This document shows positions 1 to 64,000 of a DNA stretch of 64,000 nucleotides, one piece after another. The stretch is from Lepidostoma basale (lineage: Eukaryota; Arthropoda; Insecta; Trichoptera; Lepidostomatidae): NCBI GenBank assembly GCA_022606425.2, contig JAHDVF020001018.1, forward strand, positions 1,116,001 to 1,180,000. Direction: 5' to 3'. The position numbers and the translations under genes were made by a program. Under the pieces are notes generated by a model, which was not told the origin of the DNA, did no database searches, and saw only the letters and a program-made list of their open reading frames with translations. The stretch's first letter is position 1; each line of letters begins with the position of its first letter.

Positions 1-385
1 ATCATTAACAATGTATAATATTTAAATATATATTGCATATTAAGATTATAGAATGCTAATTGGCTTGTTGTTTACGCGTAAAATAAATAATTCATAAATA
101 TAAACAAATGAGTGTTTTATCTCAAATTATTTTATCTAATTGGTACTTAATATGTATATTTTGAGTGCATTATTCTTGTCTGATAGTAAATAATATAATA
201 TCAATATTTTATAATGCAGGATGATTATTCTAAGAACATTTGTTATTTATCTGGTTTAAGATGTGTGTGCGTGGGCTCTTGCGATAGCGATATAATTGTA
301 TGCATTCGGTAAATTTAAACAATATTTTTTGTGCAATTGTATCATATCTATCGCCCAGAACAAACACAACGTTAACCTGAAATCT
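1..385. other. A+T-rich stretch, nothing identified
   Basis: No coding frame of note, no paired repeats and no similarity to the repeat families found elsewhere in the window. Confidence 0.5.
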
Positions 386-992
386 AACTAGGGTCAAAGC
401 ACCAATGAATGGCCGTTTAAGGTTCAGCTAGTACTGAAATCCACATTAAAGGCATTAATTTCATTAGTTCAGTGTACAAAATAAAAGAAAACAATAAAAA
501 ACACATTAACTTCTCTAAATTCTCTAACTTTTTTACTGAAATATGAGTATTACTATTAAAATTAATATTTCTCTAAAAAAATAGCACAATCACCAGTAAA
601 TGACCACTTCAGGTTATATTGATACAATACATAGATTTTGTTACATTGTCACATTATGAAACACCCTAACATATAAAAATATGTAAATATTCAAAGAATT
701 GCATAAGAAATAACATTAAAAAAAACACTTACCACACTTTTCCTTATAAAAAACTACTAACAATCTCAGAACAACAACAGGAAGACGCACTTTTACCGTT
801 TGACAAGGCACAGTTCAAAACTGATAGTTTTGTTTCTTACCAACAGTTGTCTCTGCCTACCTCTTTTGTCATAGTTTCTTGGGATTAAAGTTTTTGACTG
901 GACACATAGAGCAATTCTTATTATATTTTGTTTTATTAACCAACGGTCATTTACTGGGGGGCGGTCAAATACTGGTGCTTCGACCCTAGTTC
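386..992. mobile_element. Non-autonomous DNA element with short terminal inverted repeats
   Basis: The left end reads AACTAGGGTCAAAGCACCA and the reverse complement of the right end reads AACTAGGGTCGAAGCACCA, one mismatch in 19. Just inside, both ends carry a related block (AATGGCCG versus AATGACCG). About 600 bp separate the ends and there is no long frame, so this is a deleted or MITE-like element. No clear target duplication is visible, so the superfamily is unassigned. Confidence 0.6.
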
Positions 993-1113
993 AAATAAAC
1001 CTATTTTGCTATGATAATATTGTTCAGGTCATTACCCCCTTTTCGTATATTCTTAATTAATAAATTGTTATGTAGTTGTGGCGTTTTCTTTGTCATATTT
1101 CTATATACGAATA

Positions 1114-1180
1114 CAGTAGAACGTCGTTTATCCAGACGTCAGTTAACCGGAACGTAAATTATCCGAACAAGCCGAGATGA
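1114..1180 (+). mobile_element. Left end of a pogo/Tigger-like DNA transposon
   Basis: The sequence begins TA-CAGTAGAACGTCGTTTATCC, which is the form of Tigger/pogo ends (CAGTAGA...TTATCC after a TA target). Compare the complete Tigger-like pair at 19938-20522. The element is interrupted at 1181 by an antisense LINE-A copy. A transposase remnant lies past that insertion at 2165-2299. The right end was not found. Confidence 0.5.
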
Positions 1181-1955
1181 TCAAATCAAATCAGTTTATT
1201 TTCTCAAAAGATATTACAAACAACAATTATAATTTAAGGCATCTATTGAGAACAGGTAAAAATAAAATATATTATATAATACCAGGAACGCATGAGAGAT
1301 GGTTCGACTTTAGGAATACAAGATACTCTCTAAAGTCAAGAGTATTTGTCTTCTGAACGTGCTTTCACTAATATGAAAGACGTCGATTTCCGAAGCGATC
1401 ATGTTCTGCAGTTTGATTACTCGCCCCACCGGCATCACCAGAGGCAGGTTGGTTCTGCATGTTGGGACATAAAACAGTCTGTGCTGACGCTGTCGAAGAT
1501 AACCATCTAGAAGATAAAGATGGATACCCTCCAAGATGGCAGAATTCTCAAAGAATCTCCTGATAAGTCTGAAGAAATGGGTAAGTGTGAACCCATCCTT
1601 CCGTATCTCTAGACTATTGGTCCCCAGCATGTCCAAGAGGAATGCAGTGGGATAAAGCCACAGATAGCTACCAAACTCCCTCATGTAGAGATGTCTCAAA
1701 AATCTTTTCTGAACCCTCTCTAACATGAGCGAGAATCTCGCCTCGGACCAATGAGTTATACAGAATTCGCAAAACATAGGGATTCCTGAAAACTCGACCA
1801 GTTCGGAGAATAAATCCCAACATATTCTCTCGATGTGAGCATGGAAAGCCAGCCTACTTTCATAGACAATACCAAGATCCTTGGTCGTTAAAACACGCTT
1901 TAGTTGCTGGTTAGTATTATGATGAAGCGTTCTGCACCGTGACCTACGCATGACT
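1181..1955 (-). mobile_element. LINE-A 3' fragment (Jockey/CR1-like non-LTR retrotransposon)
   Basis: The minus strand carries a 223-codon frame (1310-1981) with the C-terminal part of a non-LTR reverse transcriptase: DLGIVYESRLAFHAHIERIC, then LYPTAFLLDMLGTNSLE, LRQRQHRLFY, NLPLVMPVGR and a closing STFRRQILLTLES. It is collinear with the longer copy at 12317-13276. The catalytic YADD region is absent. The 3' tail is made of TTTGA-type repeats next to AATAAACTGA. Dead copy by 5' truncation. Confidence 0.85.
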
Positions 1956-2164
1956 AAGTTTACCCCACCACACCTACACAACGTTGGGTGTGGGTTGCAT
2001 CATCCTTCTCCTCCGTCCTACTCTCGTTCTCCCCCACATCCTACGGACAGTCAGTCTCCCGCTGTGTTCAAGTTTCAACGTGTCATCTCTTTAGTTTCAA
2101 CCTGTCATTATTTATCCGAGATCACGCGTGTACATTGTGAAAAGTTGCGTCTTGAAAATATTTT

Positions 2165-2299
2165 ATGAAGTCTTATAATGTTGGAAAGTCTACAATTTAC
2201 GATTTGAAGAATCGAATAGATGAAATGTTGGATTTCGCATCAAATTTAGACAGCGAAGAAGGGTCGAGAAACAGAAAAACTATGAGATTAGCTCGATAA
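2165..2299 (+). pseudogene. Remnant of a pogo/Tigger transposase DNA-binding domain
   Basis: A 44-codon frame reads MKSYNVGKSTIYDLKNR and then acidic and basic residues (DSEEGSRNRKTMRLA). YNVGKSTIYD is the recognition-helix signature of the CENP-B/jerky-type helix-turn-helix of Tigger/pogo transposases. Only this domain survives and the frame stops at once afterwards. It fits the Tigger left end at 1114, the two being separated by the LINE-A insertion. It could have come from a domesticated CENP-B-like gene, but the repeat context argues against that. Confidence 0.55.
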
Positions 2300-2335
2300 A
2301 AATCGATTGGCACCTTATTTTGCTAAAAGAATTAA

Positions 2336-2518
2336 CGATCGAAGTGTGCGCGGGAGATGCCTATTGGTGGCGATAAGGTTCGCAACCCATCACACCGCGT
2401 CTCCCGCGGGGCGAAAAGAGAAGGGTGGAGTGCCGCATCAGTAAAAGTGTGACAGTCCATTCTTTCTGCCTACCCTTTCGGGGAGACGGCGTGATGGTTA
2501 GTTAGTTAGTTAGTTAGT
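2336..2518 (+). mobile_element. GTTA-tailed SINE-like element (SINE-B)
   Basis: About 183 bp beginning CGATCGAAGTGTGCGCGGG and ending in a run of GTTA repeats. Two other copies occur at 20043-20189 (5'-truncated) and 36663-36835 (same 5' boundary). The last ~65 bp, including the GGGGAGACGGCGTGATGG block, match the 3' end of RTE-B copies. A GGTTCG motif followed by AACCC resembles a pol III B box but is not convincing. Best read as a SINE that borrows the RTE-B tail. Confidence 0.65.
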
Positions 2519-2757
2519 TTGATTATCCGGAAAAATCCCCCGACAGGACCCCCGACGTCGGATATCACTCTGGCGTAGGCTTCTCTGTCCTGTGCCGACC
2601 GGAACAACTCCCCCACCCTCCGAATTCTGATCCTCTCTTTGATGTTTTCCAGCCAGGACATCTGGGGTCTTCCCACACCGCGCCTACCCTTAATCTTCCC
2701 TTTCATGGTGAAGTGCAGCAGATCGTATTTCTCGTTGCGGAAAATGTGTCCCAAATT
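2519..2757 (-). mobile_element. LINE-C 3' fragment
   Basis: The minus strand encodes MGHIFRNEKYDLL, then GRRGVGRPQMSWLENIKERI and VGELFRSAQDREAYARVISDVGG. This is the C-terminus seen in the other LINE-C copies (13637-14085, 14886-15253), where it reads SVEELFRVAQDRDRFTEVIANVGG. Known families with this layout are endonuclease/reverse transcriptase LINEs. Only the last ~80 residues are kept. Confidence 0.75.
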
Positions 2758-2821
2758 TTAGATGTTAGAATTTGTTTCACAATCTTCAATATGAGCAGAA
2801 AATAGCCCATTATTATGAAGA

Positions 2822-2908
2822 CGGAATCTGGTCGTGTACAGGCTCGAACCCATGCCCCCTGGATCAGGAGCCAAGCGTTTACCCCCTAGACCACCACCCG
2901 ACCGATTT
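2822..2908 (-). mobile_element. tRNA-derived SINE head, degenerate
   Basis: The minus strand has an A-box-like TGGTCTAGGGG and a B-box GGGTTCGAGCC at tRNA spacing. A seven-base acceptor-like stem pairs with one mismatch. The T arm does not pair beyond two bases, so this is not a working tRNA gene. It resembles tRNA-derived SINE heads but is not the family at 18962-19220. Confidence 0.5.
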
Positions 2909-3071
2909 AATCTTTCTAGTCTTTATATTAGACTTAAGAGTTTAATGAATTTAAATTAATAATGGTGGATTCGGGGCTCTATTGAGAACCACTGTACAAA
3001 TAGGTCTATTTATTCCCAATGATTGCCTACGACAATACCAAAATCAATAATTGATTTCGATATTGTCGTAG

Positions 3072-4021
3072 GTAATAATTAGAGATGGGCCGAGTACTCG
3101 TTTAATACTCGGTACTCGGTGTATTCGGCGTTTTTTTTATTACTCGTACTCGGCCGAATAACTCGGTCTAAATGACGAGTATACTCGGTTTAACTAAAGT
3201 AATATAATATTTTGGGAAATATAATGAAAACAGTAGGATTTAAAAGTTGCATATATTAAAATTGAAGTTAAACAATTAATATTTAAAATTTAGCAAAGGC
3301 AAGTCGTGACGTAAGAATACAAGACTCTCCCGCACATTCTGGAAACAGCCTGTTCCTTTTTTTTTTTTCATAGACGTTACCTGCATCTGAAAAAAAACGC
3401 TCGCTATACACAGTGCTTGCAGGTGCACAGAAAAACACTCTTGCTAAATGTGCTAACTCTGGATATCTTGTTTTATGTCTTGCCTACCACTCGAAAGGAC
3501 TCTTATCTTTTGACAACAATCCTTCGTTTACATATCGATCCAATTCTAGAGCCATGGGGCTTTTAGGATCGTCGCGCTCCAGTGGCTGGGTAGAAGCAAG
3601 TTCTTGGAAGCAATTCCAAAATGATGCATGAGCATCTTGTGATTGTCTGAATTGGTTAAGGTTAGAATTAGATTCGTTTTCTTCACTGCTGCTGGCGCTC
3701 TCTGTAACGTCGCTTCTTTCAATGGATTCTAAAAATAGGATCTTCCTGATCAATTCGCATTTCTCTGGATTAAAAATTCTCATTCTGGGGTCCAGTAAAG
3801 TAGCCAAACAGTAATTTTTATCACCTTCTAAGCCTTGAAAGCGATCCTGAACTTAAACTTTAAGCTTTTCTTGCATATCCGCTATGTTTGGGCAGATTTC
3901 ACCGACTTGAAATTGAACCGAGTTATTCGGCCGAGTATTCAGTTTGGCAAACATCAAACCGAGTAATACTCGTACTCGGTAACTCGGTAAAACTTGTACT
4001 CGGCGCATCTCTAGTAATAAT
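3072..4021 (-). mobile_element. hAT DNA transposon, complete ends with target duplication
   Basis: The element spans 3080-4013. The ends read TAGAGATGGGCCGAGTAC and, inverted, TAGAGATGCGCCGAGTAC. It is flanked by a perfect 8-bp duplication GTAATAAT (3072-3079 and 4014-4021), as expected for hAT. Both subterminal regions hold several ACTCGG/ACTCGT motifs in opposite orientations, a typical layout for transposase binding sites. The interior carries only a transposase C-terminus, so the copy is a deletion derivative. Confidence 0.9.
3370..3840 (-). pseudogene. hAT transposase C-terminal remnant
   Basis: The minus strand reads CLATLLDPRMR, an acidic serine-rich linker, then LERDDPKSPMALELDRY and DKSPFEW. 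An in-frame TAG at 3484-3486 follows where the family has a second W. Past the stop the same frame continues RYPELAHLARVFF and PASTVYSERFFSDAG, the hAT dimerisation motif. The N-terminal BED finger and most of the catalytic core are missing, so it is inactive. Confidence 0.85.
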
Positions 4022-4660
4022 TATTTTTCTACACTCCATCATGTAGAACCATCCTACCGTTGAATTCTATCGCCTCGGATTTGAATATTTAAGTGTCAGT
4101 GAGACAGTGTTCGTTTTTTCCACATTTTGACCCATCTAACTAAGCGAAGCAACTATGACAATTGAACAAGTTTTACATATTGTATGTTTCTTTGTGTTTC
4201 TATTTATTATGCATTATTAATAAAAAAAAGTAATTAACTATTAGTTTTACACATTATTACTCATGCCTATGACTGATTGTTTTGTATGGTGATTTCAACA
4301 TATTTTTTTTGTTGTAAGATGACGTTATTGTATCTATAACGTTATCTTATCTATAATCCCACCCATTATATTGATGCTTTAGTAAACCATCACAGAACAC
4401 GCCAGACATCGTGTTATCGCAAATGAAATAATTCTTGCATCGTCGTTTTCTTCACGACTTTTACGTGATTCCCAGTAAAAAACGGTGAATAATAACTTTA
4501 ATAATTCAATAATTCTGACATTGTATTTTTTAACACACAGCTAGATACAGGTTTGAAATAAAACAAGAATATATAACGTAAATGACTTGTGTAGCATTTT
4601 TTCATAAATAAAACATTTTTTGTCAAAGTCATTACTGCAAATAGAAATATATCCACAGAA
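4022..4660. other. No identified feature
   Basis: A+T-rich; an antisense frame here has no recognisable domain and partly overlaps the following LINE. Confidence 0.4.
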
Positions 4661-4661
4661 G

Positions 4662-5105
4662 CAAAGATGGCAGTACACAATGGAGTTCTAGTGCCAACCC
4701 TCATGTATGGAAGTGAAGCTTGGAGCTGGCAAAAGAAGGATGAAAGCAGGATAAACGCCGTAGAAATGAGATCACTGAGAAGAATGTGCGTTCCATATGT
4801 CCGAACCCTGAGGTGGTTCGGACATATGGAACGAATAGATGAGAGTAGAATGGTTAAAAAGTTGTACACAAGCAGCGTGAGTGGGAAAAGAAGCCGAGGA
4901 CGACCGAGGAAAACATGGCATGACCAAATTAATCAATTACTAAAAGGCGGCCACATTCGAAGTCGGAACAATCGACATGCGTGCATGGTAAGATGTATGG
5001 ATGTAGAGGAAGCTCGAGAGGTATGCCAGGACAGGCCAGTGTGGCGATCCATCCTCTCTGCCTACCCCTCCGGGGAAATGGCGTATTGGTTAGTTAGTTA
5101 GTTAG
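4662..5105 (+). mobile_element. RTE-B 3' fragment with open C-terminal frame
   Basis: A 144-codon frame (4667-5101) reads KMAVHNGVLVPTLMYGSEAW, INAVEMRSLRRM, LRWFGHMERIDE, SGKRSRGRPRKTWHDQIN, RRACM-type and VEEAREVCQD motifs. This is the C-terminal part of RTE-like endonuclease/reverse transcriptases. The 3' end has GGGGAAATGGCGTATTGG and a GTTA-repeat tail. About 100 bp normally between RRMC and LRWFGHM are missing and replaced by an 18-bp inverted copy of neighbouring sequence (4790-4832), yet the frame stays open. Confidence 0.85.
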
Positions 5106-5147
5106 TTAAAAAAAATTGCATTGATGGCTTAAATTTATAATTTGTTA

Positions 5148-5795
5148 GTATGAGATGAGGTCCCTAAGACGTATGAGTGATAGAACGATGTACGACAGAA
5201 TCAAAAATGCTGATATTAGAAAGGAATGTAGAGCGAAAGAAGATATTATGAACAAAATTATGAAAGGATCGCTGCGTTGGTTCGGACATATGGAGCTCAT
5301 GGGTGAAGAAAGAATTTTTAAAAAGTATACATTAACGATGTAAATGGATTACGGAGTCGAGGTAGACCGAGGAAAACATGGCATGACCAAATTAATCAAT
5401 TTTTAAAGGTTGGTCATGTTAGAAGCCGGAAGAATCGACGTGCGTGTATGACTCGCTGTATGAATGTGGAGGAAGCTAGAGAGGTATGTCAGGATCAATG
5501 GCGGTACTCCCATAGAAGCCCAAAAGCCCGACTTGCGTAAGAAATTTTTAATCAATACCTCTTTTGGCTTACAGAAGTTCAGATCTTGTTTATCTTTCCT
5601 CTTACGTCTGATGGTAATATTGTTGGAAGGTGATTTGGTGGGCTGTTGGTTTATGTGGGGGCATGATTACTTAGATTTGCGGGGTTTGATTCAAAATTTC
5701 TTACGCAAGCCGGGCTTCTGGGCTTCTATGGCAGTACCGCCACTGGACTCAGGATAGAGTAGTGTGGCGGTCCATTCTCTCTACCTACCTGTTTG
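5148..5795 (+). mobile_element. RTE-B 3' fragment, interrupted by a MITE
   Basis: The 5148-5495 part encodes MRSLRRM, DRTMYDRIKNADIRKECRA, GSLRWFGHMEL and then a one-base frameshift near 5325. The second frame continues with GVEVDRGKHG in place of the family's SRGRPRKTWH. The copy is split at 5496-5748 by a short inverted-repeat element and resumes at 5756 (GTGTGGCGGTCCATTCTC). It then stops at 5795 next to an X-family arm. Confidence 0.75.
5496..5748. mobile_element. hAT-like MITE inside RTE-B, carrying X-core sequence
   Basis: Imperfect terminal inverted repeats of about 59 bp start CAATGGCGGTAC on the left and CAGTGGCGGTAC inverted on the right. TCAGGAT flanks both sides (5489-5495 and 5749-5755). 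Ends of the CAGTGGCG type are usual for hAT MITEs. The right boundary is ambiguous by three bases (GAC). The middle (about 5553-5668) matches the core shared with X copies at 29435, 51070 and 21600. Confidence 0.7.
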
Positions 5796-6258
5796 TTTGG
5801 ACTTGGATCTTCTGGCTTACAGAGGTTCAGCTCCAATGGCTATTCCTTTTACGTCTGTAGAAAACATTGTTGGAATGTGATTTGGTAGTTGTTTTATGAT
5901 GGGGCTAAATGTATGACCCGGAATATCCCTCCGAAAGAGGGCGAGGGGGGATTTAGGGTTAATGATAAAGTCTTACATTATTGTCGAGGAATGGAAGACC
6001 AGTTAGGGTTGGGTTGGTATTAATAAAAAGAGTCTGTTCCCGAGGGAAAGATAAGAGAAGCAGTGGCTGGGATGGAGTTGTGGTAGGAGATAGCATCCTG
6101 CGTGAGACCATTTTGTTTGGCGGAGTACGTAGTGGGCTATCGGGGAGGATTTTTTTTTTATCCGCATTGATTGCGGGAAGGGTAAAGGACTGAATGATGG
6201 TGGATATCTTGGTGGTAAAGGGTCATTATTGATAAGGAAGATGGTAATAATTTAGGTC
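5796..6258 (+). mobile_element. X element, single arm
   Basis: About 460 bp matching the left arm of the large element at 29392-30957: TTGGACTTGG start, CTGGCTTACAGAGGTTCAG, TTAGGGTT, the GGGCGAGGGGGGATTTAGGG block and an end at GGTAATAATTTAGG. The second, inverted arm is absent, so this is a solo arm or recombination product. No protein is recognised. Confidence 0.6.
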
Positions 6259-6449
6259 AATTTTGTTTTAAATTGTACGTAATATCACGATGAACTGGGA
6301 ATATATGTCTATAAATGTACCCAACCGCAGTTCGAGACCATTTTTTTTTACTGCAAATGTAGTCAACCGCACAATGCGGGTTAACCTCTTCAGGGTAAAT
6401 AAACTGTAATAAATGGAAGAAAGTTTAAAGTTATTAAACTTTGTATGTA

Positions 6450-6650
6450 CGTGATTAGGAACGTCGGCTGTTTCTTGTCCTACGGCGAGGCGCGCGGCAC
6501 GCCTCACGCCACCCGGTCTGGCCGGGCGGCTGGCTGTTCCCACGGTAAGAATGCGGCCCTCTGACATCAGCCGGTACGTGAAGTCGCGTGGTGCACGGAG
6601 AACGCCTACCTACACGCAACGGGCCTATTTACTAAGGCTACGGACACACC
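6450..6650. other. G+C-rich island, unassigned
   Basis: A CG-dense patch with many GCGCGG/CGCCT motifs followed by GGCTACGGACACACCGAAGTG, which resembles a transposon end. Short frames on both strands have no recognisable domain. Could be a repeat end or a buried promoter. Confidence 0.25.
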
Positions 6651-6732
6651 GAAGTGTTTCGGTTGGTGACTCGCTTGCTGTCTGTTCGGAAATGACGGAA
6701 ACTTATTTGACAATGCTATCCTATCCAAAAAA

Positions 6733-6800
6733 GCTAAAATGGCAGTGCACAATGGTGTTCTTCTACCGACCGTTATGTATGCAAGCGAAGCATGGAACTG
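6733..6800 (+). mobile_element. RTE-B internal fragment
   Basis: Encodes KAKMAVHNGVLLPTVMYASE and AWNW, matching 4662-4735 of the RTE-B copy. It ends abruptly where an antisense LINE-C fragment starts at 6801. Sequence shows a junction between two LINE families, either nested insertion or template switching. Confidence 0.6.
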
Positions 6801-7082
6801 GTACTTTTCCCCACGCAGTACTCGTATATGACCCAGATGTGAGATCTTTCGAACCTTGATAGTTGATATTGATAACAATTCCCTATCAACTCTAGCTCGC
6901 CTCAGGACTTCGGCATTGGTAACCATGTCTGTCCAGGGAACTCTGAGCATTCGGCGATGGAGCCACATTTCAAATGCTTCCAGTCTGTTCATTGAGTTAA
7001 CTTTCAGGGTCCAAGTTTCACACCCGTACAATAAAACAGACCACACATAGCATTTGATCATTCTCTGGCGGAGTTTCAAGTT
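6801..7082 (-). mobile_element. LINE-C fragment
   Basis: The minus strand (frame 6606-7079) starts MKLRQRMIKCYVWSVLLYG, then CETWTLKVNSMNRLEAFEMW, RMLRVPWTDMV and VLRRARVDRELL. This is the thumb/C-terminal region of a LINE reverse transcriptase. The part after GHI is replaced at 6800 by sense RTE-B sequence. Same family as 13637-14085 and 14886-15253. Confidence 0.8.
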
Positions 7083-7269
7083 TTAGTTAGTTAGTCAAAT
7101 TATATAACTGATTACGATAAGATAATACAAACAAATATTAAATATCAATATTTGTTTGTAGTATCTTTGAGAAAAAAACTGTTTTGATTTGAACTGCATT
7201 TGGACTGGGCTTAAGCCAACTCTGCTGCAAGAAGTGCATTGTGGTGGTTTGGTTTTTATTATATTATTC

Positions 7270-7500
7270 TTATAGGTCCGATGACCAGTTGTTGGTTGCA
7301 TCTACGTCCTCCTGGTATACGGACCGCCCATCTCGTCATCCAAGCGGCGATTAGCCACGTGGTCGGAAATCATTCGGTAGACCGTCTCAGGCTATTCCTG
7401 GGATTCCTTTTTCTGGCATACGAGAGACATGTTCATCCCAGTATCTTCTCTTTTTGCGCCCCCATCTGACAATGTCTTCAACCTCGCCAATTCTTCAAAT
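7270..7500 (-). mobile_element. LINE C-terminal remnant (WGRKKRRYW type)
   Basis: One minus-strand frame reads WGRKKRRYWDEHVSRMPEKG, a stop, then DGLPNDFRPRG. The W-[KR]-RR-YW-x-HVxRM pattern is the LINE C-terminal motif also found at 22545-22975 and 24296-24529. Broken by at least three stops. Confidence 0.55.
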
Positions 7501-7865
7501 TTATTTTACACACATTTTAATCTTCTGTTTAGTTTATTTTAACCACTGATCAATTTATCTCTAAGCACTTACGCAATCATTGTAATTCGTAATAGTTTGG
7601 TATACTTAAAATCATTTAACATATTTGTTTTGTAATCAACAATGTGGTTATTACAAATTACTTTTGTAGCCACATCCGGATAACCTTAAAAGTGAATACT
7701 TTGCAGTACATTAAAAACTGTTTATGCATTTTTATGTTTACAATGTGTAGCATTAATAAATGTATGTGGGTGTGTGGTTATTTAATTAAATGAAAGACAT
7801 AAATGGCATTTACTGTCATAACACATATTAATCACATATAAATGTCATAAGACAGTTAGATTATT
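7501..7865. other. No identified feature
   Basis: A+T-rich sequence without coding or repeat signal. Confidence 0.4.
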
Positions 7866-8163
7866 CATAGAGGCGAGATGGATTTAAATCTGCGCGAGGA
7901 GCAGACGGTCTTCGAACTGTCGGGGTTTTTAGAGATACCCGGATCCTAAGAACTATATATAACTGCTTAGTCAGATGCAGGCTCAAGGGAGGTACCGTGA
8001 TATGGAGTCCTCGTGAGGTTCAGTATTCTCTCATGTTGGAGAAGGTTTAAAAGAAATTCTGGAGAACCCCTTTACCTGAGAGAGTACGGGGTATATACAA
8101 CGGCATTTCTCTTCGGTATGCTAGGGTATAACGCCCTTGAACTGAGGAGGGAAGGATTTTATT
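7866..8163 (+). mobile_element. LINE-A fragment
   Basis: Nucleotide blocks such as GTGATATGGAGTCCTCGTGAG match the LINE-A copy at 12680-12710. The translation has LYLREYGVYTTAFLFGMLG and YNALELRREG, as in the family (TAFLLGMLGTNSLQLRRDG). It joins in frame to RTE-A at 8164. Confidence 0.75.
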
Positions 8164-8716
8164 CATGGTCAAACTTGACGGAGATCGAACTTAGGCGGGG
8201 TCTTGTATGGACTGCTTTCGGTAAACTGTCCTATATCCTTAAGTTCAAAAGATTCGCGAACCACCTGAAGAAAAATATATTTGACATGTGCATCCTCCCA
8301 GTACTGACATACTGGCTGGAAACAGTTACGTTCACAAGGAGAACAATACAGAAACTCCAAGAGACCCAGAGGGCAATGGAGAGGAGGATATTAAACATTA
8401 ATCAACGAGACAGGAAGCGAAATGAATTCAGAGAAAGAACCAAAGTTGCAGACGTAGCGTGCAAAATAGACTCGTTGAAGTGGAATTGGGCCGGCCATAT
8501 AGCGAGGAGAACGGATAATCGGTGGACAAGAAGCACCCTGGAGTGGCGACCGAGAACCGGCCATAGAAATCTTGGCAGACCACAAGTCAAATGGTCTGAT
8601 GACATCAAGAGAGTGGCAGGAGGTCAATGGTACAGAGCGGCGACAGTGAGAGAGTTGTGGAAGTCGGGAAGGAAGGCCTATGTTAAACTCTGGACGACTA
8701 AAGGCTGATGATGATG
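8164..8716 (+). mobile_element. RTE-A 3' fragment with complete C-terminus
   Basis: Encodes IELRRGLVWTAFGKLSYILK, ILPVLTYWLETVTF, QETQRAMERRILN, WNWAGHIARRTDNRWT, LEWRPRTGHRNLGRPQVKW, SDDIKRVAGGQW and ends TTKG-stop before a GATGAT tail. This is the standard C-terminal third of RTE-type LINEs, after the catalytic core. The open frame starts inside the preceding LINE-A piece, giving a 231-codon chimera (8013-8708). Unlikely to be a working protein. Confidence 0.85.
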
Positions 8717-8999
8717 ATTCGAAAAATAATTTTTCATAATTTTGAAATAAATTAACCTTAAAAAAAGTATACGTACTCGTATATAGTCTGAATAATCGGA
8801 CAGTTTCTTTGTCATATATTTTTGATTTTATTAATTAAAAAACATGTTTACTTTGTGTTAACACGTGTGTCCAATGCCTTAATAGAAGCGCCAATTAGTC
8901 ACCTGATGTAAATTTACGCGTTTTAGTTTCAGTCCATGTGCACCAAATATAATGTCCTCAAAACTAAAGAGATGCGCATAAAATAACACGTCGAACAAA
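8717..8999. other. No identified feature
   Basis: A+T-rich; no paired repeats or frames. Confidence 0.4.
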
Positions 9000-9370
9000 T
9001 ACGAATAGCCACCGACATGACAGCGTAAAAACAGCAAGGAATACTAAGCTCAGCCGAAATTCATTTGGTCAAGATGCCACGAATACGACTAAAATGTATC
9101 TGTTGCTATGCGAGGTCGCGGTATTTCGCCGAACTTTGGTCAAGTGAGCAATGCCGCTCGGCCAACCGCGGTTTCGCTCGGTGCTCGCGGGAGACCCGAG
9201 ATATTTTAGTGTAAGTTGTTTCAGTGCGAAAATAACTACTGCCCAACTGGCCATGCGGTTTGGGAGCGAATGTATTGTTTTATTGCCAACGTACTTCATA
9301 GAGTTCAACGTTTCGCGACCAGGATTAAAGACCGGATTTGTACTGAAGTAGAGTTCGTCATTTCGGAGAG
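9000..9370. other. Low-copy, relatively G+C-rich block, unassigned
   Basis: Contains GAGGTCGCGG, CCGCTCGGCC and TTTCGCTCGG motifs and a 5' splice-site-like AGTGTAAGT at about 9207. Both strands have short frames (66 and 79 codons) without a recognised domain. No match to other repeats in the window, so it could be a host promoter or first exon, but nothing proves this. Confidence 0.25.
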
Positions 9371-9539
9371 AATGATTGCAATAGTGTGAGTGACAGTGCG
9401 TTGAAAAAAAAAACTGGTCGCTGTATTTATTTTTTTATGAATAGAAAAATCAGAAATATATTTCATTAATATATGTACTATATTCAATCATTGAAATGAT
9501 AAACTGTTTATTTTTATTTTTTAATAAAAATATTCTTCT

Positions 9540-10080
9540 TCTTCCTCAGCCTATTCCCGTCCACTCCTGGAAAAAGACCTCCTCCATTCGCGTCCATGTC
9601 ACTCTGTCTTATGCAGACTGCATCCAGGTTATTCCGACGTGTCTGTTCAGATCATCCTTCCACCGTAGTTGCGGTCGCCCTGTACTTCTCTTCGCCATCC
9701 ACGGTCTCCAAGTCAGCAGTATTCTTGTCCATTTTTCATCTGAGCTTCTGGCTACGTGACCTTGACATTTTAGAGTCGCCACCCGGTGGATGATGTCAGT
9801 GACCTTTGCTTTTTCTCTCACCGTATCGTTTCTGACTCTGTCTCTTAGGCTTATTCCTAACATGGCTCTTTGGGTCACTTGTAGTTTCTCGGCACTTTGT
9901 TTGTACAATGTTACAGTTTCAAGACCATAAGTACCAACTGGCAGAACACAGGCTTCATAGACTTCTCGTTTCAGGTTGATCGGTGTTTTCCGGGTTTTAA
10001 GGATGTAACCCATGTTTCCGAAAGCTGCCCAGCTTAGTCCAATTCTTCTCTTGAGCTCTGCGGTTAAAATATTATCAGCT
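9540..10080 (-). mobile_element. RTE-A 3' fragment
   Basis: The minus-strand frame (9609-10193) encodes LKRRIGLSWAAFGNMGYILK, VLPVGTYGLETVTL, LQVTQRAMLGISLRDRV, GHVARSSDEKWTRILLTWRP and TGRPQLRWKDDLNRHVG. A CTTCTTCTTCC block marks the tail. A three-residue gap is seen where the family reads QRAMERAML. 5'-truncated and inactive. Confidence 0.85.
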
Positions 10081-10470
10081 TCAATTGTAATAATCACAAA
10101 AATGAAGTCCCTTAAAATGTAAATGTTGTTTATTGAATTTTCTTGGAGAACACAATTAAGGCTGTGATTAATATTAATTATTATACAACACAATGTTAAT
10201 ATTCAAAGGAATTCATTATTTTAAATATCTAGTGTCCCAATTGATGGTGTCTGTAAAAGTGTCTAACCACAGAGTACTTTAGTGCGTACCGCCCACTTTA
10301 GACCCAGGAACCAATCAGATAGCTTTCTATAACCAATTTAGGAGGTGTTTCTCACACTATTGCAAATATTCTCTCTGAATTGAATAAACTATAATGTAGT
10401 ACTCCGTTTCGCTCATCCCTCGACTTTGCCTTTCGCTGGGAGCAACACAGCTTCGGCGCAGCAGCGGCTT
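10081..10470. other. No identified feature
   Basis: No coding or repeat signal before the Y element. Confidence 0.35.
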
Positions 10471-10471
10471 A

Positions 10472-10822
10472 AGGCCGTGCCACACTGTTTGAAACAAGCT
10501 CTCCACAGGGGTGATCTTGGTGGAGAGCTGTGGAGCCCACGGTTGGTGTGGCATCCACAGTAGACACCATTTTCGTTCAATACGTCCGCACTCCACCGAT
10601 GCGCGATGCCGCTATGCAACTGACCTTCACTAGTGGAATGTGGATCGCCACATTGTGGAATGCGTGTTAACAACGGCGGGATCCACACGCTGCTATGCGC
10701 GTCCGTCCACAAAGGTTGTTGAAGGTCAAACGAATTTTTGTTTCAAACAAGTGTCTACACAGTTTTAAACCGCCGGTGGAGACCGATGTGGAGACCTTGT
10801 TTAAAACAGTGTGGCACGGCTT
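10472..10822. mobile_element. Y element 1 (PIF/Harbinger-like MITE)
   Basis: Terminal inverted repeats AGGCCGTGCCACACTGTTT and its complement, with TTA on both sides (10469-10471 and 10823-10825), the 3-bp target of PIF/Harbinger elements. Internal blocks (GTGGAGACCGATGTGGAG, GCGTCCGTCCACAAAGG) recur in the copies at 25377, 26988 and 52500. Relatively G+C-rich with no transposase frame. Confidence 0.7.
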
Positions 10823-10829
10823 TTAGCTT

Positions 10830-11059
10830 AGGTTCTTCCAGGAGTGAGCGACATTTTGGCAGTCTGACTTAATATTTTATTTCTTATTTCTGAAGGCATG
10901 CACCTCTGGTTTGCGGCGCACAAGAATGTTAAATTTAGATGCGTATCGTTTTCTTGTTGTGTCATCTCCTATCGGGGATCAGTTGTTTGCTATGAACATC
11001 ACAATATACAATTTGTTTGTTAAAATAGTACATCTATTTAATTAATACGAATGAAAAAA
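10830..11059. other. No identified feature
   Basis: Short A+T-rich spacer ending in an AATT-rich run (11063-11078). Confidence 0.35.
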
Positions 11060-11067
11060 ATAATTAA

Positions 11068-11292
11068 TTAATTAATTAATACGAATGAAAAAACTTATGT
11101 TTCTCTAGAAGTTTTATTATATTTTTGGGGGATTACATGTTTCGCCCTTCTAAGGCATTATCAAATTAGAAGGGCGAAACATGTCATCCCCCAAAAAATA
11201 TAATAAAACTTCTTGAAAAACATAAGTTTTTTCATTCGCATTAATTATTTAATATGGAGTTTTACATCATTGTTCAAAAAACAATAAATAAG
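11068..11292. repeat. Group A hammerhead palindrome
   Basis: Two arms of about 85 bp face each other. Each holds GGGCGAAACATGT, then a TATAATAAAACTTCT block and ATACGAATGAA (inverted). The outer right end carries AATATGGAGTTTTACATC and a small hairpin ATTGTTC...AACAAT, a terminus repeated in other group A copies (17596, 33785, 45585, 62725). The plus-strand hammerhead at the centre (11163-11183) lost its CUGANGA box. Confidence 0.75.
11134..11164 (-). ncRNA. Hammerhead ribozyme motif, group A
   Basis: On the minus strand: UUGAUAA box, one U, stem II GCC/GGC over a UUAGAAG loop, GAAAC, self-complementary ACAUGU, then A at the cleavage position. The box has U3 and A8 in place of C3 and G8, a pair-preserving change. 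Confidence 0.65.
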
Positions 11293-12173
11293 TACATTTA
11301 TTTATTTATTTATTGCTTGTTTACCAAGTAGATAGTTTTAATAGCACCCAACTAGGGTACCCCTCATATGAGGCATTTTTTACCCTCTATATACTCGTAA
11401 ACGCAATTCAAAAATAGGGAATAAAACATTTTTTCTCGCCATATATACTCGTATCTTTACCAAGCGTTCATTTAAAGCAAAACTGCATACTTAACTCATT
11501 TTTTTCCGGCGTATAAACTCCCAATTCATTTTATGTTTATAAGGTGTACTATTAGTACATAATATAATATTTTGTTCACACTTCAAATTTGGACCAATCT
11601 TCACCTTTATATGGAGTCACTATTTCGTTCAGGTGTAATTTTATAGAACTCATATCACATGAAAGAGATAGTAGATTTTATTATATCCTCACTTTTCTGG
11701 TACTTGTTAATCTTAATACGAATATTTATTATTAATGTTCGAGTAAAAAGCCTGTATGAGTTACATTGAACAGATTCAACCTGCAAAAAGATGAACACCG
11801 AAAATAACTAATTTTGATTAATGTTTATCGATTTCTTTTGGCTCCACTTTGCTGTCTATTTGATCTGAACTTTGTTCACGCTACACACGTGTGCATTCAA
11901 ATCTGAAATATTCGCTCTCCGCTCGTTTCAAACGTTAATTGTTTATTCACGACTAAAGCACAAATTCTTCGATGTTATTTTAGTAACAAGTGTAAATTGC
12001 TACAGTTATAGCCATGATAAAGATATGAACAGAATTGAAGCCATTTGGTAATTAATATATACATACAAATACTTGAATCTTCAGGTATATGGATGTTCAG
12101 ATTATTATTATTATCTTTTTTTTATGTATACAACAGGTCGTTTGAACCCAATTACTGTACACAATTTATTTTT
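11293..12173. other. No identified feature
   Basis: A+T-rich, with a TTTA repeat run at 11299-11313 and scattered ACTCGTA motifs (about 11393 and 11447). No frames or paired repeats. Confidence 0.4.
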
Positions 12174-12316
12174 TTAGCTATTATATTGAATCACGTGACC
12201 TGTGATAGGTAGCCAATCTATCGCCATTTTATTGTCACGTGAATTCTACACCAGACCAAAGACAGTGTGACAATTACACTGCCATCGCCGGGAATCGAAC
12301 CCGGGACCTTCTATAT
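12174..12316 (-). mobile_element. tRNA-derived SINE, 3' part of a split copy
   Basis: Antisense copy of the SINE at 18962-19220. It shares the ATGGCGATAG/CACGTGA body and the B box GGTTCGATTCCCGGCGA on the minus strand. The A-box half is found at 13277-13340, past an inserted LINE-A. TATAT is present at both edges of the insert (12312-12316 and 13277-13281). Confidence 0.8.
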
Positions 12317-13276
12317 TAAAAATCCTGGAGACTGTCTTCGCCTCCAGTCGGACATCAATAATATTGTCAACTGGAGTCACAGTAATCAAATGCAATTCAA
12401 TGTCTCTAAATGCGTTATGCTATCTTTTACTAGAGCATTGAGAACTGTGTATTATAGATACACAATGAACAACCAGCAACTAGCACATGTATCTACGATG
12501 AGAGATCTCGGGATCATCTATGAGAGTAGGCTGACTTTTCGTGCACATGTTGAGAGGATTTGTGGCACTGCACTGAAGATGTTGGGCTTCATCGTCCGGA
12601 CCGGCAGAGTTTTCAGGGATCCCAATGTGCTCAGAGTCCTATACAACGCATTGGTTCGGAGCAGACTCGAAAGTGGTTCTGTGATATGGAGTCCTCACGA
12701 GGCGAGATATTCCATTATGCTGGAGAGGGTTCAGAAAAAATTTCTGAGGTATCTCTACATGAGGGAGTATGGTAGCTATCCTTGGCTCTATCCCACGGCA
12801 TTTCTTTTGGGAATGCTCGGAACCAATTCTCTACAGCTTCGAAGAGATGGACATCTAATTACCCATTTCTTTAGATTAATTAGGGGATACTTCGAGAACT
12901 CGGCCGTACTGGAGGGTGTTCGGCTTTTTGTCCCCGATAGATATCTCCGACAGCGACAGCACAGATTGTTTTACCTACCGGCTGCCAGAACCAATCTGCC
13001 TCTGGTGACACCGGTGGGAAGAGCAATTAGTCTGCTGAACGCGGTCTCCTCGGAGATCGACGTCTTTCATGTTAGTGAAAGTACGTTCAGAAGGCAAATA
13101 CTCTTAATTCTGGAGAGTATCCTGTCTTCCTAATGTTGAACCATCTCTTATGCGTTTCTGGTAGTATACTATATATAATATATTATTTTACCTGTTCTCA
13201 ATAGATGCCTTAAAAATAAATTTTGTAATGTCTGTTGATGAAATAAACTGATTTGATTTGAACTGATTTGATTTGA
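12317..13276 (+). mobile_element. LINE-A, longest copy
   Basis: Non-LTR reverse transcriptase from just after the catalytic YADD region: DCLRLQSDINNIVNW, NVSKCVMLSFTRA, VSTMRDLGIIYESRLTFRAH, LYNALVRSRLESGSVIWSP, ERVQKKFLRYLYMREYGSY, TAFLLGMLGTNSLQLRRDG, then NLPLVTPVGR and STFRRQILLILES. The stop is at 13131-13133. A short 3'UTR leads to AATAAACTGATTTGA repeats. The open frame (12267-13133) begins in the split SINE. Jockey/CR1-like; catalytic residues absent. Confidence 0.9.
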
Positions 13277-13340
13277 TATATGGAAGTCAGAGCTCTTACC
13301 ACTCTGCCACGAAGGTCGTCTCTCATCTCAGCCCTTGTGG
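13277..13340 (-). mobile_element. tRNA-derived SINE, 5' part of the split copy
   Basis: The minus strand reads GACCTTCGTGGCAGAGTGGT, an A box in the same head sequence as 18962-19220. It completes the SINE interrupted by LINE-A at 12317-13276. Confidence 0.75.
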
Positions 13341-13636
13341 GTATTCTGCTTATTTCTAGTACGAACATAATTGTAAAAGTGATTTGATAGATTGTCATGC
13401 GGAGCGAGGATTGTTTGTAAATATAGGGTGTTTTTTTAGAGGTTTGGTTTTTAAACTGGCAACATTGTTTCTACAGACTGTCAATTTGACAGTTGAGAGC
13501 AAAACGTGCTGATTTGTAGTCAGTACGTTTTGCCATTTCGCGGGGTTGCTCGATAAAGTTGTCGAAAATTGGACTTGATTGCACTTCATTCGAGCTAGCC
13601 GTGGCGCTCATATGCCTGAAATCATATTTCTTGGCT
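13341..13636. other. Possible DNA-transposon end, unassigned
   Basis: GGGTGTTTTTTTAGAGG is followed by TTTGACAGTT and G+C-richer sequence. The style resembles transposon ends of lepidopteran and other insect elements, but no partner end was found. Confidence 0.2.
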
Positions 13637-14085
13637 TCTTCTTCTTCAAGTACCCCGTCGGGTCCCCCCAACGTTGGCGATCACCTCGGTGAACCTGTCC
13701 CTGTCCTGCGCCACTCGGAACAGCTCCTCCACACTTCGGACGCCGGTCCACTCCCTCACGTTTCGCAGCCAGGACATTTGTCTCCTACCGGGCCCTCGGC
13801 TACCCTCAATTTTTACCTCCAATATCAGTTGGAGAAGGTGGTAATTTTCCCCACGCAGTGTATGACCTAGACGTGAAATTTTCCGAATCTTGATAGTTGA
13901 TAACAGTTCCCTGTCAACTCTAGCTCGCCTCAGGACTTCGGTATTGGTAACCATGTCTGTCCAGGGAATTCTGAGCATTCGGCGATGGAGCCACATTTCA
14001 AATGCTTCCAGTCTGTTCATTGAGTTGAGAACAGACCACACATAGCATTTGATCATTCTCTGGCGGAGTTTCAAGTTTATGTTAT
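13637..14085 (-). mobile_element. LINE-C 3' fragment
   Basis: The minus-strand frame (13646-14074) encodes MKLRQRMIKCYVWSVLNS, MNRLEAFEMWLHRRMLRIPW, VLRRARVDRELLSTIKIRK, GRRQMSWLRNVREWTGVRS, EELFRVAQDRDRF and TEVIANVGGTRRGT, with a GAAGAAGAAG tail. A small deletion removes LYGCETWTLK after WSVL. Catalytic core absent. Confidence 0.85.
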
Positions 14086-14885
14086 CATTGCATTAGAGTG
14101 ATTATATATTCTTGACTAACATTGATTATTTATTAAATATTCTATGCATACACCAGAACGTACACTTTTACTGATCCTTTTTATATTTACCTTTTACTCA
14201 CAATGTATTAAATTAAATTGTTTATTTTTTTAAAGCAAAATGCATACTTTGGAAGTTTATTTTCTGAAGTATCGTTATATTTATTTTAAACCTCGCAATC
14301 ACAACATTGTCTTTTCAGAGTCAGAAATTCTTATTTGATTAATATGTACGGAATGTGCCATACAGTCGCGCCACAACTCTCGTGTCTCGAGATTAACAAT
14401 TTATGACAGTCTCAAAGCTGTTTATTGAAATGTAATCACTAATCTCGTGTGTATTTACAGTCTCTGAGTAATATCTGTAAATACCTTCGGGCGGGCCTGT
14501 CGTCCTGCTGGGTTTCCAATACATTGTCTCCGAGTCCACAAAACGTTCATTTTAATTAAGCAAGAACCAAGCTCAAGTGACTTGCATTAATCTAGTTAAC
14601 CTCTGTGCTGTAAACACTACACTGGGTATTGCTTTAATCTGTACATCAGCTATTCTCAATGTGGGTAACATCGCTTCTCGCAGTGGACGCTTGAGAGATC
14701 TAAGGGCAAAAATGATCCCTAGGACAAATTTTGATTGAATTTAAAACAAAATTTCTTTACGTCTATTTTTTTTTTCAATTAAACTAGCTTTTTTTGTATT
14801 CAAAACATGATTCCGTATTGTATAATAGAATAAAATTTTAAATTAAATATTATTATTTTATGTTTATATATCATATATTTTTCAA
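14086..14885. other. No identified feature
   Basis: A+T-rich sequence with no frames above background and no match to the window's repeats. Confidence 0.4.
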
Positions 14886-15253
14886 TCTTCATCTTCTTCA
14901 AGTGCCCTGTCGGGTCCCCCCAACGTTGGCAATCACCTCGGCGAACCTGTCCCTGTCCTGCGCCGCTCGGAACAGCTCCTCCACACTTCGGATGCCGGTC
15001 CACTCCATTTGTCTCCTTCCGGGCCCTCGGTGTCCCTTAATTTCCCCCTCCAATATCAGTTGGAGAAGGTGGTACTTTTCCCCACGCAGTATATGACCCA
15101 GATGTGAGATCTTTCGAACCTTGATAGTTGATAACAATTCCCTGTCAACTCTAGCTCGCCTCAGGACTTCGGTATTGGTAACCATGTATGTCCAGGGAAC
15201 TCTGAGCATTCGGCGATGGAGCCACATTTCTAATGCTTCCAGTCTGTTCATTT
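14886..15253 (-). mobile_element. LINE-C 3' fragment
   Basis: The minus strand encodes MNRLEALEMWLHRRMLRVPW, NTEVLRRARVDRELLSTIKV, GHILRGEKYHLLQLILEGEI, EELFRAAQDRDRFAEVIANV and GGTRQGT, with a GAAGATGAAG tail. An in-frame deletion removes SWLRNVR after GRRQM. Very close to 13637-14085, so both are copies of one family. Confidence 0.85.
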
Positions 15254-15311
15254 TTCAAACAAATCGATCAAATATTAAGTCAAAGTTAAATCGATCAAAG
15301 TCGAAGTAATC

Positions 15312-15386
15312 ATCGTGGAGTAATTGATTTTACAAAACGGCGCACTTAAAATACGTTTTAAATTAAAGTCATCAGAATAATAATAA
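15312..15386 (+). mobile_element. CR1-like LINE (LINE-D) 3' end
   Basis: GGAGTAATTGATTTTACAAA, then GCGCACTTAAAATACG and GTCATCAGAATAATAATAA match the reverse complement of 36848-36915, the 3' end of the LINE-D copy. Only the untranslated end with its ATA-type tail remains. Confidence 0.6.
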
Positions 15387-15452
15387 CGTATGAATATTGA
15401 GGAAGCGAGAGAAGTATGTCGGGAAAGAACAGTGTGGCGATCCATTATATCT
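15387..15452 (+). mobile_element. RTE-B fragment
   Basis: ATGAATATTGAGGAAGCGAG and GTGTGGCGATCCATTATAT match RTE-B near its 3' end (encoding MNIEEAREVC). It meets an antisense RTE-B piece at about 15455, giving a head-to-head junction within the same family. Confidence 0.65.
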
Positions 15453-15454
15453 AT

Positions 15455-15672
15455 AAGGAGAGCCACTGTGCACTCGTGTCATGCACACGCGTCGATTTCT
15501 CTGACTCCTTACGTGGCCGACATTCAATATTTGATTTATTTGATCGTGCCACGTTTTCCTCGGTCTTCCTCTATTTCTGGTTCCATTTACATCGTTAACA
15601 TATAATTTTTTTAACGTTCTTTCTTCATTCATTCTTTCCATATGTCCAAACCATCTTAATGATCCTCTCATT
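15455..15672 (-). mobile_element. RTE-B fragment
   Basis: The minus strand encodes MRGSLRWFGHMERMNEERTL, KKLYVNDVNGTRNRGRPRKT, WHDQINQILNVGHVRSQRNR and RVCMT. RTE-B C-terminal region without the last part and tail. Confidence 0.8.
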
Positions 15673-15764
15673 ATTTTTTTATCTAAAAAATATTTAATAA
15701 AACTTATAAACTGTTAAATTAAAAAACTTTGTTTTATGTATCACAATGTATTTTTATTTTACGC

Positions 15765-15798
15765 GACAACTGTTTCGTCAACATTTTGACATCATCAG
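15765..15798 (-). ncRNA. Hammerhead ribozyme motif, group B
   Basis: Minus strand: canonical CUGAUGA, one U, stem II GUCAA/UUGAC, GAAAC, then ACAGUUGU and C at the cleavage position. Stem III has lost perfect self-complementarity (one change from ACAGCUGU). Confidence 0.7.
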
Positions 15799-15928
15799 GT
15801 GTTAAAATAATATATCAAATGTCAAGTTTTCGTGATTTTTCGAACCTTTATGTGTATTTGTTCCTATGTCAATTTTAGTAAGTTCCAAAAATCGGGAAAA
15901 TTTTACATTTGATATATTATTGTAACAC

Positions 15929-15964
15929 CTGATGATGTCAACATAGGTTGACGAAACAGCTGTC
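15929..15964 (+). ncRNA. Hammerhead ribozyme motif, group B, well preserved
   Basis: CUGAUGA, one U, a perfect 6-bp stem II GUCAAC/GUUGAC closed by AUAG, GAAAC, palindromic ACAGCUGU, then C as cleavage base. Flanks ACAC and GCGU can form a short stem I with one mismatch. Confidence 0.8.
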
Positions 15965-16111
15965 GCGTAAAATAAAAATACAATTGTGATACGTAAAACA
16001 AAGTTTTTAAATTTAACAGTTGGATGCAAAAAAAATGGACTATTTATAATAAAACTTCTATAAAAAATACGTTTTCTTTCGTATTAATTATTATCAATGA
16101 AATTATTATAT

Positions 16112-16537
16112 ACTAACTAACCATCACGTCATTTCCCCGGAGGGGTAGGCAGAGAAGATGGATCGCCACAATGGCCTGTCCTGGCATACCTCTCGGGCTT
16201 CCTCTACATTCATACATCGTACCATGCACGCACGTCGATTATTCCGACTTCGAATGTGGCCGCCTTTTAGTAATTGATTTATTTGGTCATGCCATGTTTT
16301 CCTCGGTCGTCCTCGGCTTCTTTTCCCACTCACGCTGCTTGTGTACAACTTTTTAACCATTCTACTCTCATCCATTCGTTCCATATGTCCAAACCATCTC
16401 AGGGATCCTTTTTTAATTTTATTCATGATGCAGTCATCTGCCTTACATTTCTTTCTTATTTCATCGTTCGGTATTCTATCATACAACGTTTTCCCGCACA
16501 TTCTTCTTAGTGATCTCATTTCTACTATTATTATATA
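16112..16537 (-). mobile_element. RTE-B 3' fragment, near-complete C-terminus
   Basis: The minus-strand 143-codon frame (16124-16555) encodes EMRSLRRMCGKTLYDRIPND, EIRKKCKADDCIMNKIKKGS, LRWFGHMERMDESRM, SGKRSRGRPRKTWHDQIN and MNVEEAREVCQDRPLWRS. GGAAATGACGTGATGG and GTTAGTTAGTATA form the end. This copy shows the full spacing lost in 4662-5105. Confidence 0.85.
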
Positions 16538-17370
16538 CAGTATATAAATTATCAATAAACCAATATGTTATATTTATTTTATAATATCTTATAAATTTTC
16601 CATTTTAAAATAGGCAATACGCATATTCCTACACATAAAACTTATTGCTATATACGAGTATGTATAATAATTTACCATATACTTAAAAGCATACCAGGAA
16701 AATTCCACTCCATTCTATAAATAAGTAATCTAAACACTGTGTCAATTGAAACTTTTATTATACCTAATTTTCTTTGAACAACGAATCTATATTTTCCACT
16801 ATTCAAACTAACATATAATAGTTTCATAAATTTCTAAATCTGGAATATGATCCTTTTGGTTAGGAAGATATTTATTCCGTTGTGGACAAAGACAATTTAT
16901 ACAATTTATTTTTATGGCCTCGAGGAAAATGTTTTCTAAGAACTAAAGATCATTTTCTTTGAAATAAAACAAAGAACTAGAGACATAAGAATAAATAACT
17001 CTCAAAGAATATCTTTTAATAGAAGAGTATTGTTGAAATAATCGTTTCTTAGTACAACGTTTTATTTTAATGTAAAATATTCGTTCATAATTTTTTCGCT
17101 TTTATAATGAACCAATACGGTGTTTAGCATATTCAAATGAGTTCTTTTTATAAATATTCAAATCTAATTTAGAAGACAATAACTCACACGTGTAAAATAA
17201 TTGTTACCATTATTATATAAGGAATAAATACATTTTTGAGATTCTTGAATATTAAAAATTAAAATAGTACAGAATTCTTCTGGTATTACGTCCGTTTCCC
17301 TCTTGGTCGTAATCTTTTATTTTCCCTTTTTTTTAAGATTTCCTAAAACTCCAAATTAAAAAAAAAAACG
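16538..17370. other. No identified feature
   Basis: Strongly A+T-rich, no frames or repeats recognised. Confidence 0.4.
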
Positions 17371-17433
17371 TTAGTAATTAATACGAATGAAAACGACGGT
17401 TTTCTAGAAGTTTTATTATATTTTATGGGAATG

Positions 17434-17463
17434 GCATGTTTCGCCCTTCTAAGGCAATATCAA
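17434..17463 (-). ncRNA. Hammerhead ribozyme motif, group A, degenerate
   Basis: Minus strand: UUGAUAU box, GCC/GGC stem II, GAAAC, then ACAUGCC, which breaks the stem III palindrome. Confidence 0.5.
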
Positions 17464-17502
17464 ATATCATTTCTTTTTTATTTCTTAGGCATTGTCAGAC
17501 AT

Positions 17503-17533
17503 TTGATAATTCCTTAGAAGGGCGAAACATGTC
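17503..17533 (+). ncRNA. Hammerhead ribozyme motif, group A
   Basis: UUGAUAA, one U, stem II CC/GG-type pairing (first pair U-C lost), GAAAC, palindromic ACAUGU and C. U3-A8 form of the core. Confidence 0.6.
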
Positions 17534-17644
17534 ATTCCCATAAAATATAATAAAACTTTTAGAAAACTGTCGTTTTCATTCGTATTAATTATTTAATATG
17601 GAATTTTACATCATTGTTCAAGTATCAACACATAAAAAATAAGT

Positions 17645-17815
17645 ATTTATGAAAACGTCTGTTTTCTAGCAGCTCTACTAATTTTATTATATGTTATGGA
17701 GTTGTCTTGTCTCGCCTTTCTAGGACATTATTAAATATTGGATAATGCCGTAGCAAGACGAAACATGTCACTCCCGTAAAAATATTAACTATGTAGAAGA
17801 CGTTTTCATTAATCT
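17645..17815. repeat. Group A hammerhead palindrome, decayed
   Basis: Inverted TGAAAACGTCT/AGACGTTTTCA ends enclose TTATGGAGTTGTCTTGTCTCG and ACGAAACATGTCACTCCCGTA. The plus hammerhead (17738-17769) is clearer than the minus one (17706-17735). Confidence 0.6.
17738..17769 (+). ncRNA. Hammerhead ribozyme motif, group A, degenerate
   Basis: UUGGAUAA (one inserted G), U, GCCGU and a mismatched stem II partner, then GAAAC, ACAUGU and C. Confidence 0.45.
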
Positions 17816-18539
17816 TCTTATTTTTCATTCCTATGTCCTGTTTACTTGGGGTCGATTCGACTGCCTTTCCTGGGAGGGGTCTAGTGGGACCCAATCTCTT
17901 TTGAGAATGCTGTTGATAAGTCCCATGTACGTCAACTTGGGCCTACTACGTCCTCTGGATCACTGGTCCACCTCCATCATTCTTCGTGTTACATTATCTA
18001 GACTATGTCTCCATCATCGATCGATAGCCACACGTCTTAAAATAATTAATTCATTATTTTGATCGCTATCAATTAATCTATTTTGAATTTAAAGCAGATA
18101 CATTACAATCAGTCATATTTTTAATGCACATTTATTTTTATCTCATTACATTTTTATCACAATAAAATATAAATGATATCTATTTTACTATATATTAAAT
18201 TGAAAACTTTTTAAAAATTATATAGGTATATAAACGTTTGTTTGACATTGATAACTCTGTTTATCGATAAACTTATTGTTTTATGATTATTTTTCTAGAC
18301 TTTTCCATTAAAATCGAGATGTATGATCAAGATTTCTTATCGAGCGAGAAAAACAATGGAAAATTGTGGATTTGCTCTTTTGATACATACGTAATGAGTT
18401 TTACAATGGGATTTCCAAGTGTGTTAGATATCGTGGACGGTGATAATACTTTATTTGCTTTGATCTAATTTCAGACCGAATGTTTTTAATAATTTATTTT
18501 GGATTTCTGTACATATAGATCACAACTCTAAAAATCGTA
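17816..18539. other. No identified feature
   Basis: A+T-rich. A 61-codon plus frame (18283-18468) has no recognisable domain. Confidence 0.35.
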
Positions 18540-18600
18540 TTTCTCACAATGTTCCCATCAGACGTATAAGTCCAGGCTTTCAAGTCCAGAATACGTTACG
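18540..18600 (-). mobile_element. X-core remnant
   Basis: AATGTTCCCATCAGACGTATAAG is the reverse complement of the X core (TTACGTCTGATGGGAACATT) found at 51070. A few related bases follow (AAGTCCAG). Confidence 0.5.
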
Positions 18601-18745
18601 ATAAGAATGATTGGATCAGACAGTATTTAATTAAACGGTAGAGTATACCATAGATTATTTTACATACCCGTTGTCAGCCTGCATGTCAAAAATCCAATTG
18701 TTGTGTAACATTATGAATAGTAATTAATATTGATTCTTGTCACAT

Positions 18746-18776
18746 TTGATAATTCCTTAGCAAGGCGAAATATGTC
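18746..18776 (+). ncRNA. Hammerhead ribozyme motif, group A, single copy
   Basis: UUGAUAA, U, weak stem II, GAAAU in place of GAAAC, AUGU and C, followed by the CACATAAAATATAATAAA tail. No inverted partner nearby. Confidence 0.5.
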
Positions 18777-18961
18777 ACTCACATAAAATATAATAAACCT
18801 TCCAGATAACGGACGTTTTTAACAATCATAAACATTTTATTTATTTAAACTATTATGTTTCTGATTCCCAACACCCTTCTTCTATATATTTTTTAAACTG
18901 ATAATTTTTTTAAATCATTTCTTAACAACTAAATGAAAGAGGCGAAGTTATTTCATTAGGT

Positions 18962-19220
18962 GGGTAGACCTTCGTGGCCGAGTGGTAAGTGCATTGACTA
19001 CCACCTCGAAGGTTCCGGGTTCGATTCCCGTCGAGAGCAGTGTGATTGTCACACTGTCTTTGGTCTAGTGTAGAATTCACGTGACAATAAAATGGCGATA
19101 GATTAGCTACCTTTCGTTTGTCACGAGATCACTATGATAGCTATAATACCCTTTAAATCGATTTGGCTCATGCTGTCATGATGTAAAGAGCGATTCAACA
19201 AAATAATAATAATAATTAAA
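18962..19220 (+). mobile_element. tRNA-derived SINE, full-length copy
   Basis: The head reads GACCTTCGTGGCCGAGTGGT (A box TGGCCGAGTGG) and CCGGGTTCGATTCCCG (B box GGTTCGATTCC) at tRNA spacing. A body with GTGACAATAAAATGGCGATAG follows, then an AATAAT tail. TCATTA flanks both ends. Sister copies: 12174-13340 (split) and 37361-37608. A pol III internal promoter is expected from the boxes. Confidence 0.85.
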
Positions 19221-19282
19221 TCATTATCTGTTCATTTGTTTCCACTGTATAAATAATTAATACGTATAAACAGCCATTTATT

Positions 19283-19495
19283 ATACACTGTTAAATTAAA
19301 AAACTTGGTTTTATGTATTATATCACAATTGTATTGCTATTTTTCGCGACAGTTTTTTCGTCAACCTATGTTGGCATCATCAGGTGTTACAATAATATTT
19401 TTAATTAGTGTGTTACAAAGTTTTTTTAATTTAACAGTGTATAATGTTAAAGTATCGTAGTGTTTCGGCCAAAACTATGGACTATTTAGCCATTT
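19283..19495 (-). repeat. Group B hammerhead unit
   Basis: Carries CACTGTTAAATTAAAAAACT, TGTATTATATCACAATTGTA and the hammerhead, then an inverted AAAGTTTTTTTAATTTAACAG end. GTTTCGGCCAAAACTATGGACTA follows, an outer module shared with 27415-27440. Confidence 0.65.
19348..19383 (-). ncRNA. Hammerhead ribozyme motif, group B, decayed
   Basis: Minus strand: CUGAUGA, U, GCCAAC/GUUGAC with one C-A mismatch around AUAG, then GAAAAAACUGUC, which damages the GAAAC box and stem III. Stem II is an intermediate between the GU/AC and GC/GC versions. Confidence 0.55.
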
Positions 19496-19937
19496 ATTTA
19501 TTACAAGTGTCGAAAACTAATTTGCTTAAAAAATAATGTTTAGTTTTATAACAAATTTAATTTAAATACGAATTTACAACACAAAGCAATGGTGAATATT
19601 GAACAATTTAAATCAGCTAGTAATAGTTTATTATGTTTATGCATAAGCGCGTGAGTTCACTCAGATCACTGATCCCGAATAATGTGTCTGGATTCTGTAG
19701 CCCCCGGAGATGCTTTGTCAGACATTTTTCTTTGAGTCTAAATCATATAGGAGCATCACCTTGTTCCCTGACAAAAAGGGTTCTATTTTAAACTGCGTTC
19801 GCGTGGAAATGTGTCAGTCTTGAAAGGAAATCTCGGACTCGTGTCGCACAAAAGGTTGAACCTACAAATGTCTGTCTTATGATAAAATTTATTTGTAGCA
19901 TAGTAACAAAAGTACCCGTGCTTAACGTGAGAATATA
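19496..19937. other. No identified feature
   Basis: At 19565-19625, ACAACACAAAG and GGTGAATATTGAA resemble the outer end of group C units (40540, 42905). The rest is unassigned. Confidence 0.35.
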
Positions 19938-20522
19938 CAGTAGAGTCTCGATTATCCGACCTAAACCGGCCGGATAACACGGAAAATGATAAAAACGACA
20001 TTGAAAATGAGTTAATTTTATTTGCACATCGAAAACTTTTCAGGTTGGCGATGAGGTTCGCAACCCATCACACCGCGTCTCTCGCGGGACGAAAAGAGAA
20101 AGATGGAGTGCCGCATCAGCAAAAGTGTGTCAGTTCTTCTGCCTACCCTTTCGGGGAGACGGCGTGATGGCTAGTTAGTTAGTTAGTTAGAAAACTTTTC
20201 AAATATGTACAAGTAACATAACTGAACGTAACGAACTAAAACATCAAAATGCACTTTCGGCAAAGTAATAAAACATGTTTTACAGTAGGTACATACTCGC
20301 ATATAATGCAGTGAACTACGAAACTAAACTTAGCTTGGGTAAAAAGGTCCGTGATTGTCTTTTGTTTACCCGCTGTTTGTCGTTTTCTGGCCGCCAAATC
20401 TGAGACAGACTTGAGGACTGTCGCCTGGCGCGCGAATATAATGCGTGCAGTCGGGTAAAGGAAAGGGGCATTGCCCCGGTAGGTCGGATAACTCGGAAGG
20501 TCGGATAACCGAGACTCTACTG
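19938..20522. mobile_element. pogo/Tigger-like MITE with TA target
   Basis: Ends CAGTAGAGTCTCGATTATCC and, inverted, CAGTAGAGTCTCGGTTATCC, flanked by TA on both sides (19936-19937, 20523-20524). A second GGTCGGATAACTCGG copy lies subterminally. No transposase frame. A SINE-B copy is inserted at 20043-20189. Confidence 0.85.
20043..20189 (+). mobile_element. SINE-B copy with 12-bp target duplication
   Basis: Starts GGTTGGCGATGAGGTTCGC and ends in GTTA repeats. GAAAACTTTTCA flanks both sides (20031-20042, 20190-20201), showing target-primed retroposition. 5'-truncated compared with 2336-2518. Confidence 0.85.
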
Positions 20523-20639
20523 TAATATGCACACAGGTTGAATGACTCGAGGATTGAACGCAGCCTTTATTTATAATTAAGTGCGCAACCAAAATATGGA
20601 TAAAACGATTTTTTTAAATAATGTTAAACTGATTTCTTT

Positions 20640-21540
20640 TTTATCAGCCGAATGTGGTCCACTGCTGAACGTACTTCTCTCTCAAAGCACACCAATGACC
20701 CTTATCCATAACCACTCATCCATCCACGTCCAGCAATCCTAAAATGTCGTCGGTCCAGCGGGCAGAAGGACGTCCAACTCTACAGAAACCTGTGCGCGGT
20801 CTTCACTCCAGAACCCGTCCTCCCCATGAAATTTTCAAATCAAATCAAATCAGTTTATTAACTCAAAAGACATTACAAACAGGAAAATGTTTAAGGCATC
20901 TATTGAGTACAGGAAAAATATTATAAAAATACAACAAAGTACCAGGAACGCATTAGAGATGGCAAGACATTAGGAAGACAACATACTTTCTAAAGTCAAG
21001 AGTATTTGTCCCCTGAACGTACCTTCACTAATATAAAAGACGTCGATCTCCGAGGAGATCGCGTTCAGCAGACTAATTGCTCTTCCCACCGGTGTCACCA
21101 GAGGCAGATTGGTTCTGGTGGCCGGTTGGTAAAACAATCTGTGCTGTCGCTGTCGGAGAAATCTATCAGGGACAAAAAGACCAACACCCTCTAGCACGGC
21201 CGAGTTCTCGAAATATCCCCTGATTAATTTAAAGAAATGGGTTATGAGATGCCCATCTCTTCGAAGCTGTAAAGAATTGGTTCCGAGCATTCCTAAAAGA
21301 AATGCCGTGGGATAGAGCCACGGAATTGAAATTGGAAATTTGACCAACCCACCGCTACTTCAGCCCGCCTATCCTCAGAACCACTGTGGTTTGTTGTCGA
21401 ATAAATTCATTTCTGATTCTGTCCCTGGAGATTAATTCCATGCATGGCTCATTCCTTTGCGCGTTGGGAGACCTGGAACTTGAATACCAGACCCCTTGTC
21501 AGCGTCCACGTCCCGGCTTCACAAGTCATGGCTTGAGTTT
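20640..21540 (-). mobile_element. RTE-A 3' fragment, split by LINE-A
   Basis: The outer parts (20640-20835 and 21329-21540) are one RTE-A copy. The minus strand encodes CEAGTWTLTRGLVFKFQVSQ, RAKE-stop-AMHG, then LEWRPRTG-like and VGRPSARWTDDI. The piece between is an inserted LINE-A. Near-identical GAAATTT sits at both edges of the insert. Confidence 0.75.
20836..21328 (-). mobile_element. LINE-A 3' fragment nested in RTE-A
   Basis: The minus strand (frame 20970-21347) encodes PWLYPTAFLLGMLGTNSLQL, RRDGHLITHFFKLIRGYFEN, SAVLEGVGLFVPDRFLRQRQ, NLPLVTPVGRAISLLNAI and GTFRGQILLTLES. The TTTGA-type tail is at the left edge. Closest to the 12317-13276 copy. Confidence 0.85.
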
Positions 21541-21790
21541 CCCAAAGGTCGCACAACCCAACTGAATCTTTCGAGTTTGTGATGACAAATTATAAATCTT
21601 ATTTGATTCATTGGTTGTTTTGTGCCAAACACGAAATTACTATGTAATAAAGTAGTGGAATACTCCGAGACACAGATTAAGCCCACACATAAATCCACAA
21701 CCCACCAAATCACATTTCCAACAATCTTCCCATCAGACGTAAGAAGAAGCGACATGAGCTGGATCTCCGTATGCCTAAAAAACCAAGCCC
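21541..21790 (-). mobile_element. X-core related fragment
   Basis: The minus strand contains TTACGTCTGATGGGAAGATT, GTGATTTGGTGGGTTGTGGA and CAGCTCATGT-like blocks, as at 51009-51150. A 78-codon frame (21519-21755) spans it but has no recognised domain. Upstream GGCTTGGTTTTTTAGGC is similar to the MITE at 5496. Confidence 0.5.
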
Positions 21791-21844
21791 TTGTCGAAGA
21801 TATAGCTCTTTTACAAAATAATCTAGGCTCTTTTCTTATTTTTC

Positions 21845-22025
21845 TTCTTCTCCAGCCTTGATCTTCCCACTGCTGAATATAGGCCTCTTCTAAACGTTTC
21901 CACTCCTACCTGTCACTCACTTTTCTCACCCAATATTTACGAGCTATTGAGACGACATCGTCGTCCCATGTCTTATGTGGCCTTCTGACACCTCTTTTGT
22001 TGGTCCCATGGCCTCCGTTTGATTA
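21845..22025 (-). mobile_element. RTE-like LINE C-terminus
   Basis: The minus strand reads TKGVRRPHKTWDDDVVSIAR, KYWVRKVSDR-stop-EWKRLE and EAYIQQWEDQGW, the usual RTE C-terminal ending (EAYVQQW). One internal stop. Confidence 0.6.
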
Positions 22026-22540
22026 ATTTGGGTGTCTACCAACCAAACTAAATAATGAATTTCAAGAGCTCATTTAACATGATTTATTGGCAATACAAAA
22101 TCTTCTGTATATTATTGGAGTAAGAATGTAATAAGAATATTTTTTCGTTTTTTAACTAATCAACTTTCGCTGAAAGAATTTTCTGGATGCTTTGAGTGTA
22201 CTCGTTGTATTGATTTCTAAAATTAACAGTTCAATTTATAAAATTCCAATGCAACCTTTCCAATTTTGAAATGAAATCATCGCTGGTTTTATTAGTAGGC
22301 CAAATACTCGACAATCAAGCTTTGTATGTGCGTTGTTATTTGCTATTTTGCGAATGGCTTTTTGAGCCTAAAAAGTCAAAGGGGTGTATCTTTAAAAGCA
22401 TTTTCACAATAAATATGGATGCTTTATTACGATTTTATTTTTTATCGAGCTACTTTCATTCACTAAAGGAAAAAAAGATGCATGTTTTATAAATTCTTTC
22501 TTTGCTTTCCACTAGTGTATGCTTATTATCCCAAACAGTG
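22026..22540. other. No identified feature
   Basis: A+T-rich. A 73-codon plus frame (22271-22492) has no recognised domain. Confidence 0.35.
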
Positions 22541-22544
22541 TCCC

Positions 22545-22975
22545 TTAGGCATCCGAAGATATATTAATTATTATAGAATTTATAAAACATGCATCAGGCC
22601 CATAATGAATTACGGAATCCCAGCAAGAGCAGACACGGTCAGAACCAAACATCTCTTAAGAGTAGCAGAAATGTAAACATTGCGACCTATTGTGGGGAGA
22701 ACCCTTACTGATAGGATACCCAATGAAGAAATCCCCATATCCTGCAAAATTGAAGACATGGTGAGATGGAGTAGGCAAAGAAGGCGATTCTGGATGGACC
22801 ACATCGAAAGAATTGATCCAGCGAGAATTCCTATGCTCGTGATGCACGAGGCTCCAGAGGGCCGTCGACCACCAAAGAGATGGAGAGTAGGCTGGTCATC
22901 TTCATCACAGGAAGTTGATATCCTGCATTAACAGATGGCAAGATCTACAATCAGATGAAGAAGAAGAAGAATCAA
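22545..22975 (+). mobile_element. LINE-E 3' fragment (AAG-tailed)
   Basis: Encodes YKTCIRPIMNYGIPARADTV, RTKHLLRVAEM-stop-TLRPIV, GRTLTDRIPNEEI, IEDMVRWSRQRRRFWMDHIE, RIDPARIPMLVMHEAPEGRR and a GWSSSSQE end, followed by an AAGAAGAAG tail. This is the LINE C-terminus type with the RRRxW-xxHI motif. One in-frame stop. Confidence 0.75.
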
Positions 22976-23029
22976 AAAAAGTTCTACAGCAATATTTTTG
23001 TTTTATTCTCTGTCATTGTTCAATCGTGG

Positions 23030-23130
23030 AGAGAGAAGACGAGGTCCAACCGCGTATGTAGAATATCCTTGTCCGGAATGTGACAAAGTATATCTATCCA
23101 AAATAGAACTGCGAATAAAGCCACATCAGG
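23030..23130 (+). mobile_element. LINE C-terminal zinc-finger fragment
   Basis: Encodes RRRGPTAYVEYPCPECDKVY followed by LSKIELRIKPHQ. A CPEC...H arrangement with IELR matches the C2H2-like finger that closes some LINE proteins. The second histidine is not clear. Lies between two other LINE pieces. Confidence 0.45.
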
Positions 23131-23254
23131 TGGCACAGAAGCCAAGCCTAATTCTTTTTATGCTTATTTGTACTCAGGAACACAGAGTTCTAAAAGGCCT
23201 ACGAGCTGCAGTCTCCTTGCGAACGTTCTTAAAGTTCAAGCTTATCCAGATACA

Positions 23255-23735
23255 CCAAGCTGCGTATTTATAACACCATCATCAAGCCAGTGGTGACATA
23301 TGGTTCTGAGTCGTGGACAATGACTCTAAAAGAACAACAAAGAATCTACTGGTTTGAGAACAAAATACCTAGAATGATCCTGGGACACAGATCCAGTGTT
23401 GCAGCGGGACCTTGGAGGCATAGCACCAACCAAGAGATCCGTACGATGACCCAGCAGCGACGAGCACCGTGAGAGCCGGTCGCTTAGCATGGATTGGGCA
23501 CGTATGCCGAGCCGAAGAGACCAGAGCAATCAAGACCCTGTACGCGTCTAGACCGACTGGAGTAAAACCTCTGGGAAGGCCTAGACAGCGCCTAATGGAC
23601 AATGTTCTGGCTGATCTGGCTAGGTTGGGCGAATCGGACAGCTGGGAGCAAAAGGCGCAGGATCGAGGAACTTGGCGAAAAATCATCAAGGTGGCTAAAA
23701 CTCTTCAAGAGTTGTATGGCCATAGGAAGTAAGTA
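23255..23735 (+). mobile_element. LINE-F 3' fragment
   Basis: Encodes TKLRIYNTIIKPVVTYGSES, WTMTLKEQQRIYWFENKIPR, MILGHR, then after a frameshift RAGRLAWIGHVCRAEETRAI, GVKPLGRPRQRLMDNVLADL and ARLGES...RGTWRKIIKVAK. Typical end of a LINE reverse transcriptase. The first and second halves lie in different frames. Confidence 0.75.
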
Positions 23736-23739
23736 CGGG

Positions 23740-24180
23740 AAATTGGCAATATTGCAGAGAAGATTCTGTGTGATCGTGTGTTTCATTGTCTCTATGATAG
23801 TATGCACTGTAGCTTCATCCTGTGGATGGTTTCGCGCAGCTGGCCTCAGCCAATTTTACAATATTAAATATTTCTAAAAATGAGCCAATGATCCTTTGGA
23901 CGATATATCATACCAAACAGTACACTTAAATGGGTGTATTTGTTGCTTATGAACTGCTCTTGCATTCTTTATACCCAATAGATATATGATAGTTAATCAT
24001 GTTAACAAAGTCATTTAATAAAAAAAGCTTCATAGATCATTATCAAATTGAATGTGAAATAGAGATTAAGCTTTCAAAATTAATTTTAATGATTTTAAAT
24101 TTATTTTAGATAAATTTAAGGCGTTAACACTGTGGAATTCCAGAATTTTTTATGAATTATAACACTGTTTTTTCTACTTT
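23740..24180. other. No identified feature
   Basis: A+T-rich spacer, nothing recognised. Confidence 0.4.
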
Positions 24181-24266
24181 TGAGTTTATTTTTCTCGATA
24201 TGTTTCGAAGGCTTACACCATTGGGAGAACGATATAAATTATATAAACGAAGTTTATATCGTTCTC

Positions 24267-24545
24267 CCGATGATGAAGGTGTAAGCCTTCGAAACTTCTT
24301 CTTCTTCTCCTTTTAATAGATCTGACGATCTGTGACACAGAAATCATGTCTCGTCGGATGATGAGATCCAGCTGTCCCTCTCCATCTCTTAGGCGGTCTT
24401 CCAGGTGGGCGTGTCCGGAGGGGATTTCATAAGCGGCTGTATATGCAAGTCTGTCACCATCCATTCGGGCTACATGGTCCCTCCAGTATATTCTTCTGGA
24501 TCTACTCCACTGAACCTGCATCGATGCATGCCTTCGAAACATGTC
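24267..24545 (+). ncRNA. Hammerhead ribozyme motif, interrupted by a LINE
   Basis: CCGAUGA (U4 changed), one U, stem II GAAGG/CCUUC, GAAAC at 24291-24295, then the LINE. The motif resumes after the duplicated GCCTTCGAAAC with AUGU and C (24541-24545). Removing the insert and one duplicate gives GAAAC, ACAUGU, C. Confidence 0.6.
24296..24529 (-). mobile_element. LINE-E 3' fragment with 11-bp target duplication
   Basis: The minus strand encodes MQVQWSRSRRIYWRDHVARM, DGDRLAYTAAYEIPSGHAHL and ends RSIKRRRR into a GAAGAAGAAG tail. GCCTTCGAAAC stands on both sides (24285-24295, 24530-24540). Strongly 5'-truncated (234 bp). Confidence 0.85.
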
Positions 24546-24600
24546 GAGAAAAATAAACTCAAAAGTAGAAAAAAACGGTGTTTTAATTCATAAAAAAATC

Positions 24601-24999
24601 GATTTTAAATTGTGTATCCTCGAGTGTTACTGCAAAATTAAAAGTTTATTTTAGGACAATGTCATCTAATGACAATGACAACGGTTATGATAAACTCATG
24701 ACCGTTTATCATTAAATCTGTATCCTTTGCATTGAATTGTGGTTAAATTATTATATCTTATATGTTTATTGATAGTTTTTTTTTATAAATTGTGTTATAC
24801 AATTATGATATCCCCATTGTTTATTTGTACTAAAAAGTTTACGAGGTTCTTCGATACAATATGAAACGATGATCTCATCATGTAGCCGTTAGTAACAACA
24901 GATTTAATCATGTAGAAAGTACGTTTCTATAATATTATAGATTGTAGCCGCACGTTCTGAGCGTTTTATTTCAATGATATCATTATGCCGTGACGCGCT
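24601..24999. other. No identified feature
   Basis: A+T-rich, nothing recognised. Confidence 0.4.
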
Positions 25000-25285
25000 A
25001 GTATTCTCACCGTAAATTCAACGTATTACAAATGCACTTTGAGATATTTTCCGTTGTCAAGGTGCGCGGTAATTGCGTCGTTCGCGTGCCTGCTATCCCG
25101 CTGCCTCGCCCTGCCTCACTGCAGATGGTTTGCCTCCCAACAATGGCAGACAATCCGACGCCATCGCCTACGGCTGCTTTGGACAACGGAGCCAATAAAT
25201 ATGTAGGAGGTTATATAACCAGCAATTACGGCACACGTGCTCTCCGTGGAAAAATTCTACACGGACATTATGCGTAAACAAATGT
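25000..25285 (+). other. G+C-richer low-copy block with an 81-codon frame
   Basis: The frame 25032-25277 gives a product with VRGNCVVRVPAIPLPRPASL and later a PTPSPT stretch. No domain recognised and no copy elsewhere in the window. Composition is unlike its surroundings. Could be a host exon or promoter, or an old repeat. Confidence 0.25.
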
Positions 25286-25376
25286 AATTATATGTACAAG
25301 CTTTTAAGCATAATTTATCTTATATCGTGGGTATTCTGCGAAAAAGCACTAAGTCAAAATTTTGCCATTTTGAGTC

Positions 25377-25600
25377 AAAGGCGTGCCATACTGTTTTAAA
25401 CAAGCTCTCCACATCGGTCTCCACCGGCGGTTTTGAAATAAAAAGTCCACAGAAAACTCAGTAAATCCATCTCGCTCGGATACTTTTAGTTTACAGTATC
25501 CGAGCGAGATGGAGTTACTTAGTTTTCTGTGGACTTTTTATTCAAAACCGCCGGTGGAGACCGATGTGGAGAGCGTGTTTAACAGTGTGGCACGGCTTTT
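25377..25600. mobile_element. Y element 2, a near-perfect palindrome
   Basis: Two arms of about 105 bp share GTGCCA...CTGTTTTAAACA, CACATCGGTCTCCACCGG, TCCACAGAAAACT and ATCTCGCTCGGATAC in inverted form. Ends as in Y1 (GTGCCACACTG). Target TCA on the left and TTA on the right do not match. Could extrude as a cruciform. Confidence 0.7.
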
Positions 25601-25863
25601 AATGATGAGGCTATACTGTTGAAACATTACTCTACAATCTGCAAAAACGCACCAAGTCCTATCTACACTACAAGTCGAGATATTTTCTGTAATAAGTCAA
25701 TATAACATAAATCCGTTCAGGGAAAAGGCACCAAGGGACTTAATTAAACTCCCTGGATAACTTTTTGATGATAATTTATCAATAACAATATTTCGGATCT
25801 ATTCAGCGGAGCTTATGGAGCAGTACTGACTTGAAAAAATGTGAGATTGTTGGTTGGCGACAT
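25601..25863. other. No identified feature
   Basis: Unassigned A+T-rich spacer. Confidence 0.35.
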
Positions 25864-26051
25864 GATATCGTCGCCCCAGAGCAATAGTGAGATAAACCAG
25901 TGCCATCTTGTCAATATAACGAGCCGTAATGTTCCTTTGATATTGTTTATGGTTTGACTTGGTGGAGGCCTTGCACTTATTTGAGTCTCCTAGGCCCTAG
26001 GATGGCAACTGGCACTGGTTTATCTCACTATTGCTCTGGGGCAACGATATC
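25864..26051. repeat. Inverted repeat with about 43-bp arms
   Basis: GATATCGTCGCCCCAGAGCA and ATAGTGAGATAAACCAGTGC face their inverted copies ending at 26051, about 90 bp apart. Only one or two mismatches in 43. MITE-like, family unknown, no other copy here. Confidence 0.65.
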
Positions 26052-26575
26052 CTGGAGATGTCTACGTGCTTCACTCGGGGGCAAACGTGGCAATTATTAT
26101 TTTCTTTCTTTTCTCTTTTTACTAATTAATTATTATTTTACCTAATGTAATAGGTACTGTACACAAGATAACATTATTACATAACTTTTTTAATTAAAGA
26201 AAAAAAAAACATTTCTCACAAAGTGACTATAGTAGGTTGAATGGGACTTCAATTTGAATACCTTACTGTGGTATTATGTATCAGCGACAATGCACTAAGT
26301 CATGCCAATCCACTAATATTTTTAAAAAAATGTGCTGATAGTTCAGTTATTATTTATTAAACCATTAAATAAAATGAGGTTAATAGATCAATATACCATT
26401 TTTTCAAATTGGCTTAGTAATATTTAGTATAAAAAAAATAATTTATATCCTTACAAACTTTGAACTTCAGTTATCTCAGAAGTAGTAATTTTGACTTGGT
26501 GCTTTTTCGCAGAAAACCCACGATATGTTTAGTATATGTTGGATACTCGTACATATTTTATAAATGGTTTTCTAA
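26052..26575. other. No identified feature
   Basis: A+T-rich, nothing recognised. Confidence 0.4.
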
Positions 26576-26579
26576 CTCT

Positions 26580-26760
26580 TCTTTTCGGGGCTACATTCCG
26601 GTGTGGGATTTGACTTCCTTCGTAGCAGTATTGTCCCTGGTAATCTCTCGCGTTCTCCAGGTCTTTCCAGTTCCTCCAGTCCTCCTCCACGCAGTCCACC
26701 CGTCTCTTTTTGGTCTGTCTCCTCTTGTATGTCTCCTGGGGTCCGCTTTGTTTTGCTTAA
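26580..26760 (-). mobile_element. LINE C-terminal remnant
   Basis: One minus-strand frame reads RRVDCVEEDWRNWKDLENAR and then DYQGQY...SQIPHRNVAPKR. The VEEDWxxW...AxDYxGQ-style spacing resembles closing segments of LINE proteins. Short and isolated. Confidence 0.35.
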
Positions 26761-26794
26761 ATGATATAACTATTAATTTCACTCCCGGATGGAC

Positions 26795-26890
26795 GGGGGA
26801 CAGGCCTTGGAAGTGAAGACCGCTGCGTCCTAACAGTTTCGGGTAAGCGGTCGGTAGACCCTACTAGTCTGCCTCTTCATTCGCCCCTTT
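26795..26890 (-). repeat. GACGCAGCGG repeat module
   Basis: The minus strand has CCGAAACTGTTAGGACGCAG, CGGTCTTCACTTCC and GGCCTGTCCCCCGTCCAT. Related stretches are at 50420-50515 and 60822-61855. Probably the 3' end of an unrecognised repeat. Confidence 0.5.
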
Positions 26891-26987
26891 AAGGAGGTAT
26901 GTTTATATCACTATTCAAACAAATAACTATCCATGTGGTAAATTACCAGACGATGACAGCAAGTCAAAATCTGTCGAAACTATAATA

Positions 26988-27271
26988 AAAGCCGTGCCAC
27001 ACTGTTTTAAACAAGCTCTCCACATTGGTCTCCACCGGGGGTTTAAAACTGTGTAGACACTTGTTTGAAACCAAAATTCGTTTGACGTTCAACAAACTTT
27101 GTGGACGGACGCGCATAGTATGCGTGTGGATCCACCGTTTAAACACGCATTCCACATGTGGAGAGCTTGTTTACAACAGTATGTGGACGCTACACCAACC
27201 GTGGGCTCCACAGCTCTCCACCAAGGTCACCCCTGTGGAGAGCTTGTTTCAAACAGTGTGGCACGGCCTTT
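26988..27271. mobile_element. Y element 3 (Harbinger-like MITE)
   Basis: Ends AAGCCGTGCCACACTGTTTT and inverted AGGCCGTGCCACACTGTTTG. Internal GTGGAGAGCTTGTTTACAAC and CCGTGGGCTCCACAG blocks are shared with Y1 and Y4. TAA and TTA flank it. Confidence 0.7.
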
Positions 27272-27514
27272 AGACATATTTAGAATAAAACTAAATATCG
27301 TACATTAAATAGTATTATTTTATGTGAATAAAGGCCAAGCAAATAAATGACAAAGCGTCCAATATCCTTCCTATTAAATCCTAATGAAAAGGTTAGACCA
27401 TATATATTTTAAATAGTCCATTGTTTTGGCCGAAATATTATGATACCTTAACATTTTAAAATGTTAAATTAAATAACTTTGTTTTATGTATCACAATTGT
27501 ATTTTATTTCACGC

Positions 27515-27550
27515 GACAGCTGTTTCGTTAACCTATGTTGACATCATCAG
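27515..27550 (-). ncRNA. Hammerhead ribozyme motif, group B
   Basis: Minus strand: CUGAUGA, U, stem II GUCAAC/GUUAAC (one mismatch) with AUAG loop, GAAAC, palindromic ACAGCUGU and C. Confidence 0.75.
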
Positions 27551-27618
27551 GTGTTACAAATACACATTAAGGTTCGAAAAATCACGAAAATTTGACATTA
27601 GATATATCATTGTAACAC

Positions 27619-27654
27619 CTGATGATGTCAACATAGGTTGACGAAAGAGCTGTC
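27619..27654 (+). ncRNA. Hammerhead ribozyme motif, group B
   Basis: CUGAUGA, U, perfect stem II GUCAAC/GUUGAC with AUAG, then GAAAG in place of GAAAC, AGCUGU and C. The C-to-G change at position 15.2 weakens stem III. Confidence 0.7.
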
Positions 27655-27715
27655 GCGTAAAATAAAATACAATTGTGATACATAAAACAAAGCTATTTAA
27701 TTTAACAGTTTAGCA

Positions 27716-28002
27716 TATATATTTTAGTTAGCGGCTTTTCTGTATGTATATTTTTTTAGAATTATACGAGTGGATTTAAAATCGGATGATTCAGTTCTCG
27801 AAATTGAGCACTACACTTTTTTTTTAGTTTTGATAATAATGAGTTGCATTTATTTTTAAATTAATTGAATAGTCATTGTACCGTGTAGTTGCTCTGTTTA
27901 ATTCAAGCAAATAAATACAAGGATGTATAAATGAGTTTTAATTGTTCACAAACATTTACAATCACCATGGCAATTTGAATTAGATGGGTCAGGGTGAGAT
28001 GA
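27716..28002. other. No identified feature
   Basis: Unassigned A+T-rich spacer. Confidence 0.4.
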
Positions 28003-28044
28003 TGAGAGTTATGCTATCTTTTACTAGAGCATTGAGAACTATGA
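28003..28044 (+). mobile_element. Short LINE-A fragment
   Basis: GTTATGCTATCTTTTACTAG and AGCATTGAGAACT match 12415-12447 of LINE-A. It abuts antisense RTE-B at 28045. Confidence 0.6.
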
Positions 28045-28552
28045 CGCCGTACCATCACGCCGTTTCTCCGGAGGGGTAGGCAGTGAGGATGGATCGCCAC
28101 ATTGTTCTATCCTGGCATAATTCTCGCATAATCCTCTTTTACATTCACACATCGTGACATGCACACTCGTCAGACATGGTCGCCTTTCAGTAATTGAATA
28201 ATTTGGTCATCCCATGTCTTCCTTGGCCTTTCTCGACTTCTTTTCTCATTCACACTACTTGTATATATATTTTTTTAACCATTCTTCCCTCATCCATTCG
28301 TTTCATATGTCCAAACCATCTTCGTGACCCTTTCTTAATTTTATTTGTCACGCATTCATCCGCCTTACATTCCTTTCTTACTTCATCATTAGATATTCTA
28401 TCATACATTGTTTTTCCGCACATTCTTCTTAGTGACCTCATTTCTACGGCATTTATCCTACTTTTATCATTTTCTGCCAACTCCAAGCTTCACTTCCACA
28501 CATAAGGGTCGGGACTAGAACTCCATTGTGCACTGCCATCTTTGATTCTTTA
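28045..28552 (-). mobile_element. RTE-B 3' fragment
   Basis: The minus strand encodes KMAVHNGVLVPTL-type start, SEAWSWQ-like, then INAVEMRSLRRMCGKTMYDR, VRKECKADECVTNKIKKGSR, RWFGHMKRMDEGRM and degenerate GRPRKTW-like sequence. Frames are broken in the last third. Confidence 0.75.
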
Positions 28553-29391
28553 ATTAACCTTGTAATAAAAAAAGTGAAATAATTTGAAATTGGAATCTCG
28601 TGATCTGTTTATTAGTTCTAATGTTTTGAATTTTTTGTCATCACCGGTCGATGACGTCATAATCAATTGTGTCACTGATTGAATGATTGCTCTCAGCTGT
28701 CCGCCTGACTGCCACGATGCGTCACTTTTGTTATTGAGTTTAATCTTCAGATGGGACGAGTAAATCGTTCCAAGCAAGTCGAATTTTCGAAATCTAACCT
28801 TTAGGATTTACAATAAGGAATTAAAACAACAACGACAAACGTTGAAAGTCTTCGATATTCGTATTTTCGATAAACTATATTCTAAATGACATTTGACATT
28901 GTGATACATGCGATACATGGAAAATACAGCGAACAGAATTTTAAATTTACGCCACGCTACAACGCAAGTGATTTGCGCATGCTTAAACACTGAATTCGAC
29001 ATCAGTACCATCTATGGTAAACAAACAAAACTAGAATGTTAATTATTCATAAACTTCCCAGAAGTTATTTACTGTCGCCTACTGAGTCCAATTGTGAATT
29101 TAAACCATCCAGGGACCTACTCTAGCATACAAAAAAAACATCAAAATTGGTCCAGCCGTTTAGGACGCGTTCAACTACATACGCCCAAACAGAAGAATTA
29201 TATTTATAAATATATTCTATGTGATTTTTTTTTAGAAAGTTTATACGAAAATTATCAATATTATACAATTCAAGGGCCATGCGCAACGTGTGCATTTCAG
29301 ATTACTTTCGGAGAGAATCAAGTATTCCTCTCTCGCTCTCTTGTATTCAAAATATTTACAAATTCTTTCTTGATGATATTCGGGGTTTTGC
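28553..29391. other. No identified feature
   Basis: Two antisense frames (28550-28777, 28808-29011) have no recognised domains. No repeats matched. Confidence 0.35.
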
Positions 29392-30957
29392 CTTGGACTT
29401 GGATATTCTGGCTTACAGAGGTTCAGCTCTAATGGCTATTCCTCTTACGTCTGTAGGAAACATTGTTGGAATGCGATTTGGTAGTTGTTTTATGATGGGG
29501 CTGAATGTATGGCCCGGAGTCTCCCTCCGAAAGAGGGCGAGGGGGGATTTAGGGTTTATGATAAAGTCTTACATTATTGTCAAGGAATGGAAGACCAGTT
29601 AGGGTTGGGATTGTATTTTTAAAAAATGTGTGTTCCCGAGGGGAAGATAAGAGGAACAGTGCCTGGATGGAGTTGGGGGGTAGGAGATAGCGTCCTGCGT
29701 GAGACCATTTTGTTAGGCGGAGTACGTAGTGGGCTATCGGGGAGGATTTTTTTTGTCCGCATTGATTGCGGGAGGGGTAAAGGACTGAATGATGGTGGAT
29801 AACTTGGTGGTAAAGGGTCATTATGTATAAGGAAGATGGTAATAATTTAGGTCGTGGTTAGTCGGTCAATGAGATAAAGTTGGAGTAGCGCTAGGAATAA
29901 TAGAGCTGGAGTCGCAGTATTTTGTTGTACCAAAGGAGTGTGGTAACGTATTTATATTACTCGTATGATATTTTTTTATGGCGGTCCCAAAAAAATTTGG
30001 CGTATAACGATTTACTTATTATGTGAATTACGTGGCAAGGTTTTGATAAGAGAAATGGGGGACTCGGATCGCTAAACGTAATACATTTAGAACGATAATA
30101 TCCCATATATCACAGTGACGCGATGCTATTTGTAAAGTGTGTTTACTCTGACCCATCTGGCGGAGTGGCGGGCAGCAGCACACGTGAAATGTGCCCTAAA
30201 TATTGCTCTAAACGTCGCCTCGCACTCAATCGCCAAAACGTGTCTTGAGGATAAAACATGCTCAATAATTTACTAGCGATTATCTCGGGAGAAATATTTC
30301 GGCGAGTTTCTCCCTTGCTCTCTATAGAGGAAGGTTAGCATTGAGGAAAGACTGGTCCATATCATTTAATGAGTAATGTTAGCGTCCTTGCCCGATGACA
30401 GCCCACCGTTACCACACTCCTTTGGTACATCAGAATACTGCGACTCCAGCTCTATTATTCCTTGCACTACTCCAACTTCATCTCTTTCATTTCCAGACCC
30501 CGACCTAAATTATTACCATCTTCCGTATCAATAATGACCCTTTACCATCAAGTTTATCCACCATCATTCAGTCCTTGACTCCTCCCGCAATCAATGCGGA
30601 TAACAAAAACATCCTCCCCGATAGCCCACTACGTACTACGCCAAACGAAATGGTCTCACGCAGGATGCTATCTCCTACCGCAACTCCACCCAGGCACTGC
30701 TCCTCTTATCTTCTCCTCGGGAACAGGCTTTTTTTATAAATACAATCCCAACCCTAACTGGTCTTCCATTCCTTGACAATAATGTAAGACTTTATCATAA
30801 ACTCTAAATCCCCCCTCGCCCTCTTTCGGAAGGACACTCCGGACCATACATTTAGCCCCATCATAAAACAACTACCAAATCACATTCCAACAATGTTTCC
30901 TACAGACGTAAAAGGAATAGCCATTTGAGCTGAACCTCTGTAAGCCAGAAGTCCAAG
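29392..30957. mobile_element. X element, complete, with about 550-bp terminal inverted repeats
   Basis: The left arm (29392-29948) and right arm (30407-30957) are inverted copies from CTTGGACTT at the ends to GTACCAAAGGAGTGTGGTAACG inside. They differ by scattered point changes and a 7-bp gap near the ends. A 458-bp centre holds no recognised frame. A 107-codon frame in the left arm (29279-29602) is not recognised. Long inverted repeats recall foldback or Mutator-like elements. No target duplication found. Confidence 0.75.
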
Positions 30958-31095
30958 ACGCGCGGGCATGACACGATGTATGAATGTTGAGGAAGCGAGA
31001 GAAATATGTCAGGAAAGAAAAGTGTGGTAGTCCATTCTTTCTGCCTACCCCTTCGGGGAGACGGCGTGATGGTTAGTTAGTTAGCTTAGTTTTTT
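30958..31095 (+). mobile_element. RTE-B 3' end
   Basis: TGAATGTTGAGGAAGCGAGA, GTGTGGTAGTCCATTCTTTC and GGGGAGACGGCGTGATGG plus GTTA tail. Directly abuts the X element, which may have removed or replaced the upstream part. Confidence 0.75.
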
Positions 31096-32405
31096 TTTAT
31101 AATAAAAAAAATCTTTGTTTACTTTGAACCTACCAAGAAATTTCAATTAAATACATTGTTATTACCATTTTGTATTATTTATCCAAACTTTGAAGCTCAT
31201 TCGGGAGTTATGAAGCGGCAAATATTCTGCTGTTTATTTTACGTATTGATCCCACCGAAATGCTCGTACACGAGTCGAATGTAACTCTATCCACATTTTA
31301 CGAGTATTACGAAGAAGAATTCAGATTCCATTCCTGCTTTCCTCCCAAGCATCGTGCCCTGGTATCGGCCAGAAGGTCACGATACCATAAAATGTGCTAT
31401 TAAGTATGATCACCACCACTGCAGACACAAGACTTAGATCACTTGTGTCCGTCTACAAGCTTATGTATATTTTATACAACTTAATTATAATACTCGTATA
31501 TATACAGTATAATATGCATGCGCAGACCTACATTTAATAATCTCGTCAGACTTGATCGTAATTATCTTGAATGAGTGAATTATGTACCTTCGTGTTTCCA
31601 CTAGATGAATCTGCGTAGATCTGTTGCCATGCGGATATTGTCGACGAGTCTCCGCGATTGTAAATATAAACCCCTTGAACTAGTTAGCGAAACAAAGAAA
31701 CATTCATGTGACTCAAATATGCAGTTTCTTTTCTCTACGATTCCTTTGATTTTATAAAGATTGCTCCCGTTTTGATTTTAGTTCAACGTTATTGTAGTTA
31801 ATTATTCCTATCCTAACTCAACCTTCCATAATTTTTATCCTCATCATTCTCTGACCTAGTCTATCGCTTTACAAACGAATTGAATTTGCCTCTGTACTAA
31901 GCGATCAGTATATATACTGTTACTTGAACAACCAAGTAAAATTTGATCGATATTTTAAATATTATAATAGCATTTTGTAGTATTAGCAAAATAGATTCCT
32001 AGCTGATGCTCGGCAAGTTTTGCAATGCCCCTTTATTTGGATATTAGCATATTTTGGCTATTTACGGTAATAACACTGTCAGTAATTAATTGACAAACTG
32101 CCAAATTGTTGCGCAATTTATTGTTCATTGATAAAAAGTGACACTATCATTGATTATCAATTTTTCTATATACTTCTTCTCTCTGGCATCCCTCTGGTGT
32201 ATTGATGATAATATGTTCCTATGCGATGATATATTTGCCCCTGGATTTTGAAAGGTGTCATACATTGGTCTTGTAATACTTTATTGGCTCTAAAAATGTC
32301 AACTTAAACACTAAGATTGCCAACAACAACTGTACAGTTTCAACTCAATCGGATGAACGATGTGCGAACGCATAGGGAACGAACGTACAGACATTCTTTT
32401 TTATT
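31096..32405. other. No identified feature
   Basis: About 1.3 kb of A+T-rich sequence with no recognised frame or repeat; ACTCGTATAT occurs at about 31492. Confidence 0.4.
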
Positions 32406-32545
32406 TTTTTATATTGGTCGAAGGCCGCTAGGGCCGATTTGTACAGAGTTTACCGCCTCTTGCGATATGGACTCCCAGATGTCTTCCCATTTTTTGAGGG
32501 GTCTTCCAAGCATCATTCTTCCCTCTGGTTTTGGTGATAGTATAC
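32406..32545 (-). mobile_element. LINE C-terminal remnant
   Basis: The minus strand reads GRMMLGRPLKKWEDIWESIS, then QEAVNSVQIGPSGLRPI. GRPLKKWEDI is the GRPxxRWxD motif of LINE C-termini. Confidence 0.5.
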
Positions 32546-32682
32546 TAAATAAGATTATTGAATGCTCTTACAACTATCACTCGAAAAATATGTATTGAAT
32601 TGCAATCGAACATTCTTTTTTCATGTATACAAATACTTGTAGACAAATACTGGATTTTACCCATTGCGGGTAAATTATTTTT

Positions 32683-32890
32683 AAGGATTAATTATATCTC
32701 AATATAGACGAAGATGTAAATTGTTTTCTGGGAACAGAATTTGGTGGTCGAGGCGCTTACAGGACTTATGACCTGTCAATGGTTGGGTTAAGCGATGGCT
32801 TTATGTTAACAACATTCCCCATTCCTCCCTTCTTACGACCACCACGTCTGATCAGACATCTTCGTCTCTATTGAGATACAATTAATCCTT
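32683..32890. mobile_element. Z element 1 (MITE)
   Basis: Terminal inverted repeats of about 35 bp: AAGGATTAATTATATCTCAA, then TATAGACGAAGATGT, against the inverted right end. Internal GGTGGTCGAGGCG faces CGACCACCACG. A second, left-truncated copy lies at 61300-61466. Confidence 0.75.
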
Positions 32891-33572
32891 GAACATAGAA
32901 TTTTTTTGCCAACGATAAACCCTTTTTAACCTTCAAGTTCTCCTTCAAAGGTAAATTGAAAAACATCGTACTTTTGTCTTTGCACCGAGTGTTCCATTAA
33001 TTACATTTTATTTCCATTCATACAAAGGAAAATATCCATCACATTCCGCTTGCCATCCAGAAAGAAAAATATGTCTTATAAATCAAATTTATGTTTAAAG
33101 AGAATCCAATTCCGCAAAGCACATAAATTATAACTTTACAAAGATTGAAAATTATTAATTGGTATAACACATCAATAGAAATCCATCAATAGGCAAGTCG
33201 TAATTCACTTTGAAGGAAACAAAATAATGTATGTGTATTTTTAAATCAAAAGATCATACAGATAATGCTGAAGTGTAGTTTATGTTGACTCGTTGATGTC
33301 CGTTGGTATTAACACAATGTAATATTGCATGTTGAGTTTTGAGTTCCATAAACACAAGCTTTACCTTCACTCGTTTTGTATCAAACAAAATCCTTCATCA
33401 GAACAGATTAATATTTTTTTTTACAACAATTTACTAATTGAAAATACAAGTAATGTTTTTTATTTATTAATAATATGGAAAAGAGGAGAAGATAGAACAA
33501 GGGAAACAGCGCCAATTAAAAATAAGTTATTTTATAAAAAAAACTTTGGGTATTTTTTTAAATAAACTGTAA
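32891..33572. other. No identified feature
   Basis: A+T-rich; a 78-codon frame (33329-33565) has no recognised domain. Confidence 0.35.
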
Positions 33573-33704
33573 GGTAAACTAACTAACTAACCATCACGCC
33601 GTCTCCCGGAGTGGTAGGCAGAAATAATGGATCGCCACACTGTTATGTCCTGACGAATCTCTCGCATCCTCTACATTCATACATTGTGTCATGTACGCAC
33701 AAAA

Positions 33705-33905
33705 TATAAATTATTTTAAATTTCAAAGATATGGCTAAAAAAAATTAACTATTATGCATTTTAAATGTTTGCTTGAATTGATTAATTGTTTCATGAACAA
33801 TGATGTAAAACTCCATATTATAAATTGATTAAAACGCCCGTTTCGCTTTGCTAGGACAGTATCAAATATCTGCATTTTTTTATAAAATAACTTTTATAAA
33901 AAAAC
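33705..33905. repeat. Group A hammerhead unit nested in RTE-B
   Basis: Inserted between RTE-B GTACGCAC and GTCGATTCCTCC. Contains ATTGTTTCATGAACAATGAT, the outer hairpin of group A, then ACTCCATATTATAAATT, the hammerhead and a TTTTATAAAATAAC end. Confidence 0.6.
33835..33867 (-). ncRNA. Hammerhead ribozyme motif, group A, degenerate
   Basis: Minus strand: UUGAUAC, U, GUCCU with poor partner, then GCGAAACGGG. Stem III palindrome lost. Confidence 0.35.
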
Positions 33906-34111
33906 GTCGATTCCTCCGACTTCTAAAATGACCAACCTTTAAAATTTGATTAATTTGGTCATGCTATGTTTTCCTCGGTCCTACATCGACTCCGTACTCC
34001 ATTTACATCGTTAACTTATACTTTCTTAACCATTATTTCTCCATCCATGCGGTCCATATGTCCGAACCAACGCAGCGATCCTTTCATATTTTTGTTCATA
34101 ATACCTTCTTC

Positions 34112-34198
34112 ATTCCAACAATGTTGTCTACAGACGTAAGAGGAATAGCCATTAGAGCTGAACCTCTGTAAGCTAGAATATCCAAGTCCAAGTCCAAG
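34112..34198 (-). mobile_element. X fragment nested in RTE-B
   Basis: Antisense CCAACAATGTTGTCTACAGA, CGTAAGAGGAATAGCC and TGAACCTCTGTAAGC, the outer X arm. CTTCA-like bases are near both edges. Confidence 0.6.
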
Positions 34199-34264
34199 CT
34201 CTTCACTAATTTCTTACATCAGCATTTCATATGATGTCGTACATCGTTCTACCACAAGAAATAC

Positions 34265-34389
34265 ATTCACTCTGCAGCACTCTGAACCATACATCTAGCC
34301 CCCGCATAAAACAACTACCCATTTCCAACAAATGTAAGAGAAATAACCATTAGAGCTGAACCTCTGTAAGTCAGAAGATCCAAGTCCAC
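34265..34389 (-). mobile_element. Second X fragment nested in RTE-B
   Basis: Antisense CCCCCGCATAAAACAACTAC, then AAATAACCATTAGAGCTGAA and CAGAAGATCCAAGTCC. Covers the X core and end. Confidence 0.6.
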
Positions 34390-34699
34390 ATATCTCTACC
34401 GCATTTATTCTGCTCTCATCCTTCCTCTGCCAGTTCCATGCTTCGCTTTTATATAAAATGGTTGGGACCAGAACTCTCATAGATAGATAATACCACTTAA
34501 CGTATAGTTCTAACGTAGGTACCAATGATACAAGATACAAGATTTAATATATACGTACATAGACGAATATTAAGGTTATAGGATATATGACTTTGAATGA
34601 TAACTCAATAAAAACAGTCAGGGATGAACTCGAACCTGCGTCATTCGCATAATTGAATCCACTTGACAGTCCTTAGTATTGTTTGTAATGGAGAATTGA

Positions 34700-34915
34700 T
34701 CTTAACTATATAACTAAGCATCATGCCGTCTCCGTCGACTTCTCTCAATTCCTCAAAATTCACACACCGCATACACGTCGATTTCTCCGACTCTTCACGT
34801 GGCCGACATTCAATATTTTATTTATTTGATCGTGTCACGTTTTCCTCGGTCTTTCATTATATCTTGTTCCTTTTACATCGTTAACATATGTATACTTTTT
34901 TTACCAGTCTTTCTT
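34700..34915 (-). mobile_element. RTE-B fragment, decayed
   Basis: Antisense blocks GCATCATGCCGTCTCC, CACGTCGATTTCTCCGACTC, CGTGTCACGTTTTCCTCGGT and TACATCGTTAACATATG match RTE-B (compare 15480-15605). Frames are broken. Confidence 0.7.
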
Positions 34916-35227
34916 TAATACATTAATTCAATGTGAATTAAGAACTAACTTGAAAATACATATGTAAGCAAGATAAAATATTGTTTACGATTTCACGGAT
35001 AAATAACAAGATGGCCGATCTAATCATAAATAATCAATCAAATTTAAATTTTGTTTGACTTTAAGAAAGTAAGAGGCGATAAATAAAACGATTAAGATAT
35101 TCTAAAACAATAATAAATCATATAAATATGATGGAGATGTGAAATGCGATGCAAGATATCAATTTTGATGTGATATTAAAAAACACAAGAAATATGACGT
35201 TGCGAGTGAAAAACAATGCGTTTCCTG
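34916..35227. other. No identified feature
   Basis: A+T-rich, nothing recognised. Confidence 0.4.
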
Positions 35228-35306
35228 GATTGATAGTGCGAAGTGAATGCAGTGCAAATGAAAATTTTATGAACAATATAATGAAAGGGTCATCAAGATG
35301 GAAAGA
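35228..35306 (+). mobile_element. Short RTE-B fragment
   Basis: Translation RSECSANENFMNNIMKGSSRW matches RTE-B RKECxAxExxMNKIxKGSLRW. Confidence 0.55.
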
Positions 35307-35435
35307 TTTTATACAGATTTTTCTTACATTAACCTTTCTTGTGTTTTGTTCAAATAATATTTTGATGTAATCAAATGATTTCACCGAAATCTCTCGATGG
35401 AAGTCCATTTTAAGTTATAATTAAATTAAACGATG

Positions 35436-35540
35436 TTAATTTAACTACTTCCACTTGGACCAGTCTGTCGATGCCAACGAGCCTGGCGAAACCGGTCGCT
35501 GTGGAAATAATGATAGAAGTGGAAGTAGTTAAATGAACAT
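35436..35540. repeat. Group D hammerhead palindrome
   Basis: AATTTAACTACTTCCACTT faces AAGTGGAAGTAGTTAAAT, enclosing one hammerhead. A sister unit is at 41336-41480 and a remnant at about 52850-52880. Confidence 0.7.
35465..35497 (+). ncRNA. Hammerhead ribozyme motif, group D
   Basis: CUGUCGA (A6 changed to U), one U, stem II GCCA/UGGC, GAAAC, palindromic ACCGGU, C. Stem I CAGU/GCUG forms four pairs including G-U. The same CUGUCGA box is in the copy at 41369. Confidence 0.65.
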
Positions 35541-36386
35541 AATTTAATTTAATTATTATTTAAAAATTAAGTTATGTTGTGTTACTTTACTACGTAATTC
35601 GGCGAACATGGCAAAAACATTTATCAGTAAATCAAATGGCAATAATTGTTTGATTTTATCTTCTGAATTATTCGTATTACGCATAAAGTTTGTAATGGCA
35701 CTGTAAGATTGTAAATCTCAGATGTGCGAGTATATCAAAAATGGTATATTATAAAAAAAAAACATTGTCTATCAGGCGGAATACGAAATGAATTCTGAGA
35801 ATCAGCAAATTACGTAAGTACGGACACACGTGTTTTTAATTTATACGTAAATTATTCAATATTCAAATACATACATTGGTGCGTTGTACGTCGGCGTCTG
35901 GGAGTCTGCCGGAGTCAGCCATAAAAAATATTAGTCGGCTATAATATAACGCCACTACCAGAGATAACGAAACAACAGCGCTATTCTGACTCTATATGTT
36001 CGTTACACGTGTATACGCAGTAGGACGTAATAATTATTGGTACCTACTGATTCAATATTATTATTATTATTATCTATTATAAATATTCTGATGTTGAAAA
36101 TTTGGTTTGGTTCATGTTGTGCTCCTGTAAATTTGGAGATATTTCGCGTATAAGTGAATTATTTTGGTCAATTTAACTGTTGCCGCACTTTATAATAGTT
36201 CATTGTGACACGTAATACGTTTGTATTGTTTTGCTGGTAAAATTATATTAGTTTTATCGTTTTATCTTTTTAAAAAGAATTTTGACAGGTATAAATTTTT
36301 TTTTTTTTAATTTGTTCCAATGACAATTTGAATAATTTATTCAATATTATTTTAAAGTTCTTGCTGGTTAAGTGCCTAATTACAGC
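35541..36386. other. No identified feature
   Basis: Unassigned, with a TTA microsatellite at about 36058-36072. Confidence 0.4.
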
Positions 36387-36595
36387 TAATTTAAAAAACG
36401 ATGGATACGTGTAACATAAATTAAATAAACACAAAAGTCCGGATCGTCCATGTCAACATGTGCAACATCGAAAAAAACATTATGTGTTATTACATTATGT
36501 GCTAAATTAAAAAAACGGTGAATTCGTGAAACATAAATTAAATGGACAATATGTGCACCATCTAAAAAGAACATTTTGTGTTAAATTATTTTTAT
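36387..36595. repeat. Two imperfect tandem copies of about 100 bp
   Basis: TTAAAAAACGATGG and ACATAAATTAAAT recur as TTAAAAAAACGGTG and ACATAAATTAAAT about 110 bp later. TGTGCAACATCGAAAAAAAC recurs as TGTGCACCATCTAAAAAGAA. No other copy seen. Confidence 0.6.
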
Positions 36596-36662
36596 TTTCT
36601 TATTTTATTTTATATCATTGTATTTTATATTATTTGTTTTAGATTTATTTTGCGGGTGTTGG

Positions 36663-36835
36663 ACGATCGAAGTGTGCGCGGGAGATGCCTATTGGTGGCG
36701 ATGAGGTTCGCAACCCATCACACCGCGTCTCCCGCGGAGCGAAAAGAGAAGGATGGAGTGCCGCATCAGTAAAAGTGTGACAGTCCATTCTTTCTGCCTT
36801 CCCTTTCGGGGAGACGGCGTGATGATTAGTTAGTT
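36663..36835 (+). mobile_element. SINE-B copy
   Basis: Same 5' start as 2336 (CGATCGAAGTGTGCGCGGG), CCCATCACACCGCGTCTCCC body, and the tail GGGGAGACGGCGTGATG with TTAG repeats. The shared start in two copies marks the likely true 5' end. Confidence 0.75.
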
Positions 36836-36844
36836 TTATCTATT

Positions 36845-37352
36845 ATTATTCTGATGACTTGTATTTTAAGTGCACCTTTTTGTAAAATCAATTACTCCAA
36901 GGGCGCACTAGGAAATGACTGACCGAACAGTGCAGTCTTCAGAAGTTTCTTAAATTTAACGTCACTATCCTCATACTGAATACTAAAAATGGAGGCTATT
37001 CCACGCCAACGGACCCGCAACGCTGAAAGCACGATCATAGAAACATGCTTTATTGGCTCTGGCTGGAATTGCTATGTTGTTTGCACTTGTTTCTACTGAT
37101 TGGAGTGAACGTTGCCTTTCCGTTGGCATGGGTATCACGCAGAGGTCCGATATATACGCTGGCGCTCTCTGATGTCGAGCCTTAAACACTGTCAAACACA
37201 ATTTGTATTTTACTCGCTTTCGGATTTTAAGCCAGTGAAGTTCCTTCAGGAGCGGCGTGATATGACAGTATTTTTGTTGCCCCATAATCAATCGGGCAGC
37301 AGCATTGAATACGCTTTGTATTCTGCTTAATTTATTATTTGGCAATCGAGCG
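36845..37352 (-). mobile_element. CR1-like LINE (LINE-D) 3' fragment
   Basis: The minus-strand 140-codon frame (36983-37405) encodes LPNNKLSRIQSVFNAAARLI, HITPLLKELHWLKIRKRVKY, KLCLTVFKARHQRAPAYISD and DRAFSVAGPLAWNSL. This is the C-terminus of CR1/Rex-type LINEs (NAAARLI, HWLPVRxR, WNSLP). The 3' end has ATTATTATT-type repeats. Catalytic core missing. Confidence 0.85.
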
Positions 37353-37360
37353 TACATTCT

Positions 37361-37608
37361 TGTTGTTGTTGTTGTTGAATCGCTCTTTACATCATTACAG
37401 CGCAAGCCAAATCGATGTATATGGTATAGCTATCTTTTTTATTCCCATGACATGTGACAGATAGCTAATCTATCGCCATTTTATTGTCACGTGAATTCTA
37501 CGCCAGACAGTGTGATAATCACACTGCCATCGCCGGGAATCGAACCCGGGACCTTCGGTGTGGCAGTCAAAGTATAATTAATACTTACCACTCGGACACG
37601 AAGGTCAT
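37361..37608 (-). mobile_element. tRNA-derived SINE, full-length copy
   Basis: Minus strand: GACCTTCGTGTCCGAGTGGT head (A box), GGTTCGATTCCCGGCGATG (B box), GTGACAATAAAATGGCGATAG body, and a CAACAACAA tail at the left. Adjacent to LINE-D, whose frame reads into the SINE tail (TTTTT from ACA repeats). Confidence 0.85.
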
Positions 37609-39100
37609 CTGTATTATACTGTATCATGCTAATAACATAATTATTTAGTAAAAAAATAATTATGTAATAATTGTAAGATACTGGCTGAAATAAAGTATAT
37701 TTTCATTTCCTGTTTAAAAATGGTCTAATTAAATTTGTGGTCAAGATAACGAAGCAGTTGAACTTGAATCTTCTGACATAACATGGTTGAGCTCTGTTGA
37801 CTAGTTCTTATATGTCTAATTGAAAAAAATATATAGAGTATTTGATTCACTATTCTGTGAAACGTAATAAGATTCCTATTAAGATATTATAAATGCAATA
37901 TTTAATGCCTCATCATTAATTATTTGCTAATTATGTGGTCATTAAATGAAATAGGAATTATGTTAATCCTATTGAAAAATGTATACATATATTAAGTACA
38001 ATAAATGTTTTTGTATGAAGCACTTTATTTGTGGTGTGGCATTATTGAATATTGCATATATTAACACAGATCATCCAACGGGAAAAATCGTGGCTTTCTA
38101 TTTAGAAGTTTTATTACGAAACCGGTCGATTGTTGGAATTAAACAAGGATATTACGGATTTTTTCATTTTCATTATTTTATGACTATATTGCACTGCATA
38201 ATCAGCCTCACGGGACTCCTCCTCGTGTAAGACCTCTTAACCCTTAACGTACCGTGTTCAAAACAAAACGCTTGCTCCCATGTGGTAAGTTCAGTTTACC
38301 GCTAACTTTATCTAAATATCAAGCATATGACTAGATGAATCAAAATTTAATTTATGTCATCTTGTAGGGAATTTCATTAGGAATAGATCGATATCTATAA
38401 CATACATGGATTATTTGAAAAACATATCATTATTATTTTTTTTCTGGAACCATGCGATTTCTGATATGTAATGCGTCATAGCATACGGACGACTGGGACA
38501 TCGGGTCGGGTCGGGTCGAAACTTGTCTGAGCGCCGGGCCGGCGGGGCGATGATAAAGGCACCTAGGCAAAATGTATAGTACGTTCAAGACAACGAGTAC
38601 GTATTAATATTTGTCCCTTTTGGTAAAGTGTTAATATTTTCACAGTTCTGATATTATTAACTTACGTGCTGCGTTTTCATCCAGTCGGTATTATTACGTA
38701 CCTATTGAAAAGGTCAAAGATATAATTTATAATACGTTCAAAACAGCGAGTAAGTATTTGTCACTTTTGATAAAGTTGTAAATATTAGCAAAACAAATTC
38801 TACCTTAACACGAATGAAGGTGAGGGCAGTCTTAGAAAATATTTTTTTTTGGGATGAAGGAAGTAATTTTTTGCTTTTTTTTATTACGAAATATTGAGAA
38901 CACTTCAATGGAGGATTACAATTTTTTTTATAATATTAGGGTCCATAGGTTTTAAGAAAATCAACTTTAAATTGGCAGTGGAAACTCAATTTACCACATG
39001 GCAACGCGACGGTTAAAAGATGGAATGACAGCTGGGAATCCACCTCACAGGAGGTGCAACCCTCTAGAGAACAGACCTATAGGTCTACAATAAGGAATGT
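37609..39100. other. Mostly unassigned; small trace of group D sequence
   Basis: At 38020-38100, TTTGTGGTGTGGCATTATTG resembles the flank of the group D unit at 59260. ACGAAACCGGTCGAT occurs at 38115 without a CUGANGA box. A GGGTCGGGTCGGGTC run lies at about 38502. Confidence 0.3.
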
Positions 39101-39104
39101 GTAA

Positions 39105-39143
39105 AGCCCTGAGGAAGCTCGCATAGAGCGAAACCGGTAGGCT
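39105..39143 (+). ncRNA. Hammerhead ribozyme motif, group D, best formed
   Basis: CUGAGGA, one A, stem II GCUC/GAGC with GCAUA loop, GAAAC, palindromic ACCGGU and A at the cleavage position. Stem I is a perfect 4 bp AGCC (39105-39108) with GGCU (39140-39143). All three stems can form if two molecules share stem III. It is followed by AAATAAAGTGGTTGTATA, as in other group D units. Confidence 0.8.
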
Positions 39144-39221
39144 CTCATCCTCCCAAATAAAGTGGTTGTATACCAAGTACAAAAAGTGTTTAATTAAGTG
39201 TTAAAAAATATGTTTTATTAG

Positions 39222-39253
39222 CATCATATTTCACTTTGCTGGGGCATTATCAA
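39222..39253 (-). ncRNA. Hammerhead ribozyme motif, group A, degenerate
   Basis: Minus strand: UUGAUAA, U, GCCCC with weak partner, GUGAAAUAUGAU. GAAAC changed to GAAAU, stem III broken. Confidence 0.4.
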
Positions 39254-39419
39254 ACCATGTCTTTCCAATAAAATTTAATTAAATCTCTGAAAACTTACGT
39301 TTTCATTCGTATTCACGTGAAAAATAGCTAAAACAAATCTTAAAAACCAAACGCGATAGATTAAACTCGTCCCAGACATTCGATGAGTTATGATTTTTAA
39401 AACTCGTGCTAATGAATAG

Positions 39420-39660
39420 GAATCTTGTCTGCCTCCCGGATGGGATGTGATGTCTGTGGGCGGGGCCGAGGGAGGGCGGTGCCTACTGCGCAGTTTTCCA
39501 TTCGCACTTTATATCGATTTTCCATTCAAGTTGTAAGGGAGGACGTGCCACCCCCGCACCGCGCGGCCTGCCTCGGGCCTTTTGATGGACTGCTCCACCC
39601 CCTGTCCTCTGGCCGACAACAACAACACGTCTTTTGATCTCTCCCTTTGTTAGGAAAAAA
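39420..39660. other. G+C-rich island, possible promoter
   Basis: Contains GGGCGGGGCCGAGGGAGGGC, CTACTGCGCAGTTTTCC and CCGCACCGCGCGGCC. Two short frames (39425-39637 plus, 39483-39695 minus) are unrecognised. Composition and lack of copies suggest a low-copy regulatory or exon segment. Confidence 0.3.
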
Positions 39661-39794
39661 CCGTTTCTTTTATTGCCTTGGCAGAAAAACCACAATTCAA
39701 ATAAAATATTCTATCAATCAACCATACCTTAAACGACGAAATAGGGAAGAAATATAAGCCAACATTTATTTTTATTTTATTTTATTTTATTTAT

Positions 39795-40250
39795 ATATGG
39801 AAGTGAAGCTTGGAGCTGGTAAGAGAAAAAAAGTAAGATAAATGCCGTAGAAATGAGATCACCGAGAAGAATGTGTGAAAACGATATATAAGGGAATACC
39901 GAACTACAAAATAAGGAAGACATGTTAGGCAGATGATTGCATCATAAGTAAAATTAAAAAAGTATCCCTGAGATGGTGACATATGAAACGAATAAATGAG
40001 ACAAGAATGGTTTAAAAGTTGTATACAAGCAGTGTAGTGAAAAGGGAATCCGTGGAAGACCAAGGAAAGCATGGAATAACCAAATAAATTATTAATACTA
40101 CTACATTCGAAGTCGGAAAAATCGACGAACGTGTATGTTTCATTGTATGGGTGTAGAGGAAGCACGAAAGGTATATCAGGACAGAACAGTGTGGCGGTTT
40201 ATCCTCTCTGTCTACCCCTCCGGGAAAACAGCGGATAGTTGGTGAGTTAT
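39795..40250 (+). mobile_element. RTE-B 3' fragment, decayed
   Basis: GAAGTGAAGCTTGGAGCTGG, ATGCCGTAGAAATGAGATCA, GTGTAGAGGAAGCACGAAAG and GTGTGGCGGTTTATCCTC match RTE-B through its end. Many stops and indels. Confidence 0.75.
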
Positions 40251-40294
40251 TTATTTAACCTTACCCTAAACTTAATTCCCCCCTCCTCCCATTT

Positions 40295-40625
40295 TTCCTC
40301 TTTATTGATGATTGATTGATTTGTTCCCTTTGTCCTTCAATTATCAATTAACAACAATTACCCCCACCTCTAGACTAAATCTTCCCCTCCCCCCTTTTTC
40401 CTTTTTCATATACTCGTAATATATATAAAACGATTTTGTCTCCATTTTATTGTTAAAATTTCTGTGTTGTTTATTGTTAAATGTTTGTGCAAAAAAATGC
40501 AGTGAAAATACAGAGTTTTCAAAAAATAATTCAAATGTGAATCCACAACACAAAGTGAAGGTGAATATAGAAGAAAATATTCAACTTAATAACTCAGTAA
40601 AATGTTAGACGTTATAAGTTTTTTT
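40295..40625 (+). repeat. Group C unit lacking its hammerhead
   Basis: GATTTGTTCCCTTTGTCC, ACCTCTAGACTAAATCTTCC, GTGAAAATACAGAGTTTTC and AATCCACAACACAAAGTGAA and GGTGAATATAGAAG follow the same order as 42640-42960 and 51930-52235. The hammerhead position (about 40480) is deleted. Confidence 0.55.
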
Positions 40626-41335
40626 AGAATTTTTTGGAAGAAACTTTGGACAGTTCTGCGAATTTGAACGTAGGCGTTTCACCAGCAGTATCTATCGTCC
40701 ATTCAATTACAAATGTCTCTACAGTATATTTTTATAGCACTCAATTGCACAAAACATGAATCCCAAGATTAATCAGTCGCATTAGTTTGAATATTTCTAA
40801 GTTGGAATTATATGTATTTTTAAATGATATGTACTCGTATAAGTTAAACATCGATAATTTCCATAACCATCATCAATTTTTAAATTATGAGCAGTTTTTT
40901 TTTCTAAGGTTTTCATTACATTTTTATTAAATTTTTACATTTAACGCCATGTTTATATTTTCTCTACTCGTTGCCAGACTACAGATCAAACACCGTTTTA
41001 GACATTTTATGAAATATTTATTACAGACGCAAAATGTGTGACGTGTTATAGTGTTGTGGGCTCCGTTTGTGTTCGAATTGAGCTCTCAGAAATTAAAAAG
41101 TTTTCCTACTTCAATTATAATAGATCGCAATTTGACTCCTCTTGAGATATGGAAGACCAGCTATCTCCAGTTTTTGGGTGGCCAGTTGATTTACAGGTAT
41201 CTCATTTGCAGGAGTGTATGCGATCCTGTGAGTATCCATACGATTTACATGGTCTCGCCGCATAATTTTTTTCGATGTATTTAAAAACCAATCCCTTTTT
41301 TACGTATAATAATTAAATAAAAATATATTTTTTAT
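40626..41335. other. No identified feature
   Basis: A+T-rich; a 77-codon frame (41051-41284) has no recognised domain. Confidence 0.35.
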
Positions 41336-41480
41336 AACTACTTCCACTTTTGTCTTTATTTCTACAGCGACCGGTTTCGCCAGGCTCGCTGGCATCGACA
41401 GACTGGTGACACTATTGCAAAACGAGTCCTTTATCGAGTCGCTATCGAAATAAAGACAAATGTGGAAGTAGTTACAAAAA
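41336..41480. repeat. Group D hammerhead palindrome
   Basis: AACTACTTCCAC and TTTTGTCTTTATTTC face GAAATAAAGACAAATGTGGA and AGTAGTTAC. One hammerhead in the left arm; the right arm's copy lost its core. Confidence 0.7.
41369..41401 (-). ncRNA. Hammerhead ribozyme motif, group D
   Basis: Minus strand: CUGUCGA, one U, 5-bp stem II GCCAG/CUGGC, GAAAC, ACCGGU and C. Stem I CAGU/GCUG. The A6-to-U change is shared with 35465, so it is ancestral to this subgroup. Confidence 0.65.
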
Positions 41481-41655
41481 ACGTCGTTTTATTTAATTAT
41501 TATTTAAAACGAACTTCCATCAAGAGATTTCAGTTAAATCATTTGATTATCCTTTTTATATACAATAGGTATTTGACGTAAATTCCTATTTTTTTTTAAT
41601 AATAAATATTTTATTGCATTTCTTTCTCAATACACTTGGTTGTTATCTAACTTAA

Positions 41656-42074
41656 TATGAGGCCACTAGGACAAGAGTGGTCTAACCAACATTTTTTGAA
41701 AAATTGAGTTACTGATCTAACCCACACCTATTTGTGACATACTATAAAAGAAAAATTAATCTAACCACCATTTCCAAGTGGAAACATAGATATCGCCATA
41801 AATACTTCTTTTGCTCTGACAAAAAATCAAAATATATGGAGTCAAATGTGGTTTATTATAAGTAACCATCAAAAAATATCCTTAAACTTTATATTTCCCA
41901 ATATTTCAAATACTATTCTAAACACATTCACCAAACAAACAAGGTTTATCACTAAAGAAGACCCTAACCCATACAGTTTAAAAAAAAATGGGGAAAAAAC
42001 GTCACATTTTCAATCGCATTTATCTCCATTGTCTAAATTTGGGGTTAGACCACTCTTGCCCTGGGGGCCTCATA
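41656..42074. mobile_element. Non-autonomous DNA element with about 32-bp inverted ends
   Basis: Left end TATGAGGCCACTAGGACAAG, then AGTGGTCTAACC. The inverted right end is the same with four changes. TA-type ends; a CCTAACCCATACAG block inside. No transposase. A 97-codon frame (41846-42139) crosses the right end and is unlikely to be real. Confidence 0.7.
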
Positions 42075-42639
42075 TCAGAGAGTTGCTATATTTATATGCC
42101 TACGATATTTTTTGCTATGACGCAGTTGAGAAACCTTAAACATTTATTATTAGACATAATTACAAGAATAAAACTGAGATATTGTTGATAATGTTCGTAA
42201 AAGTGCGGAAAACCCCTATCAATTTAGCCTTTCGCGTGTTAATTACGCACTTGGAAAAATTCAATGTGATTTTTTATTATTAGATTATATCAATTACGCG
42301 AATATGAATGGCGTAAGCTTACCCATGCAAAATGATCGCATCAGTGCGGCTACATTGCTTTAAAATAGTTCTCTATCGATTTTCTTGAGTGGCAACTCCT
42401 ATTTTTAATCTACTGTTCTTTGTGACCATCGTTACCTTCTAGCCGGATCAGCGGAGCGTATTGATATTCAATAGTAAAACCGTTATCATGCTATTTTAGT
42501 GATTGAGTGGTAAATGAGGTTGACGATACAGTATCATTATAATGGGTGGATGGTTAAATGAAATTATTAATTATTATTTATAAAAACCTAATTTTAAACA
42601 AATTAGAAATTAAAAAAGCGATCTAAAATAATGAAAGTA
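42075..42639. other. No identified feature
   Basis: Unassigned A+T-rich sequence. Confidence 0.4.
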
Positions 42640-42960
42640 TAATAAATAACCAATTAAATTTCAATTCAATACCCATGCTCGATATGTTCCCGTTACACCC
42701 CCCCTCTCCTCAATCCTAATTAAACCCTTTCCACTTTTATACATAACTCGATCTCCATTTAGTATATAAGTGACCGCTCTGTTTTATTTGATTGTTAAAA
42801 TTGTATACATTGACAAAGGTTACTTGTAACCGAAACATGTCTGAGTTCAGTGAAAATAAAAAAAATTGTAATACAAAGTTTAATTATATTTAATCGAATA
42901 GAAATCTACAACACAAAGTGAAGGCGAATATAGAAGATATTTCTTAACTTAAACCATTAA
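42640..42960 (+). repeat. Group C hammerhead unit, full order
   Basis: CCCCCCTCTCCTCAATCC, CATTTAGTATATAAGTG, the hammerhead, CAGTGAAAATAAAAAAAATT and then CTACAACACAAAGTGAAGGC with GAATATAGAAG. Layout could be a decayed long-terminal-repeat-like end of a Penelope-like element (inference). Confidence 0.6.
42810..42841 (+). ncRNA. Hammerhead ribozyme motif, group C
   Basis: UUGACAA (U3-A8 form), one A, perfect 6-bp stem II GGUUAC/GUAACC with a UU loop, GAAAC, palindromic ACAUGU, C. Confidence 0.75.
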
Positions 42961-43059
42961 ATAAAAATTAACATATACATTTAGTTGGAGACAATATTAG
43001 CTTACGAAAATTCTCAATTACGTGCAAAACCGTTGGGCAAACTTATAGAAAAAACTAAC

Positions 43060-43305
43060 TAATTAAGCAACCATTACACCGTCACTCTGAAGGGGTAGAC
43101 AGAAATAATGGACTGCCCCATCGTCCTATGTTGGCATACTTCTCTCGTTCCCTCAAAATTCATACATTGTGTGCATGCACTTCGTTTTGTCTGACTATAC
43201 ACTTGACCGACATTTCATAATTGATTGATTTGATTATACCACGTTTTCGTCGTTCTTCTTGTATTTCTTATTCCATTAACATCGTTATCGTAAACTTTCT
43301 TTATT
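43060..43305 (-). mobile_element. RTE-B fragment, decayed
   Basis: Antisense CCATTACACCGTCACTCTG, TTCATACATTGTGTGCATGC, ACCACGTTTTCGTCG and CATTAACATCGTTATCG follow RTE-B order from its 3' end. Confidence 0.7.
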
Positions 43306-43419
43306 GATTATTAATTAAAATACTATCATCGTATTTTATTTTTATATTTAATTAAAGTTATTTTTGTTTCTCTTTTTATATATAACACACTATTTATTTC
43401 TTTTTTAATTAAAAAACCA

Positions 43420-43451
43420 AACATGTTACGGACACACAAACCCTTCATCAG
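43420..43451 (-). ncRNA. Hammerhead ribozyme motif, group C, decayed
   Basis: Minus strand: canonical CUGAUGA, one A, GGG/UCC stem II, GUAAC in place of GAAAC, ACAUGU and U. The A-to-U at position 13 should abolish activity. Confidence 0.6.
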
Positions 43452-43585
43452 TGATATATAAATATATAATTATTTTTTTTTTAATTCACGAATGTGGTCA
43501 GTTTTGACAGATATTAAAATGAAATAAAATTAATAAATCATTTTTTTAGGTTTGTATATAAACCACTTTTTTCGTTATAAACACT

Positions 43586-43617
43586 AACCGGTTTCGCTCC
43601 CGCCGGAACTTCGTCAG
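43586..43617 (-). ncRNA. Hammerhead ribozyme motif, group D
   Basis: Minus strand: CUGACGA, one A, G-rich stem II (GUUCC facing GGGAGC), GAAAC, palindromic ACCGGU, U. The flank GTTATAAACACTAACC and AAGAATGTCACACC are shared with 59050-59290. Confidence 0.7.
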
Positions 43618-43619
43618 GG

Positions 43620-44345
43620 TAACGGAATATATATTTACAAGTGTATTATTATTTTATTTAAGAATGTCACACCATAAATTTTTAATAATAATTTCTTCTC
43701 TTGCTATTGTGGTGGAAGGTTTGGCCGACTTTGTGTCGTTTCATCGAGGCACCCTTCTTGCCCCTAACGATTAAAACGTTAACGTATATATTTTTTAATA
43801 TGTTTACTCATTAGAACACATAATTAAAAATATGTTTAAATGACAGTTACTTAATTTTAGCGTTTTCAAAGCCATATTTTCTTTCAAAATTATTTTGACC
43901 GAATTTCTTATGATTGATGTGTTTTTCGTATGAACGTTCCTTCGATCAGTCAAAAATCTGTGACAGACGGTCTTCTGACAATGTTGTGCGTAGGATATTT
44001 CCCTCGCTTATGTTTTCCCGCCAATTCCAGTAGCGTACGTGTAATTGGATTTTTTCGAATGACTGCAAAGGTTGTGTAGTAATCTCCCGACAAATGCTTA
44101 AATCCCGCCATACGTAATATTTGTATTTTTCTAAAAAGCTTAAAGTCCTACGGTTTCCTATGAGCGTAATTACGTAAGAGCATTATTACTTTACACGTTC
44201 GCATTTCACGTTAATTCATTGTCACACAACGTGTTATCAGAAATAGTGAATCGAATCTCGTGCCAAAATTTTAATCCCGGGATTAGCGGTTTGTTTTTAA
44301 TGTCCAGGATGAATTCAACACGTGTTTCTTATTTATAATATTTTA
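43620..44345. other. No identified feature beyond group D flank
   Basis: The first 80 bases match the group D unit flank (ACAAGTGTATTATTATT); the rest is unassigned. Confidence 0.4.
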
Positions 44346-44580
44346 CGTCTCTTTAAATCTTCTTTGAGTGCCATGTCAGGTCTCCCCGACTTCGGCTATC
44401 ACCCTGGCATAAGCCTCTCTGTCCTGCGCCAGACGAGATTCGTTTCCTTGATATTTTCTTGAGCCAGGACATCTGGGGTCTTCCCACACCGCACCTACCC
44501 TCGACCTTTTATGATGAGGTGCAGCAGATCGTATTTCTCGTTGCGTAGATCGTATTGCTCGTTGCGGAGAATGTGTCTTT
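44346..44580 (-). mobile_element. LINE-C 3' fragment, decayed
   Basis: Antisense CGACTTCGGCTATCACCCTGG, GACATCTGGGGTCTTCCC and CAGATCGTATTTCTCGTTGC match 2519-2757. The minus strand gives LAQDREAYARVIAEVG. A 21-bp block is duplicated near the start. Confidence 0.7.
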
Positions 44581-44770
44581 AAATAAAGCAAAGAAATCAA
44601 CACCATTTCATTTCATAATTATTAATGAGTTTTGCCATATAAAAAAATAATACTTTTCATAATTATGAATTATATTATTAAAAGCGTGAAATCCGCATAT
44701 TTTATGTCTATTTTTCTTTTTTATACATTTTTATTAAACAACACTTTTATTAAAAAAATAAAATTATATA

Positions 44771-44801
44771 AACATGTTTCGAACAAACAGTCCTTTTTCA
44801 G
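44771..44801 (-). ncRNA. Hammerhead ribozyme motif, group C, decayed
   Basis: Minus strand: CUGAAAA (C3-A8 mismatch), A, GGAC/GUUC stem II, GAAAC, ACAUGU, U. Intermediate between the C3-G8 and U3-A8 states. Confidence 0.55.
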
Positions 44802-45069
44802 TAATTTTAGAAATTAAAAAAGCTATTAAAAATAGAGAAAATATTATAAATAATCAAATAAATTTAACGTCAAGTCCAATCTTTGATGTATTTCCTTTGT
44901 TGTAAGTAATTACCTGTACCCCAATAAGAACTTTAAATTATTATTTTAAATTGAATCATAATATTTGTTATAACAAAAGCATAAACGTTCCAAAATAAAT
45001 CTTTAAAACATCTGTCAGATCATGTTAACAACAACAATTTTATAATATTTTTATAAATATGTATCTTGA

Positions 45070-45100
45070 CTGAAGAAGGACTGTTCGTCCGAAACATGTG
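45070..45100 (+). ncRNA. Hammerhead ribozyme motif, group C
   Basis: CUGAAGA, one A, stem II GGAC/GUCC with UGUUC loop, GAAAC, palindromic ACAUGU. The cleavage base is G, which hammerheads do not accept, so this copy should be dead. Confidence 0.65.
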
Positions 45101-45229
45101 TGTGTAATTTAATTTTTTAATAAAAGTATTGTATATACAAAGTGTATAAAAAAGAAAAATAGAAATAAAGCATCAAAACAACACCTCAAACATAACATGG
45201 CGTTACGATTGTACTCGTATATGTTTTAT

Positions 45230-45545
45230 TATGGTTGTTTTTATCAGTCTGCGAGACAGAAATGGAAATGAATGGACCAGAAAGAAAAGGACTAAAATTG
45301 CCGAAGTAACGTGCAAAAGAGCTTCTTTGAAGAGGAATTGGGTTGGCCATATAGCGAGGACAATGGATGATCGGTGGACCAGACGCACCCTGCAGTGGAA
45401 ACCGGGAACCTGCCACAGCAACCCGGGCAGATCACAAGAGATTATGACATCAAACGAGTGGCAGGAGGTCAATGACGCAGAGTAGCGGGATAGAGAGTTG
45501 TGGTAGTCGGGAAGGGAGGGCTATATCCAGCACTGCATGACGACT
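45230..45545 (+). mobile_element. RTE-A 3' fragment
   Basis: Encodes SLRDRNGNEWTRKKRTKIAE, VTCKRASLKRNWVGHIARTM, DDRWTRRTLQWKPGT and GRSQEIMTSNEWQEV. Ends with a GATGG tail. A one-base change shifts frame near 45435. Confidence 0.8.
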
Positions 45546-45656
45546 ATGATGGTTATTTTATATTGTTTCTTGAACAAAGATGTAAATCTCCATATTAAAT
45601 TATTAATAAGAATAAATACGTATGTTTTCTAGAATTTTTATTATATTTTATATGAA

Positions 45657-45688
45657 TTACATATTCCGCCTGTCTAAGGCATTATCAT
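45657..45688 (-). ncRNA. Hammerhead ribozyme motif, group A, decayed
   Basis: Minus strand: AUGAUAA, U, GCC/GGC stem II, GGAAUAUGUA. GAAAC lost. Confidence 0.4.
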
Positions 45689-45805
45689 TATAAAGTATAA
45701 ATTGTTTTTTACAATGTATTAAGCCACATCAATTACTTTAATTACCGTATTCTGCTCCTTTTAACTCGTGTATAAAAACATCAACGCGTTTGATTTTCGC
45801 TACAT

Positions 45806-45836
45806 TTGATAATGCCTTGGATAGGTGAAACTTGTC
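45806..45836 (+). ncRNA. Hammerhead ribozyme motif, group A
   Basis: UUGAUAA, U, GCCU/AGGU stem II with G-U, GAAAC, UUGU and C. Stem III has one change from ACAUGU. Confidence 0.55.
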
Positions 45837-46014
45837 ATTCACATAAAATATAATAAAGCTTCTAGAAAACGGACGTAAAGTAAAGTTAATACATATATTT
45901 TTAATTAACTACTGTATATAAAGTTTTTTAAATGTTTATCCGATCATTGACATATCGAATAAATATTGATATATTCTGCCTTATTTATTATTGCCATTTC
46001 CCACTTTAAGTGGT

Positions 46015-46385
46015 ATCGGCCCCCTTGACTTGATTTCTCCAGATCGCCTCTTAATTCTAGCTGTCTGATGAGTCTACATTTCTTGAGAGTGGCGTCGACA
46101 GATGACCCCCGTGTCGCCAAAGATCGTTATTTACCGCTCTTGACCTGTGGGACTCGAAAACCAGACTTAATGGTGTGGTCAACTCTTCGGTACACAACGT
46201 GGCCAAATCATCTCAACCTTAACTTTTATAGGGGCGACCCTATAACTAACTCGGATATGCTTGTTTCGGATTTTATACAATCTGGCGACGCCTCCAGCCC
46301 ATTTGACCATCTTCATTTCGATTTGAATATTGATCGAAGACTAGTACAAATAATTCGATTTACAGTATTATTATGGCAGTTGTAA
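46015..46385 (-). mobile_element. LINE-H 3' fragment
   Basis: The minus strand reads MVKWAGGVARLYKIRNKHIR, VSYRVAPIKVKV, then in a second frame WFGHVVYRRVDHTIKSGFRV and SLATRGSSVDATLKKCRLIR. RNxHIRxxxRVxPI matches the other LINE-H copy at 53765. Frameshift near 46230. Confidence 0.65.
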
Positions 46386-46467
46386 AATCGAGTTACATTT
46401 TTTTTTGTTCATTTGAATATAATTTATTTTAAACTATACAACTTATTAATGAATTTCTATGAAACTG

Positions 46468-46515
46468 TCGCGACAGCTCTTTCGTCGGTTGTTTCGACAG
46501 CTGTTTCGTCAGATC
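46468..46515 (-). ncRNA. Broken group B hammerhead remnant
   Basis: GCGACAGCTCTTTCGTCGG and CGACAGCTGTTTCGTCAGA are two partial copies in one direction. Stem II and most of the CUGAUGA box are missing. Confidence 0.4.
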
Positions 46516-46688
46516 AGGTTGTTTGTGACAGCTGATAATGCCAAAATTGTGATACGTATTATCTCAGTGTTTCAAAAAAAAATTATCTAATATTTATTGA
46601 ACGCTAAGGCATTAACACTGAAATTCCATAGTAATATACTTAGGAAATTGAAAATAACTTTGTTTAATACACTAAATATTTAAAAAAT

Positions 46689-46719
46689 GACATGTTTCGG
46701 AGGATAACTTCATCTTCAG
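46689..46719 (-). ncRNA. Hammerhead ribozyme motif, group C
   Basis: Minus strand: CUGAAGA, one U, a weakened stem II, GAAAC, palindromic ACAUGU and C. Confidence 0.65.
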
Positions 46720-46933
46720 GTGTAAAAATATAATAAAAACTAAACAAAGAAAGACTAATATAAAAAACGCATTTAAAATTCGATACAATAATTTAAATTT
46801 AAAAATTAACCTGGGCTTAGCAAATAGCAACAAATAGCCCAGGTTAATTTTTAAATTTAAATTATTGTATCGAATTTTAAATGCGTTTTTTATATTAGTC
46901 TTTCCTTGTTTAGTTTTTATTATATTTTTACAC

Positions 46934-47227
46934 CTGAAGGTGGCTCTACGGATAGGCGGGCTGAAGTGGCGGTGGGCTGGCCATATCTGTCGGAGAACCG
47001 ACAGCCGATGGGGAATACGGGTTCTGGAGTGGAGACCGCGTACAGGATTCCGTAGAGTTGGACGTCCCCCTGCCCGCTGGACCGACGATCTGAAGAGGAT
47101 TGCTGGACATGGATGGATGGGAGCGGCAATGGATAGGGGGCGGTGGCGAGCTTTGGGAGAGGCCTACATTCAGCAGTGGATGACAGACGGCTGATGATGA
47201 AGATGGAGGTATCCCCCGAAACATGCC
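46934..47227 (+). ncRNA. Hammerhead ribozyme motif split by RTE-A
   Basis: CUGAAG at 46934-46939 is cut off by the insert. The motif resumes at 47201 with A, U, stem II GGAGG/CCCCC (one mismatch), GAAAC and ACAUGC then C. Removing the insert plus one TGAAG copy gives a continuous hammerhead. Confidence 0.65.
46940..47197 (+). mobile_element. RTE-A 3' fragment inserted in a hammerhead
   Basis: Encodes VALRIGGLKWRWAGHICRRT, DSRWGIRVLEWRPRTGFRRV, GRPPARWTDDLKRIAGHGWM and GEAYIQQWMTDG-stop, then a GATGA tail. TGAAG is on both sides (46935-46939, 47198-47202). Almost identical in protein to 56107-56485. Confidence 0.85.
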
Positions 47228-47692
47228 GTGTTTTTAAATATTTTTTAATGTTTAGTGGATTAAACAAAGTTATTTTCAATTTCCTAAAAAAATATATTAT
47301 TGAAGTTTTGGCCAAAACAATAGTTTATATAATTATTTATTTAACAAATACGCATTGTGTGTTTTTTTTAAATATAATACAATCTTTTTAAAGCAACATT
47401 AAATATTAGATATTTAATACATTCAAGTGTCTCTGTAATATCGCCACGGAATCTCTGGATTTTATTCCACAATCAAAATCGTACTTGTGTACAACTTTAC
47501 GTTTGCTCGTTTCGAGTCAGCACTAGATTGCTACGTTCGCCTTAATTATTCTTCCTTGTGTGCATCCATCCAATCAACGCTGCAGGATTAGAAATACAAG
47601 TTTACTTCCTCCCCCGCGTATATCTCTGATAACCTTCCCTTGTACCGTACTGTTTTTGTTATTACTCTGCACGTGCCAGCGTAATCTACTCT
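47228..47692. other. No identified feature beyond palindrome arm
   Basis: After the arm ends near 47290, A+T-rich sequence with GTTTTGGCCAAAACAATAG at about 47306, like the group B outer module. Confidence 0.4.
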
Positions 47693-47740
47693 GATCTTTA
47701 TGCCTATCTCTCCGGGGAAACGGCGTGATGGTTAGTTTGT
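47693..47740 (+). mobile_element. RTE-B tail fragment
   Basis: CTCTCCGGGGAAACGGCGTG and ATGGTTAGTTTG match the RTE-B 3' end. Confidence 0.55.
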
Positions 47741-48399
47741 CAGTTATGTGTTGTATTGCCCCTCTTCTTCTGCTCGTGATATCATGTCAACGTGAAGGTT
47801 TTAAACCAATTGACTTTCTTGAATTCTGAAAACCATCAACATGAAGAAGTCTCTCCTTAACCTTTCCCTTACGGTGCTAAAATAAAAACGTGCGATCCGG
47901 TGTAGGGTAGGCAGTACGCGTTAAAAAATTAGCGATTTTAAATCGGAAAAATAGGAACATTCATAGATAATCCCCTTATATAATTATAATTGAAGTCAAA
48001 AATTATAATTATTGAGATTTAATTGCTAAAAACATTTAAAAAAACGGCGCGGCGGGACGGCGAGAGTGAGAACATTGACCTAGAACATATGCAAGAGTGA
48101 GATGCGAATATAGTGTGGCTCACTCAAATCGCTGTTTATACGCGAATTTGTTTTCGATTTACACACAAAATACCTCCGATGTACCCGATAAATTCTGATT
48201 ATTATTAATATTATTTTTTAAATCAATGCGTAAATATATTATGGAGGAATACCTTAAATCTTAACCTTGTATTAATTATATTTATAGAGATATTGATGAT
48301 TTTTAGAAGCAACGTGTAGAAGATACCCATCATAGGGAAGGGCGGGTTTACATCCTCGTAGATCTTTTTACGAAGATCTTTTGCATAGTCCATATAGTA
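47741..48399. other. No identified feature
   Basis: Unassigned; one small G+C-rich spot (GGCGCGGCGGGACGGCGAG) near 48050. Confidence 0.35.
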
Positions 48400-48462
48400 T
48401 ATTAATAATAGTAAACACGATTGTTTAGTGGTTTTACTTGGATTTAATTTATATTAATTGTG

Positions 48463-48497
48463 ACAAATTTGTTTCGCCTTGCGAGGGCATTCTAAAA
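48463..48497 (-). ncRNA. Hammerhead ribozyme motif, long stem III variant
   Basis: Minus strand: UUUAGAA (decayed box), U, GCC/GGC stem II with a CUCGCAA loop, GAAAC, a 10-nt palindrome ACAAAUUUGU, then C. Confidence 0.6.
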
Positions 48498-48550
48498 CTG
48501 AACCTAATCGCCAATCGCTAATCGCCCAATGTTTGGCGATTAGGTTCAGT

Positions 48551-48585
48551 TTGAGAATGCCCTCGCAAGGCAAAACAAATTTGTC
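48551..48585 (+). ncRNA. Hammerhead ribozyme motif, long stem III variant
   Basis: UUGAGAA (U3-A8 form), U, GCC/GGC stem II, AAAAC in place of GAAAC, ACAAAUUUGU, C. Mirror copy of 48463-48497. Confidence 0.6.
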
Positions 48586-48601
48586 ACAATTTATATAATT
48601 T

Positions 48602-48937
48602 ATTTATTTATACATGATACACAAATGAGACATTACAAACGATAAAACATTTAGGCGACTCATTTGGACACAAAACGGTATTACAAAGATAAAATAAAAC
48701 AAAACAACAAGAGACCAAAAAATCATACATATCAGAAGGAATCCAAATATGTCGACGTCAGTGAGGCAGTACTCTTTCCAGAATTCGCAATATTTTTTTA
48801 TGAATACTGCCTCACTGACACTGAAAATGTCCAAATCCGAGATGATTATATTCAGCGTCCGAATTGCTCTTCATACTGGCATCACCAAAGGCAGGTTGGT
48901 TCTGCGTGACGGAGTAAAGAACAATTGATGTCGGCAA
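48602..48937 (-). mobile_element. LINE-A-like 3' fragment
   Basis: Antisense AACCTGCCTTTGGTGATGCC encodes NLPLVMPV. The following frame reads LDIFSVSEAVF and matches IDVFHVSESTF of LINE-A. A short palindrome (GTCAGTGAGGCAGTACTC facing GAATACTGCCTCACTGAC) lies inside. More diverged than the other copies. Confidence 0.65.
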
Positions 48938-49015
48938 ATTTATGTAAATTAAATCCAAGTAAAACCACTAGACAATCGTGTTTTCTATTATTAATTAAAT
49001 ATGGAGTTTTACAAA

Positions 49016-49454
49016 ACTACCTCAACCAACAATAAATATAAATATATTCCTACATGTATCGTATAATTTGTGTTATCATTATTTTGTTTATATCTTGTTT
49101 ATCACACAGATTTTTTAAGCTACAAATTCGTCGGAGAGATCTATTTCATATTAAATTAATTCTTATTTTCTCAATCTATTGCCAGTATCATGCATGAAAA
49201 TGCATGAATAAATGTCCAACGTTAGAAGAGCAGAATACTCTTGTTTTTGCTTCTCGAACGTCAATATAAATAATGTTGATCTCCGAAGCAATCATTTTCG
49301 ACGATTTAAGCACCAGAGGTCAGAGATTGTATTCTGCAAGTTGTTATCTGACAATAATGAGATAATTATATTTTAAAATTGCAGAATTTTATATTGTACA
49401 CTCTTCTTCTTTTCGCTTTGCTGGCTGCAAAATATAAAATAATAGGCAGGAATG
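49016..49454. other. No identified feature
   Basis: A+T-rich, nothing recognised. Confidence 0.4.
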
Positions 49455-49560
49455 AGCAGAGTTAAGAACCTGTTTTATGTGGCGCAGGACAAAGATATCT
49501 TCGCTGCAGTGATGGTCAACGTTGGAGGGACCTGACACGACGTCGGAAGAAGAAGAATTT
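49455..49560 (+). mobile_element. LINE-C 3' end
   Basis: Encodes RVKNLFYVAQDKDIFAAVMV and NVGGT-stop, then GAAGAAGAAGAA. Matches EELFRVAQDRDRFTEVIANV. Confidence 0.7.
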
Positions 49561-49739
49561 TCACTTCCTAAACCACTTATCCAAGTAGTATTTCAATACT
49601 TTTTTTTGTTTAAAATAAATAAAATATATGTATTAATGTAAAACAATAAAACGCTTTGTATTTAACCACGGTATGGTTCTTATAATTTATGCCAATTAGT
49701 TACGATTGGCTTTATCAGGGCAGTATAATACCTGTTAGT

Positions 49740-49805
49740 CATTATCTCTTCGTCAGCTTGTCTCCATCCACTGCTGGACGTAAGCCCCTCCACCCCTACG
49801 CCATC
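49740..49805 (-). mobile_element. RTE-like 3' end remnant
   Basis: TCCATCCACTGCTGGACGTA resembles the antisense end CATCCACTGCTGAATGTAGG of RTE-A at 56150. Confidence 0.45.
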
Positions 49806-50244
49806 TCTCTTTCCCTGATTGGCGTCAATTATAATCATTCCATGGTTAAATACAAAGTGTTATACTTTATATCTATAAGTTTAAAATGTCTAACCACAAA
49901 GTGAGTGCTTCATATGAAGAGAAAAAAAATGTCATATTTGTTTTATTTTCTTTGGTCTTCTTAATATTATATGATATTTAATGAAGTTGCTTATACAGTC
50001 ATCACTGGAAATAGCATTTAATACGTTATACTAACTGTATTGAACAAATTTCGCAATTTATTCACATGCTGTTTTGATTACTTCATCAACAAATGCTGTC
50101 TCACATGATAAGTGTTTATTTTATTGAGATAAATTAGCAAATATATAGCATAATTGCAATATTTTATGTTAACTCATCTTTGTGTGAATAACAATTTCGA
50201 TTTTCGACTTATATACTCGTATAAGAAATCAAACAAATATTAAA
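49806..50244. other. No identified feature
   Basis: A+T-rich, nothing recognised. Confidence 0.4.
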
Positions 50245-50400
50245 TGTCGACCTCGTGAGGAGTCGGAGAAATCGACGTGCGTACATGACACGATGTAAAT
50301 GTTGAGGAAACAATAGATACTTCTCACAGATAAGAACAGTATGGCGATCCATTGTATCTGCCAACTCTGTCGGTACGACGGCGTGATGTTTAGTTAGTTA
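50245..50400 (+). mobile_element. RTE-B 3' fragment
   Basis: GGAGAAATCGACGTGCGTAC, TGACACGATG, GTATGGCGATCCATTG and ACGGCGTGATG with GTTAGTTA tail. The EEAREVCQ region is decayed. Confidence 0.75.
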
Positions 50401-50419
50401 TTATATACAAGAAGATCAC

Positions 50420-50515
50420 CACACACCCGAAACTGTTGAAGGACGCAGCGGTCCCCTTTCCTCAGTTATGCCCTTGCACTTCCTAGGCGTTGGCATAGGC
50501 GTTGAGACTTACAGA
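50420..50515 (+). repeat. GACGCAGCGG repeat module
   Basis: CCGAAACTGTTGAAGGACGC, AGCGGTCCCCTTTCC and TGCACTTCCTAGGCG align with 26795-26890 (inverted) and 60822-60889. Confidence 0.5.
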
Positions 50516-50694
50516 TTCTCACCAATGTTTCCTGGTTAATCAGTACTTCAAATTCAAGATTTCTTTTGGTTCTGTAAGGGTACGGCCACACCGGAGTACC
50601 AGGGTAAAAGTCAAGACAGTTCGCTTGTGATCACGCCCCCTAGACCCCAGAAGCTTCTTACACGCATAAAAAGCTCTGTTGTATAATATGTATC

Positions 50695-50945
50695 TCTTCT
50701 TCTTCTTCTTCCTCAGCCTATTCCCGTCCACTCCTGGACAAAGGCCTCCTCCATTCGCTTCCATGTCACTCTGTCTTGTGCAGACTGCATCCAGTTTATT
50801 CCGACGTGTCTGTTCAGATCATCCTTTCACCGTTGTTGCGGTCGCCCTACACTTCTCTTTGCCGTCCACGGTCTCCAAGTCAGCAGTCTTCTTGTCCATT
50901 TTTCATCTGAGCTTCTGGCTACGTGACCTGCCCATTGCTATTTGA
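50695..50945 (-). mobile_element. RTE-A 3' end
   Basis: Antisense CCTCAGCCTATTCCCGTCCA, AGACTGCATCCAGTTTATTC and GTCGCCCTACACTTCTC match 9540-9760 closely. A CTTCTTCTTC run is the tail. Confidence 0.8.
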
Positions 50946-51008
50946 GAATCTAAAATAATATGTATACTCCACTCAAAAAATGTATTAAATGTTTATTGAC
51001 TTTAACAC

Positions 51009-51150
51009 TGGACTTGGACTTAGACTTGGATCTTCTGGCTTACAGAGGTTCAGCTCATGTGGCTATTCCTCTTACGTCTGATGGGAACATTGTTGGAAGG
51101 TGATTTTGTGGGTTGTTAGTTTATGCGGGGGCATGATTTGTGTGGCCCAG
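51009..51150 (+). mobile_element. X-core fragment
   Basis: GGACTTGGACTTAGACTTGG, CTGGCTTACAGAGGTTCAGC, TTACGTCTGATGGGAACATT and TTATGCGGGGGCATGAT. Ends at GTGTGGCCCAGAGG. Confidence 0.6.
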
Positions 51151-51629
51151 AGGATTTAACACTGATTCTCAAGCAAAAGAGAACAAATAATTGTTACAAT
51201 AATTAGCTAATATTACAAACGATTGTTTTTGCCGAGATTCGCGTTTAATATTTGTTTGAATCAAGTTCAGTTTTGTTATATCAACATCCTTTGTTCTGGT
51301 TATCTGTTTGGCGTCGCTGTATTGTCGCTCGGTGCATACACGAACTTGCCAAATGCGTCAAGGTTATCTACCAACTTGTAGGCACATTATCGGGATCTGT
51401 CAAAACCATTATATATGGAAACATTGACTTCAAACTTTAGTTTCTTTATTCATCAAAATTTACATACAAAAATTATGTATTTAAAAAATAAGTCGTCAAA
51501 TTAAAGTGTCATCAAACAAGAATCTCGTGAATAATTTAAAGTATGAAACATTTAATGTGCACTTTGCCTCTTTTTAAAAAACACCGAAATATTTTGGTTC
51601 AACACAATTTGATTTGATTTAATATTACC
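51151..51629. other. No identified feature
   Basis: A+T-rich; a short TTTGATTTGATTT run at 51608 resembles a LINE-A tail without a body. Confidence 0.35.
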
Positions 51630-51660
51630 AACCGGTTTCGCTTCTGCGAAGCTTCATCGT
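51630..51660 (-). ncRNA. Hammerhead ribozyme motif, group D, box damaged
   Basis: Minus strand: ACGAUGA (one base of CUGAUGA lost), one A, 5-bp stem II GCUUC/GAAGC, GAAAC, ACCGGU, U. Stem I UACC/GGUA can form. Confidence 0.6.
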
Positions 51661-51745
51661 GGTATAATCTGTTTATTTTGTGACCTTGATGAATCTACGC
51701 TTTGAGTGACATTGTTTTTATAGTGTTAAAAAAACAAAATAAAAA

Positions 51746-51778
51746 ATTGTGTTTCGGGCCGCAGATACCCTTCTTCAG
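51746..51778 (-). ncRNA. Hammerhead ribozyme motif, group C, stem III lost
   Basis: Minus strand: CUGAAGA, one A, stem II GGGU/GCCC, GAAAC, then ACAAUU rather than ACAUGU. Confidence 0.55.
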
Positions 51779-51849
51779 TGTTAAAATTTTAACAATTAAA
51801 TGATACGACATCGTTACTTACGTACTAAATAAAGGTCCGTCTAGGATGG

Positions 51850-52235
51850 AAAACTGTTATTTTATTCGGATTATAGGACAAAAGGAACAAATCAATGATT
51901 GGGCTGTAAGTTCTTGAACTTCAAGTCCAATCATTGATTTGTTCCCTTTGTCCTAAAATCCTAATTAAATGAAAACAATAACCACTACCTCTGGACTTAA
52001 TCAATCCCCCCTTCCTGTTTTAGTTAATAAATGGGTAACAATTATGTATCTTTTTATTGTATAAATATCTACACTGGGGAAAGGCGTCTGTGGCCTGAAA
52101 CATGTCTATGAAAAGTGCTGTGAAAATACAATGTTTTTGAAAAAATATTCAAATTTGAATCCACAATGGTTTTGGCGAATATATAAGACTCAAAATAGAG
52201 AGTTGTTAAAACAAAATATTTAAATTTCTTCTTTA
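51850..52235 (+). repeat. Group C unit with inverted start
   Basis: GGATTATAGGACAAAAGGAA and CAAATCAATGATTGG face CCAATCATTGATTTGTTCCC. Then ACCTCTGGACTTAATC, the hammerhead, GTGAAAATACAATGTTTTTG and AATCCACAATGG follow in the order of 42640-42960. Confidence 0.65.
52074..52106 (+). ncRNA. Hammerhead ribozyme motif, group C, decayed
   Basis: CUGGGGA (A6 to G), A, stem II AGGC/GCCU, GAAAC, palindromic ACAUGU, C. Confidence 0.5.
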
Positions 52236-52291
52236 TTCGCCATTACTTTGTGTTGTGGATTCACATTTTAATAACTTTTAAAATTCATACA

Positions 52292-52327
52292 CTGAAGAAG
52301 GGAAGTTTGTGTCCCGAAACATTTTTG
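52292..52327 (+). ncRNA. Hammerhead ribozyme motif, group C, stem III lost
   Basis: CUGAAGA, A, stem II GGGA/UCCC, GAAAC, then AUUUUU. Located after an inverted TTTGTGTTGTGGATTCACA block. Confidence 0.55.
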
Positions 52328-52499
52328 TAAAAAGTACAAAAAAGACTTGTGATAATACAATGTTACCAAAAAGTTATTCAAAATATTTAAGCACTTAAAT
52401 TTCATTCTCAATTATTTTATTTATTCAGTATTTGCTTTTTAAATATTTTTTTTTTATTAATTTGAAAGTTTTCGTGCTACTTTTTTTATATTTATATTA

Positions 52500-52775
52500 A
52501 AAGCTGTGCCAGACTGTTGTAAACAAGCTTCCAACAGGGGTCACCTTGATGGTAAGCTTGTGGAGCCCACGGTTGGTGTTTGCGTCCACACTGGTTTACA
52601 ACAAGGCTCCCACCTCATACAACGGCGGCATCGACACGCGGTTTACAACGCGCGTCCGTCCACAGAGGTTGTTGAAGGTCAAAAGAATGTTTGTTGCAAA
52701 CAAGTGTTTACACTGTTGTAAACCGCCGGTGGAGACCGATGTGGAGGGCTTGTTTACAACAGTCTGGCCGGGGTT
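52500..52775. mobile_element. Y element 4 (Harbinger-like MITE)
   Basis: AAGCTGTGCCAGACTGTTGT start and inverted GGCCAGACTGTTGTAAACAA end; TAA on both sides. Internal GTGGAGCCCACGGTTGGTGT and CCGCCGGTGGAGACCGATG match Y1. Confidence 0.7.
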
Positions 52776-53233
52776 TAAGCCTTTGACACGTATAAAAACC
52801 TAACTTAATATTTAAATGAAGCGATGTTTTTTTAAAACCCACTTCCACTTTGGTCTATATTTCGACAACGACCGGTAAAAAACGTTGTAATGTAGAGATA
52901 TTGACGCCTGTCTCTCGATTTAAGTAATATGGCAATGAGTAATATCGAGCATTACATTTATGATATATTTTAACACAGTTATCTTATCATAAGTCAACCT
53001 AGAATAGTAGTTTATCTATGAGAGCTACGCTATCTTCTTCTCTTTAATCGCGTCATTTCTAATTATGGAGCAGATTATTGCGGATTAATATCACAGCCCA
53101 ATATAGCACATCACTTTGAATCAGTGATGAGATATATTGGAACAAATATTTTAATTATACTTGTCAAATGCCAACAATTAGACAAGTATAAAAAAATACG
53201 ATAGATTTGCCGAATAAAGTTTATCTTGAATAT
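52776..53233. other. Group D trace and unassigned sequence
   Basis: At 52845-52880, CCCACTTCCACTTTGGTCTA and CGACCGGTAAAAAACG are a decayed group D end. The rest is unassigned. Confidence 0.35.
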
Positions 53234-53425
53234 GTATAGAAGGTAGCATATCTTCGAAACATGTTCAATATGCACTTCCATTCAATCAATTTTTATACAA
53301 TACAACAATTCCTTAGCGCATATTTTAAATTTATTATTATTTTAACATAGATGTAATATCCTTATTTATTAATTGCGACAAACGAATATGTGTGCTTTCT
53401 TCGAATCATGTCGAGATAAATAAAC
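53234..53425 (+). ncRNA. Hammerhead remnants related to 24267
   Basis: GAAGG/UCUUC stem with CGAAACATGTTC at 53257-53271, and CTTCGAATCATGTCGAGATA at 53400. CUGANGA boxes are lost. TAAATAAACTCATAAGTGG matches 24550-24570. Confidence 0.4.
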
Positions 53426-53624
53426 TCATAAGTGGTTCTTTGCACTCTTGAGAGATCTATAGAGTTTAAATCAATACAGAATTTATTATAATATACCTAT
53501 AAAATGTTTTTTCTTCCTGATTTTAATCGTATATCTATTAATTCATAAAATTCATTTTTACATTAAAAAAATATATAATATTTATCTTAAATGTATCATA
53601 CTTGCATCCTTATTTCCACAGTTC

Positions 53625-53692
53625 CAAGCTTAAGTTTCATACATAAGGTTTGGCACTACAACACCATTATGTACTGCCATCTTTGCTTCAGA
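53625..53692 (-). mobile_element. RTE-B fragment
   Basis: Antisense ACACCATTATGTACTGCCAT encodes MAVHNGV; then VPNLMYE-type and AWNCG. Confidence 0.65.
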
Positions 53693-53764
53693 GGACATTT
53701 TTCAATTTGTAGTGGTGACTTCGAGTATTATTAGTATTGATTTTAGTATTTTCTTCTACCACAT

Positions 53765-54045
53765 CAGGAACATACACATCCGCGTCAATTTTAGAGTGTC
53801 GCCAATCTCTGATAAACTTCAGGAGAACCGTCTGAGATGGTACCGTCACGTCATGTGGCGCCCAGCTGATCATGCTACAATGAGGGTAATGAAAGCGGAC
53901 CAGCGACCCAGGGGACGTGGTAGTCCCAAACTGACATGGATGGGACTTTTTCAAAGGACTCTCAAAAGAAATCGGATCCCACCAGATGCCACCAGATGGA
54001 CAAACAGTCCTGGAGACGCCATACAAGAAGAGCCGACCCCAATTA
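53765..54045 (+). mobile_element. LINE-H 3' fragment
   Basis: Encodes RNIHIRVNFRVSPISDKLQE, NRLRWYRHVMWRPADHATMR, RPRGRGSPKLTWMGLFQRTL and RNRIPPDATR. Known LINE C-terminal pattern (RLRWYGHV, RPKxRWxDxL). Confidence 0.75.
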
Positions 54046-54057
54046 AATGGGACAAGA

Positions 54058-54640
54058 CTTCTTCTTCTTCTTCAGCATGTATTGACCGTCCACTACTGGA
54101 CATAGGCCTCCTCTCACATTTTCCATTCTCTTCTATTCTGAGCGATCCGCAACCAGGCATTTCCCGCACTTCTCCGGATATCGTCGCGCCAACGCAACTG
54201 TGGGCGCCCAACTCCACGCTTTGCCGTCCTTGGCCACCAGCACAGCAGTCGCCTTGTCCACTTTTCATCTGGATCACGAGCGACATGTCCCGCCCATCGC
54301 CACTTGAGGGTTAAGGCCATCTTGATAACATCGGAAACCTTTGTCCTGACTCTTATGTCCTCATTTCTGAGTCTGTCCCGTAAACTGATACCCAACATGG
54401 CTCTCTCCATTGCTCTCTGAGTGACTCTTAGCTTGTTGGCACTTTTTTGTGACATAGTGACTGTCTCAATATCATAAGTGAACACTGGCAGGACACAGGC
54501 ATTGAACACTCTCCTTTTCAAGTTGATGGATATTTTCGGATTTTTCAAAATGTGACCAAGATTTTTGAAATCTGCCCAGCTTAGTCCGACTCTTCTATTC
54601 AGGTCTGCTGTCTGGTTATCTCGCCCGAGTGTTATAGGAA
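54058..54640 (-). mobile_element. RTE-A 3' fragment, longest open C-terminus
   Basis: The minus-strand 186-codon frame (54114-54674) encodes LNRRVGLSWADFKNLGHILK, VLPVFTYDIETVTM, RVTQRAMERAMLGISLRDRL, LKWRWAGHVARDPDEKWTRR and VGRPQLRWRDDIRRSAGNAW. A stop replaces the usual SLGEAY after REWK. GAAGAAGAAG tail. Confidence 0.85.
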
Positions 54641-56106
54641 GAAGAAAAATAAGTGATGACTTTGAGTGCGCCATTTATTTTATTCACAGCACCAACTAGA
54701 ATTGGAAGGCAATTGTTACTTAAGACATTTAGTTTCAGAAGCGTTCGCATTTCTATGAACGGTCCGCTAATGCGTCGGGTGTGCTAAGTTTGGATATAAT
54801 GCTTAATGCTGCCATTACAGTTGTCGTTAATTTATTCTTATCTCTGCCGAAGCACCGGCCCGGAGATGATTACCGTACCAGCTTATCTCTATGCCAGAGT
54901 GTACTGTGTATTCGTGATGCTTTGTTCGCATCCCAACTAATGTAGGAAATCATTTAAGGTGGTATGTACCGCCATCATATCTGAAACAAGATTTAGACTT
55001 CACATGGTTATTTTGAATTGTACATGAAATCGGAATATGAATTTTACTTTACCTTAAATCAATCCTTACCTTTTCTCTTTTTAATTTTTTTTATGCTACA
55101 AAATATTTACAAATTTTTTTTTATATGTTTAGTATGTAAACGACATCTACGCTGAAAGTTTGCCAGTAGAAAAGTTGGTTATTAAAATTAATTCAATAGC
55201 AATAGTCAATAACAGGAAAAAAATTATGAGTCGGGTTCACCTTTACGAATTACCTTACAAATATTTACGTCACACTCTCGCTACTAAAATATTCGGAGCA
55301 TAAGAAAGAGTGTTCTTTCCTTCAAAAAGTAGACCGAATAATTTATTTTGTCGTTACCTTTAGCCGGTCTTGGGCCCTTATAATAATAATAAATTGGATG
55401 ATTTATAGAGCGCCATTATTATGAATTAGTCATCTCAAAGGCGCTGTTAAGAGTGGATCTCTCACTTTATATTTTTTGAAATGTTATAAGCTTTTACCGA
55501 TTTTGTCGGGCTTAATATATCCTTGTGACTTCTACTGTTATAAATTTAATGAATACCTATTCCATTTTTCCGATTTCAGACTATCATTTTTAAATGTGTA
55601 TTGATTACACAGCACCGTAACGCCCGTATTTTTTTTAGCAATTAAGGTAAAGGTTAAACAATTCATACTTTACAAATATTTCTCATGCGTAGCTTTGTGC
55701 TATCCCCCTTCGGCTTTTGTTTGGCCAGTTATCGCGAATTTGTTAACTATTGTTTTGTATTTTTATGAAACCCGTTTTTCAACATGATCTACAACTTTTT
55801 TTTAATTCACTCGCCATATCCCTAGTCTAAAGTGTGTAGAATCAACTTGTTAGTCAACTGTTTTTGTTCCGGCTCATAAAAAAACAAACGCTCACAAGCG
55901 ACGATTAAACTCTTTTGTTTTTGGATGTGGCGATTTTTTACGATCTATCATTATGATGTAATCGATACTTTACGACACGAATTACTGATAATATAATGTT
56001 TTCATTATTTTAAATATATTTATTACTTAGTGTCTAAATAACGCTATGAAACATCATATAAATCAGATATATTTTGTTCTTATTTCTTTTATAATTTTGC
56101 CGCAAA
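54641..56106. other. No identified feature; one SINE-like trace
   Basis: GGATGATTTATAGAGCGCC and CAAAGGCGCT near 55395-55445 resemble AGCGC-rich SINE tails; a similar GCGCCC...GGCGCTTTAAAAG occurs near 58710. Otherwise A+T-rich and unassigned. Confidence 0.3.
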
Positions 56107-56485
56107 TTCATTATTAAACTATCATCATCATTTCATCATAAGCCGTCTGTCATCCACTGCTGAATGTAGGCCTCTCCCAAAGCCCGCCACCGCCCCCTAT
56201 CCATTGCCGCTCCCATCCATCCATGTCCAGCAATCCTCTTCAGATCGTCGGTCCAGCGAGCAGGGGGACGTCCAACTCTGCGGAATCCTGTACGCGGTCT
56301 CCACTCCAAAACCCGTCTTCCCCATCGGCTGTCGGTTTTCCGACAGATATGGCCAGCCCACCGCCACTTCAGCCCGCCTATCCGTAGAGCCACCTCAGTC
56401 ACCTTGGTTTGTTGTCGAATAAATTCGTTTATAAATCTGTCCCTCAAGGTTATTCCAAGCATGGCTCTTTCCATGGCGCGCTTTT
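56107..56485 (-). mobile_element. RTE-A 3' fragment
   Basis: The minus-strand 112-codon frame (56136-56474) encodes MERAMLGITLRDRFINEFIR, QQTKVTEVALRIGGLKWRWA, VLEWRPRTGFRRVGRPPARW and GEAYIQQWMTDGL. ATGATGATG-type tail. Confidence 0.85.
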
Positions 56486-56691
56486 TATTAAATTATAGCT
56501 GGAACTAATTTTTACTAAAATATGGTGGATTTATAAAATTATTATATTATACATAAATTGTTTCCTGAACAATTATGTAAAATGTCTTCTATATTCACCA
56601 TACTTTGTGTTGTAGATGCTTTATTCCTCTTTTTCTTTTTTATATACTTTGTTTAAACAACACTTACAATAAATAAATAAAAAATTTCACA

Positions 56692-56722
56692 GACATGTTT
56701 CGGACAACCAGTCCTTTTTCAA
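56692..56722 (-). ncRNA. Hammerhead ribozyme motif, group C, U3-A8 form
   Basis: Minus strand: UUGAAAA, one A, stem II GGAC/GUCC with UGGUU loop, GAAAC, palindromic ACAUGU, C. Differs from its mirror copy at positions 3 and 8 together. Confidence 0.75.
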
Positions 56723-56888
56723 TGATACATATTATAAAGATACATATTTAAAATATTATAAAATTGTTTACATGATCTGACAAATGTTATAAAGTTTTAT
56801 CAATTCGTTAATAAATCTTTATGACATCTGTCAGATCATGTAAACAATTTTATAATATTTTAAATGTGTATCTTTATAATATGTATCA

Positions 56889-56919
56889 CTGAAGAAGGAC
56901 TGGTTGTCCGAAACATGTC
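56889..56919 (+). ncRNA. Hammerhead ribozyme motif, group C, C3-G8 form
   Basis: CUGAAGA, one A, stem II GGAC/GUCC with UGGUU loop, GAAAC, palindromic ACAUGU, C. Canonical core apart from the extra A. Confidence 0.8.
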
Positions 56920-57000
56920 TATGTATAATAATTTTAAAAAATGTAAGGGCTGTTTAAACAAAGCATATAAAAAAGAAAAGGAGAAATAATGATGTAAAAC

Positions 57001-57180
57001 TCCATATTAAATAATCGATTCGAATGAAACACTGTTTTATAGAAGATTTATTTTATTTTATGGTAATGACACGTTTAGTAATGTAATTTGATAATGCCTA
57101 AGCGTGGCGAAACATTTCATTCCCATAAAATAAAATAAATTTATAAGCAACAGCAATTTTCATTCGTATTAATTATGATA
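57001..57180. repeat. Group A hammerhead palindrome, short
   Basis: ACTCCATATTAAATAATCG on the left; CCCATAAAATAAAATAAA and TTTTCATTCGTATTAATTAT on the right. The left hammerhead is lost. Confidence 0.65.
57088..57118 (+). ncRNA. Hammerhead ribozyme motif, group A
   Basis: UUGAUAA, U, GCC/GGC stem II, GAAAC, ACAUUU, C. Stem III has one change. Confidence 0.55.
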
Positions 57181-57194
57181 TGAATTGTATTTAT

Positions 57195-57475
57195 TTTAAA
57201 TTATTATTCTTCTTCGATGGCTCTACAGCTCTTGACCTCCATCAGTCCTCGCCTCCAAGCACTTCTGTCACCTGCTGCGGGCTTACTATCTCTCATTCGC
57301 AGTAGTTGTGCAGTGTCCTTCCTCACTACATCCTCCCATCGGAGTCTAGGCCTACCAACCCTTCTCTTTCCACCCAGATGTCCATAAGGGTTCTCTTTAG
57401 TGCCTAAGACGACGGCATTCTCTCCACATGTCCAGCCCATCTCAGCCTACCCGGTCTAGCATGTGTCGAGAACTT
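57195..57475 (-). mobile_element. LINE-I 3' fragment
   Basis: The minus strand reads GLGTKENPYGHLGGKRRVGR-like, RRVGRPRLRWEDVVRKDTAQ, LLRMRDSKPAAGDRSAWRRG and LMEVKSCRAIEEE. The GGKRRVGRPRLRWxD motif is typical of LINE C-termini. GAAGAATAAT tail. Confidence 0.7.
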
Positions 57476-58891
57476 GGATGCTTTGTAGACACTGTACACT
57501 TCCTCATTCTCCATTTTCCACCAATGTTTAAGGGTCCCAGGATTTTCCATAAATATTTTTATTTGTTTTTAATTGTCTTTACAAATGTATTTTTTAAAGT
57601 TAAATTAAATAACAGTTTTTATTTCACCAATGTGTTAATTTGTTTGGTACGTTTAAGTGTGTTTGGGTTTCAAGTTATTAATATCGTTGTCCTAATGATG
57701 ACCTTATTATTATGGTACTATTAATACGTTCCATGTGTTTTTAAATAATAAACTTAATAGTGAGTATTAGAGTTAATAATTTTTTCATTATTATGTGATT
57801 CCATAGTTTTAACGCCTAATTTATTCAAAAATATACATGTAAAGGCAGTTCTAAGTAGACAGACATATAATTTGATACGTGTTCAAATTTTCTATTCCTC
57901 CAAATACGCACATTTATTAAGATTGTTCGAAACACGCACTTCGTGGTATTCGAATTGATTAAATTATATAGTTACTATTGTTTTCGCTGTAAATATATGT
58001 AATTATGATAAAATTGGATACAAATCGTATCTCAAAGCAGTAGTTATGATATTTTAATTATAATTTCTAGTTCCGGGATCTGTCCCTACCTCCATACCTA
58101 CTAATGCAAGTACTGAATTCAGTATTGGATGTTCTGATATAATTATTTCATATTTCAAACAGTATTTTAATTGAGGTATTAAAAGCATTCGATAGGTATG
58201 CAAGTACTTATTATGAAAGGTACTGTTTGTCAATACGAACTTATTTCCTATGTATAAAATCAGAATTCTGTAAAATGTGAAAATAACCTTTTGTATTTTT
58301 TTTGTAATTTAATCTGCCATAATAAATACTCATCTCGGCCAGTGAAGTTATCGTACGTTACGCAGTTGCTGTGATGTGCGTTTTTCACAAATTTTATCAC
58401 CCGCCTTTCAGACACTATTAAATGTATTGTTTTTTTTTTAATTAATTTGGTCCCACGTGAAAGATAAATTAATATAAATCCACACTTCGCTCGGCGAACT
58501 CCTCGGCAATAGGAAGATTAGTTGAGCCAAAGCGTTGCCCCAGTACAAATTTCGGGGATCGAGCGTTTGCGGTAGCCGGCCCATAAGCTGCAAACCCATA
58601 TATTTCATATACAATTTAAAACCTACATAATTTGTCCTATTATACTTTCTAATCGATCGCGAATATCAATCAGATGCAGCGTTCACATTTAGATTTAAAA
58701 CACGTCTTAATGCGCCCTTAAGGTGATTACATCACGAAAAAGGCGCTTTAAAAGTTAGCATATTATTTTTATTATGAGTATTACGAAATTATTAGTGTAT
58801 TTTTTTGCCAATAAATGGTCAAAACTTCGGTTTTTCTTTTTAGTTGTATCGAGGGGTTAATTTTATTATTTTTTTAACGAACATAATATAA
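57476..58891. other. No identified feature
   Basis: About 1.4 kb A+T-rich. A 98-codon frame (57428-57724) is hydrophobic and unrecognised. See 54641 for the SINE-like trace at 58710. Confidence 0.35.
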
Positions 58892-59015
58892 TAATCTCTT
58901 CTTCAATTACCAACTTCAAGCGCCCTGAGATACCTCTCCACGCTATTTATCCACCTTAGTTTTGGTCTTCCCACATTTCGTCCATTCGCTGGAGGTGTCT
59001 GATAGGTAGGGTGAA
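58892..59015 (-). mobile_element. LINE C-terminal remnant
   Basis: The minus strand reads NGRNVGRPKLRWINSVERYL, then RALEVGN-stop and a GAAGA tail. GRPKLRW is the LINE C-terminal motif. Confidence 0.5.
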
Positions 59016-59098
59016 GAAGGTGGCGACATATTTTCATAAATATAATATAATACACTTGTAAAATTTATATAAAAACTACTTTATTCGTTATAAACACT

Positions 59099-59126
59099 AA
59101 CCGGTATCGCTCCCGCCGAAGCTTCT
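59099..59126 (-). ncRNA. Hammerhead ribozyme motif, group D, decayed
   Basis: Minus strand: box partly lost, stem II GCUUC/GGGAGC, GAUAC in place of GAAAC, ACCGGU, U. Confidence 0.45.
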
Positions 59127-59137
59127 ATTCTGTTACC

Positions 59138-59169
59138 CTGACGAAACTCCGGCGGAAGCGAAACCGGTT
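59138..59169 (+). ncRNA. Hammerhead ribozyme motif, group D
   Basis: CUGACGA, one A, imperfect stem II around CCGGCGG, GAAAC, palindromic ACCGGU, U as cleavage base. Confidence 0.7.
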
Positions 59170-59444
59170 TATAACGAATAAAGTGGTTTATATTTGTACA
59201 ATACAAATTTTACAAGTGTATGATTATTATATTTATTAATATTTAATAATGTCACACCACAAATTAAAAGCTTTAAGATGCAGATTACAGATTTTAAATT
59301 ACAGAAAATACAGATTTTCTTATGCAAAAGTATATTTTTAAAAACCTTACAATGTTGGGTTAATTTAAAATTTGTCAAATACGGTTAACCATTTCTTAAA
59401 TTTTTGAGAACTCCGTTATCTTGGAGGCTATTCATCTTAATGTT

Positions 59445-59782
59445 TCATGTGGTTATCTTCGACAGCGTCAGCACAGACTTTTATCTCCCAGCATGCAGAC
59501 CCAACCTGCCTCTGGTGATGCCAATGGGGAGATCAATCAAACTGTTGAGCATGATCGCTTCAGAGATCGACGTCTTTCATATTCGTGAAAGTACGTTCAT
59601 AAGACAAATACTCTTGACTTTGGAGAGTATCTTGTATTCCTTATGTCGAACCATCTCTCATGCGTTCCTAGTATTATGTATATATGTTTTATGTTTTACC
59701 TGCTCTCAATATATGCCTTAAACTAAATATAATTGTTGTTTGTAATATCTTTTGAGAATAAACTGATTTGATTGATTGAACC
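59445..59782 (+). mobile_element. LINE-A 3' end
   Basis: Encodes PACRPNLPLVMPMGRSIKLL, SMIASEIDVFHIRESTFIRQ and ILLTLESILYS-stop, then the 3'UTR and AATAAACTGATTTGATTGA. Nearest to the copy at 1181-1955. Confidence 0.85.
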
Positions 59783-60435
59783 TTCTAATATGTGGTAACA
59801 TTATTACCTTGTCAGACTATCATTTTCCTCAAATATAATTTTTTATATACTCGTATTTTATTATGCCAAAGATACTCCGTTTTGATTTTATTCATATTAT
59901 CCACGCTATACTGTTTATTGCCAATAAGTTTCGCAGAAAATGTCAAATAGTATCGTCGTAATGTACTGTTTGACATTGTATCCCAATCATAATGCGACGT
60001 TTTAAGTGTTTTCTCCTTGGAAGTCACTCGTTATATATATTTTATTATCAAGTCGGTACTACCCGTGTTTCCATCACGAAACTAAATTGAAACGCTGAAT
60101 TTCTATCATAATCTCACAGCAATTCAAAATCAACGTGTTCTATATATGACTTCAATTGTTTCAAATATTTTGATTGTTATTTTTTCTTGTTTCAGGTTGG
60201 TATCAATGAGGTTTCGTCTCTTCGACAAATTTGTGCGACGGTTCTGAGATCATTGCAGTCTTCACTATTTGGGTATAATTTTTTTTTGCTTTGCTTTTTA
60301 TCATAATATAACGTTTTTAACTGTTATATCATTCACTTTAGGACATAAATGTCTCCCCCATAGTTCTCCACACACTATTACCTTCTGAATCCAGTTTCTA
60401 GCAATTTCAGCAGTGGGGGGGGGTCTCATAAACAT
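59783..60435. other. No identified feature
   Basis: A+T-rich, with a G10 run at about 60414-60423. Confidence 0.4.
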
Positions 60436-60825
60436 TTGAAAAATGTTTTATTTTCACAACATATTTCGCAATTTTCACGATTTCGGTCTCCAAAAACCAG
60501 AAACTGGTTGCCGAAACCGATCGAAACTAAAAATCAGGTGGAATTAAACTTAATACGTATTATAGAGACTTATTTTTTTAATATTGTTGGAAATGTTTCT
60601 GGTATTTTAAACGTTGGCACACTGTCATGTGCCGTACTAGTATGTCATAAAATCTTAAAATGCAAAATTATTAAAGCCATTATATTTCTGGCAGCGCCAC
60701 TAGCCGCCAGTCCAATACATATTTTTTGGACCAAATTAAAATTTTATTATTATGTTTTTTTAGATGACCACGATATTTCAGTAAAATCATTAGAGAGGGA
60801 GCATAAAGAAACTCCCGTCGCTTAA
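60436..60825 (+). CDS. Unrecognised 129-codon frame
   Basis: One of the longer frames outside recognised LINEs. The middle is hydrophobic (VSGILNVGTLSCAVLV and IIKAIIFLAAPLAASPIHIF), which could span a membrane twice; ends are polar. No family recognised. A GACGCAGCGG repeat module follows the stop directly, so it may belong to that repeat or be chance. Confidence 0.2.
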   Translation: MKNVLFSQHISQFSRFRSPKTRNWLPKPIETKNQVELNLIRIIETYFFNIVGNVSGILNVGTLSCAVLVCHKILKCKIIKAIIFLAAPLAASPIHIFWTKLKFYYYVFLDDHDISVKSLEREHKETPVA

Positions 60826-60881
60826 CCCAAGCTGTTATAAGACGCAGCGGCGCCCTTTCGTCAGCTTCGCGTATTTGCAAT

Positions 60882-61818
60882 CTCTAGGCCAGGGATGGTG
60901 AACCTATGGCACGCGTGCCACAGGTGATACGCGAGACGATTTTGCATGGCACGCGAATGAAGAGAAAAAATAAAAGTGAATGTACAAAAAATTCCAAAAA
61001 TATTTAGAAATAACATTTTGAATGTATACAAATACTTGTAGACAAGTATTTGTATAGATTCAAATGTTGTATATATTATATAAAAACTGGTCCAAGTTAA
61101 AAAGCATAAAAATTGGAGAGCCATCTCCAGGCGTTGTCTAGCAGTGTATGATAATTGCATAGCCTTTCACATTGCATTAATAAAGTTTTTCTGCTAAATG
61201 CTTACACCTAATCTTAATGGATGGCGCTAGTATAGATTGAACTAAAAATTGTGAAGTGTTTCTCAACATAGTAGCATATAAACATATTTCTAAAATTTGT
61301 CAGACGTGGTGGTCGTAAGAAGCGCGGAATGGGGAATGTTGTTAACATAAATCGATTGCTTAACCCAACCAATGGCAGGTCATATGTCCTGTAAGCGCCT
61401 CGACCACCATATTGTTTCCAGTAAACAATTTACATCTTCGTCTCTATTGAGATACAATTAATCCTTAAAAATATTTAGAAATAGTCTAATAATATGTAAA
61501 TATACATGTGTATTTTCTTCGTGCATCAATAGTTTCACAAACGACGGAAACGAAGGATATGACGACATTCATGCATAAATAGATCGCATTGTTTAATACT
61601 TCCCGCCCGGTTTTATTTATTTAGTCTATTTTTTTTTTTTGCCATTAATAAGTACATACATTATTATTTTTTTCGATGTATTAATGCTGTGTTTATATAA
61701 AAAATCTGAAGTTACACAAACATTTTATGCATTTTTATTTCCATGGCATGTGGCACGCGAAATTGAAAAAAAAAATTGGCACTCAGGCTCAAAAAGGTTC
61801 GCCATCCCTGCTCTAGGC
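60882..61818. mobile_element. Non-autonomous hAT element with perfect target duplication
   Basis: Element 60890-61810. Ends CAGGGATGGTGAACC and, inverted, CAGGGATGGCGAACC. CTCTAGGC on both sides (60882-60889, 61811-61818). GGCACGCG motifs repeat subterminally in both orientations. No transposase frame. A Z element copy lies within at 61300-61466. Confidence 0.9.
61300..61466 (-). mobile_element. Z element 2, left-truncated, nested in hAT
   Basis: TCAGACGTGGTGGTCGTAAG, GGAATGGGGAATGTTGTTAA, TTGCTTAACCCAACC and ATACAATTAATCCTT match the reverse complement of 32683-32890. The left inverted end is missing. Confidence 0.75.
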
Positions 61819-61855
61819 CCTTCCCTGTCCATGCGGGACTGACGTTAAATGTAAT

Positions 61856-62180
61856 TTTGAGCAAAACAACAGAAACTCCAGGCCGTGTTTAATCTACGTG
61901 TCAATCTACCAGTACAGTAATAGCTGATGAAATTAGAAAAAATAATATCATACGTTGACTGATGCGGAAATTTCTCACTTCGTGACGTCATAGATGCCGC
62001 GCCCCCGCAGCCGGACGATGGTGGGGGAGGCAGTTCCGTAAATAGGGGGGGGAGGGGGATTGTTTTCGTTTCTCGGAATCTCGGCGTGCAGAAAATGATA
62101 TAAATCCCAAATCCCATTGCCCCTTTCACGGTCGACCTTCAAATACGTTTCCACAAAAACCGACCGCCACCGTTGTAGAG
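61856..62180. other. G+C-rich island, unassigned
   Basis: GCCGCGCCCCCGCAGCCGG and AGGGGGGGGAGGGGGATTG lie within; a 94-codon minus frame (61845-62129) is proline-rich and unrecognised. Contains TGACGTCA, a CRE-like site, at about 61983. Possible promoter. Confidence 0.3.
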
Positions 62181-62486
62181 TCGGCTCGACTGCAATTCAT
62201 TAATATATATCGAAATCAAATGTATACTAAATTATTTCGAACGTTTTGAAAAGCCGCACTGATGTGTTCCAGGAGCCGAAACCGAGTAGGAATTAAATTG
62301 TTTCCATATAAACTAAATATGCTTTACTACGTATTAAATGTTGTTTATTAATATTAAAATTACGATTTTTTTAACACTTTAGAAAAGTGAAAAAAAACTG
62401 TAGTTCATTAAAAATTCTACAATATTAAATTTATAAATTTGAATACTGGTATTACGTATCACAATTTATTCTTATACGTTTGTCGC

Positions 62487-62522
62487 GACAGCTGTTTCGC
62501 CAACCTATGTTGGCATCATCAG
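62487..62522 (-). ncRNA. Hammerhead ribozyme motif, group B, compensated stem II
   Basis: Minus strand: CUGAUGA, U, stem II GCCAAC/GUUGGC with AUAG loop, GAAAC, palindromic ACAGCUGU, C. The second stem II pair is C-G where 15929 has U-A. Confidence 0.8.
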
Positions 62523-62629
62523 GTGTTACAAACAACTGAGTTGTTGTCAACTTTAGCGACAAACTAATCAATTGTGATACGTATTAACAGTGTTTTCAAT
62601 TTAAACATTTAACATTGTTAAATAATCAT

Positions 62630-62660
62630 TTGATGATACCTTAGAAGGGCGAAACATGTC
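62630..62660 (+). ncRNA. Hammerhead ribozyme motif, group A
   Basis: UUGAUGA (U3-G8), U, CC/GG stem II, GAAAC, palindromic ACAUGU, C. Followed by the group A tail ending in ATTGTTCAAGAAACAAT. Confidence 0.7.
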
Positions 62661-62789
62661 ATTCCATCGAAAATGTAATATAATAAAACTCTAAAAAGAC
62701 ATACGTTTTCATTCATATTAATGATTTACATTATTGTTCAAGAAACAATAAATATTTAATAATGGTGACATATCACCGTATTTCGGAAA

Positions 62790-63159
62790 AAACAATGGAT
62801 TATTAAATTCCACTATATTTAATCATTTTTAATCGGTCGCTATTTTGTGAAAAATCAAAATAAAAAAATCAGCTACGCTTAACGATAACTACATTTATAC
62901 AGATTATAATGAACTATGGTTTAATTTTTCAGAGAAACCCTTTTCGAGAAATCGATGCGACCGTGAATTTTTAAGACTCTACAGAAACGCTGATAACTAT
63001 ATTACTTTTTAATATTTTTCAGTAAAAATTGACGTAAACTGTATTGAATGTACACTTAATAAAATTAAAAAACCGCGATCCAAATATTCCTTAATTATCC
63101 CCGTCAAAAAAAATCCCAAAAATCACTTATTTTTTCGGCCGTCACAGTGGCTTTCCCCC
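62790..63159. other. No identified feature
   Basis: A+T-rich, nothing recognised. Confidence 0.4.
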
Positions 63160-63373
63160 TTAAGGTCTACGAGTATTTACACTCATCAGAGATTATCGAT
63201 CCGGTCGATATATCCGTAGAAAAGAATTACACGTTGTAGGAAACACATCTGTAAAAAGGTTGATCATTTTTATTATGTGTCAGTTTTACGTCTTTATCAA
63301 CCCTCCATGGTGATTTTTATCGTGACGTGTCGGCCGGAACGATAATCTCTGATGAGTGTAAATAGACCTTTAA
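63160..63373. mobile_element. TTAA-flanked inverted-repeat element (piggyBac-like MITE)
   Basis: TTAA on both sides (63160-63163, 63370-63373). The left end GGTCTACGAGTATTTACACT and the inverted right end AGGTCTATTTACACTCATC match apart from a 5-bp gap and a one-base offset. ACTCATCAGAGATTATCG is exact on both sides. Confidence 0.6.
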
Positions 63374-63513
63374 TCGCTCATTATAATCAAGAACGAAATG
63401 ATTCGTATCACGTTCCTGATCAAAGTGGTTATTCGGAAAATCTGTTCTCTGTTCTGTTCATCTGTTCACCCTTACGTATTTAATATTGCCAGGTAGTTTT
63501 CGCTGAAGTCACC

Positions 63514-63660
63514 ATGTCGCTTCTAAGAATCGTCCTTCGTGTGCTAGCTGCCTCCATAAATTATCGGGGATTGTGTGTAGTTTCCCGCCAACGCTCCCAC
63601 CCCCCGCCCGGCGCTATCGACCACCGCGCCACGGGAAACTGCGGCGAACTTCACAACTAA
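63514..63660 (+). CDS. Small frame in a G+C-rich patch, unrecognised
   Basis: 48 codons starting MSLLRIVLRVLAASINYRGL after a good start context (CACCATG). Arginine and leucine at the N-terminus could act as a mitochondrial or signal-like leader. The nucleotide GTTTCCCGCC is E2F-like. No family known, no neighbours; could be part of a 5' exon or chance. Confidence 0.2.
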   Translation: MSLLRIVLRVLAASINYRGLCVVSRQRSHPPPGAIDHRATGNCGELHN

Positions 63661-64000
63661 TAATGAGCCTTGGTGACACCGTGTTCAATGCGATTTCAAA
63701 ATAGGAACACTCCCGTTTTTTTAAACAGTTTAAACTACAAATAAAATATAGCCAATGGTAATCAGTCATCGCTCTAAACAAGTTACCCTGAAATGTCGTC
63801 TTCAAGTATGAAAAATCGCGAAGTAAACTATTTCTGTTTGTTATTTCTTATCAATAGGTAAATCACCTCTACAAAAGAACTGAAGAACATTTATTTAGAA
63901 AATTCGTTTGGTCTTTTCATTTAGAATGTTCGTGGAAATTAGTACGAGTGTGTTTTTGTTATTTTGACTTCTAAAACTTACCCTTTCATCCAAAATTTAC
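63661..64000. other. No identified feature
   Basis: A+T-rich window end. Confidence 0.4.

Follow-up and report, generated by a model that had tools for sequence, protein, structure and literature searches.

The 64-kb window analysed here (positions 1,116,001 to 1,180,000 of contig JAHDVF020001018.1 of Lepidostoma basale) contains a swarm of real hammerhead-like ribozyme motifs, far above chance, and this swarm extends genome-wide beyond the window. The evidence supports the view that they are what remains of the ends, decayed or non-autonomous, of several Penelope-like element (PLE) families. As an explanation of the whole we consider it likely that they are minimal type I PLE hammerheads and that the palindromes in which many of them lie are single two-sided insertion events.

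Motif detection was performed using covariance model R1, which gave 33 hits in the window at E ≤ 0.005, rising to 38 when the limit was relaxed to E ≤ 1 (Table 1); 19 of the 33 were training rows of the model and 14 were independent of training. A sequence-only reading of this DNA had counted about 40 motifs in four groups. The swarm stands, the count was slightly high (about 35), and the groups are more numerous, since sorting by similarity to seeds of our own choice gave about twelve families, several of them with few members. The three places named in that reading were recovered by R1 at 15929 (58.3 bits), 39109 (29.2 bits), and 56889 (56.6 bits). By core and stem II the window motifs would belong to the minimal type I hammerhead class, and they are predicted to cleave.

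Table 1. Hammerhead-like motifs and palindromes in the window. Motifs were located using covariance model R1; strands are given in brackets.
Position	Family	Structure	Motifs	Core, stems, and ends
11067..11253	F3	palindrome	11118-11178 (-)	TTGATAA+T (U3-A8); by eye, short left end and tail on right end
15751..15978	F4	head-to-head pair	15751-15812 (-), 15915-15978 (+)	CTGATGA+T; right arm stem III palindrome ACAGCTGT
17375..17591	F3	head-to-head pair	17417-17477 (-), 17489-17549 (+)	
17724..17785	F3	motif	17724-17785 (+); weak partner 17688-17748 (-), E 0.25	
18732..18792	F3	motif	(+)	
19334..19397	F4	motif	(-)	
27457..27712	F4	head-to-head pair	27501-27564 (-), 27605-27668 (+)	ORF start MLRYHNISAKTMDYL past left end
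35408..35565	old F7 relative		35440-35513 (+)	CTGTCGA; left end tailed (by eye)
39095..39155	F11	motif	(+)	CTGAGGA+A; stem II GCTC/GAGC; stem III ACCGGT
41306..41503	old F7 relative		41353-41419 (-)	CTGTCGA; left end short, right end tailed
42796..42857	F8	motif	(+)	TTGACAA+A (U3-A8); stem II GGTTA/TAACC
43404..43465	F10	motif	(-)	
43570..43631	F5	motif	(-)	CTGACGA+A
44755..45116	F1	head-to-head pair	44755-44818 (-), 45056-45116 (+)	
45617..45877	F3	head-to-head pair	45642-45701 (-), 45792-45852 (+)	tail on left end
46673..46942	F2	motif at outer end of palindrome 46711-46942	46673-46733 (-)	
48445..48602	F9	head-to-head pair	48450-48509 (-), 48538-48597 (+)	right arm TTGAGAA (U3-A8); damage in both arms
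51614..52341	F6	nested inverted set	51614-51673 (-), 51730-51792 (-), 52060-52122 (+), 52278-52341 (+)	
56676..56935	F1	head-to-head pair	56676-56736 (-), 56875-56935 (+)	TTGAAAA (U3-A8) (-), CTGAAGA (C3-G8) (+); ORF start MVNIEDILHN past left end
57074..57134	F3	motif	(+)	TTGATAA+T
59124..59185	F5	motif	(+)	
62473..62536	F4	motif	(-)	CTGATGA+T
62616..62676	F3	motif, adjoins F4 copy 62473..62536	(+)	

The window was also searched using a descriptor consisting of [C/T]TGAN[G/A]A with a Watson-Crick 3-8 pair, a set number of extra bases, a stem II of at least 3 bp, and GAAA. With one, none, and two extra bases this descriptor matched 16, 0, and 1 times, respectively, versus means of 0.40, 0.37, and 0.23 (maximum 2 per class) in 30 simulated sequences with the dinucleotide statistics of the window. 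One of the 16, at 49144-49174, had no covariance-model support and is probably due to chance. Genome-wide, a strict pattern gave 26,705 matches versus 0 for the reversed pattern. In six arbitrary 10-kb pieces of the genome, 60 kb in total, 11 motifs reached E < 0.01 (two of the six pieces having none), as compared with the 33 in the 64-kb window. For the genome pattern matches about the first 100 places were listed, and the orientation and tail tests reported below were drawn from the matches listed.

Rfam models identified no hammerhead in the window, neither at gathering scores nor at E ≤ 10, and RF00008 had no match in the genome or in 14 control genomes. Searching with the Rfam hammerhead models, which had been suggested as the check, would on its own have missed the motifs because these models detect none of them; this failure reflects the reach of the models and is not evidence against a hammerhead-like fold. 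Rfam microRNA matches overlapping the palindromes were below gathering scores and were rejected.

The core pair 3-8 covaries. The strict genome matches comprised 11,278 with C-G, 14,056 with U-A (the commonest strict form), and 1,371 mixed, about 95% of the total being C3-G8 or U3-A8, and the 100 places listed had 34 C-G, 60 U-A, 3 C-A, and 3 U-G pairs (counts on which a Fisher test was run). The rows of alignment A2 were partly picked for the 3-8 pair, and A2 was therefore not used for this purpose. Nearly all motifs have one additional base separating A9 from stem II, as the sequence-only reading had anticipated: the C3-G8 pattern with this base had 11,278 genome matches versus 104 for the pattern without it, and most of the 100 listed among these 104 appear by eye to have an extra G. 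Stem II shows compensatory change: two of its three pairs vary on both sides and 93% of cells are paired across 19 window motifs, in an alignment whose rows were partly picked for having stem II. In F3, F8, and F9 both partners of the 3-8 pair differ from the consensus in a compensated manner, and the core of F7 departs at A6 (U6).

The link to PLEs is supported by coding sequences for F2 and F7. Motifs of F2 lie approximately 365-410 nt downstream of coding sequence for GIY-YIG, the domain covered by that search, on the same strand at four loci (L037, L047, L049, and L051). Of 30 GIY-YIG loci retrieved, with two of the loci overlapping two others, 17 have an F7 motif approximately 450 nt downstream of GIY-YIG. 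The reverse transcriptase (RT) and GIY-YIG in one ORF that define a PLE were found for F7 at locus L070, where a 758-aa open frame contains RVT_1 (E 1.4e-13) and GIY-YIG (E 6.6e-5). Relatives of the L070 protein (the 120 best of 1,343) share RVT_1 and GIY-YIG, and the named ones are from insects; no solved structure matches the PLE protein. Using the L070 protein, no coding copy of F1, F3, or F4 was found among the loci fetched, which are a small part of the copies in the genome, and these three families are putatively assigned to PLEs from the placement of their start codons and the structure of their insertions.

In F1, F2, F3, F4, and F7 the core is followed, after about 90-120 nt and at a spacing typical of each family, by a start codon that opens a PLE-like N-terminus. 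Among the matches listed it lies at +117 to +122 in F1 (MANIE/MVNIE/MAYI), mostly at +88 to +104 in F2 (MEFHSVN.LAFN), mostly at +91 to +102 in F3 (MEFYIIVQETIN), and at +96 in two copies of F4 (MLRYHNISAKTMDYL); in F7 it lies at +103 (MNFHQEISVKSFDY). The N-termini of relatives include MEFHQVP, MNFRKVT, and MDFRKIT. A pseudo-LTR reaching the ORF start, an optional tail, a short target duplication, and 5' truncation, i.e., the anatomy of a PLE, were all found for F7 and F3 and in part for F1, F2, and F4. The position of F2 and F7 downstream of GIY-YIG and the start codons in five families bear out the earlier attribution to decayed or non-autonomous ends of several PLE families, with the correction that these families are not unrelated, because all share one anatomy. 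No sign of a SINE came up in these analyses, which were directed at PLEs.

The palindromes mirror the insertion of the element, not the ribozyme itself, and look like single insertions in which two 5'-truncated copies are joined head to head. Among the matches listed, neighbors within 1.5 kb were oriented -+ in 16 cases, +- in 2, -- in 6, and ++ in 2, and all 18 F7 neighbors within 2 kb were -+. Both arms came from one family in 31 of 37 pairs. The six mixed pairs comprised two at L033, which look nested, one each at L004 and L030, which join similar subfamilies, and those at L013 and at 62473/62616 in the window. The pairs at L013, L030, L033, and 62473/62616 were considered as proof of two templates and rejected, because they had no convincing target duplication and L033 is nested.

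The two outer ends of a palindrome are unequal. In the F7 set (15 pairs, two left out with an unclassifiable end) all 13 classifiable pairs had exactly one tailed end, and the same held for 17 of 18 further pairs among the matches listed (P 5e-5 if tails were independent), the exception having no exact tail. Tailed F7 ends reach into the ORF start. In F3 (19 pairs, four left out with one end not found) the rule was followed by 12 of 15 classifiable pairs, the script calling two exceptions tail/tail and one short/short. Shared flanks of at least 8 bp were found in 8 of 15 true F7 pairs versus 11 of 210 mismatched pairs; the seven F7 pairs sharing fewer than 8 flank bases include L054, in which a longer shared flank is visible by eye. 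A 13-bp flanking duplication occurs in the window at 27399/27714 and matches of 8-11 bp, which may be chance, occur elsewhere, with no flanking match of 8 bp in 2 of the 14 listed window palindromes. Flanking duplications are mostly indistinct in the older window palindromes.

This tail pattern is consistent with a single staggered break at which target-primed reverse transcription began on either side, and we infer that priming was two-sided: many copies lie in mirror-image pairs, apparently because a PLE inserts from both sides of one cut. The hammerhead would sit in the PLE pseudo-LTR, about 90-120 nt before the ORF start codon. The reverse transcriptase-endonuclease would make a cut in the target, staggered by roughly 10 nt, and cDNA would be primed from each side. 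On a tandem template, the cDNA of the short end would begin immediately ahead of the ORF start of the following unit, and that of the tailed end about 48 nt further on. Both cDNAs would pass through the ribozyme, in most cases terminating prematurely, and the resulting pair of 5'-truncated copies would be joined mid-way. The ribozymes, which point outward on both strands, would thus be passengers on the element ends. They presumably cleave, most likely as dimers via the palindromic stem III. We also put forward, as a doubtful extension, that insertion is asymmetric by rule: one particle would act on one staggered break, each of two template start sites would fire once, one per side, giving one tail per insertion, and two template RNAs would be held together as a dimer by the palindromic stem III, providing each side of the break with a template of its own. 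If so, the importance of the ribozyme would lie in dimerisation, and this would explain the amplification of a family with the non-canonical U6 core.

The palindromes could alternatively have arisen by self-priming, in which a single molecule, either a cDNA or an antisense transcript, would double back on itself and serve as the source of both arms. Self-priming on an antisense template was favored for Adineta PLEs because their palindromes lie at inverted junctions (PMC3846280). The arms are often alike here (82-98% identity in the window palindromes listed and 92-99% in the best F7 arm matches), and F3 palindrome centres are short and partly palindromic. However, self-priming predicts identical outer ends, and the tailed and tailless ends of F7 (13 of 13 and 17 of 18 pairs) make it unlikely. 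The same inequality within pairs, together with variable inner ends, speaks against MITE-like DNA transposons or fold-back elements that acquired a hammerhead and are moved by a transposase via terminal inverted repeats, even though short palindromes with fixed outer ends resemble MITEs at first sight; since the tail also contains the ORF start, and coding PLE copies have identical ends and pairing, we regard this origin as highly improbable.

Animal retrozymes, i.e., non-coding tandem type I hammerhead repeats spread as circular RNA by PLE enzymes acting in trans, would account for the tandem F3 units at L003 (103-bp spacing), for the three motifs at C1:1464007 (269 bp), and for F3 arms that in 38 copies have an abrupt end four or five bases ahead of the core, as if copied from a short defined template. 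Among the copies examined few are in tandem, with spacings of 103 and 269 bp; animal non-LTR retrozymes are tandem non-coding repeats of 150-450 bp with linear and circular RNA in the host. Most listed neighbors are divergent rather than tandem, and the tails include PLE-like ORF starts, so that retrozymes appear quite unlikely as compared with two-sided insertion of PLEs.

The role of minimal hammerheads in PLEs is “still a mystery” according to a review (PMC7761336). This genome provides a set of natural experiments: its families with C3-G8, U3-A8, and U6 cores number thousands of copies, and from their ends, also thousands, the starting point of each cDNA can be read. Under the one-tail rule, a tail regarded as “optional” becomes a mechanistic statement that is testable by an in vitro PLE assay.

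Minimal type I PLE hammerheads, located in pseudo-LTRs, dispersed in thousands of copies, and proposed to act as dimers, were reportedly described by Cervera and De la Pena in 2014 and by Lunse, Weinberg and Breaker in 2017. The Lepidostoma set has in common with them the minimal core, little stem III, pseudo-LTR location, and thousands of dispersed copies; it would differ in that the commonest strict form has a U3-A8 core and in that the extra base after A9 is near-fixed. An extra core nucleotide between A9 and 10.1 is said to occur in the CChMVd viroid hammerhead (De la Pena and Flores, in 2001); there it is one nucleotide in a viroid, whereas here an entire swarm of retrotransposon ends carries it as a fixed trait.

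Several natural hammerheads in which C3-G8 has covaried to U3-A8 are known and are active in vitro (PMC3088659); the present genome alone has 14,056 strict matches of this form. The Poseidon PLE of Anolis, PAc, likewise has a hammerhead near the ORF start and RT and GIY-YIG in one ORF; its ORF begins at hammerhead stem II and its tail is present in a fraction of copies, whereas in the present families the ORF start lies about 90-120 nt past the core and there is one tail per F7 pair (PMC11167929). That study is a precedent for two-sided priming: the anole PLE, once purified, both cuts and extends each of the two strands, and the tail is the interval between its two RT start sites. It saw no difference in start site between the strands, however, which speaks against the account given here (PMC11167929). 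Penelope of Adineta vaga shares inverted pseudo-LTRs, head-to-head copies, a tail on one inverted pseudo-LTR, 8-10 bp target duplications, and an ORF start inside the pseudo-LTR; it has few copies, self-priming is favored for it, and the word hammerhead has 0 occurrences in the main text of the report (PMC3846280). PLE hammerheads, U3-A8 cores, tails, and head-to-head copies were each already known separately; new in the present genome are the scale, a one-tail rule that is nearly strict, and F7, a young family with a core lacking A6.

The Rfam hammerhead models, run against the window, gave no match at gathering scores and none at E ≤ 10. A descriptor search returned 16 window matches with one extra base after the CUGANGA box, none with zero and one with two, against simulated-sequence means of 0.40, 0.37 and 0.23 per sequence, respectively. 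The sequence-only reading had called for the Rfam models with an extra base allowed at this place; the models found nothing and the extra base itself was confirmed. A covariance model built on 19 motifs gave 33 matches when the E-value limit was 0.005, rising to 38 with a limit of 1 (the descriptor match 49144-49174 was absent from these); the estimate of that reading had been about 40. The same model found 11 motifs at E < 0.01 in six arbitrary 10-kb pieces elsewhere in the genome, and the swarm is therefore a property of the whole genome, with a rough total of the order of 100,000 copies by scaling from the six pieces.

The core pair 3-8 was analyzed genome-wide using a strict pattern consisting of the core letters at positions 3 and 8, one extra base and an ACATGTC site. 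This pattern had 11,278 matches with C3 and G8, 14,056 with U3 and A8, and 26,705 with either letter at both positions, the mixed remainder being 1,371 (5.1%); the same patterns read backwards had no match genome-wide. The 100 either-letter matches listed, to which a 2x2 test of 3-8 association was applied, comprised 34 C-G, 60 U-A, 3 C-A and 3 U-G. Since C-G and U-A dominate over the mixed combinations, positions 3 and 8 covary as expected for the hammerhead core pair. Without the extra base the pattern had 104 genome matches, most resembling an extra G. An extra core nucleotide is also known from a viroid hammerhead.

Sorting by similarity to seeds of our choice divided the motifs among about twelve families, here named F1 to F12, of which some are very small; several palindromic repeat families had been described from the sequence alone. 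The cores are U3-A8 in F3 (TTGATAA), F8 and F9, mainly C3-G8, as far as seen, in F1, F2, F4, F5, F6, F10 and F11, and CTGTCGA, with U at position 6, in F7. In one F1 pair with arms 93% alike, the copy at 56676-56736 (-) has a U3-A8 core (TTGAAAA) and the copy at 56875-56935 (+) a C3-G8 core (CTGAAGA). Many motifs carry a self-complementary stretch 3' of GAAA (ACATGT, ACAGCTGT, ACCGGT) followed by the cleavage base, which is the make-up that reviews describe for hammerheads thought to act as dimers.

A genome search for GIY-YIG, the endonuclease domain of Penelope-like elements (PLEs), gave at least 62 matches, and 30 of these loci were fetched and examined for motifs. An F7 motif was located ~450 nt downstream of GIY-YIG in 17 of the 30 loci (two of the 17 overlap two others). 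In L037, L047, L049 and L051 an F2 motif follows GIY-YIG on its own strand at a distance of ~365-410 nt; a coding copy for F1, F3 or F4 was found in none of the loci examined. At locus L070 a 758-aa open frame contains the reverse transcriptase domain RVT_1 (E 1.4e-13) and GIY-YIG (E 6.6e-5), and its protein relatives carry the same domains, the named ones among the best 120 of 1,343 being from insects, and hence the frame has the make-up of a PLE. The proposal that the motifs are Penelope-like ends is supported by this frame and by the placement of F2 and F7. Start codons follow the core at family-typical distances in five families (see table), and database PLE proteins start with MEFHQVP, MNFRKVT and MDFRKIT, resembling the family N-termini as judged by eye; this puts the ribozyme within the pseudo-LTR, a short way ahead of the ORF. 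The three hammerhead-free inverted repeats with like ends are perhaps DNA-transposon MITEs.

Start codons of the motif families (distances among the matches listed) and other elements of the window
Feature	Position	Sequence or remark
F7 start codon	+103 after core	MNFHQEISVKSFDY
F3 start codon	mostly +91 to +102 after core	MEFYIIVQETIN
F2 start codon	mostly +88 to +104 after core	MEFHSVNVLAFNK
F4 start codon	+96 after core in two copies, others +69 and +127	MLRYHNISAKTMDYL
F1 start codon	+117 to +122 after core	MANIE, MVNIE or MAYI
Inverted-repeat elements without hammerheads	10467-10827, 25396-25582, 26986-27272	like ends, such as GTGCCACACTGTTT, CAAGCTCTCCACA
Inverted repeat, arms with CTGATGAGTGTAAATA	63152-63398	hammerhead-box look-alike without GAAA at the right distance
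Open frames, putative LINE-type retrotransposon protein fragments	1310-1981, 8013-8708, 12267-13133, 54114-54674	by appearance

Judged from the covarying core of the large old families, the ribozyme mattered in the past. With any base allowed at position 6, F7 had 5,124 matches, the usual A being present in 16 and T in all 100 matches listed; as this young family is almost without A6, the ribozyme may not be essential. Cleavage by a natural A6C hammerhead is given as <0.1 per min in PMC3088659, and insertion of the anole PLE in vitro was unaffected by ribozyme mutants according to PMC11167929.

Neighboring motifs within 1.5 kb were divergent in 16 cases, convergent in 2 and same-strand in 6 + 2 (among the neighbors listed), F7 neighbors within 2 kb were divergent in 18/18 (among the ends listed), and 31 of 37 divergent pairs had the same family in both arms. 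Homology stops at similar places downstream and is variable in extent upstream. In an F7 pair, i.e., two head-to-head copies with the ribozymes pointing outward, one outer end halts at TTATTTAATTATTA and the other extends ~48 nt into a tail that takes in the ATG plus 14 codons. Of 15 pairs tested by script 13 were classifiable, and each of these combined a short end with a tailed one. A second set used the leading 100 listed ends that match F7 exactly, together with their tails; of its 18 pairs, 17 had exactly one tail and one had none (P 5e-5 if tails are independent at 42%); genome-wide, 2,293 of 5,293 exact F7 ends extend into the tail. The 15 F3 pairs classifiable by script comprised 12 with one tail, 2 with two and 1 with none. 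At least eight flank bases were shared in 8/15 true F7 pairs (e.g., L055, L062) versus 11/210 mismatched pairs. Insertions of PLE type within another such element were also seen, F3-like sequence flanking an F7 pair at L058 and F3 and F4 copies lying inside an F10 pair at L033.

In F1, F2 and F4 likeness fades gradually upstream. In F3, by contrast, 38 copies show an abrupt arm end, (G)ACAT, which lies four or five bases ahead of the core; either the F3 template begins at this point or something halts the enzyme at it. Short head-to-head F3 centers with exact arms number 2,024 genome-wide. Such centers (L013-L033; genome-wide) hold short fillers resembling copied pieces of arm ends. At L003 (2165-2570) F3 units are arranged in tandem with 103-bp spacing and a hammerhead-like core in each.

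A pair inside one target duplication is one event, and its two unlike outer ends imply two separate reverse transcription starts. This fits two-sided target-primed reverse transcription, in which the target would receive a staggered cut, each side of the cut would prime one cDNA, and both cDNAs, 5'-truncated, would then be joined in the middle. PMC11167929 describes a purified anole PLE that cuts and extends both strands, the interval between its two start sites corresponding to the tail. Palindromes could also arise by fold-back copying, and self-priming is the explanation preferred for Adineta in PMC3846280; the one-tail rule speaks instead for paired, unlike starts and argues against fold-back copying.

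PLE hammerheads, U3-A8 cores (natural examples appear in PMC3088659), tails and head-to-head copies are each already known. Within the open-licence literature searched, no earlier account was found of these features occurring together, of copies on this scale, of a near-strict one-tail rule or of the young U6 family, and these are the elements that may be novel. In PMC11167929 the anole PLE has no strand difference and a tail in a fraction of copies, whereas F7 has near-strictly one tail per pair; in Adineta a tail is possible on one of the inverted pseudo-LTRs (PMC3846280), and the F7 pairs likewise have one tailed end.
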